Assembly: GCA_026934365.1 (NCBI GenBank)
Contig: JADHZE010000020.1
Span: 1 to 32,546, forward strand
Direction of reading: 5' to 3'
DNA from: Isoptericola sp. QY 916
GTDB lineage: Bacteria > Actinomycetota > Actinomycetes > Actinomycetales > Cellulomonadaceae
Length of the DNA stretch: 32,546 bases
Shown: piece after piece, positions 1-32,546 of the stretch
How positions within the stretch are numbered: position 1 is the first letter of the stretch
Layout: each line of letters starts with the position of its first letter
Notes under the pieces: model-generated
The model's input: the letters and a program-made list of their open reading frames with translations, nothing else
What the model was told of the DNA's origin: nothing
Database searches by the model: none
Program-made: the position numbers and the translations under genes

Positions 1-501
1 GTGGTGACGGCCGCCGGCCTGCCGGCGGGCGCGGCCGCCCCTCCGGGCGGCCCGGAGGGTTCGCGTCCGGCCGTCGAGGGCTGGACGCGCCCGGTGCCGG
101 GGGACGTCGCGCACCCTTTCGACCCGCCCGCCGAGGAGTGGGGAGCCGGCCACCGCGGCGCTGACCTCGCTGCCGGGGTCGGCGAGGAGGTGCGGTCCCC
201 CGGCGCCGGGGTGGTGTCGTTCGCCGGGCAGGTCGCGGGCAAGCCCGTCGTGGTGGTCGAGCACCCCGGCGGGCTGCGCTCCACGTTCGAGCCGGTCACC
301 GCCGTCGCGCGCCGCGGGGACGCGGTGGCCGCCGGCGGGGTCGTCGGCACGCTCGCCGCTGTGCCGGGCCACTGCGCGCCCGCCGGGTGCCTGCACTGGG
401 GCGTCCTGCGCGGCGAGCTGTACCTCGACCCGCTCGCTCTGCTCGGCGAGGCGCCGCCCGTCGTGCTGCTGCCGGGCGCACCCGCCCGGGCGGCGGCGTG
501 A
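1..501 (+). CDS. M23-family (LytM-like) peptidoglycan endopeptidase, possibly 5'-partial
   Basis: The product (166 residues if the GTG at base 1 is the start) has the LytM fold signature: HRGADLAA supplies the first zinc-ligand His and Asp (about residues 51-55), followed by VRSPGAGVVSFAG and VVVEHPGG beta strands and a final CLHWG motif. M23 enzymes usually carry HxH at that last site; here the first His is Cys and only the zinc-binding His remains, so activity may be weak or absent. I recall this CLHWG form from the M23 gene that often lies near rpsB in Actinomycetota. The reading frame is open at the window edge, so a signal peptide and true start may lie upstream. It converges on the aldehyde dehydrogenase gene 44 bases away. 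Confidence 0.8.
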   Translation: MVTAAGLPAGAAAPPGGPEGSRPAVEGWTRPVPGDVAHPFDPPAEEWGAGHRGADLAAGVGEEVRSPGAGVVSFAGQVAGKPVVVVEHPGGLRSTFEPVTAVARRGDAVAAGGVVGTLAAVPGHCAPAGCLHWGVLRGELYLDPLALLGEAPPVVLLPGAPARAAA

Positions 502-545
502 CGTCGCCCGGGCCGCCGGCCCCCTCACCGGTGCACCCCGCACGG

Positions 546-2048
546 TCAGCCCTCGCGGGCCCCCGGCCCCGGGACCTGCAGCACGCCGTCCACGCGCCGG
601 ACGACGCCCCAGGGGTCGTCGTCGCGCAGCGGGGGCGGCAGCCGGTGCTGCGGCGCGTCCTGGTACGCCACCGGTCGCAGCCACCGCCGGGTGGCTGTCG
701 CGCCCACGGACGTGTGCTGGGACGTCGTCGCGGGGTACGGCCCGCCGTGGTGCTGCGCCCAGGAGACCGCGACGCCGGTGGGCCACCCGTCGAACAGCAC
801 CCGGCCCGCGACGGCGCGGCAGGCCCGCACCAGCGCGTCGACGTCCTCGGCGTCCTCGGCGTGGACGGTGGCCGTGAGGCTGCCCGGCAGGGCCGCCAGC
901 AGCGCGGCGAGCTCCGCACGGTCGGCGTAGCGCACGAGCACCGTGAGCGGCCCGAAGGTCTCCTCGAGCAGGGCCTGCGGCGCGGCGAGCACCGTCGCGA
1001 CGTCGGCGTCCACCACCAGCGGCCCGACAGGAGCGGGCGCCGCGTCGGTGCCCGTCCCGCCCGACGGGTGCCCCGTCAGCAGCCGCACCCCGGCGGTGCC
1101 GAGCACCTGCGCCGCGCGGGCGTCGAACCCCGCCCGGATCCCCGGGGTGAGCATCTCCCCCGGCTCCGGGGGCACCGCCGCGACGAGGGCCGCGTCGAAC
1201 TCCGGGGAGGCCGGGACGGCCACGAGCCCCGGCTTGGTGCAGAACTGCCCCGCCCCCAGGGTGAACGACGCGGCGAGGCCCGCGGCGAGGTCCGCACCGC
1301 GGGCGGCGAGCGCCCCGGGCGTCACGACCACCGGGTTGAGGCTGCCCAGCTCGCCGTGGAAGGGGATCGGGTCCGGACGGCGCGCGGCCCGGTCGAAGAG
1401 CGCCCGCCCGCCCGGCACGGAGCCGGTGAACCCGACGGCGCGCACCGCCGGGTGCTCCACGAGCGCCGTCCCCGTCTCGAACCCCTCCACGAGCGCGAAC
1501 AGCCCCGGGGGCGCGCCGGCCCCCTCGAGGGCGGACCTCACCACCTCCGCCGTGGCCCGCGACAGCTCCGGGTGCCCCGGGTGCGCCTTGACGACCACCG
1601 CGTTCCCGACGGCGAGCGCCGAGGCCGTGTCGCCGCCCGCGACCGAGAACGCGAACGGGAAGTTCGACGCCGCGAACACGGCCACCACCCCGAGCGGCAC
1701 CAGCATCCGGCGCAGGTCGGGCACCGGCGGTACCCCGGCCGGGTCGGGGTGGTCGATCGTCACCTCCAGGCAGGAACCCTCCAGCGCCACGGCGGCGAAG
1801 AGCCGCAGCTGGGCGGTCGTGCGGGCGAGCTCGCCCGCCAGCCGGGCCTCGGGCAGGTGGGACTCTCGCCCCGCCAGCGGGAGGAGCGCCGGGGCGGCGG
1901 CGTCCAGCGCGTCGGCGACCGCCCGCAGCCACCTCGCCCGGGTGCGCGGGTCGGACTCCGCCGCGGCATCGGCCGCGCGCCCAGCCGACCGCAGGACGTC
2001 GTCGAGCGCCGCGGCGGTCGTCTGGCCACCGGTCGTGTCACCGGTCAT
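546..2048 (-). CDS. Aldehyde dehydrogenase, 2-oxoglutarate semialdehyde dehydrogenase type
   Basis: The 500-residue product matches the NADP-dependent aldehyde dehydrogenase branch that oxidises 2-oxoglutarate semialdehyde to 2-oxoglutarate. Visible motifs are AASNFPFAFSVAGGD (cofactor site), GFTGS, FHGELGSLNP (general-base Glu) and GAGQFCTKPG (catalytic Cys). The ATG at 2048 is preferred because AGGGGAG lies just before it and the enolase gene ends 8 bases upstream; another in-frame ATG lies at 2066. As the last gene of the operon it would supply the final step of a sugar-acid pathway, after the dehydratase encoded at 3214-4200. Family assignment is firm; the exact substrate is inferred from neighbours. 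Confidence 0.9.
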   Translation of the reverse strand: MTGDTTGGQTTAAALDDVLRSAGRAADAAAESDPRTRARWLRAVADALDAAAPALLPLAGRESHLPEARLAGELARTTAQLRLFAAVALEGSCLEVTIDHPDPAGVPPVPDLRRMLVPLGVVAVFAASNFPFAFSVAGGDTASALAVGNAVVVKAHPGHPELSRATAEVVRSALEGAGAPPGLFALVEGFETGTALVEHPAVRAVGFTGSVPGGRALFDRAARRPDPIPFHGELGSLNPVVVTPGALAARGADLAAGLAASFTLGAGQFCTKPGLVAVPASPEFDAALVAAVPPEPGEMLTPGIRAGFDARAAQVLGTAGVRLLTGHPSGGTGTDAAPAPVGPLVVDADVATVLAAPQALLEETFGPLTVLVRYADRAELAALLAALPGSLTATVHAEDAEDVDALVRACRAVAGRVLFDGWPTGVAVSWAQHHGGPYPATTSQHTSVGATATRRWLRPVAYQDAPQHRLPPPLRDDDPWGVVRRVDGVLQVPGPGAREG

Positions 2049-2056
2049 GTCTCCCC

Positions 2057-3217
2057 TCACATCCATGCCGTCGACCCGTCGGGGCGACGGGGCACGCGAC
2101 GCTCCCAATGCACCCAGTCGTCGTCGCGCAGGGCGTCCTCGTCGATCGTCACGCCCCAGCCAGGACGCTCGGGCCGCAGCTCGAGGTGCCCGTCCACGGG
2201 CTCGTAGGGATCGGGGCACCACGACACCGCGTCCGGCTTGTACTCCAGGATCGAGAAGTTGGTCGTGGCGGCGGCGAAGTGCACGTTCGCCGCGGTCGCG
2301 AGCGGGCCGAGGGGGTTGTGCGGCGCGACGGGCACGTAACGGGTCTCCGCGAGCGCGGCGATCTTGAGCATCGTCGTGAGCCCGCCCACCACGCAGATGT
2401 CGGGCTGCACGATGTCGGCCCCCTGCGCCGCGAGGAGCGCGTCGAACTCGTGGGTCGAGTACAGCGACTCCCCCGTCGCCAGCGGCACCGGCATCTGCTC
2501 GCGCACCCGCGCCCACGCCGGGACGTGCTCGGGGCGCAGGGGCTCCTCGAGGAAGAGCGGCTCCGAGGGCGCGAGCGCGCGGCCCAGCTCGACGGCCTGG
2601 TGCGGCTCCCAGAGGCAGGCGTGCGCGTCGAACGCGAACTCCCAGTCGTCGGGGTGCGCCTCGCGGACCTCGCGGAAGTACTCCCCGGTCTCGCGGGCGA
2701 GCGCGCCGAAGCGACGCCGGTGGAGGTCGCCCCGGTAGGGGCTGAGCTTGAACGCCGTGAACCCGTGCGACGCGTGCAGCGCCCGGGTGCGGTCCACCAG
2801 CTCGGTCACGTCGGGCGCGGAGTACAGCCCCGCGTAGACGCGGACGCGGTCCCGCACCGCCCCGCCGATGAGCCGGTAGACCGGGAGCCCCGCCGCGTGG
2901 CCCGCGACGTCCCAGAGGGCGTGGTCGATCGCCGAGATCGCGGCCAGGCCGAGGGCACCGGGCGGGAACCGGGAGGACTGCCGCAGCAGCTCGTTGACGA
3001 AGGACACCCGGGTGGCGTCCACGCCGCGCACCTGGTCGGCCAGGTACTCCAGCAGCGGCGGGAACGCGAGGTCAGGGCCGTGGTTGTACACCTCCGACCA
3101 GCCGACGACACCGCCGGCCGTCGTGATCTTCACCAGGACCCGCGGCCGGTCGCCGACCCGCTGGAGGAACGTCTCGAGGCGGTCGATCCGCAGGTCCGTG
3201 CCGTTCGGGCCCGTCAT
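2057..3217 (-). CDS. Enolase-superfamily sugar-acid dehydratase, galactonate-dehydratase-like
   Basis: The 386-residue product belongs to the mandelate racemase/muconate lactonizing group. FDAHACLW supplies the first metal ligand Asp with a His two residues later, LFLEEPL and LATGES supply the other two acidic ligands, and VAPHNPLGP carries the second catalytic His. This set resembles D-galactonate dehydratase (DgoD) more than glucarate dehydratase, since FKLSP lacks the KxK pair of the mandelate racemase group. The reaction would be beta-elimination of water from an aldonic or aldaric acid. The start ATG at 3217 overlaps the upstream stop (ATGA), so it is translationally coupled to the DapA-like gene. 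The substrate cannot be read from sequence; neighbours favour a path ending in 2-oxoglutarate. Confidence 0.87.
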   Translation of the reverse strand: MTGPNGTDLRIDRLETFLQRVGDRPRVLVKITTAGGVVGWSEVYNHGPDLAFPPLLEYLADQVRGVDATRVSFVNELLRQSSRFPPGALGLAAISAIDHALWDVAGHAAGLPVYRLIGGAVRDRVRVYAGLYSAPDVTELVDRTRALHASHGFTAFKLSPYRGDLHRRRFGALARETGEYFREVREAHPDDWEFAFDAHACLWEPHQAVELGRALAPSEPLFLEEPLRPEHVPAWARVREQMPVPLATGESLYSTHEFDALLAAQGADIVQPDICVVGGLTTMLKIAALAETRYVPVAPHNPLGPLATAANVHFAAATTNFSILEYKPDAVSWCPDPYEPVDGHLELRPERPGWGVTIDEDALRDDDWVHWERRVPRRPDGSTAWM

Positions 3218-4200
3218 GCCACCCGCTCCTCGCCGGCGGGCGCGGCCCAGGCGGCGACCGCCTCCCGCACCTCGCGCCGCGCGGCCTCGTCGAGCACGTG
3301 GCTGGGCGGCCGCACCGAGCGGTCGCAGAGCCCCGCCAGGTGCATGGCCTCCTTGACGACGGACACGTTGTCGGCGGACCCGTGCCGGGCCCGCAGCGCC
3401 TCGAAGGCCCGGATCTGCCGCGACACCCGCGCCACGGTCGCGCCGTCCCCGGCGCGCAGGGCCTCCAGCAGGGCGAAGGAGACCTCGGGCGCGACGTTGA
3501 CCAGCCCGGAGGTGAAGCCGCGGGCGCCCGCCTGCCAGTAGGCCGGCGCCCAGGACTCGGCCAGGCCCGCGATCCACAGCAGGTCGTGCCCGGCGTCGTC
3601 CCGCACCGCGGCGAAGTGCACCGGGTCGGGTACCGAGTACTTCAGGCCGACGACGTTCGGGGCACGGCGCACCAGCTCCGCCACGTGGCGGCCCGCGACG
3701 GCCGTCGTGCTCACGTACGGCAGGACCGCGAGCTCCGGCACCGCGGCGGCGACCGTCGCGTTGTAGTCGACCCACCCGTCGGGCGACAGGTACGGGACCA
3801 CGGGCTGGTGAATCATCACCGCCTGCGCCCCGTGCGCCGCCGCGTGGCGTGCGTCGGCGACCGCGGTCTCGAGGTCGAGGCCCACGCCGGCGACCACCAC
3901 CGTGTCGGGCCGGCGGGCCCCGGCGACCACCTCCAGGACGCGGCGGCGCTCGGCGGGCGCGAGGGCGTAGAACTCGCCGGTGTTGCCGTTCGGCGTGAGC
4001 ACGGTGACGCCGGCGTCGAGCAGGCGGTCGGCGAGCAGGGCGGTGCGCTCGGTGTCCACCCGGCCCTGCGGGTCGTACGGCACGACGGGGATGCCCACCA
4101 CCGTGGCCAGGCGGTCGCGCAGGTCGGTCGGGTCGGTCGGGTCGGTCGGATCGGTCAGGTCGGTCAGGTCGGTCAGGTCGGTCAGGTCGGGCATGGTCAT
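3214..4200 (-). CDS. DapA-family keto-deoxy sugar-acid dehydratase/aldolase with repeat N-terminus
   Basis: The 328-residue product has a DHDPS/NAL-type TIM barrel: TPNGNTGEFYAL is the phosphate/carboxylate loop, LPYVSTTA carries the Tyr, and GLKYSVPD contains the Schiff-base Lys. In sugar-acid loci such proteins act as 5-dehydro-4-deoxyglucarate dehydratase, making 2-oxoglutarate semialdehyde, or as 2-keto-3-deoxy acid aldolases. The adjacent semialdehyde dehydrogenase favours the former. The start ATG at 4200 overlaps the transporter stop (ATGA) and the end overlaps the enolase start (ATGA), giving a tightly coupled trio. Oddly, the first 26 or so residues are a TDL/TDP triplet repeat that is not part of the barrel, which seems to begin near residue 28. 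Confidence 0.85.
   Translation of the reverse strand: MTMPDLTDLTDLTDLTDPTDPTDPTDLRDRLATVVGIPVVPYDPQGRVDTERTALLADRLLDAGVTVLTPNGNTGEFYALAPAERRRVLEVVAGARRPDTVVVAGVGLDLETAVADARHAAAHGAQAVMIHQPVVPYLSPDGWVDYNATVAAAVPELAVLPYVSTTAVAGRHVAELVRRAPNVVGLKYSVPDPVHFAAVRDDAGHDLLWIAGLAESWAPAYWQAGARGFTSGLVNVAPEVSFALLEALRAGDGATVARVSRQIRAFEALRARHGSADNVSVVKEAMHLAGLCDRSVRPPSHVLDEAARREVREAVAAWAAPAGEERVA
4121..4192. repeat. Eight-copy 9-bp tandem repeat inside a coding region
   Basis: Eight consecutive 9-bp units, mostly aggtcggtc or gggtcggtc with one ggatcggtc and a terminal aggtcgggc, lie at the 5' end of the DapA-like gene. On the coding strand they encode Asp-Leu-Thr or Asp-Pro-Thr triplets. The unit is a multiple of three, so copy-number change would lengthen or shorten the N-terminus without a frameshift. 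Confidence 0.95.
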
Positions 4201-5552
4201 CGACGGGACTCCTCGGGGACGGTGTCCTCGACCTGGTCGAGGGTGGTGACGGGCTTGATGCGGACCCAGAAGGCGTAGACGGCCGCGCTGACGAGGCAGC
4301 TCACGGCCGCGAAGACCATGGGGCCGAGGTACGACCCGGTCGCGGTGAGGAACAGGCCGATCGCGATCGGGCTCACCAGGTTGCCGAGCTGGGAACCGAA
4401 GTTCTGGAAGCCGGCGATCGAGCCGACCTGGTCCGGGTGCTCCGCGACCTCGGCCGGGAGGCTGAGGATGGCGGCACCGGCGAACGAGTGGGCCGCGCTG
4501 GAGAGCGTGAGCACGACCATGAGCAGCACGTTGCTCTCGATGAACGGGCTGAACCCGATGCTCGCGCTGAGCACCAGGCCCGCGATGATGGGGATCTTGC
4601 GGGCCCGGTTCGTGGAGATCCCCGCCGCGAGCATCCGGTCGGAGACGATGCCGCCGAGCACGGTCGACCCGATCGCGATGACGGCCGGGAGAGCGCCGAC
4701 CATGCCGAAGTCCGCCTCCGAGAACCCGCGGTCGTCGAGCAGGTAGCTCGGGTACCAGGTGAGGAAGAACGCGCCCGCGAGCGAGCGGAAGACGTAGCCG
4801 GTGGTGAGCGCCCACACCTGGCCGTTGCGCACGAGCCCCCGCCAGGACACGGCCGGCCGCTCGTCCGCGGCCTCCACCATCTCGCCCTGGTCGGAGCGGA
4901 TGTGGCGCAGCTCCTCCTCCGACACGCGGGGGTGCTTCTCCGGCGCGCGGTAGATCGCGAGCCAGCCGACGATCCACATCAGGCCCACGACGCCGATGAG
5001 CACGAAGGCGCTGCGCCAGCCCGCGAAGACCGCGAGCGCCGTGACGAGCGGCACCGACAGCGCCGTGCCGATCTGCTGCCCCATGTCGAACAGGCTCGAC
5101 GCGAAGGCCCGCTCACGGCGCGGGAACCACTTCGAGACGACCTTGACGTTCGCCGGCTGCACCGGTGCCTCGCCGATGCCCAGCCCGAGCCGGAACACGA
5201 TAACGCTCCCCACGCCGGTCGCGAGCGCGGTGAGGGCCGTCCAGACCGACCACCAGCCCACGGCGATCGGGTAGATCACCCGCGGGCCGAACTTGTCGAG
5301 CAGCCAGCCGGACGGGATCTGGAAGAGCGCGTAGGTCCAGAAGAAGCTGGACAGCAGCACGCCCTGGACGGCCGGGCTGATGTGGAACTCGTCGGACATG
5401 AAGGGCATGGCCACGCTGAGGGCCGCCCGGTCCAGGTAGGCGATCGTCAGGCCGAGGGCCGAGAACCCGACGATCGACCAGCGCATCCGGCTGCGTCGCC
5501 GGGCGCCCGCGGCGGCCGGAGCCGCGTCGGGGCGCGTGTCATGATGAAGCAT
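4197..5552 (-). CDS. MFS transporter, hexuronate/glucarate porter type
   Basis: The 451-residue product shows about twelve hydrophobic segments in the 6+6 MFS pattern with a central charged loop near residues 215-245. It has the early signature YLDRAALSVAMPFM and the motif SGWLLDKFGPR between helices 2 and 3, typical of the anion:cation symporter family (GudP, ExuT, DgoT types) that import sugar acids with protons. The start ATG is backed by AAGGAG seven bases upstream. It is the first structural gene after gntR and overlaps the DapA-like gene by ATGA. It is most likely the uptake system for the substrate of the operon; the exact sugar acid is not determinable here. Confidence 0.9.
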   Translation of the reverse strand: MLHHDTRPDAAPAAAGARRRSRMRWSIVGFSALGLTIAYLDRAALSVAMPFMSDEFHISPAVQGVLLSSFFWTYALFQIPSGWLLDKFGPRVIYPIAVGWWSVWTALTALATGVGSVIVFRLGLGIGEAPVQPANVKVVSKWFPRRERAFASSLFDMGQQIGTALSVPLVTALAVFAGWRSAFVLIGVVGLMWIVGWLAIYRAPEKHPRVSEEELRHIRSDQGEMVEAADERPAVSWRGLVRNGQVWALTTGYVFRSLAGAFFLTWYPSYLLDDRGFSEADFGMVGALPAVIAIGSTVLGGIVSDRMLAAGISTNRARKIPIIAGLVLSASIGFSPFIESNVLLMVVLTLSSAAHSFAGAAILSLPAEVAEHPDQVGSIAGFQNFGSQLGNLVSPIAIGLFLTATGSYLGPMVFAAVSCLVSAAVYAFWVRIKPVTTLDQVEDTVPEESRR

Positions 5553-5680
5553 CGTCGCTCCTTGGGGTGGCGGTGGCGCTCCGGTCGGAGCGCCCTGATG
5601 AGGGGCACGGGCCGGGATCTTGGCGGAGAACGGCCCGTGCCTCGGCGCCGACCGTCGGCGGTCGGCACGTCTGGTGCGGT

Positions 5681-5706
5681 CAGTGGTTCGGGTCAGTGGT
5701 TCGGGT
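5681..5706. repeat. Perfect 13-bp direct tandem repeat downstream of gntR
   Basis: The 13-bp unit cagtggttcgggt occurs twice head to tail, followed by related fragments cattgcgggt and cattcaggt up to the gntR stop. It lies in the 172-base space between gntR and the transporter gene. On the minus strand it reads as serial TGACCCGAA-like blocks. No hairpin or protein motif explains it. Confidence 0.9.
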
Positions 5707-5724
5707 CATTGCGGGTCATTCAGG

Positions 5725-6384
5725 TCACTGCGGCGCCGGCGCGATGTCGTGCTTCGGGAGCCGGTCGAGGAACGCCGCGACGTGGCCCCGGACCAGGTCC
5801 GCGGCCTCCTCCGCTCGTCCCTCCTGGGCGGCGCGCAGGATCTCGTCGTGCTCCGCCGCCTCCGTCTCCCACGACGCGCGGTGCGCCCAGGCCGCGACCG
5901 ACACGAGCGACGTCTGGTCGCGCAGCCCGTCGAGAGAGGCCACGAGCAACGGGTTGCCGCAGCCGCCGTACAACGCGCGGTGGAACTCGCGGTTCGCGGC
6001 GCTGCGCGCCACGCCCCCCTCGGCCTCCCGCGCCCGCTCGAGGGCACGCTCGGCGGCAGACATGCGGCCCCCGGCGGCGACCGTGCGGCGGACGGCCTCC
6101 GGCTCGAGCAGCAGGCGCATGTCGTACACCGCCGCGGCGTCCTCGTACGACATCTCGCGCACCGTCGCGCCCAGGTACGGGCGGATGACGACGAGCCCGG
6201 TCCCCTCGAGGGTCTTGAGCGCCTCGCGCACCGGCGTCTTGGACACGCCCAGCTCGCGCGCGAGGTCCGTCTCGACCAACGGGCTCCCTGCCGCCAGGTC
6301 GCCGGAGAGGATCGCTCCCTTGATGATCTCCAGCACGTGGGCGGTGCGGGAGGGTGCGACCACCTGTGCCTGCAGCGGCGCCAT
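5725..6384 (-). CDS. GntR-family (FadR/FCD subfamily) transcriptional regulator
   Basis: The 219-residue product has an N-terminal winged helix with SPLVETDLARELGVSKTPVREALKTLEGTGLV, the standard GntR recognition region, followed by an all-helical FCD domain. The FCD domain shows YDMRLLLEPEAVRR, the metal-site AANREFHRALYGG, and a late AEHDEILRAAQEG His. FCD regulators bind small carboxylates such as sugar acids and usually repress the linked catabolic operon. The gene is first in the minus-strand operon. AGGAGG lies upstream of the ATG at 6384. A perfect palindrome 13 bases before the start is the obvious autoregulatory operator. The ligand is inferred to be the sugar acid or an intermediate. 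Confidence 0.92.
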   Translation of the reverse strand: MAPLQAQVVAPSRTAHVLEIIKGAILSGDLAAGSPLVETDLARELGVSKTPVREALKTLEGTGLVVIRPYLGATVREMSYEDAAAVYDMRLLLEPEAVRRTVAAGGRMSAAERALERAREAEGGVARSAANREFHRALYGGCGNPLLVASLDGLRDQTSLVSVAAWAHRASWETEAAEHDEILRAAQEGRAEEAADLVRGHVAAFLDRLPKHDIAPAPQ

Positions 6385-6396
6385 CCTGACCTCCTG

Positions 6397-6424
6397 TCTC
6401 GTATCTCATATATGAGATACGAGA
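6397..6424. promoter_or_regulatory. Perfect 28-bp palindrome, probable GntR operator
   Basis: The left half tctcgtatctcata is followed directly by its exact reverse complement, with the centre between 6410 and 6411. It is AT-rich in a GC-rich setting and lies between the predicted -10 box of the gntR promoter and the gntR ribosome binding site, so a bound dimer would cover the transcription start. Confidence 0.85.
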
Positions 6425-6425
6425 G

Positions 6426-6455
6426 AGCGTAGGGGTGCGGCGGACGACCTGGCAA
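6426..6455 (-). promoter_or_regulatory. Predicted sigma-70-type promoter of the sugar-acid operon
   Basis: On the minus strand TTGCCA (6450-6455) and TACGCT (6426-6431) are 18 bases apart. Transcription would begin near 6419, inside the palindrome at 6397-6424. The placement relative to operator and gntR start is the main support. Confidence 0.5.
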
Positions 6456-6509
6456 GTCCCGTCCGGTCCGTGGTGCGCGCCGGCGGTCGTGGGCACGAGG
6501 GGCCCGCCG

Positions 6510-7457
6510 TCACGCGCGCGGGAACGCCTGCACGAACACCTTCCGCAGCCGCTCGTCGTCCACGTGGGTGTACCGCTGCGTGGTGCCGAGGTCGGAGTGC
6601 CCCAGCACCTCCTGGACGGACCGCAGGTCCGAGCCGCCCTGCAGCAGGTGCGTCGCCGCGGAGTGCCGCAGCGCGTGCGGGGCGACGTCCTCCACGCCCG
6701 CCCGGGCCGCGAGCTGGTGCACCGCGTCGCGGACCTGTCGCTGCCCCCAGCGGCCACCGCGCGCCCCCAGGAGGAGCGCGGCCCCGGACGTCGGCTGCAG
6801 CAGAGCCGGCCGGCCGTGCGCCAGCCACTCGGACACCGCGCGCGCCGCCGGGACGCCGAACGGCACCACCCGCTCCTTGCCGCCCTTGCCGAGCACCCGC
6901 ACGAGACGGTCCGTGAGGTCGACGGCAGGCACGTCCACCTGCACCAGCTCGCCGACGCGGATGCCGCTGCCGTACAGGAGCTCGGACGCGGCCCACGCGC
7001 GCAGGGCCGCGGGGCGATCCTCCGGCTCCGCGGCGTGCGCGACCTCGCGGGCGGTGTCGAGCAGCGTCGCGGCCGCCTCCGCGCTCAGCACCGTCGGCAG
7101 GGTCCGCGACACCTTCGGGCTCGCCAACCGCGCCGTCGGGTCCGTCTGCACCAGCCCCACGCGGTACGCCCACCGCAGGAAGGTCCGCGCCGCGGCGCCG
7201 CGACGGGCGATCGTCGCCCGGGCCAGGCCGCGCTCGGCCTGCGCGGCGAGCCAGCCGCGCAGCACGACCACGTCGACCCCCGGCAGGCCGTCGACCCCGT
7301 GCCGCACCGCGTACCGCAGGAGCGACCCGACGTCGGCACGGTACGCACGACGCGTGTGCGCCGAGTGCCCGCGCTGGACCTCGAGATACTCGTCGAAACG
7401 CGCCAGCGCCCCCGCGAGCGGCGCCGGCAGCGGCGGCAGGTCCGGATCGGTGTCCAT
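6510..7457 (-). CDS. xerC: Tyrosine recombinase XerC
   Basis: The 315-residue product has an N-terminal SAM-like DNA-binding domain (RFDEYLEVQRGHSAHTRRAY) and a C-terminal catalytic domain with the full residue set: Arg in YGSGIRVGEL, Lys in GKGGKERVVPF, His-x-x-Arg in HALRHSAAT, His in LGHSDLGTT and the nucleophile Tyr in TQRYTHV. The length is normal for XerC, which resolves chromosome dimers at dif together with XerD. The ATG at 7457 is chosen because the N-terminal domain begins soon after; the frame is open further upstream but that extension is compositionally unlike coding sequence. It follows dprA, the usual actinobacterial order. Confidence 0.93.
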   Translation of the reverse strand: MDTDPDLPPLPAPLAGALARFDEYLEVQRGHSAHTRRAYRADVGSLLRYAVRHGVDGLPGVDVVVLRGWLAAQAERGLARATIARRGAAARTFLRWAYRVGLVQTDPTARLASPKVSRTLPTVLSAEAAATLLDTAREVAHAAEPEDRPAALRAWAASELLYGSGIRVGELVQVDVPAVDLTDRLVRVLGKGGKERVVPFGVPAARAVSEWLAHGRPALLQPTSGAALLLGARGGRWGQRQVRDAVHQLAARAGVEDVAPHALRHSAATHLLQGGSDLRSVQEVLGHSDLGTTQRYTHVDDERLRKVFVQAFPRA

Positions 7458-7584
7458 CCAGGTCAGTGTGCCCCTGAGCCGTCTCAGGACGGGTGAGGCG
7501 CCGCGCGTGTCGAGGTCGTCCACCGGTGCGACACCCCTCGTGCGCCCCCCCCTGGCGGACGACCTCTCGCACCGGCCCGCCGCC

Positions 7585-8955
7585 TCAGCCGTTCGACGTC
7601 GTCCTGCCCGCCCCGCCGTCGGCGCGGCGGACCCGGCGCCACCGGCCGGCCTCCTGGGCGGCGAGCCCGTGCAGCTCGAGTGCACCGAGACCGGCGAGCA
7701 GCTCGCCCGGGGCGAGGCCGGCCACCCGTGCCAGCGCGTCCAGGGCGGTCGCGCCCCGTGCCGGCAGCGCGTCCCACACCTGGCGCGCGCGCTCGCCGAG
7801 GGCCTCGACCTCCGCCGGGGTGCGCCGGCGCAACAGCGCACCGGCGGCGCGCCCCGGTACAGGAGCCCCCTCGTGCGGGGCCGGCGCCGCCTCGCCGTCG
7901 TACGGACCGGCGAGCTCGGCCACCTCGGCGGCGTCCGTCACGCAGACCGCCGCCCCGTCCCGCAGGAGCGCGTGGCACCCAGTCGAGGTCCCCGACGTCA
8001 CCGGGCCGGGCACGGCACCGAGGGGGCGCAGCAGTCGCGTCGCGTGCCGTGCCGTCGACAGCGCCCCCGACCGCCAGGCGGCCTCCACCACGACGGTCGC
8101 GCACGACACGGCGGCGATGATCCGGTTGCGGGCGAGGAAGCGCCGCTTGAACGGTGCCGACCCGGGCGGGACCTCGCTCACCACCGCACCCGCGCCGTCC
8201 GCCAGGCGTCGCAGGAGATCCTGGTTGCCCGGCGGGTAGAAGCGGTCCACGCCGCCGGCGAGCACCGCCAGGGTGGCAGCCCCGCCGGCGACCGCACCGC
8301 GATGGGCCGCGGCGTCGATCCCGTACGCCCCGCCCGACACGACGGCGAAGCCGCGGTCGGCGACACCGGCCGCCAGGTCCGCCGCCACGTGGTCCCCGTA
8401 GGCGCTCGACGCCCGCGCCCCGACGAGCGCGACCGACCGCTCCGTCAGCGCGGCGAGATCGGCGTCGCCGCGCACCCACAGGGCGAAGGGCTCTTCCGGG
8501 CCCAGCGCGGCGAGCCGGGCCGGCCAGCGTGCGTCCCCGGGCACCAGCAGCGTGCCGCCGAGCCGTTCGAGGACCCGCAGCTCCCGCCGCGGGTCGAGCC
8601 GCTCGAGCCGTGGCGCCCACCGGGCGACCCCCTCCATGAGCCGGTCGGCCGCGACCTCGCTGCCCAGCGGCTCGACCGCGGCCCCCCGTAGGGCGCGCGC
8701 CGGGTCGCGGACCGCGTCGACGACCCACTCCAGCGCCGCCGGGGCCCCGAGGTGCGTGACGAGGGCGCCCGCCACCGCGTCGGCCGGCTCGGCCAACCGG
8801 CTCCACGCGGCGCGGGCGAGCACCGGGTCGTGCGCCGCGAAGGGCAGCCCTCCGGCGCCGAGCGACCGCGTCGCGGTCGGTCTCGGTTCCGCGGCCGGCC
8901 CCACGACCGGCCCCACGACCGCCCCCACGACTGGCTCCACTGCCGGCTCACGCAT
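7585..8955 (-). CDS. dprA: DNA-processing protein DprA
   Basis: The 456-residue product carries the Rossmann-type DprA domain with VALVGARASSAYG, VSGGAYGIDAAAHRGA, DRFYPPGNQDLL, VSEVPPGSAP and RNRIIAAVS, which bind single-stranded DNA and RecA during transformation. A C-terminal winged helix follows (about residues 385-435). The N-terminus is long, as in many Actinomycetota, and begins with a low-complexity Val-Gly-Pro stretch. The start ATG at 8955 overlaps the end of comM by 8 bases, so translation was presumably coupled to intact comM. With comM cut by the element at 9560, transcripts reaching dprA must now arise inside the element or in the comM remnant. Confidence 0.93.
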   Translation of the reverse strand: MREPAVEPVVGAVVGPVVGPAAEPRPTATRSLGAGGLPFAAHDPVLARAAWSRLAEPADAVAGALVTHLGAPAALEWVVDAVRDPARALRGAAVEPLGSEVAADRLMEGVARWAPRLERLDPRRELRVLERLGGTLLVPGDARWPARLAALGPEEPFALWVRGDADLAALTERSVALVGARASSAYGDHVAADLAAGVADRGFAVVSGGAYGIDAAAHRGAVAGGAATLAVLAGGVDRFYPPGNQDLLRRLADGAGAVVSEVPPGSAPFKRRFLARNRIIAAVSCATVVVEAAWRSGALSTARHATRLLRPLGAVPGPVTSGTSTGCHALLRDGAAVCVTDAAEVAELAGPYDGEAAPAPHEGAPVPGRAAGALLRRRTPAEVEALGERARQVWDALPARGATALDALARVAGLAPGELLAGLGALELHGLAAQEAGRWRRVRRADGGAGRTTSNG

Positions 8956-9559
8956 GGCTCCCCCTCGTGCGCATCGTCACGGCCGTGGAGACGTCGTCGA
9001 CCGTCGGTGCGGCGCGCCCCGCGAGGTCGGCGTGCGTCCACGCGATCCGCAGCACTCGGTCGGCCCCGCGCAGGCTGAGCACCCCCCGGTCGACCATCTG
9101 CTCGATCGGCTGCAGCACCCCCGGTGCTCGTGACCGCTCCCGCAACCACCGCCCGGGCACCTCCGCGTTCGTGGTCCAGGGTGTCCCGGCCAGCCGCTCG
9201 CGGGCGGCGGCCCGCGCCTGGGCGACCCGGGCCCCGACCACCGCCGACGACTCCCCCTCCGACCGTGCCGTCCGTTCCGCCCGCGTCACGGGCAGGACCT
9301 CCACCTGAAGGTCGACGCGGTCGAGCAACGGCCCCGACAGACGACCGAAGTACCGGCGCTTCGCCATGGGCGTGCAGGAGCAGTCCAGCCCTTTGTTCAC
9401 CGACGCCATCCCGCACGGGCAGGGGTTCGCCGCCAGCACCAGCTGGAAGCGTGCCGGGTAGCGGGCGGCTCCCCCGGAGCGGTGCAGCACCAGCTCCCCC
9501 TGCTCGAGCGGCTGGCGCAGCGTCTCCAGCACGCGGGACGGGAACTCGGGGGCCTCGTC
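8948..9559 (-). pseudogene. comM: comM (yifB) 3' fragment, severed by the element
   Basis: This encodes the C-terminal 201 residues of ComM after the Walker B Asp-Glu: APEFPSRVLETLRQPLEQG, the AANPCPCG Cys motif, LLDRVDLQVEV (sensor/arginine-finger region) and the C-terminal helical lid. Native ComM reads LFLDEAPEF or close to it; here the codons before DE come from the element. A frame open from 9679 runs from the element into this fragment, so a fusion lacking the ATPase P-loop could be made, but it could not be a working helicase. Together with 22416-23345 it forms one uninterrupted 511-codon gene. Confidence 0.93.
9554..9559. other. Left attachment-site core (CTCGTC)
   Basis: The hexamer CTCGTC is shared with the right junction at 22416-22421, within a slightly longer match GGnCTCGTC. 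To the left the sequence is comM; to the right it is element DNA. The complement GACGAG encodes the Walker B Asp-Glu. The exact crossover dinucleotide cannot be decided by inspection. Confidence 0.8.
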
Positions 9560-9647
9560 GATTGAGGTTGATTTACACACGACCTCGTAAGTGAGCCCCG
9601 GCAAGCGTTGCAGCGCTTCCGGGGCATGGCCGGGAAGTAGGCCCGAC

Positions 9648-9881
9648 GTGCAGAACAATACCCAAACTGTCCGCGCCACGGAGCCTGTCGGCTACCTCGT
9701 GGCCGAGCGGCGCCCGTGGACGAGCAATCCGCACTGGATCATCGGTGACGATTGGTCTCGCTACTGCGAAACCCGGGCAGAGGCCGAAGAGGTGGCCGAG
9801 CGCTGGCGCACTCATGGTCACGGCATCCCCGGGGACATCGGCGTCCTTGCGCTCGTACCCGTGGCGGGTGACGCACGGTGA
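9648..9881 (+). CDS. Small hypothetical protein, first gene of the element's left operon
   Basis: The 77-residue product contains GYLVAERRPWTSNPHWIIG and a Glu/Ala-rich helix (EAEEVAERWRTHGHG), a soluble alpha/beta-looking protein without a family I recognise. The GTG at 9648 is preferred over an upstream GTG at 9591, which would give 96 residues, because a GGGAAG lies before 9648 and the upstream extension is low in recognisable structure. Its stop overlaps the next start as GTGA, so it is coupled to the HTH gene. It lies just inside the left attachment site. Function unknown. Confidence 0.6.
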   Translation: MQNNTQTVRATEPVGYLVAERRPWTSNPHWIIGDDWSRYCETRAEAEEVAERWRTHGHGIPGDIGVLALVPVAGDAR

Positions 9882-10462
9882 CCCTGACCGCGCACGCGCC
9901 GACGCGCGACATCCTGACCAGCCTCGCCCGTGGAGGCTGGGGCGAGCTCTCCGGGTCTGAGCACAAGGGCACACGCGCCATGCTCCGTGCCCTGGTGGAC
10001 CTGCTCCCCTACGGCTCCGGGGAAGGGCTTGTGACGGCCTCCCAGATTGCCGACGTGTCCGGCTATTCCGAGCGCTGGGTGAGGTCGCGCCTGACGGAAC
10101 TCGAGGCGCGCGGGCTGATCCTCTGGCGTCGTGGCGGTGTCGTCGCGGGCAAGTGCGTGCCGTCGCACGTCCGGATCGTCAAGGGCAGCGTGCTGGCCCT
10201 CCTGAGGCTTGCCCGATCCGCGAAGGACGCCGCCATTGAGGCGCGCCGCGCGGTGACGCGACGCCGGGTTGAGGGCCTGACGTTCGTCATGGGCAAGCGC
10301 CGCCACTCGTCCATCCGGAAGTCGCTGCAAGCCTCCTCCCCCTCACGGGGAAGTCTCCCGACGCTTCCCCGTCATGGCCTTTCATCCGTTTCTGAATGCG
10401 GCCACGGCGAGCCGCGAGGCTCCGCCTACTGCGCCCTCTGCCGCCGTGGCATCCCTGCCTGA
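9878..10462 (+). CDS. Winged-helix DNA-binding protein with C-terminal Cys motif
   Basis: The 194-residue product has a helix-turn-helix at about residues 50-95 (VTASQIADVSGYSERWVRSRL then TELEARGLILWRRGG), the pattern of a winged helix with a beta wing. A basic region (about residues 110-145) follows, then a short C-terminal CGHGEPRGSAYCALCRRG motif that could bind a metal. Proteins of this kind are common in actinobacterial plasmids and integrative elements, where they may regulate excision or replication. The GTG start overlaps the upstream stop. A role as replication initiator cannot be excluded, but I see no motif that proves it. Confidence 0.7.
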   Translation: MTLTAHAPTRDILTSLARGGWGELSGSEHKGTRAMLRALVDLLPYGSGEGLVTASQIADVSGYSERWVRSRLTELEARGLILWRRGGVVAGKCVPSHVRIVKGSVLALLRLARSAKDAAIEARRAVTRRRVEGLTFVMGKRRHSSIRKSLQASSPSRGSLPTLPRHGLSSVSECGHGEPRGSAYCALCRRGIPA

Positions 10463-10487
10463 CCAACCAACAACAAGGAGCAGCCAT

Positions 10488-10814
10488 ATGAGCACCCACC
10501 AGACCCGGACGTTTACTGACGAGGTCAACGCTGCGTTCATCCACCTCGACGAGATCATGAGCAGCGCCGTCCGCGAGATCACGTTTGCCAGCCTCAACTC
10601 CGGCGTCATCGACCGCGACGCCGCCCAGCACGCCTCGGACAGGATCGTGAGGCGCGCGGAGAAGGCCTACGAGCGCATCCTTGCCGACGTGCCGGCGCAC
10701 CTCGCCGCCCGCCAGCTCGCAGCCGTCCTCGCGGAACTCACGGTCTCCACCACTAAGACGTGGGTTGTTGCCACCCACGTCGCCATCAGCTCAGCACGGA
10801 AGGACGACGAGTGA
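10488..10814 (+). CDS. Hypothetical helical protein
   Basis: The 108-residue product is predicted to be mainly helical (EVNAAFIHLDEIMSSAVREI; ASDRIVRRAEKAYERILADV), with no recognised domain, signal peptide or membrane span. The ATG at 10488 is supported by AAGGAG seven bases upstream; the frame is open further upstream, but that part overlaps the previous gene and looks non-coding. Its stop overlaps the next start as GTGA, placing it in one operon with the DUF2637-like gene. It may be a partner of that membrane protein; this rests only on position. Confidence 0.65.
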   Translation: MSTHQTRTFTDEVNAAFIHLDEIMSSAVREITFASLNSGVIDRDAAQHASDRIVRRAEKAYERILADVPAHLAARQLAAVLAELTVSTTKTWVVATHVAISSARKDDE

Positions 10815-11515
10815 GCAGCCACCGCCTCAACCCAGACTCGCGGCCCGTCCTGTGGACCATCGCGACGGGCACCACCATCGTCTTCCTCGCGTCTTTTGCC
10901 CTGTCATCCGTCGCGCTCTACGACGTCGCCGGCTGGGCACACGTGCCCCACGGGCTCGCGTGGGCCGTCCCGGTCATGCTTGACGTTGCGCTCGTTGTCT
11001 ACAGCCTCTCCGCGCTCGTCAGGCGAGCTCGCGGACGGTCAGCATGGTTCTCATGGTGCCTCCTCGGCGCCTTCACACTGGTCTCGCTTCTGGGCAATGC
11101 TGCGCACTCGCTGGGTATCCCCCAACCCGCGCAGCCCCTCGTCGGAACGGTCGTCGTGGCACTCGCCCCCGTCGCCGCACTTGCTGCGCTCGAGAACCTA
11201 GCCGGGCTGATCATCGCCAGGCCCGACGCTCGAGTGGCCCCTGCAACGGGAGAGCCGAGCACCGAGCACTCTGCCGTGATCCTCGAACTGCACACAGCGG
11301 AGGCCGAGGAGCTGGACATCCTGGGGACGCTCGAAAGTACCCATCCACGGACCAAGCGCACCCGAGAGAACCTAGCCACGATCTTGAATATGCAGCGCCG
11401 TGGCGCACGCCAGCATGAAATCGCCGACGCCCTAGGCATGTCCACCACGCTCGTCAAGACCGCGCTACGTGACATGCAAGCGGTCGGTCTAGTACGGGGA
11501 CGCTCTCGCGGTTAG
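10811..11515 (+). CDS. DUF2637-like membrane protein with C-terminal helix-turn-helix
   Basis: The 234-residue product has four hydrophobic spans within about residues 13-145 (around TIATGTTIVFLASFALSSVA, AVPVMLDVALVVYSLSALV, CLLGAFTLVSLLGNAA and VGTVVVALAPVAALAAL). A C-terminal HTH follows (about residues 195-230, REHEIADALGMSTTLVKTA-type). This layout matches the DUF2637/Spd-like proteins common on actinobacterial plasmids and integrative conjugative elements, where some are linked to plasmid spread. The GTG start overlaps the upstream stop. The end overlaps the convergent nuclease gene by four bases (TTAG). Presence here without a transfer ATPase is odd for a self-transmissible element. 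Confidence 0.78.
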   Translation: MSSHRLNPDSRPVLWTIATGTTIVFLASFALSSVALYDVAGWAHVPHGLAWAVPVMLDVALVVYSLSALVRRARGRSAWFSWCLLGAFTLVSLLGNAAHSLGIPQPAQPLVGTVVVALAPVAALAALENLAGLIIARPDARVAPATGEPSTEHSAVILELHTAEAEELDILGTLESTHPRTKRTRENLATILNMQRRGARQHEIADALGMSTTLVKTALRDMQAVGLVRGRSRG

Positions 11516-12540
11516 TCCCAGAACGCGCGAAGAGCTGTCCGGCGCGACTCCTCCGCCTCCACCCGGTTGAAATGGCCGGACGAAACACGGTAGATGACGT
11601 CGATACCGTACTTATTCAGCAATGCAACGTGCTCGTCGACAGGACGAGCTGGGAAAAGTCCCGCAACACGGTGCGGCCGATGCTTGACGCTGGGCGCATA
11701 GTGGAGGAGTTGGGCAATGACCTGCCGAACGGACGCCGTGTCAGAGGAACTCTTTGCCTCAATGAGCTCGTGGGAGCCGTTGATCTGGACCTGAAGGTCC
11801 GTGACCCCTGCCTTCGTGTATTCGCGACCATACTGAGCGTCGGAACCGAGAGTCGCGGCATATGTGCGGACTAGCGCGTTCTCTCCCCTCCTGACGAATC
11901 GTTCGCCAGCCTCTACCGTGTAAACCAGTTCTCCGACCTGCGCGTCCTCGATGTCTTTGAGGTCGACCTTGTCATCGTTCTCGAGCAACTCGTCTACGAG
12001 CCTGTCGCTTGCGTCGAGAACGTCGGGTGCGAGCGATGGATGCACGTCTAGGAGTGCGTCCAGGAGTCGCGCGCCCCGGATATCGTCGTACACGGCCATG
12101 GACTGGAAATGATTCGCAGGATTCAGGCCGAGAGGTTGGTTGATGAAAGCGTACGGTAGCTCTAGTTCAGCGAAGTAGGTCAAACTATAGATATGTGAAT
12201 ATGCACCCTTTTCCGGATGCTCAACCCAGATCTCCTTCGCGAACGCTTCGTTCTCGAAGCGGTATCCCACAACGCCGATCGCCCATCCTGCACCTTGGCC
12301 AGTGAAGACGACAACATCGCCTTCGTTAACGCGCATGATCTTCTGGCGGTTCGCCTCGTACGTGCCCCAAAAATGGACTTTCCCGCTCGGATGCCGTGCA
12401 AGAAGTTCGGTTCGCTGCTCCGAAGTTAGCGCCGCAGCCAGGACGGGGTCACCAATGTCCACGTACTTTTCCAGTGTTTGCTGGAGGTTTATTCGTCCAT
12501 CTTTTGCACCGCGGGAAGGGTGAACAAGCACTGTAGTCAC
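11512..12540 (-). CDS. PD-(D/E)XK nuclease with PUA/EVE-like N-terminal region, candidate restriction enzyme
   Basis: The 342-residue product has two parts. Residues about 50-130 (HFWGTYEANRQKIMRVNEGD, VVFTGQGAGWAIGVVGYRFE) resemble the beta-barrel PUA/EVE-like domains that sense modified bases; this is a tentative fold call. Residues about 240-285 carry a nuclease core: VTDLQVQ (Asp), HELIEAKSSS (Glu-x-Lys) and QLLHYA, a Q-x3-Y element as in RecB/Cas4-type nucleases. The whole suggests a modification-dependent or invader-directed DNA nuclease, cytoplasmic. The GTG start overlaps the MazG-like gene stop (GTGA), so the two are translationally coupled. I do not recognise it as a named system. 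Confidence 0.7.
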   Translation of the reverse strand: MTTVLVHPSRGAKDGRINLQQTLEKYVDIGDPVLAAALTSEQRTELLARHPSGKVHFWGTYEANRQKIMRVNEGDVVVFTGQGAGWAIGVVGYRFENEAFAKEIWVEHPEKGAYSHIYSLTYFAELELPYAFINQPLGLNPANHFQSMAVYDDIRGARLLDALLDVHPSLAPDVLDASDRLVDELLENDDKVDLKDIEDAQVGELVYTVEAGERFVRRGENALVRTYAATLGSDAQYGREYTKAGVTDLQVQINGSHELIEAKSSSDTASVRQVIAQLLHYAPSVKHRPHRVAGLFPARPVDEHVALLNKYGIDVIYRVSSGHFNRVEAEESRRTALRAFWD

Positions 12541-12947
12541 TCGACAGCTCCTTGGTCGGGCCGAAGTTTCGTGTACTTCGTCGCGTTCCCGCGCGAAAGA
12601 TCACGCGGATACCGCGTCTCGTTCTCATCGATCTTCTGAAGAGCGGCGTGGATCAGATCGACGTTCATGACATCCGCTAGTCGTACGAGGTAACTGAAGA
12701 CGTCAGCCATCTCGCTCTCAACGCGTCCGCGGTAGTCAGGATCATGACGCATCGCTTTACCGACCTCCTGGTCAGTCGACCACTGGAGCTCTGCGAGCAA
12801 CTCGCCCACCTCGCCAGCCAGCGCCATCGCCAGGTTGCGCGGGGTATGGAACTGCTGCCAGTCCCGCTCGGCGGCGAACTCCCGTAGCCGCGACGCCAGA
12901 TCCTTCAACTCATCCACCTGGCTGACTCTAGCGACCGCACCAGACAC
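12537..12947 (-). CDS. MazG-like nucleotide pyrophosphohydrolase
   Basis: The 136-residue product (GTG at 12947; a later GTG at 12917 would give 126) belongs to the all-alpha NTP pyrophosphatase group near iMazG and dCTPase. QFHTPRNLAMALAGEVGELL and EMADVFSYLVRLADVM contain the two metal-binding acidic pairs (ExxE and ExxD). Such enzymes hydrolyse (d)NTPs to monophosphates and pyrophosphate. In cells they clean nucleotide pools, and several defence-linked relatives deplete or degrade dNTPs. The gene is upstream of, and overlaps by GTGA, the PD-(D/E)XK nuclease, so the two products are made together. No clear ribosome binding site is visible, so the start is uncertain by ten residues. Confidence 0.8.
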   Translation of the reverse strand: MSGAVARVSQVDELKDLASRLREFAAERDWQQFHTPRNLAMALAGEVGELLAELQWSTDQEVGKAMRHDPDYRGRVESEMADVFSYLVRLADVMNVDLIHAALQKIDENETRYPRDLSRGNATKYTKLRPDQGAVE

Positions 12948-13073
12948 GGACCGGGCGGACTCAGGGCGAAGCCACAGCACCAATGGACTCCTGGGCGCGC
13001 GCCTCCGCCTGCAGGAAGCGACTTCACCCTGCCAAGCGGCGGCACCAGAGCCACGGTGCTTCATCCTGTTGTC

Positions 13074-13700
13074 ATGGACGTGCCAGACCTTGAGCCGGAG
13101 ACCTGGGTTGCCCTCGCCGCGGCGGGAGTAGCCCTCCTGGTAGGGCTCATCGGGCCGTTTGTGAACGCGCGCACCCAGCGACGTACCCTTGCTGCCCAGC
13201 GTCAGATGGCAAATGACGAACGCCTTTGGGTCAAGCGCGCAGCGCTCTACGAGGAGATCCTCCGTTGGTCGGGCGAGGCCCGCGGGAAGTTTGTCAACAT
13301 CGCCCAGGACGCCGTCGACGACGACGTGCCCGAAGTCATCCAGGGGTTTCTCGATGACGACGCCCCCTTCCCCCTTGAGATTCAGGTCGGGCTTGCGGCC
13401 TACGCCTCCGTGCACGTGAACGAACTGGCCATGGGCTTCCAGGACGCGCTGGCCGACACGGCGCGAGCGACATTGCGGCGCATCGAAAGTCCAAACACTA
13501 CGGACGCGGATCCGGACGACGAGTGGCTTCGGCTCTACGACCTCCATCGAGCCTACGCGAGACGCATGGCGCAGGTCATGTCAGACGAATTGGCCGGCAC
13601 CCCAATCACGAAGAATGTCAGCCTCCGAGAGAGAACCTACTTCTGGTTGCAGGACGTTCGCACCAGCGTTCTCCGACGCCCCGGTGGGGAACGAGAGTGA
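13074..13700 (+). CDS. Single-span membrane protein of unknown function
   Basis: The 208-residue product starts with one transmembrane span (about residues 8-30, WVALAAAGVALLVGLIGPFV). A basic, helix-rich segment follows (NARTQRRTLAAQRQMANDERL) and then a helical cytoplasmic domain with many Trp and acidic residues. An upstream in-frame GTG at 13056 is an alternative start. It is divergent from the MazG/nuclease pair, with about 125 bases between them for promoters, and convergent with the DUF4145-like gene. A short membrane anchor with a helical domain is a common layout for phage-defence effectors, but no known motif proves this. Confidence 0.6.
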   Translation: MDVPDLEPETWVALAAAGVALLVGLIGPFVNARTQRRTLAAQRQMANDERLWVKRAALYEEILRWSGEARGKFVNIAQDAVDDDVPEVIQGFLDDDAPFPLEIQVGLAAYASVHVNELAMGFQDALADTARATLRRIESPNTTDADPDDEWLRLYDLHRAYARRMAQVMSDELAGTPITKNVSLRERTYFWLQDVRTSVLRRPGGERE

Positions 13701-13756
13701 GCGGTCCCCTGAGTGAGTGGCTTAGCCCGGGGCTAGCGACGCGCTCCGCACTACCC

Positions 13757-14413
13757 TTAGGAGCCCGAATGCGGAGGCGGGGCCTGTCCAAGCATCTTGG
13801 CCATCGTGGCGCGAGCCTCGTACGCAACCTGCAAAAGGAGGTAGGTGAACGTACCGATCATTGTAGCCATATCCTTCTCGATGGCCGTGAGGTCGTGCGT
13901 CGCCCCGTTCCCCGACTTTCGAATCTGGTCCACCCAGGGCTGCATCTCGCTTGAGATGAGGCCCTTGTCTTGCAAGTGCCTCACCGCCTGCTCAAACGAG
14001 GGAGCACGACCATTGCCGTCTTTCGCAGGGAGCCCGCGCTCCACGGCGACATGAAGGAGGATCTTGCGGCACATCAGCACGGACGAGGTGTGGGCGCCGT
14101 TGGCGTGGCAATTGCGTACTTCGTTCCACGCGCTCTCGATGTCCTCCGGGAGACCGCCGACAGTCCCGAGCGGCGTGCTGCCCGGCGCAAGTTCGCCTCG
14201 GTTCGCCACGCTCCCCTGCCGGCAGCTCATGCATCGGAGCCACAGTGTCACGAAGCCCGGTCGCCGATCATCCAGGCTCTCAGCCGCGGCGATCACGAGG
14301 TGTTGTGCCCTTCCGCACGCCCGGCAATCGAGCTCGATCCAGTAGGACGAGTCGTCAGCACCGTGGCGGGCGGTACTGCTGACGACGGACAGGTCCTCGA
14401 TGACACTTCCCAT
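13757..14413 (-). CDS. DUF4145-like protein with N-terminal zinc ribbon
   Basis: The 218-residue product has CRAC and CMSC pairs about 33 residues apart near residues 30-65, consistent with a zinc ribbon. A helical domain follows with IESAWNEVRNCHANGAHTSS and VLMCRKILLHVAVERG, then NGATHDLTAIEKD. This order matches the DUF4145 domain, which I recall both as a free-standing protein and attached to type I-like restriction proteins. No catalytic site is evident; it may bind nucleic acid or a partner. ATG start at 14413. It lies 66 bases downstream of the four-span membrane protein gene on the same strand and converges with the single-span membrane protein gene. Confidence 0.72.
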   Translation of the reverse strand: MGSVIEDLSVVSSTARHGADDSSYWIELDCRACGRAQHLVIAAAESLDDRRPGFVTLWLRCMSCRQGSVANRGELAPGSTPLGTVGGLPEDIESAWNEVRNCHANGAHTSSVLMCRKILLHVAVERGLPAKDGNGRAPSFEQAVRHLQDKGLISSEMQPWVDQIRKSGNGATHDLTAIEKDMATMIGTFTYLLLQVAYEARATMAKMLGQAPPPHSGS

Positions 14414-14479
14414 GCCGAAAGATGCTAACTGTGGGACGGGCGGAGCACCACGGTCACCGTGAGAATCACCCGCAGGCCC

Positions 14480-15724
14480 TCAGGGGCGGTGGCGTCGATC
14501 CCGCCATCCGTCGAGAATCTCCGAAGCAATCTGCCAGCTTACGTCGGACAGTTCGCCCTTCAATTCTCGCTGTTCCGATTTACTGATAACCGCCAACACT
14601 CCAGCCTGATCAATCTCCCCCGAAGCAATATTCCCGATCTGCACCTCCCAAGACAGGTGTTTGTTGATCCTCCGGATGCCCTCTACGACTCCTGCAGAAT
14701 CGAGTTTGCCAATCAGGTCCTCAGCAACGACGACACGATCTACCCCGTCGGCGAAGCGCCTCACATTCGCATAGGCGACTGCCAGAAAGTGGGTTAGACC
14801 TTGGTGTTCGCACAGGGCGCTCCAGGTGCGCCAACCGACTTTGTCGAGGGAGTCCTGCAACTGTTCCTCAGTCTCGATTTGCAGCAAGAATCTGGGCATT
14901 TGTTCCCAAAGTTGCCGGACGGCAAGGAAATCGGTAACCCATGCGTAGTAGTCGGCGGAATAGGGAGACTTGTTCTCCGCCTTGACTTCGTCACTCCGGC
15001 GTTCCAGTTCGTGCACAAGGGAGTCGAAGAGCGGTGTTGTGGCCAAGCCGAAGTACATCGCACTCGCCAACCTATCACTTGCTTCTAAACGCTTCTGCTT
15101 GGCCTGGACAAACAGCACAGCTCCAATGAGTAGACCAACGAGTGTCACGACTATCGAACCGAGCGACGGCGCGAGGATAGAAAGCTGGAGTGCCAGGATC
15201 AAAATCGGCAGCCACGCCGCGCGCCGAAACTCGGCTTCGCTGCGGACGCGGTCGTATTCTTGAAACTGATCAGTTGACTTCGAAGCGAGGCTTACATCCG
15301 CAATGTCATACTCGACGATCACCAGTTCGAACGCCACTTCGCGGACCGCGGCTGGATAGTCACTGAGCTGCTCGCGTACAGCATCTCGCAGGTAGCTCAA
15401 TTTGAGACCGTTGTTGCGGGCCGACTTGTTCACCTTGCGTCCACTCAGCCCGTAACGCCGAGGTGCATTCCGGTCCAAGAATGACGAGATTGCGGTGGCA
15501 AAAACGCCCAGAAGATACACCGAGAAGGCCAAGATGCCGAGTGCGGCACTGCTAGGTAGGCGCTCCACAATTTGGCGCAGCTCCATCGCCAAGGGCCAAT
15601 TGGAGTATGCGGACGGATCAACGATCTGCACGAGCACCATGGCAACGGCCGTCCATAGGCAGCCTGCAACAAATGGCGTTCTGAACTCGCGCACTCCAGG
15701 CAACACGGCTGCCATAAATCCCAC
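14480..15724 (-). CDS. Four-span membrane protein with large cytoplasmic domain, unknown function
   Basis: The 414-residue product has two N-terminal spans (about residues 16-38 and 58-82) and a basic segment with RNAPRRYGLSGRKVNK. A soluble helical section follows, then a second hydrophobic pair (about residues 170-210, LPILILALQLSILAPSLGSI then VTLVGLLIGAVLFVQ), and finally a C-terminal soluble domain of some 200 residues. GTG at 15724 is the first start; ATG at 15715 is equally possible. Base composition is clearly less GC-rich than the chromosome, a sign of transfer. I recognise no family. Membrane proteins of this size in defence islands often act as pore-forming or sensing parts, but this is inference from context. 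Confidence 0.65.
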   Translation of the reverse strand: MGFMAAVLPGVREFRTPFVAGCLWTAVAMVLVQIVDPSAYSNWPLAMELRQIVERLPSSAALGILAFSVYLLGVFATAISSFLDRNAPRRYGLSGRKVNKSARNNGLKLSYLRDAVREQLSDYPAAVREVAFELVIVEYDIADVSLASKSTDQFQEYDRVRSEAEFRRAAWLPILILALQLSILAPSLGSIVVTLVGLLIGAVLFVQAKQKRLEASDRLASAMYFGLATTPLFDSLVHELERRSDEVKAENKSPYSADYYAWVTDFLAVRQLWEQMPRFLLQIETEEQLQDSLDKVGWRTWSALCEHQGLTHFLAVAYANVRRFADGVDRVVVAEDLIGKLDSAGVVEGIRRINKHLSWEVQIGNIASGEIDQAGVLAVISKSEQRELKGELSDVSWQIASEILDGWRDRRHRP

Positions 15725-15747
15725 TATGCCTCCAGCAATCCTCGTAA

Positions 15748-15987
15748 CTAGGCTGCCACCGTACCGTGGCGGTGGGCTACACCCCTCACCGCATCAGCGG
15801 CTGTCCCGGGGGCATCACCCCCACGCTCCAGGCGGAGGTCCGCCAGCGTATAGCAGATCGGATCCTGTACGGGTTCTGGAGTTTTGATGGCCGGCAGGCC
15901 AGGGCACGTATCCAGTCTTTTCTTGCGATGTACCCTGTAGCGATTTTCCGCCGGGGACTGCGGGTATCCGCGCAGTTTGTGCGCCAT
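15748..15987 (-). CDS. Possible 79-residue protein between the HNH and four-span genes
   Basis: This short frame fits exactly into the 270-base space between the HNH gene stop (15995) and the next start (15724), with 7- and 23-base gaps, as an operon member would. GGAGG precedes the ATG, but only one base separates them, which is too close for a normal ribosome site. The product is basic at the N-terminus and shows no known domain. An opposing + strand frame (15766-16035) covers the same stretch, and third-position composition does not decide between them. The region could equally hold no gene. Confidence 0.3.
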   Translation of the reverse strand: MAHKLRGYPQSPAENRYRVHRKKRLDTCPGLPAIKTPEPVQDPICYTLADLRLERGGDAPGTAADAVRGVAHRHGTVAA

Positions 15988-15994
15988 GCCTCCA

Positions 15995-16828
15995 TTACAA
16001 GCGATCCGGAGAGGGGACTGGCACTGGTCGCGTAAGTGCGTCCGCGTCCCGCTGCTTCACGGGTCTGCGTCGTGGGTTCCAGGTCATCCTGCTCCGCACG
16101 GGTCGGGTGATATTCGTCCATTCTTTGCCGAGGCGCGGGATGTAACGCGCGATCCGCGGATCGGAAGACGCTCGAACACAAATGATCAGGTTACCGATAA
16201 TCAAGGTCGTCACGCCAAACCGCACGTCCCAACTTCCACCGTCGTAGTACCCACCGATGGATCCCGGCCCTTGAAGATGTGAATGCTCCCAGCGCCCTAA
16301 CCCCACGCTCGTGCCATTCGGCACCTCAAGCGCAGCCGCGAACTGCTTAATCTCGGGATCGGTCCATGTAATTGTCGCCATGTCTTGCGACTGCCACATC
16401 ATCGCTGTCTTGACCGCCCAGGACGACAGGTCCCGAAGCTCGCGTTCGTGGAGAATAGCGCGCCGGTTGGCCAATAACTGGGTGAGGGGCGAACTCACGC
16501 GCTCCTCGAGCTCGTGCATCCATCCGTTGTTGCAGCCGGCGCATACCGCCTTGGTTGTCAGATCTCGTAGGGGTTGCGCTCGTCCCACCGACTCTGTTTC
16601 GACATCCACGCGCTGATCCGGCGTCATGCCGAAGAGCTCCACGGTCCTGGGCGCTCCGGGCTTGGGAAGCACCGTGAATCCGCGTTCCGCGAGTTGCGCT
16701 GAGAGCCAACGGGGCCAGACGTGCTCCTTCGTAAGAGGTCGACTGGCGCACCAGAGGCATGATCGCGGGCCGTTTTCGCGCCGGCGCGCCTTCTCAGCTT
16801 CCGCTCGAAGGGCACCTCGTTCGATCAC
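15995..16828 (-). CDS. HNH-type endonuclease-like protein
   Basis: The 277-residue product has CLWCASRPLTKEHVWPRWLS (about residues 24-43) and VCAGCNNGWMHELEERV (about residues 95-111). Two Cys pairs would hold a structural zinc, EHVWPxWL provides the catalytic His, and CNNGWM matches the closing part of this HNH subgroup. The remaining 165 residues form an uncharacterised domain with many Trp and Gly residues. Such proteins are frequent in mobile and defence regions and probably nick or cut DNA. GTG start at 16828. The same strand continues with the possible small gene and the four-span membrane gene. Confidence 0.7.
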   Translation of the reverse strand: MIERGALRAEAEKARRRENGPRSCLWCASRPLTKEHVWPRWLSAQLAERGFTVLPKPGAPRTVELFGMTPDQRVDVETESVGRAQPLRDLTTKAVCAGCNNGWMHELEERVSSPLTQLLANRRAILHERELRDLSSWAVKTAMMWQSQDMATITWTDPEIKQFAAALEVPNGTSVGLGRWEHSHLQGPGSIGGYYDGGSWDVRFGVTTLIIGNLIICVRASSDPRIARYIPRLGKEWTNITRPVRSRMTWNPRRRPVKQRDADALTRPVPVPSPDRL

Positions 16829-16964
16829 GTGCCCAACCTACTGACATGACGCACCATGTGAGAGCAGTTGCCTGGGTTTCACCCGGCACCGGACTCGCGC
16901 CGGAGCGTGCTCGCCTGGTGGATTCTCCAGAGGTCGCACCGCTCCGGCGCTTCCGGCTCATCTC

Positions 16965-17450
16965 CTAGTCCACCCGTGCGTGAGGCTGGGGACGCCCGAC
17001 CTCGGCGCTCAGTTCGAGGTCGTACCGGCGATGGCACCGGTTGCACCGCGGGTAGTAGTCCCGAAGGTCGACGCTGTACCGCAGGTAGCGGCCCTCACGC
17101 TCCTCGATGCGCTCTCGCGTTCCGCTGTAGTAGGCGTAGGACCACTGACTTGCCGGACGCCCGCAGTCGAAGCACTCGTGGTCGCTCGCCTTGCCCCGGA
17201 CCTTGCGTACCCGCTGGTGCACAGCGTCGTAGGTCACGGTGTCGTCAGACTGGCGTACGAAGTATCCAGAGCATGTTCGACACTGGTTGGCGCGACCAGC
17301 TTGGAGGTGTGCGAGTTGGACTCGCGACTCGCGCCCGCAGTCGCAGATGACGAGCACATAGCGGCGTCCATCGTTGCCACGTTCGGGCTCGCCAAGGACC
17401 GTGCGTTTGCCGAACCTGCTTCCAGTGAGGACCGGATCCGCTGCGATCAT
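16965..17450 (-). CDS. HNH-like zinc-finger protein of phage type
   Basis: The 161-residue product has an N-terminal zinc knuckle (CDCGRESRVQ...CRTC, about residues 36-60). A C-terminal segment follows with VHQRVRKVRGKASDHECFDCG, then ASQWSYAY, YSVDLRDYYPRCNRCHRRYD. The latter pattern is the His/Cys layout of a small HNH-like protein common in actinobacteriophages. It could be a nuclease or a DNA-binding zinc protein. The ATG at 17450 overlaps the stop of the coiled-coil gene upstream (ATGA), so both are made from one message and may work together. 136 bases without a gene separate it from the HNH gene at 15995-16828; I see nothing in them. Confidence 0.68.
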   Translation of the reverse strand: MIAADPVLTGSRFGKRTVLGEPERGNDGRRYVLVICDCGRESRVQLAHLQAGRANQCRTCSGYFVRQSDDTVTYDAVHQRVRKVRGKASDHECFDCGRPASQWSYAYYSGTRERIEEREGRYLRYSVDLRDYYPRCNRCHRRYDLELSAEVGRPQPHARVD

Positions 17451-18556
17451 GCAGCAGCCTCGAACGTGAAGGTGGCCAGGTAGATGCTGACCGTGCCCCG
17501 GTCCTTCTTGCGGTGGTAGCCGGTGCTGGTCTGCTGGATGACGTCTCCGACGTTCATGGACTCGCGGGTGAGGTCGGCGGTGCGGATGCGGCCGATCCCT
17601 TCGATGACCTTCCCGACCCGGCCCTTGACGACGGACTCGGCGCAGCGCTCCGGGTAGGTGGCCGGGATGCGGTGCTCGTACCCGGGCGTAACCCATGCGT
17701 CGAAGCGGACCTGGATCGTGACTGTGCGGATCCCGGCGGCGACGGTGCTCGCGGTGACGGCAGAGCGGATCACCTTGGCTCCGAGTCCATTCACGTCGAC
17801 GACCTTGTACCCGTCTGCTCCCATGATGATGGCTTGGCTATTGGGCTCCTTCGTCGTCGCCTGCATGGTGAACAGCAGTCCGTCAGCGAAGCTGCGAACC
17901 ATGTAGTCCTGCACCTTGCCGGGCACGGTCGGCATCTCAGGCCAGACGCCGGTCGACTCGATCGTGAAGGCGTCCCGCTGTCCCGACGTCGCCACGGCAT
18001 GGACTGTGAAGGTCCCCTGGACTGCAGCGGAGGACAGAGCACGCTCCACATCCTTTGGGTTGATCGGCGTTCGCATGAAGCGTGGGCGGTGGAAGTGCGC
18101 CTTGACCGTGCCGGCGAGTGACCCCCAGGGCTGTGGGTGTCGGGCGGGCTCCGCGGCGTGAGGCTGAACGAGGTATAGAACTGGGAGCTCCTTGCCCGGG
18201 TCGTCAGGCAGGTCGTCGACGACCTTCACCGTCACGCCCAGTTCGTCCCTGAGGCCTTCGACCATCGCATCCGCCGCGATAGGCAGGAACGGTGCACCCG
18301 CCTTCAGTCGCTTCAGTTCCGACTCGGATCCCTCGAGCAGGATCCGGGCACGCTCGACGTTCGCCTGCGAGGTCGCGAACTGCTCCGTCGTCACGCCCTC
18401 GTCGCCGGCCCCGAGTCGCGTCTTGAGCTCCTCATGCTGCTGTTCCGCCTCCTCGAGGGCGGCGGTCCGGTGCTGGATGGTCTGCTCAGCCGCTCCAACC
18501 TTCGCCTCGTGCTGGGCGATGGCGTCGGCCTTGGTGTTCTTAGCCTTGATAGGCAC
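17447..18556 (-). CDS. Coiled-coil N-terminus plus unknown domain, hypothetical protein
   Basis: The 369-residue product begins with a long charged helix (about residues 5-85, AEQTIQHRTAALEEAEQQHE and later VERARILLEGSESELKRL) that looks like a coiled coil. A beta-rich region follows from residue 90 to the end. No transmembrane segment, signal peptide or recognised catalytic motif is visible. The GTG start at 18556 has AAGGAG about ten bases upstream. It overlaps the downstream HNH-like gene by ATGA, and a repeat-rich 270-base region precedes it, suggesting separate regulation. Coiled-coil plus nuclease-like pairs occur in defence systems, but function is unknown. Confidence 0.62.
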   Translation of the reverse strand: MPIKAKNTKADAIAQHEAKVGAAEQTIQHRTAALEEAEQQHEELKTRLGAGDEGVTTEQFATSQANVERARILLEGSESELKRLKAGAPFLPIAADAMVEGLRDELGVTVKVVDDLPDDPGKELPVLYLVQPHAAEPARHPQPWGSLAGTVKAHFHRPRFMRTPINPKDVERALSSAAVQGTFTVHAVATSGQRDAFTIESTGVWPEMPTVPGKVQDYMVRSFADGLLFTMQATTKEPNSQAIIMGADGYKVVDVNGLGAKVIRSAVTASTVAAGIRTVTIQVRFDAWVTPGYEHRIPATYPERCAESVVKGRVGKVIEGIGRIRTADLTRESMNVGDVIQQTSTGYHRKKDRGTVSIYLATFTFEAAA

Positions 18557-18826
18557 TTGGATGAATCTCCTTGCATTGATGTTGTGTGGTGATGGCCGCG
18601 CGGACGCGCGGCGGTTGACGAGTGATCACGAACAGAGGTCCTGGATCTGGCCATGCTCCTTGGACCTTGGTTCCTTGATCTTGTTCCCCCTTCCTTCTTC
18701 CCCGTTGGAAAGAAAGAAAGGGTGCGACCTGTTTGTGCAGGTCAGAGAGTCAGGGTGGTGACGGTCGGTCACCGAATCCGCTGGTTCGGCAACTCTCGGT
18801 CACCGAACACGCGGGGTCGGTGAATG
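18557..18826. promoter_or_regulatory. Gene-free region with iterons and several dyads
   Basis: No gene is seen here. From left to right it holds a hairpin of gccgcgc/gcgcggc arms (18595-18601 and 18606-18612), a long pyrimidine/purine hairpin (about 18688-18702 and 18707-18722), a dyad gacctg/caggtc (18726-18731 and 18738-18743), and two exact copies of tcggtcaccgaa (18765-18776, 18796-18807) plus a partial tcggtga (18817-18823). The repeat starts are 31 and 21 bases apart, close to whole helical turns, which suggests protein binding on one DNA face. It may be the control region of the coiled-coil/HNH-like pair or a replication or excision site. Confidence 0.6.
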
Positions 18827-19228
18827 TCAGGAACCGGGTTGGCGGCCAGGGCACGGCTTCTCACCTTGGGCCTTGCTGCCGTTCTGCACACTCATCCCAG
18901 GGAAGACGATGCACTCGCTCCAGGACCCTGGGGAGAAGACGCCCCAGTCGGTGAGCCGCTGGATCGCCTTGGTGACCCCGTGACGTGTGGGCTTGCGAAT
19001 CTCGCCCGCGCCCGGTCCGGACTTCACGACGTACGCCAGGACCTCACGCAGCTCGCTGCGACCGAAGTGGGCGTGGCCGGAGAATTCCAGGCGCGCACGG
19101 GCGAAGGCCACGATTCGGACGTCCATGGACGCCTCGACGTTGTTCGCGAGCTTCTCGTCCGCGACAGCGCTGACGCCACGCCAAGGCACACCGGCACCAA
19201 AGTTCACGCCCTGACGGGGCTTCCTCAC
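18827..19228 (-). CDS. Small DNA-binding-like protein (possible winged helix)
   Basis: The 133-residue product contains GRSELREVLAYVVKSGPGAG, then KPTRHGVTKAIQRLTDWGVF, a helix-turn-helix-like arrangement followed by a short strand. It resembles small element-encoded regulators, but no named family is evident. The GTG at 19228 overlaps the stop of the upstream HTH gene (GTGA), so the two are coupled. The gene ends at the iteron cluster (18765-18823), which could be its binding site. Confidence 0.6.
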   Translation of the reverse strand: MRKPRQGVNFGAGVPWRGVSAVADEKLANNVEASMDVRIVAFARARLEFSGHAHFGRSELREVLAYVVKSGPGAGEIRKPTRHGVTKAIQRLTDWGVFSPGSWSECIVFPGMSVQNGSKAQGEKPCPGRQPGS

Positions 19229-19647
19229 GCGGCAGGCCGAGGATTGAGCGTCCCCCAGCCAGCGGCAGTACCGAATGTGTCGAGCACTTTCGATCCCAGG
19301 ATGTCGATGCGCTGATCTGTAGAGTGCTCAGCGATCCAGCCCTCATGACGTAGCAGATCGAGCCAGCCTGTGAGCGTCTCAGAGGAGATGCCCACCTCCG
19401 TAGCGAGGTCGGTGCCGCGCATGAGTACCACGGGCACTCTCGCCAGGATCGCCAGGCTCAGCCGCTCCCGTACGGAGGTCGGATCATTCGGGGCACTGCG
19501 CGTTCCACGCGACAGTCGCGTGAGCCGAGACCGAAAGACGTGCGGCTTCGCCGCATCAGTGGGCGTTACGAGTGGGACGTGCGTGATCCAGGGCGCGACG
19601 TCGCCAAGCGTTGCCCAGTTGCCAAGAACAGGCGAGACAGAGTCCAT
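19225..19647 (-). CDS. Winged-helix regulator-like protein
   Basis: The 140-residue product has a Val/Pro-rich N-terminus (about residues 1-55) and a C-terminal winged helix with RGTDLATEVGISSETLTGWL, DLLRHEGWIAEHSTDQRIDI. The frame is open well upstream, but the ATG at 19647 is favoured by GGAG eight bases before it and by the non-coding look of the upstream extension. It is the first of two overlapping HTH-like genes and is divergent from lsr2. It probably regulates element genes; targets are unknown. Confidence 0.6.
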   Translation of the reverse strand: MDSVSPVLGNWATLGDVAPWITHVPLVTPTDAAKPHVFRSRLTRLSRGTRSAPNDPTSVRERLSLAILARVPVVLMRGTDLATEVGISSETLTGWLDLLRHEGWIAEHSTDQRIDILGSKVLDTFGTAAGWGTLNPRPAA

Positions 19648-20053
19648 GCAGAAGCTCCAGGGGAAAGAAAGGCAGCGCGAACGTTGCGCTGGCTCCCAGC
19701 CGGTGCGGGGGGCATGGTTTCCTCGTGTCCTTCTCTTCGATGAGTCGCACGACATTCGTTGTCGTCGAGCTTGGCTAAACCCAGAGCTAGTTGATGTAAC
19801 TGGTTCGTTCTGGGCGACGTCTGACACTACACCTAGTCGTCGGGGCGCGTGCGGGAATCGGGGTGTGGCGAACGCCGCGTTCCAGGTCCCTTGACGCCGC
19901 CGGGCGGGTAGGGCAAATTTCGCCCGCAGCCGTCTCTGTTCGTGTCCACAAGCAACTGACCCGGGACAGCGAGGTGTCTGCCATGCGCTGAAAGCTTCAG
20001 GCCTCGAACTCGACCGGCAGGGAATGGCCGATTCCTCCGTTAGCCTTTGTGAC
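19648..20053. promoter_or_regulatory. 406-base divergent intergenic region between HTH gene and lsr2
   Basis: No convincing gene is present; short frames on both strands lack ribosome sites and coding character. It should hold the divergent promoters of the two-gene HTH operon and of lsr2. AT-richer patches lie near 19770-19830. A TAGCCT (20041-20046) ends seven bases before the lsr2 ATG, with no ribosome site, so a leaderless lsr2 transcript is possible. Confidence 0.4.
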
Positions 20054-20422
20054 ATGGCCCAACGGATCGAGACCACAATCTTCAGCGACCTTTCCGGTGC
20101 TGAAGATGCCGAGCAGTACACCTTCGCCGTACAGGACTCGTCCTATGAGGTCGACCTGACGAAGGACGAAGCGGCCGAGCTGTTCCGCCTGCTCGACCCT
20201 TACGTCAAGGCAGGCCGCAAGACCTCCCGTAGAACGACTCACAGCACTCCCCCGTCCCGGCCCAACCGACGGGGCACGGCAGGCAACCCAGGCATCTACG
20301 GGCGCGTGAAGGAATGGGGCCGTGCCAACGGATTCGATGTGCGCGACCGTAGCCGACCGAGCCACGCCCTGGTCGAGGCCTACGAGAAGGCGACCGGCGA
20401 GACCGTCAAGGTAGGCAGATAG
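20054..20422 (+). CDS. lsr2: Lsr2-family nucleoid-associated xenogeneic silencer
   Basis: The 122-residue product matches Lsr2 end to end. MAQRIETTIFSDLSGAEDAE and YEVDLTKDEAAELFRLLDPY form the N-terminal oligomerisation domain. A basic linker (KAGRKTSRRT) follows, and the C-terminal DNA-binding domain has GRVKEWGRANGFDVRDRSRP and ALVEAYEKATG. Lsr2 is the actinobacterial analogue of H-NS and coats AT-rich DNA; phages and prophages are known to carry copies that silence their own genes or antagonise the host. The AT-hook-like RGR of the mycobacterial protein is RSR here. It is on the + strand against most element genes and is followed by a strong terminator. Confidence 0.92.
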   Translation: MAQRIETTIFSDLSGAEDAEQYTFAVQDSSYEVDLTKDEAAELFRLLDPYVKAGRKTSRRTTHSTPPSRPNRRGTAGNPGIYGRVKEWGRANGFDVRDRSRPSHALVEAYEKATGETVKVGR

Positions 20423-20437
20423 CACCAAACAACACCC

Positions 20438-20480
20438 GAAGACCCCTCTACGACGCTCAGAACGCCGTAGAGGGGTCTTC
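20438..20480. terminator. Strong bidirectional hairpin terminator after lsr2
   Basis: A perfect 15-bp stem (20438-20452 with 20466-20480; left arm gaagacccctctacg) closes a 13-base loop. It lies 15 bases after the lsr2 stop and between that gene and the oppositely oriented 62-residue gene, so it can serve both strands. Confidence 0.9.
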
Positions 20481-20507
20481 TCGTGCTTCCCCGGCGCTGA
20501 GGCTGGC

Positions 20508-20696
20508 TCAGGCCATCTGAGAGCCGTCTACGCGTTCCGGGTCGCTCCGACGCCTCCATAGAGCGTCGCGGGCTCGGGCCACGGCTACCCAGGTCTCGGC
20601 GTCCACGTCGTCGGCGTCGTCGAACCGGAGCCATGCGGCATGCTCTCCCCCCTCGTAAGCACCTGCCGCCGTGCGTTCGCCCCTGCTCGCGTTCAT
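20508..20696 (-). CDS. 62-residue acidic protein coupled to the integrase
   Basis: The ATG at 20696 overlaps the integrase stop as ATGA, and the frame ends just before the lsr2 terminator. The product is small, acidic in the middle (RFDDADDVDAETW) and basic near the end (RRRSDPERVD), with no known motif. Translational coupling to the integrase makes a role in controlling recombination possible, for example as a directionality factor, but size and sequence give no direct support and such factors are very diverse. Confidence 0.5.
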   Translation of the reverse strand: MNASRGERTAAGAYEGGEHAAWLRFDDADDVDAETWVAVARARDALWRRRSDPERVDGSQMA

Positions 20697-22375
20697 GCCC
20701 GCCGCGAGCCGCCGAGTCGCCGGACGCGCTCCTCGAGTTCAGGCGGGAACCGCAGTTCCACACGACCCCTACGAAGGCGCCAGTACTCGACAGTGGGCGC
20801 CTCGTCCCCTTCCGGCTCGCCCATCACGACTCCCGCGAACATCTCCTCGGCGGATGAGAACTCGTCGGGGAGCACGACGACGTGCACCCCGGCCGCGATG
20901 AGTTCCGCGTTCCGCTCCTCGTCTGTCGCGAGGGACTCCCAGCGCTCCCGGTATGTCTCGCCCGTTGGCGTCTCGACCCATCGGCCCGGGACGACCGGCG
21001 AGAGGGTCAGCTCCTCGAGGCGCGCCGAGAGCGCCCGGTGTTGCGAGCGGAAGCGTTCAAGGCTTTGTCCGCTCTCGTAGAGACCGGCACGGCGGTCGGC
21101 TTCCAGGTCGTCGAGCGCACGGTTCGTGTCCGCAATCTCAGCCGCAAAGTCTTCGCCAGGAACGTACGTGCGGCGGATGACCTCAACTTCCCCAACCTCG
21201 CCGAGGAACGCGTCGGTCACTAGGTCGTCCAGACGGTCACGGCGGTGCGACTTGCCCCCAGCCTCGCAATACTTGCCCGCGATCGCCTTGTTGCCGCACC
21301 GGTAGTAGGCGTGGTTGCGCCCGGTGACGGTGTACATGCGCGTACCACATGAGCAGTGCGCCACACCAAGCAGCATCGACCTGTTCGCTCGGTTCGCCGC
21401 CGCGAGAACCGGGTTCTTTCTCTCCGCCAACACAGCTCGGAGCCGCTCGAACGTCGCACGGTCGATGATCGGCTCCGCACGCAGGACGGGCTGGCCGTCA
21501 TCGCCCCGCACAAGTCGAGTCACGCGGCGCCTCTTGCCGTCCTCACCAGTGACCATTTCGCCAACCTCCGCCCAGCCAAGGAGCGTGTGGGAGGCAAGGA
21601 GCGTAGAAACGTTGCCAACTCGCCATGACGCTCCTTTCGCCTCCTTGCCGTTGCGGATGCGCTGGGTGTCCAGGGGTGACGGAACCTCCTGGTCGTTGAG
21701 CATGGCGCACACGCTGTTGATACTCTGCCCGCCCAGTACGCGGTCGATCATGTCCCGCAGGATCGCTGCTGTGTTCATCCCCTCCGGGTCGTCATCCACT
21801 ACCAGGCGATGCCCAGCACCATCGTCGGCAGGCACAGCCCGATAGCCGTACGGGAGCCATCCCCCGCGCCAGCGGCCCTGACGCATCAGCTCGTTGAAGG
21901 ACTCCTTAGCGCGGTAGCGCATCGTCTCAAGTTCCATCTGAGCGAACGACGCGAGAATGCCGAACAGGAACTCACCTACCGGCGTCGTCAGGTCGTAGCC
22001 GTCCGCCACACTTGCGAGCTGCTTGCCGTTCGCCTTGCACCACTCGTGCAGTTGCCACGTGTGGAGGGTCGAGCGCGAGATCCGGTCCAGCTTCCACGAA
22101 CAGGCGATGTCCCACTCACGGGCACGGGATTGGTCCCACGCTGCCGACTCCTCGGAGCGGTTCGTCTCATGCCCGACCGTCGACGGAAGCCACTGTCCGA
22201 ACCCGGGTCGCTTCCACGGGGCGACTGATCCAGACACATCGATGTCCTCCGCCCAACCGACTACCTCGTGCCCGTGCAGTTGCGCCCACTGCCCCACTAG
22301 GTCGCGTTGGCGCTCAGGCGAAGTGGACTCTTCGCGTTCCCTGGATAGGCGGATGACGCCCAGCACTCGTGCCAT
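20693..22375 (-). CDS. Large serine recombinase (integrase)
   Basis: The 560-residue product has the three domains of large serine integrases. The N-terminal catalytic domain includes VIRLSRERE with the nucleophile Ser11, SPERQRDL, and SWKLDRISRS with the active-site Asp-Arg pair. A recombinase domain follows (RWRGGWLPYGYRAVP, SINSVCAMLNDQEVPSP), and then a zinc ribbon with CSCGTRMY, YYRC and YC (about residues 330-370) with a coiled-coil region (about residues 410-460). It would carry out attP x attB recombination using the site in comM. ATG at 22375 is chosen since the catalytic domain begins there; a GTG at 22405 would add ten residues. The gene starts 41 bases from the right attachment core, the usual arrangement. 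Confidence 0.95.
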   Translation of the reverse strand: MARVLGVIRLSREREESTSPERQRDLVGQWAQLHGHEVVGWAEDIDVSGSVAPWKRPGFGQWLPSTVGHETNRSEESAAWDQSRAREWDIACSWKLDRISRSTLHTWQLHEWCKANGKQLASVADGYDLTTPVGEFLFGILASFAQMELETMRYRAKESFNELMRQGRWRGGWLPYGYRAVPADDGAGHRLVVDDDPEGMNTAAILRDMIDRVLGGQSINSVCAMLNDQEVPSPLDTQRIRNGKEAKGASWRVGNVSTLLASHTLLGWAEVGEMVTGEDGKRRRVTRLVRGDDGQPVLRAEPIIDRATFERLRAVLAERKNPVLAAANRANRSMLLGVAHCSCGTRMYTVTGRNHAYYRCGNKAIAGKYCEAGGKSHRRDRLDDLVTDAFLGEVGEVEVIRRTYVPGEDFAAEIADTNRALDDLEADRRAGLYESGQSLERFRSQHRALSARLEELTLSPVVPGRWVETPTGETYRERWESLATDEERNAELIAAGVHVVVLPDEFSSAEEMFAGVVMGEPEGDEAPTVEYWRLRRGRVELRFPPELEERVRRLGGSRRA

Positions 22376-23345
22376 GCGCCCCAGTGTGACATGGGTGTGT
22401 CTCAACTTGACAGGACTCGTCCAGGAGCAGCACCCCCCGGTGCGCGCGGGACACCGCGCCGGGCCGGGCCAGGCCGCTGCCCCCGCCGACGATCGCCGCC
22501 GGGGTGGCCGTGTGGTGCGGGTCCTCGAAGGGCGGGCGCGTCAGGAGGCCGTTCCCGGGGTCGAACGTCCCGGCCACCGAGTGCACGGACGTCACCTCCA
22601 CGGCCTCGGAGGGCGTGAGGTCCGGCAGGATGCCCGGCAGCCTGGCGGCGAGCATGGTCTTGCCCGCACCCGGTGGCCCGACCAGGAGCAGATGGTGCCC
22701 ACCGGCGGCCGCGACCTCGAGCGCCATCCTCGCGTGCACCTGCCCGACCACCTCCGCGAGGTCCCCCGGCGACCGGCGCGGCGCGGACTGCCGCGCCGCC
22801 CGGACCGGGTCCAGCACCGGCGGCTCGGCGAGCTCGCCGCCGTGGAGCAGCACCACCTCTGCCAGGCTCGACGCCGCGTGGACGCGCGCACCGGGGACCA
22901 GCCGGGCCTCGTCCGCGTCCCCGGTCGCGACCACGACGTCGGGGCACCCCGCCTCGACGGCCGCGGCGACCGCAGGGAGCACCCCGCGCACGGGCTGGAG
23001 GCGCCCGTCGAGGCCGAGCTCCGCCAGGTGCACCACCCGGTCCAGCCCGGCCCGGGGTACCACGCCGTCCCCCGCGAGCACGGCGACCGCGATGGCGACG
23101 TCGAACGACGAACCGGACTTGCGCAGCGACGCGGGCGACAGGTTGACGGTGATCTTGCGGTGCGGCCACTTGATGCCGGTGGAGAGCACCGCGGCCCGCA
23201 CCCGCTCGCGCGACTCGTTGAGCGCCGTGTCCGGCAGCCCCACCAGCGTGAACCCGGGGACGGACGCCGCGAGCTGCGCCTGCACCTCCACGACGTGCCC
23301 GGTCAGCCCGGTGAGGGCGACCGCCGCCGTCGTCCCGAGGCCCAT
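22314..23345 (-). pseudogene. comM: comM (yifB) 5' fragment with element-derived tail
   Basis: Residues 1-310 are the N-terminal part of ComM: the Lon-like ChlI domain (SVPGFTLVGLPDTALNESRE), the P-loop GPPGAGKT at about residues 223-230, and LLLDE of Walker B. Beyond 22416 the frame runs 33 residues into the element before stopping at 22314, overlapping the integrase start region in another frame. ComM is a hexameric AAA+ helicase that drives branch migration during natural transformation. This product lacks everything after Walker B and should be inactive. The ATG at 23345 overlaps the yraN stop by one base, as in intact loci. Confidence 0.93.
22416..22421. other. Right attachment-site core (CTCGTC)
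   Basis: This matches the left core at 9554-9559. The sequence on the right resumes comM. In the joined element ends, gtgtgt (22395-22400) and acacac (9575-9580) are each exactly 15 bases from the core, forming the inverted arms expected of a serine-integrase attP. Confidence 0.8.
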
Positions 23346-23704
23346 CAGAGCACCCCCACGAGGTGCTCGACCTGCGCGGCGCCCGCCCGCGGCAGCACCA
23401 CGGCCACCACGTCGACCCGGATCTCGCGGCAGCGCACGTCCCGGTGCTCCACCAGCCACTGCCCCGTGAGCCGGCGGATCCGGGACAGCTTGGCGGCCGT
23501 CACCGCCTCCGCGGGGTGGCCGAACGCGGTGCCCCGTCGCGTCTTCACCTCGATCGCGACCAGCACGTCGCCGTCGCGCGCGACGAGGTCGAGCTCGCCT
23601 CCCGTGCCGTGCCAGTTGCGCTCGAGCACCTCCATGCCCTGCGCCTCGACGTGGCGCGCGGCCACCCGCTCCCCGTACCGCCCGACGGCGTCCTTCGCCC
23701 GCAT
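23345..23704 (-). CDS. yraN: YraN/UPF0102 endonuclease-like protein
   Basis: The 119-residue product has the UPF0102 pattern: GRYGERVAARHVEAQGMEVL, NWHGTGGELDLVARD (Glu and Asp of a PD-(D/E)XK-like core) and VAIEVKTRRGTAFG (Glu-x-Lys). It is small and cytoplasmic and usually sits next to comM; its role is thought to be in DNA metabolism but is not settled. The ATG is preceded by GGAGGTGG. Its stop shares one base with the comM start, so the two are coupled. 145 bases without a visible gene separate it from the DUF2469 gene upstream. Confidence 0.92.
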   Translation of the reverse strand: MRAKDAVGRYGERVAARHVEAQGMEVLERNWHGTGGELDLVARDGDVLVAIEVKTRRGTAFGHPAEAVTAAKLSRIRRLTGQWLVEHRDVRCREIRVDVVAVVLPRAGAAQVEHLVGVL

Positions 23705-23849
23705 CGAACCACCTCCGCGGGGAAGCCTCGCGGCCCGGTGCAGGGCCGACGCGCACGCGGACGGTGTCCTGTGGACGAGGGGCGCAGGGGGGCCGCCTGG
23801 GGGCAGCCTCCGTGCCTACCGGCGCCTCGTGGCGTCGACAGGGAGCGAG

Positions 23850-24149
23850 CTACAGGGCGAGCTCGGCCTTCGCGAGCTCCTCCACGTTGACGTCCTTGAA
23901 CGTCACCACGCGCACCGACTTCACGAACCGCGCGGAGCGGTAGACGTCCCATACCCACGCGTCGGCCAGCCGGAGCTCGAAGTAGACCTCCCCGGCGGCG
24001 GACCGCACCTGCAGGTCCACCTGGTTGGCGAGGTAGAACCGCCGCTCCGTCTCCACGACGTACGAGAACAGGCCCACCACGTCGCGGTACTCGCGGTACA
24101 GCGCGAGCTCCATCTCGGTCTCGTAGTTCTCGAGGTCTTCGGCGCTCAC
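23850..24149 (-). CDS. DUF2469-family conserved actinobacterial protein
   Basis: The 99-residue product ([55 protein letters not shown]) matches the short DUF2469 family that follows rnhB throughout Actinomycetota. It has no signal peptide, membrane span or known catalytic motif; function is unknown. The GTG start at 24149 overlaps the rnhB stop as GTGA. Confidence 0.92.
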
Positions 24150-25045
24150 AGGGCCATCATCCCATCGGGCGGGTCGAGGGCGAGGCCTGCGGCGGGCGTG
24201 CCGGGCGCCGGGACCGCGCCGTCGTCCGCGAGGGCGCGCAGGTTCCACGACCGGCGGTGCTGCGGCGTCGGGCCGAGCCGGCGCAGCGCGTCCAGGTGGG
24301 CGGGCGCCGAGTACCCCTTGTTCTGGTCCCACGCGTACGCCGGGTACTGGCGCGCCAGACGCACGAGCAGCCCGTCGCGCTCCACCTTGGCGAGCACGCT
24401 CGCGGCCGCGACCGAGGAGCACTGCAGGTCCGCCTTGACGAGGGTGCGCACCCCCGGCTCCGGCGCCTCGGGCCCGAGCGGGTCGAGGGCCGCCGCCTCG
24501 AACAGGTCGACGTCGCCCCGGCTCAGCCAGTCGTGCGAGCCGTCGAGGAGCACCACGTCCACGTCGCCGCACGTCCGCCGGACCTGGGCGAGCGCCCGCC
24601 GCCCGGCGAGCCGCAGCGCGGCCACGATCCCGTGCGCGTCGATCTCCGCCGGCCCCGCGTGCCCGACGGCCCACGCGACCCCCCAGCGCTGCAGCTGCGG
24701 CACCATCGCGACCCGCGCCGCCGGGGTGAGGAGCTTCGAGTCGGTCAGCCCCTGGGGCGCCGTCCGCGTCGCCGCGTCCACGACGACGACCCCCACGCTC
24801 ACGGGCCCGGCGAGGGAGCCGCGCCCCACCTCGTCCATGCCCGCGACCAGCCGTGCGCCTCCCGTGAGCAGCGCACGCTCCTGGCGCAGCGTCGGGCTCC
24901 GGCGCTGCTTGGCGCCGGCGCCGGCCGTGCGGCGGCGGGGCGGCGTGGGCCGGCGCACCGTCTCCGGCCCGGACGTCGCCCGGACGGGCTCGGCGCCGTC
25001 CTGCCCTGCGTCCTGCTCGGGGCCGCGCTCGACCAGCGACGTCAC
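24146..25045 (-). CDS. rnhB: Ribonuclease HII
   Basis: The 299-residue product contains [13 protein letters not shown] (catalytic Asp-Glu), [18 protein letters not shown] and [21 protein letters not shown] (further acidic residues), the hallmarks of RNase HII. This enzyme removes misincorporated ribonucleotides and RNA-DNA junctions. The first 60 or so residues are a low-complexity Arg/Pro-rich extension, longer than in most RNase HII proteins. The GTG at 25045 overlaps the lepB stop (GTGA); a start nearer the catalytic domain cannot be ruled out. Confidence 0.93.
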
Positions 25046-25863
25046 GGCTCCGGGACCTTCGCGAAGACGTCGCCCGGGTTGCGCAGGAGCTTCGCGTCGC
25101 CCAGCGGCCACACGGTGGCGAACGCCGACCCGACGACGTTGTCCATCGGCACGAACCCGCCGCCGGGCTTGCCCGTGTTGTAGCGGGAGTCCTGCGAGTT
25201 CTGCCGGTTGTCGCCCATGACGAACAGGAAGCCGTCGGGCACGACCGTGTCGAACGGGTCCTGGCTCGGCACCGAGCCCGGCTTGATGTACGACTCCTCG
25301 TCGATCGGCTCGCCGTTGATGCTCACGCGGCCCTGGTCGTCGCAGCACGTCACGTGGTCGCCGGGCGTCCCGACGACCCGCTTGATCAGGTGGTCGCCCG
25401 TCTCCTGCGGCAGCAGCCCCACGAACGTCAGGACGTTCGTCACCGCCTGCCCCACGGGGGTCCGCTCGGGCGGCTCGTACGGCGGCAGCCAGCCGCCGGG
25501 GTCCTTGAACACCACGATGTCGCCACGGTGGACGTCGAACACGTCCGGCACCATGCGCGAGACCATCACCCGGTCGCCGATCTCCAGCGTGTCCTCCATC
25601 GACCCGCTGGGGATGTAGAACGCCTGCACCAGGAACGTCTTGATGAGCCACGACAGGACCAGCGCGCTGACCACGATGATCGCGGTCTCGCGCAGGACGC
25701 CGAGCCCGCGACTCGGGGTCGGGCCCTCGGCGGGGGCGGGGCGGCCCCCTCCGACCACGGCGTCGAAGCCCTCGACCCCGTCGCCGGAGCCGCTGCCCGC
25801 AGGGTCGTGGGGACGGGGATCGCGCGCGCTGGGCCGGTCTGTCACGGGATCGGAGTCTGCCAC
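25042..25863 (-). CDS. lepB: Signal peptidase I
   Basis: The 273-residue product has an acidic N-terminal cytoplasmic segment of about 50 residues, one transmembrane span ([19 protein letters not shown]), then the S26 motifs: [10 protein letters not shown] with the catalytic Ser, and [11 protein letters not shown] with the catalytic Lys. [12 protein letters not shown] closes the active site. It cleaves signal peptides from exported proteins on the outer face of the membrane. It starts with GTG and is the first of a chain of GTGA overlaps with rnhB and DUF2469. Confidence 0.95.
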
Positions 25864-25960
25864 GCCCTCACTCTTTCACTCGCCACCGTCCACGGCGAAA
25901 CCGCGACAGGCCCCCGCTCGCGCTCCGGCGGCGGCCCCGGCCGACCCCGGGGACGACGAC

Positions 25961-25998
25961 GGACGGGCGGCCCTGCCATCGGCAGGAACCGCCCGTCC
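25961..25998 (-). terminator. Hairpin terminator downstream of rplS
   Basis: Outer arms ggacgggcgg (25961-25970) and ccgcccgtcc (25989-25998) enclose inner arms cctgcc (25972-25977) and ggcagg (25981-25986) with a three-base loop. It lies 49 bases past the rplS stop on the minus strand and before lepB. Confidence 0.85.
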
Positions 25999-26047
25999 GG
26001 GGGTGCGCGTCAGCGCGTCGCGACGCGGCGCATCACGCCGCACGGCC

Positions 26048-26410
26048 TCACTTCGAGGTCGGCGCGGTCTCGCGCTTCTCGCGGATCTTCGCCTTCTTGC
26101 CGCGCAGGTTGCGCAGGTAGTACAGCTTCGCCCGGCGGACGACGCCGCGGGAGACGACCTCGATCGAGTCGATGGTCGGGGCGTGCAGGGGGAACGTCCG
26201 CTCCACGCCGACGCCGAAGCTGATCTTGCGGACGGTGAACGTCTCGCGGACGCCGCCGCCCTGGCGCGCGATGACGATGCCCTGGAACGCCTGGACGCGC
26301 GAGCGGTTACCCTCGACGACCTTGACGTTGACCTTGACGGTGTCGCCGGCGCGGAAGTCCGGGACGTCGGAGCGCAGCGAGGCTGCGTCGACGGAGTCGA
26401 GCGTGTGCAT
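26048..26410 (-). CDS. rplS: Ribosomal protein bL19
   Basis: The 120-residue product matches L19 over its whole length: [54 protein letters not shown], and [21 protein letters not shown]19 sits at the interface of the two ribosomal subunits. The ATG at 26410 has GGGGAG six bases upstream. The gene has its own leader and terminator and stands apart from trmD by 172 bases. Confidence 0.97.
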
Positions 26411-26416
26411 GGTGGT

Positions 26417-26556
26417 CTCCCCGCCCTGCCACAGGTCAGGAGCAAGATCGTGGCGCGCCCGCAGGGGCACGCGGAATCTGACGTGTCGGTGGGTGCGTCG
26501 GCTCCTCGACCAGGCGGGCTGACCAGCAGCCCGTCGTGACCTCCCCTGTGGCAGAG
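26417..26556 (-). promoter_or_regulatory. Structured 5' leader of rplS
   Basis: In the minus-strand transcript a 12-bp helix (one G-U) pairs 26545-26556 with 26424-26435, enclosing about 109 bases. One base separates it from the GGGGAG ribosome site (26417-26422). Inside are hairpins with gggctg/cagccc arms (about 26516-26532) and gcgtgccc/gggcgcgc arms (about 26452-26471). A competing pairing aggtca/tgacct (26537-26542 with 26433-26438) would disrupt the closing helix. CAGAAT (26585-26590), overlapping the trmD stop, is a possible -10 box. Confidence 0.55.
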
Positions 26557-26582
26557 GCCGGGTCGGCGAACGCACCAGCGCC

Positions 26583-27404
26583 CTATTCTGCCACACGTCC
26601 CGGCGCGGAACCCGGCTCGGGCTCCGCCGCGGGACGGAGGCGTCCGTCACGCACCTCCCAGCCGAGGCCGGCGAGGACGGCGCGGTCCGCCTTGTCCAGC
26701 GACGCGGGGTCGAGCGCGGCCACCATGTCGGGGCGCCGTGCGGCGGTCCGCTCCAGCGCCCGGTCGCGACGCCAGCGCTCGATCCGGGCGTGGTGGCCGG
26801 ACAGGAGCACCTCGGGCACCTCGAGCCCCGCCCACTCGGGCGGCTTCGTGTACACCGGGTACTCCAGCAGGCCGGCTGCGCCGTGCGACTCCTCGACCAG
26901 CGAGTGCGGGTTGCCGACGACGCCCGGCAGCAGCCGCCCGAACGCCTCGATCATCACGAGCGCGGCCACCTCCCCGCCGTTGAGCACGTAGTCGCCGATG
27001 GACAGCTCGCTGACGCGGTGGCCGGCGGCGCGGGTGCGCTCGGCGACGCGCGCGTCGATGCCCTCGTACCGCCCGCACGCGATGACCACGTGCTCCTCGG
27101 CCGCCAGCGCCTCCGCGTGCCGCTGCGTGAAGACGTCGCCCGACGGCGTCGGCACGACCAGGTGCCCGCCCCCGCCCGCCGGCAGGACGTCGTCGAGCGC
27201 CCGCCCCCAGACGTCCGGGCGCATGACCATGCCCGCTCCCCCGCCGAACGGGGTGTCGTCGACCGTGCGGTGCCGGTCGGCGGTCCAGTCCCGCAGGTCG
27301 TGCACCCGCAGGTCGAGCAGCCCGGCCTGGCGCGCCTTGCCGACCAGCGACAGGTCCAGCGCGGCGAGGTAGTCGGGGAAGATCGAGACGACGTCGACGC
27401 GCAC
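26583..27404 (-). CDS. trmD: tRNA (guanine-N1)-methyltransferase TrmD
   Basis: The 273-residue product has the SPOUT trefoil-knot motifs of Trm[65 protein letters not shown] and the late [18 protein letters not shown]. It methylates G37 of tRNAs to prevent frameshifting. The GTG at 27404 follows the rimM stop by one base, so translation is coupled. Roughly 30 extra C-terminal residues are Pro/Glu-rich and low in complexity. Confidence 0.96.
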
Positions 27405-27405
27405 G

Positions 27406-27957
27406 TCAGCCCTCGCCCTGGGCGTCGTCCGCCCGGTCGACGACGGCGGACGCCGCGTCCCGGGCGAGCAGCCCGCCGGGGGGCGTCAGGACGACGCGCC
27501 CGCCCGCGACGTCGACCTCCGGCACGATGGCGCGGACGAACGGTACGAGCGTGCGCTCGCCGCCGGTCTCCCGCACGACGAGCGCGTCGTGCGCCGGCAG
27601 GTGCTCGAGGCCGGTCACCTCGCCGACCACGGTCCCGTCCTCGAGCTCGGCCCGCAGGCCCTGGAGCTCGTGCGGGTACCAGGCGTCCTCCTCGTCGGAG
27701 ACGTCGGCCTCGACGACGAGCTCGACGCCCCGCAGCGCCTCGGCCGCGGTGCGGTCGGCCACCTCCGCGAAGGACACGAGCCAGCGGCCCTGGTGCACCC
27801 GCGCGGCGGTCACCGTGAGGGGCCCGGCCTCGGCCGGCTCGGTCGCGAGGGTGAGCCCCACCGCGAGCCGTTCCTCGGGGTTGTCGGTGCGCAGGTCGAG
27901 GCCGACCTCGCCCCGGAGCCCGTGCGCCCGCCCGACGCGCGCCACCACCAGCTGCAT
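27406..27957 (-). CDS. rimM: Ribosome maturation factor RimM
   Basis: The 183-residue product has the N-terminal RimM barrel ([31 protein letters not shown]) and the C-terminal PRC barrel ([58 protein letters not shown]). It assists maturation of the 30S head. The ATG at 27957 has AGGAG six bases upstream. A long hairpin (28027-28065) separates it from khpA. Confidence 0.95.
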
Positions 27958-28026
27958 GACCACTCCTGTCTCGAACTGTTCTCGTGGGCCGGTGACCACC
28001 GGTGACAGCATGCCTCGCGGCAGACG

Positions 28027-28065
28027 ACGAGGCCCGGCCCCACTCTCGGTGGGGTCGGGCCTCGT
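28027..28065 (-). terminator. Long hairpin between khpA and rimM
   Basis: Arms of 17 bp with a single G-T pair (28027-28043 and 28049-28065; left arm acgaggcccggccccac) close a five-base loop. It lies 29 bases after the khpA stop. Inside the conserved rpsP-khpA-rimM-trmD set it may partly end transcription so that ribosomal protein bS16 is made in excess over RimM and TrmD. Confidence 0.8.
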
Positions 28066-28094
28066 CAGTGCTACGGCAGCGGGTGCGGCACGCG

Positions 28095-28334
28095 TCAGCG
28101 CCGGTCGACGTCCACGACGTCGACCCGCACGGGGCCGTCCGTCGCGAGGGCGCCGACCACCGTGCGCAGCGCCTTCGCCGTCCGTCCGCCCCGGCCGATC
28201 ACGCGGCCGAGGTCGTCGGGGTGCACCCGCACCTCGAGCAGGTCGCCCCGGCGCTGCGTCCGCGAAGCCACCCGGACGTCGTCCGGGTTGTCCACGATGC
28301 CGCGCACCAGGTGCTCGAGGGCCTCGGCGAGCAT
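28095..28334 (-). CDS. khpA: KH-domain RNA-binding protein KhpA
   Basis: The 79-residue product is a single type II KH domain (LAEALEHLVRGIVDNPDDVR, VHPDDLGRVIGRGGRTAKAL with the GxxG loop). KhpA binds RNA, often with KhpB, and is regularly found between rpsP and rimM. Its ATG shares one base with the rpsP stop. Confidence 0.94.
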   Translation of the reverse strand: MLAEALEHLVRGIVDNPDDVRVASRTQRRGDLLEVRVHPDDLGRVIGRGGRTAKALRTVVGALATDGPVRVDVVDVDRR

Positions 28335-28753
28335 CAGGCCTCGGCCTCAGCCTCGGTGGCCTCGGCCGCCGGCTCCTCGGCCTTCTTCTCGGCAGCCTTC
28401 GCCTTGGCCTTCTCGGCCTCGGCGGCGACGGCCTCGACCGCGGCGGCGCTGTCGGCCTTCGCGGTCTTGGTCTTGAGGGTGCCCTCGGCGCCCGGAAGAC
28501 CCTTGAACTTCTGCCAGTCACCGGTGATCTTGAGCAGCGCGGCGACCTGCTCGGTCGGCTGCGCACCGACGCCGAGCCAGTACTGCGCCCGCTCGGACTT
28601 GATCTCGATGAACGACGGCTCCTCGGTCGGGTGGTACTTCCCGATCTCCTCGATGACGCGCCCGTCGCGCTTGGAGCGCGAGTCGGCCACGACGACGCGG
28701 TAGTACGGGGCCCGGATCTTGCCGAGGCGCTTCAGACGAATCTTGACGGCCAC
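28334..28753 (-). CDS. rpsP: Ribosomal protein bS16
   Basis: The first 80 residues of the 139-residue product are bS16: [40 protein letters not shown], then [20 protein letters not shown]. The last 50 residues are an Ala/Glu/Lys-rich tail, a known actinobacterial extension. It starts with GTG; AGGAG lies about eleven bases upstream. A small stem (28784-28789 with 28823-28828, inner 28795-28799 with 28812-28816) sits in the leader. Confidence 0.96.
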
Positions 28754-28881
28754 TGTGGTGGTGTCTCCTGGTTCTGGTGGGGCGACCTCACGCGCCGCCG
28801 GGTGGGGTCCTGGCGGTGTCCGGAGGTCAGGAACGCGACATGCGCAGGAGAGAGGGGCCTGGGCACGCCGAGTACCCCGCC

Positions 28882-28911
28882 ATTGTGCCAGACCGGGCGT
28901 GCCCGCTCCAA
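28882..28911 (-). promoter_or_regulatory. Predicted promoter of the rpsP operon
   Basis: On the minus strand TTGGAG (28906-28911) and CACAAT (28882-28887) are 18 bases apart. CACAAT is a frequent -10 box for ribosomal protein genes in Actinomycetota. The transcript would have a leader of about 120 bases before rpsP. Confidence 0.6.
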
Positions 28912-28948
28912 CCACGGGTGACGCACCTCTCGCCCCGGCGCGGGGAGG

Positions 28949-30052
28949 TCAGCCGCGGACGACCTGCCCGCGCAGGACGACGGCGGTCGGGTGCCGCAGC
29001 ACCTCGATGTCCTCGCGCGGGTCGGCGGGGTAGACCACCAGGTCCGCGCTGGACCCCTCGACGAGGGCGCCGAAGCCCAGCAGCTCGCGCGCCCGCCAGG
29101 TCGCCATCGCGACGACGTCGGCGGCGGGGATGCCGGCCGCGACCAGCTCGGCGCACTCGTCCACGACCCGCCCGTGCCCGAGCGTGCCGCCGGCGTCGGT
29201 CCCGACGAGCAGGGGCACGCCCGCCTCGTGGAGCGCGCGCACGTGCTCGTACCGGCGGGCGTGCATGCGCCGCATCCGCGCCGCGTACTCCGGGTACTTC
29301 CCCTCCGCCTGCCGGGCGATCTCCTCGAAGCGGGCCACCTGGAGCAGCGTGGGGGTCACGGGGATGCGCCGCGCCGCGACCTCGTCCACGAGCGCCCCCA
29401 TGACGCCCGTCCCGTGCTCGATGCCGTCCACGCCCGCGGCGAGCAGGTCGGGCACGACCTCCTCGGAGAAAGCGTGCACCGTGACGCGCGCGGCCTCCGC
29501 GTGCGCGGCGGCGACCGCCTCCGTGAGCACGTCGCGCGGCCACAGCGGGCCGAGGTCGCCCGCCTCGCGGTCGATCCAGTCCCCGACCAGCTTGACCCAG
29601 CCGTCCGCGCGGCGCGCCTGGGCGCGCACCGCGTCGGGGAGCGCTCCCACGTCGTCGAGCTCGAGGCCGAAGCCCCGCAGGTAGCGCTTGGGGCGTGCCA
29701 GGTGCCGGCCGGCGCGCACGAGGCGCGGCAGGTCGGGGCGCTCCTGGACCCAGGACGTGTCCACGGGCGAGCCCGCGTCGCGCACGAGCAGGACGCCGGA
29801 GTCGCGGTCGGCGACGGCCTGGGCCTCCGCCGTCGCCTGGTCGACCGCGCCGTCGGGGCCGAGGCCCACGTGGCAGTGCACGTCCACCAGACCCGGCAGC
29901 ACCCAGCCCTCGAGCTCGCGGGTGGCGCTGCCCTGCGGCGACGGGCGGGTCAGGCTGACCCGGCCGTCGCGCACCCACATCTCGCCGACGTCGCGATCGT
30001 GACCGAGCAGGACGTGGCCGGTGACGTGCAGCGGGACGTGCGGGGCAGACAT
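28949..30052 (-). CDS. Imidazolonepropionase-like amidohydrolase
   Basis: The 367-residue product has the amidohydrolase metal set: VLPGLVDVHCHVG (HxH), WVKLVGDW (bridging Lys), VTVHAFSEE and GIEHGTGVMG (His ligands), and LVGTDAGGTLGHG (catalytic Asp). Such enzymes hydrolyse cyclic amides or dipeptide-like bonds. A homologue sits between ffh and rpsP in many Actinomycetota, including Mycobacterium, but the natural substrate is not known to me. The ATG at 30052 begins a separate unit between the rpsP operon and ffh. Confidence 0.88.
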   Translation of the reverse strand: MSAPHVPLHVTGHVLLGHDRDVGEMWVRDGRVSLTRPSPQGSATRELEGWVLPGLVDVHCHVGLGPDGAVDQATAEAQAVADRDSGVLLVRDAGSPVDTSWVQERPDLPRLVRAGRHLARPKRYLRGFGLELDDVGALPDAVRAQARRADGWVKLVGDWIDREAGDLGPLWPRDVLTEAVAAAHAEAARVTVHAFSEEVVPDLLAAGVDGIEHGTGVMGALVDEVAARRIPVTPTLLQVARFEEIARQAEGKYPEYAARMRRMHARRYEHVRALHEAGVPLLVGTDAGGTLGHGRVVDECAELVAAGIPAADVVAMATWRARELLGFGALVEGSSADLVVYPADPREDIEVLRHPTAVVLRGQVVRG

Positions 30053-30105
30053 GGTCGAAGGTTACCGAGTCGGGGGGCCGGGCCGTGGAGGCCGGTCCGT
30101 GCGCC

Positions 30106-31731
30106 TCAGCGTCCGCCGAGCAGCTTGTCGAGCCCGTCCGGCAGCTGGAGCTTCGAGAGGTCCTGCTCGGCCGGCTCCTCGCCGCCCATCCCGAACGCGG
30201 AGCCCTGCGGGGACGGCTTCGCGGCGGGGCCGCCGAGCGCACGCTGCATGGCCTCGCGCTCCTGCTGCGCCCGCTTCGCGGGGTTGCCGGACTTGCCCTT
30301 GACCTTCTTCGAGGGCGCCTGCTTGCCGCGCGACTTCTTGCCCCCGCCCGGCATCCCCGGCATCCCCGGCATCCCCGGGACGCCGCCGGGCATGCCCGAC
30401 ATGCCGCCGCCCTTGCTCATCTGGCGCATCATCTTCTGCGCCTGCGTGAACCGCTCGAGGAGCTGGTTGACGGCCGTCGTCGTCTGGCCGGAGCCCCGCG
30501 CGATGCGCGCGCGGCGCGAGCCGTTGATGATCTTGGGGTTGTCGCGCTCGGCGGGCGTCATCGACTGGATGAGGGCCTGGACCCGGTCGACCTCGCGCTC
30601 GTCGAAGTTCTCGAGCTGCTCGCGCATCTGCCCCATGCCGGGCATCATCCCGAGCATCTTCTTCATGGAGCCGAGCTTCTTCATCTGCTGCATCTGCACC
30701 AGGAAGTCGGACAGCGTGAAGTCCTCGCCCTTCTCCACCTTGGCCGCCATCTTGGCGGCCTCCTCGGCGTCGAAGGCCTTCTCGGCCTGCTCGATGAGGG
30801 TGAGCACGTCACCCATGTCGAGGATGCGCGACGCCATGCGGTCGGGGTGGAAGACCTCGAAGTCGGTGAGCTTCTCACCGGTCGAGGCGAACATGATGGG
30901 GCGGCCCGTCACCGTCGCCACGGAGAGGGCGGCACCGCCGCGCGCGTCTCCGTCGAGCTTGGACAGGACGACGCCGGTGAAGTCGACGCCCTCCTCGAAG
31001 GCCTTCGCCGTGGCGACGGCGTCCTGGCCGATCATCGCGTCGATGACGAACAGGACCTCGTCGGGCTGCACGGCGTCGCGGATGTCCGAGGCCTGCTGCA
31101 TGAGCACTTGGTCGACGCCCAGGCGGCCCGCGGTGTCGACGATGACGACGTCGTGCTGCTTGACCTTCGCCTCGGCGACACCGTCACGGGCCACGCCCAC
31201 GGGGTCGCCGATGACGACGTCCGTCTCCGCGCCCTGGTTGCCCGGGTGCGGCGCGTAGACCGGGACGCCGGCCCGCTCGGCCACGACGGAGAGCTGGGTC
31301 ACCGCGTTGGGGCGTTGCAGGTCGGCAGCGACCAGCAGCGGCGTGTGGCCCTGCTCCTTGAGCGCCAGCGCCAGCTTGCCGGCGAGGGTCGTCTTGCCGG
31401 CGCCCTGGAGGCCGGCGAGCATGATGACCGTCGGCGGCGTCTTCGAGAGCTGCAGCGGCCGGGTCTGGCCGCCGAGGATCGACACGAGCTCGTCGTTGAC
31501 GATTTTCACGACCTGCTGCGCCGGGTTCAGCGCACCGGACACCTCGGCGGACAGCGCACGCTCGCGCACCGCGGAGGTGAACTCGCGCACGACGGGCACG
31601 GCGACGTCGGCGTCGAGGAGCGCCCGACGGATCTCGCGCACGGTCGCGTCGATGTCCGCCTCGGAGAGCCGACCCCGCCCGCGCAGGTTCTTGAACGTCG
31701 CGGTGAGCCGGTCCGACAGGGAGTTGAACAC
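30106..31731 (-). CDS. ffh: Signal recognition particle protein Ffh
   Basis: The 541-residue product has an N domain (FNSLSDRLTATFKNLRGRGR) and a G domain with GLQGAGKTTLAGKLA (G1), AADLQRPNAVTQL, VDTAGRLGVDQ (G3) and LSKLDGDARGGAAL. The Met-rich M domain (QMQQMKKLGSMKKMLGMMPG, SRRARIARGSG) binds SRP RNA and signal sequences. It targets membrane proteins co-translationally. The C-terminus carries a Gly-Met-Pro repeat from 9-bp units near 30350-30380 and a basic tail, both common in actinobacterial Ffh. GTG at 31731, with AAGGA upstream. Confidence 0.97.
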   Translation of the reverse strand: MFNSLSDRLTATFKNLRGRGRLSEADIDATVREIRRALLDADVAVPVVREFTSAVRERALSAEVSGALNPAQQVVKIVNDELVSILGGQTRPLQLSKTPPTVIMLAGLQGAGKTTLAGKLALALKEQGHTPLLVAADLQRPNAVTQLSVVAERAGVPVYAPHPGNQGAETDVVIGDPVGVARDGVAEAKVKQHDVVIVDTAGRLGVDQVLMQQASDIRDAVQPDEVLFVIDAMIGQDAVATAKAFEEGVDFTGVVLSKLDGDARGGAALSVATVTGRPIMFASTGEKLTDFEVFHPDRMASRILDMGDVLTLIEQAEKAFDAEEAAKMAAKVEKGEDFTLSDFLVQMQQMKKLGSMKKMLGMMPGMGQMREQLENFDEREVDRVQALIQSMTPAERDNPKIINGSRRARIARGSGQTTTAVNQLLERFTQAQKMMRQMSKGGGMSGMPGGVPGMPGMPGMPGGGKKSRGKQAPSKKVKGKSGNPAKRAQQEREAMQRALGGPAAKPSPQGSAFGMGGEEPAEQDLSKLQLPDGLDKLLGGR

Positions 31732-31777
31732 CAGGCAGGTCCTTAGGAGAGGTCGTCGTGGGGTGCGGCCACCTAGC

Positions 31778-32546
31778 CTACCGTCCGACGGCGAGCGCCC
31801 GACGGGCCCGCCCCGTGAGGTCGTCCACGAGGCTCGCGCGCCACGCCGTCCATCCCGCCGGGCCCAGCGACGACGAGTCCGCCTCCGTGACCACGCGCAC
31901 CACCTCGAGCAGGTCGCCGCGGTGCTCGAGCGCGTCGAGGAGCTCCGCCACCGTGGCCGGGTCCTCGAGGTCGGCCGTGGTCGCGAGGCGCGCGAGGGTG
32001 AGGTGGTGGCGCACGACGAGGCCGACGTCGCGCGCCGTGTCCTCGCTGAACCCCGTCCGGAGCACGATGCCGGGCGCGACGCGGGCGCCCTCCACGGAGT
32101 GGTCGGGCTCGAGGGCGCCGCGGCGCTTGCCGATGTCGTGCAGCAGGGCGCCGAGCAGGAGCTGCTCCGTCGGCGCCGCAGCGACACCCCCGTCCGCCGC
32201 GACCTGGCGGCGCACCCGGACGGCGCGCGCCGCCGTCTCCACCAGGTGCCGGTCCACGGTGTGCCGGTGGACCGCGGCCCGCTGGGGGCGGTTGCGCACG
32301 GCCGCCCACTCGGGGATCCAGGTCGTGACGACGCCGGCCAGGTCGAGCGCCTCCCAGACCGGCACCTGGGCCGGCCCCGCGCCGAGCAGCGTGAGCAGCG
32401 CGGAGCGCGCGGCGGACGGCCACGGCGCGGGCGGCGGCGGGGACTCCGCGAGCGACTGCACGGTCACGGGCGAGAGCACGAGACCGGTGCGCGCCGCGGT
32501 GGCCGCCGCCCGCAGCGGCAGCAGCGGGTCCTCGGCCGGCTGCGCC
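31778..32546 (-). CDS. glnD: PII uridylyl-/adenylyltransferase GlnD, 5' end outside window
   Basis: The frame stays open to the window edge, giving the last 255 residues. [61 protein letters not shown] and [13 protein letters not shown] match the post-nucleotidyltransferase and HD domain of GlnD, which modifies PII proteins in nitrogen control. HD supplies the deuridylylating or deadenylylating activity. The product ends about 30 residues after [15 protein letters not shown], where GlnD normally continues into two ACT domains; only 46 bases remain before ffh, so these domains are absent. The usual neighbour order glnD-ffh is kept. Confidence 0.88.

Follow-up and report, generated by a model that had tools for sequence, protein, structure and literature searches.

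The comM gene of Isoptericola sp. QY 916 lies in two pieces in the stretch of 32,546 nucleotides analysed here (the window), which raises the question of what split it, and why at this point. The 5' part (22416..23345, reverse strand), of the YifB family of Mg chelatase-like AAA ATPases, covers codons 1-310 and runs on into 33 foreign residues; the 3' part (8951..9559, reverse strand) covers codons 309-511 including a shared core, with codons 311-511 running from 9553 down to 8951. The Pfam Mg_chelatase profile is matched at its positions 1-119 in the N-piece and 112-204 in the C-piece, and a search of the host assembly with the joined ComM protein returned just these two pieces. The initial annotation had placed CTCGTC at both junctions and proposed that 310 + 201 codons join in frame to restore a 511-residue ComM, and both points held: the hexamer is found at the left (9554..9559) and right (22416..22421) junctions, and when the flanks are joined with one CTCGTC kept, a single open 511-residue ComM results (...GVLLLDEAPEF...), with the Walker B residues D309 and E310 at the junction. 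The crossover is localised to within the 6-bp CTCGTC core, and the inserted element between the two cores (9560..22415) measures 12,856 bp.

The hexamer itself proves little; it is common in the window (60 copies versus 46.2 expected, with 1 of 100 shuffles reaching 60), and the repeat was rejected as stand-alone evidence. The split therefore rests on the in-frame join, on uninterrupted comM elsewhere in the genus and on a second species whose comM has been hit at these codons too. As was predicted for relatives without the element, comM was uninterrupted in 14 of the 18 Isoptericola genomes, and the same split without an element was seen in none of the 18. In the second species (G002), the integrase is 63-66% identical to that of the window and the junctions have an 11-bp core in common, CTCGACGAGGC when read in the comM sense; its element is 12,686 bp versus 12,856 bp, with left-end genes common to both (72, 49 and 67% identity) and a different middle. 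The host genome is a 438-contig draft, which would leave room for an artefact of assembly or binning; yet both junctions lie within one contig, the flanks run on into yraN (23345..23704, reverse strand; it overlaps comM by one base, ending on the first base of the start codon) and dprA (7585..8955, reverse strand; its listed start falls within the comM ORF, 8 bases from the end), and other assemblies also have an insertion at this site. Finding this type of junction in genomes that were assembled independently makes an assembly error unlikely, and we give an artefact hardly any credence.

A gene for a large serine integrase (20693..22375, reverse strand) adjoins the right junction, its start at 22375 lying beside the core at 22416-22421. 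Its Resolvase, Recombinase and zinc-ribbon domains are all above the Pfam cut-offs, as in a large serine recombinase, and the shared core is short (6 bp here, 11 bp in G002); the proposal of a serine-integrase element that cuts comM at its Walker B Asp-Glu codons is thus borne out by a full-length integrase at the junction and a cut at D309-E310. Further inward are a gene for an Lsr2-like nucleoid protein (20024..20422, forward strand) and an ORF with weak helix-turn-helix matches, below the Pfam cut-offs, whose true start is probably internal (19225..20121, reverse strand). At the left end, a helix-turn-helix-like gene (9878..10462, forward strand; 72% and 75%), an ORF (10374..10814, forward strand; 49%) and a DUF2637 gene (10760..11515, forward strand; 67-69%) are kept in elements with related integrases, termed type A relatives. 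The middle cargo (11512..18556), most of which has no counterpart in the element of G002, comprises uncharacterised ORFs besides a MazG-like gene (12537-13547), a DUF4145 gene (13757-14413) and an ORF that matches phage HNH-endonuclease families (16965-17696), all three on the reverse strand.

Among the 16 element ORFs scanned, there was no PHROGs match to phage structural genes (capsid, terminase, portal, tail), no Pfam match to genes for ICE transfer (relaxase, FtsK/TraB type) or replication, and no Pfam match to a transposase, which would mark an AbaR-type (Tn7-like) element. AbaR-type islands carry transposase genes of the tniA/tniB type. A prophage and an ICE were rejected on the unmatched structural families and the unmatched conjugation and replication genes, respectively; DUF2637 alone is not diagnostic of an actinomycete ICE. 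The element is small and, judged from these ORFs, seems non-autonomous. It may be a phage satellite, that is, one of a set of ~12-13 kb elements that show turnover of cargo and depend on a helper phage for their spread, and the sizes of three elements with related integrases (12,856, 12,686 and ~13,082 bp), the unmatched structural genes and the MazG-like, DUF4145 and HNH-like cargo are consistent with this. The nearest phage integrases, from the 20 best of 959 matching records, are those of mycobacteriophages and Rhodococcus phages (36-38% identity over 89-98% of the query), presumably of the Cluster A type, and none of the 959 records held an integrase of at least 60% identity. No packaging or helper-responsive gene was recognised, however, three sizes are few and a mobilizable element would look the same; we regard a satellite as possible, and on the whole unlikely.

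A search of other Actinomycetota for integrases at the same comM codons had also been suggested, and these were found in a sample of the order. Among 396 genomes, 386 of which had a comM match, comM was interrupted in at least 12: nine times at codon ~310 (once also at ~84), twice at ~84 only and once at Walker A. comM was judged from a per-genome match table, with 35 genomes searched again in detail; odd-looking comM outside this re-search was noted in G154, G218, G061 and G299, the last with a full-length best match. Excluded from the 12 were G337, with the comM N-part alone (to codon ~311) and no integrase noticed near it in 17.6 kb, and G292, with extra N-fragments beside a full-length comM. 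Four of the 12 genomes belong to Isoptericola, one being that of the window itself, and the counts are not independent because the genomes are related. The serine integrases at codon 310 do not form a single clade; at least three label changes are needed on the integrase tree (in which the G293 row starts with surplus residues and G008 also stands as a background row), which supports the view that a conserved motif provides integrases with a stable target. At codon 310 of G405 the integrase is a tyrosine and not a serine integrase; because the element ends carry TTTAACTT as an inverted pair and no relevant shared core was found at the junctions, the element here may be of another kind. The junctions of G364 and G158 have only 3 to 6 bases in common. 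Close relatives of the integrase itself look rare in these sequences, since at E <= 1e-60 the window and G002 alone were found among the 396 genomes and a scan of genome contigs gave three loci.

The dprA gene, meant as a control, was hit as well, with at least 4 interruptions among 385 genomes and a serine integrase at every junction, and therefore cannot separate comM from other competence genes; four is a lower bound, as the second, detailed search covered 28 genomes of a larger number with at least two matches, and G403 was ambiguous. In lepA, the sole non-competence control gene, no interruption was found among 391 genomes. It is highly conserved (387 of 391 at E below 1e-270). In G255 it lies in two adjacent overlapping pieces that resemble a frameshift, and in G117, G186 and G266 the matches are partial, in fragmented drafts. 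The difference between comM and lepA was clear (Fisher p 0.0002), whereas that between dprA and lepA was not significant (p 0.06); comM versus dprA gave p 0.07. In Antribacter gilvus, which came from a smaller sample of relatives, an integrase 44-46% identical to that of the window splits a TadA-family ATPase gene, with an element of ~13,082 bp (13.1 kb).

Junctions fall at conserved protein motifs: Walker B and Walker A in comM, RFLxRNR in dprA and TVEEARE in the TadA-family ATPase. This would be expected if site choice followed DNA conservation alone, the targets being genes that evolve slowly and are not essential, and the part played by comM, dprA and tadA in competence being incidental; the ComEC channel domain had no match in the host assembly, and prolyl isomerase also appears as a shared integrase target in the relevant part of PMC10083194. 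Yet highly conserved lepA is without an element, and the same part of PMC10083194 describes competence genes as strongly enriched among targets. We give conservation alone somewhat less than an even chance.

For the window, it is highly probable that the element entered comM via its own serine integrase, by recombination of attP with attB at the Walker B Asp-Glu codons. We infer that the integrase encoded at the right end made the insertion by site-specific recombination. The insertion truncates ComM and, within the overlapping yraN-comM-dprA row, separates dprA from the upstream part by 12.9 kb. The initial annotation had the insertion destroy the ATPase site, and this needs amendment: the N-stub retains both Walker A and Walker B, followed by the 33 foreign residues, and the Asp-Glu codons are retained in both stubs because the core is shared, so that loss of function would result from the AAA+ domain being cut short, its remainder being lost from the N-stub. 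ComM function would thus be abolished, and perhaps dprA expression too. Carrier lineages may gain twice, from a slow-drifting motif and from weaker recombination with incoming DNA able to remove the element. In this strain the anti-transformation benefit is doubtful, because no ComEC domain was matched in the host assembly, where the 438 contigs make a gap possible.

A more far-reaching reading is that unrelated integrases in the order repeatedly evolved to cut the few DNA-processing genes of transformation (comM, dprA and the gene of a pilus-type ATPase of the TadA family) at precisely their catalytic or signature codons, with comM Walker B as the peak and two elements possible per comM, and that the element of the window is one of a ~13-kb family whose members have used both comM and the TadA-family gene in the course of its movement. 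We put this forward tentatively and would not count on it; if true, a single site would serve as a lasting attB and a sure knock-out, and an anti-transformation guild would exist in a phylum whose transformation has received very little study.

The element might also act, as the initial annotation suggested, as a switch resembling active lysogeny, in which conditional excision restores ComM and the element later returns. This agrees with the in-frame join and with the dN/dS of the two comM halves, computed on five genomes with G004 left out, which is not raised (0.08 and 0.10 for the pair G000-G010; 0.12-0.15 and 0.18-0.27 for pairs without G000); such values fit recent insertion or regular excision alike, and recent insertion accounts for the same data. 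In G011, comM is interrupted at two sites (codons ~310 and ~84), its two ends sit on separate contigs and an integrase of type A was not found; this comM looks dead, because its C-part matches in two frames and its middle (about codons 85-304) was not found. The apparently dead comM of G011 and the lack of a ComEC match in the host both argue against a switch, as does the failure to identify a directionality factor, for which the DUF2637 protein, with its match to phrog_733 'excisionase', is no more than a lead; we consider a switch quite improbable. Listeria comK prophages undergo regulated excision and likewise occupy a competence gene; comM, in contrast, encodes a helicase-type ATPase and not a regulator.

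Convergence at the level of codons, with separate integrases picking the same active-site codons, opens to testing the question of what decides where elements settle, motif conservation alone or loss of transformation, and the pairs of empty and occupied species within a single genus already offer the material for it. The integrases, with their inferred att sites, are candidate genome-engineering tools for Actinomycetota.

The initial annotation was right that comM is an island hotspot; AbaR-like transposition is not the sole route of elements into comM, however, because serine recombinases in comM are already published in the parts of PMC10083194 and PMC9203015 that concern them. In that part of PMC10083194, serine recombinases of distant lineages favour 'magnesium chelatase/ATP-dependent protease' genes (12.4% of predicted site-specific integrases), which we infer to be ComM/YifB, the gene hit here, and competence genes are enriched among their targets. 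The sr1WO group of Wolbachia phage WO resembles the window's element in recombinase type, target gene (magnesium chelatase) and gene parts on both flanks, and differs in consisting of prophages of an endosymbiont (PMC9203015, in part). A section of PMC4774983 describes mobile elements that disrupt comM in Aggregatibacter, Acinetobacter, Mannheimia, Francisella and Pseudomonas, reads this as shielding the element from removal by transformation and names comK disruption as well; those elements share the disruption of comM with ours but have another, CF65_00446-like integrase. In Acinetobacter records of the phage collection, comM breaks near query residues 286-294, not 309-310. Among the papers listed in searches of open-licence literature, none named the comM Walker B codons as an integration site. 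Serine recombinases in comM and competence genes are thus already known; what is new here is their convergence and the codon map, in which, unlike in PMC10083194 as far as its relevant part goes, the sites are placed at Walker B, at Walker A and at codon ~84, and the single comM of G011 has been hit at two of them.

The genes yraN (23345-23704), comM and dprA (7585-8955) form a successive minus-strand row with overlapping ends on the window, contig C113 of a 438-contig, 4.43 Mb draft assembly, and comM is divided there into codons 1-310 (23345-22416) and codons 311-511 (9553-8951). The N-terminal piece matches the YifB family of Mg chelatase-like AAA ATPases. When the flanks were joined with one copy of the 6-bp core retained (CTCGTC at 9554-9559 and 22416-22421; GACGAG in the comM sense), a single open ComM of 511 residues was restored, with the join point at D309-E310 within GVLLLDEAPEF; this bore out the initial annotation, which had the pieces meeting in frame at Asp-Glu codons. 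We take the ComM motifs at the positions discussed here to be Walker A and Walker B. The further claim that insertion destroys the ATPase site held in part: the gene is cut at the Walker B codons, but both stubs keep Asp-Glu because the core is common to both sides. The N-terminal stub continues past the core into 33 foreign residues.

The two cores lie 12,856 bp apart, and the right junction is adjoined by a serine integrase with Resolvase, Recombinase and zinc-ribbon domains (phrog_95, integrase; E 2e-99). Inward of it lie an Lsr2-like gene and then an ORF with weak helix-turn-helix matches; the middle holds genes of MazG-like, DUF4145 and HNH-like type along with several unnamed ORFs, and the left end a trio in which an HTH-like gene and a DUF2637 gene flank a small ORF. 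Among 16 element ORFs scanned, neither phage structural families nor conjugation genes were matched, and PADLOC, applied to 8 proteins, returned two weak matches only (PD-T7-4, E 4e-4; LmuB, E 0.01). The DUF2637 protein (10760-11515) matches phrog_733, annotated 'excisionase' (E 2.5e-13), which offers a lead to a candidate directionality factor.

Intact comM was found in relatives, as the initial annotation anticipated: the gene is uninterrupted, with one match, in 14 of the 18 Isoptericola genomes and split in the other 4. Isoptericola sediminis (G002) carries an integrase 63-66% identical to the window's at the same codons, and the right arm before the core reads CAACTTGACAGG in both. Its 12,686-bp element matches 6 of the 16 window ORFs at E <= 1e-3 (the integrase and the left trio, plus two weak matches); thus the elements are conserved at their ends, with turnover in the middle. 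In G008, comM is split at codon ~84 by a different serine integrase (lineage B). A lineage B integrase, 92% identical, is found at codon ~84 on one contig of G011 (loci L072 9568 and L073 7042); on another contig of this genome a type A element, the window's type, abuts codon ~310 with its left end, and a comM search of the genome did not find the middle of the gene. We infer that two elements entered a single comM in G011 and that a deletion may afterwards have fused them.

Across a sample of 396 genomes from the order, comM was matched in 386; 35 odd genomes were searched again, 14 stretches were fetched for inspection, and an interrupted comM was accepted in 12 of the 386. Interruption falls at codon ~310 in the window's genome (G000), G002, G078, G158, G179, G293 and G364, each element carrying a serine integrase, as well as in G011 and in G405, whose element carries a tyrosine integrase. 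Serine integrases likewise belong to the elements at codon ~84 (G008, G240 and, besides ~310, G011) and at Walker A (G056, with GGCCCGCC of Gly-Pro-Pro common to both sides), and wherever a serine integrase is present it adjoins a junction, except in G240. The comM parts lie on separate contigs in G078, G179 and G011. The G405 element spans ~24 kb (L135 11805, L134 near 760); TTTAACTT occurs at its two ends in opposite orientations, with no clear shared core.

Other fragments were observed alongside these. In the one-contig genome G337 (L141), the N-terminal part of comM reaches codon ~311, and after it comes a gene encoding DUF2326 and ABC-3C CTD10 domains; the C-terminal part was not found, nor was an integrase noticed near the N-terminal part. 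G292 (L144) holds 2 extra N-terminal fragments on one contig and a full-length comM elsewhere. Evtepia phage records PV036427.1 and PV036445.1 contain a comM N-terminal part that covers query 17-308, stopping close to the Walker B codons; in PV036427.1 (L145 5956-6855) this part lies beside cytosine methylase and SacI-like restriction endonuclease genes.

A search for other integrases at the same codons, proposed at the outset, yielded distinct serine lineages at codon ~310 within the order sample: A (window, G002), C (G078, G179, G293; mutually 83-87% identical) and D/E (G364 and G158; 50%), with 23-28% identity between lineages. On a 37-row tree, the codon-84 integrases formed one group, and the codon-310 integrases needed three label changes, forced by well-supported branches. 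Since one gain and two losses would also fit this tree, convergence of separate integrases on codon 310 is the better reading of these sequences, short of proof.

In the same 396 genomes, dprA was matched in 385, with 28 searched again, and was interrupted in at least 4 (G315, G325, G276 and G185; L146-L149), all of one family (f19). These insertions, 9 to 17 kb long, all fall at the RFLxRNR motif, and each junction is adjoined by a serine integrase that differs between genomes. As a control from outside competence, the highly conserved lepA (TIGR01393) was matched in 391 genomes, in 387 with a best E below 1e-270; of the remaining four, one resembles a frameshift and three are incomplete copies in fragmented drafts, and no element was found among the 391. 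Fisher p was 0.0002 for comM (12/386) versus lepA (0/391) and 0.06 for dprA versus lepA, both guide values as the genomes are related. Outside comM, the integrase nearest to the window's (44-46% identity) is that of Antribacter gilvus, where it belongs to an element that splits a TadA-family ATPase gene at the TVEEARE motif (L150 8280 onward, L005 3226 onward); the junctions share an 11-bp core, GAGGAGGCCCG, with about 13,082 bp between the copies. This gene class may also serve DNA uptake, because both tad clusters of Micrococcus luteus are needed for transformation, with possible polar effects noted by the authors (PMC4322843).

The likeliest course is recombination by the integrase between attP and an attB in comM at the Walker B codons, which make a good target since the motif is fixed; the outcome would be a truncated ComM and a dprA separated from the upstream genes of its row. 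Loss of transformation may itself be selected, as PMC4774983 and PMC10083194 argue, and among 13 genomes searched, all with damaged comM, a ComEC domain was still present in 12, but the sole genome without a match is the window's own 438-contig draft assembly. The dN/dS of both comM halves is as low as among intact relatives, which means either that the element arrived recently or that comM is restored from time to time.

This kind of insertion is already known, since serine recombinases, distant ones included, are reported in the magnesium chelatase gene in PMC10083194, which describes competence genes as enriched among serine recombinase targets, and phage WO is reported in the same gene in PMC9203015. 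What is new here is the map of comM insertion codons within one order, the conserved-gene control, a comM occupied by two elements, the codons used in dprA as a further target, and the linking of comM and a TadA-family gene inside one integrase clade.
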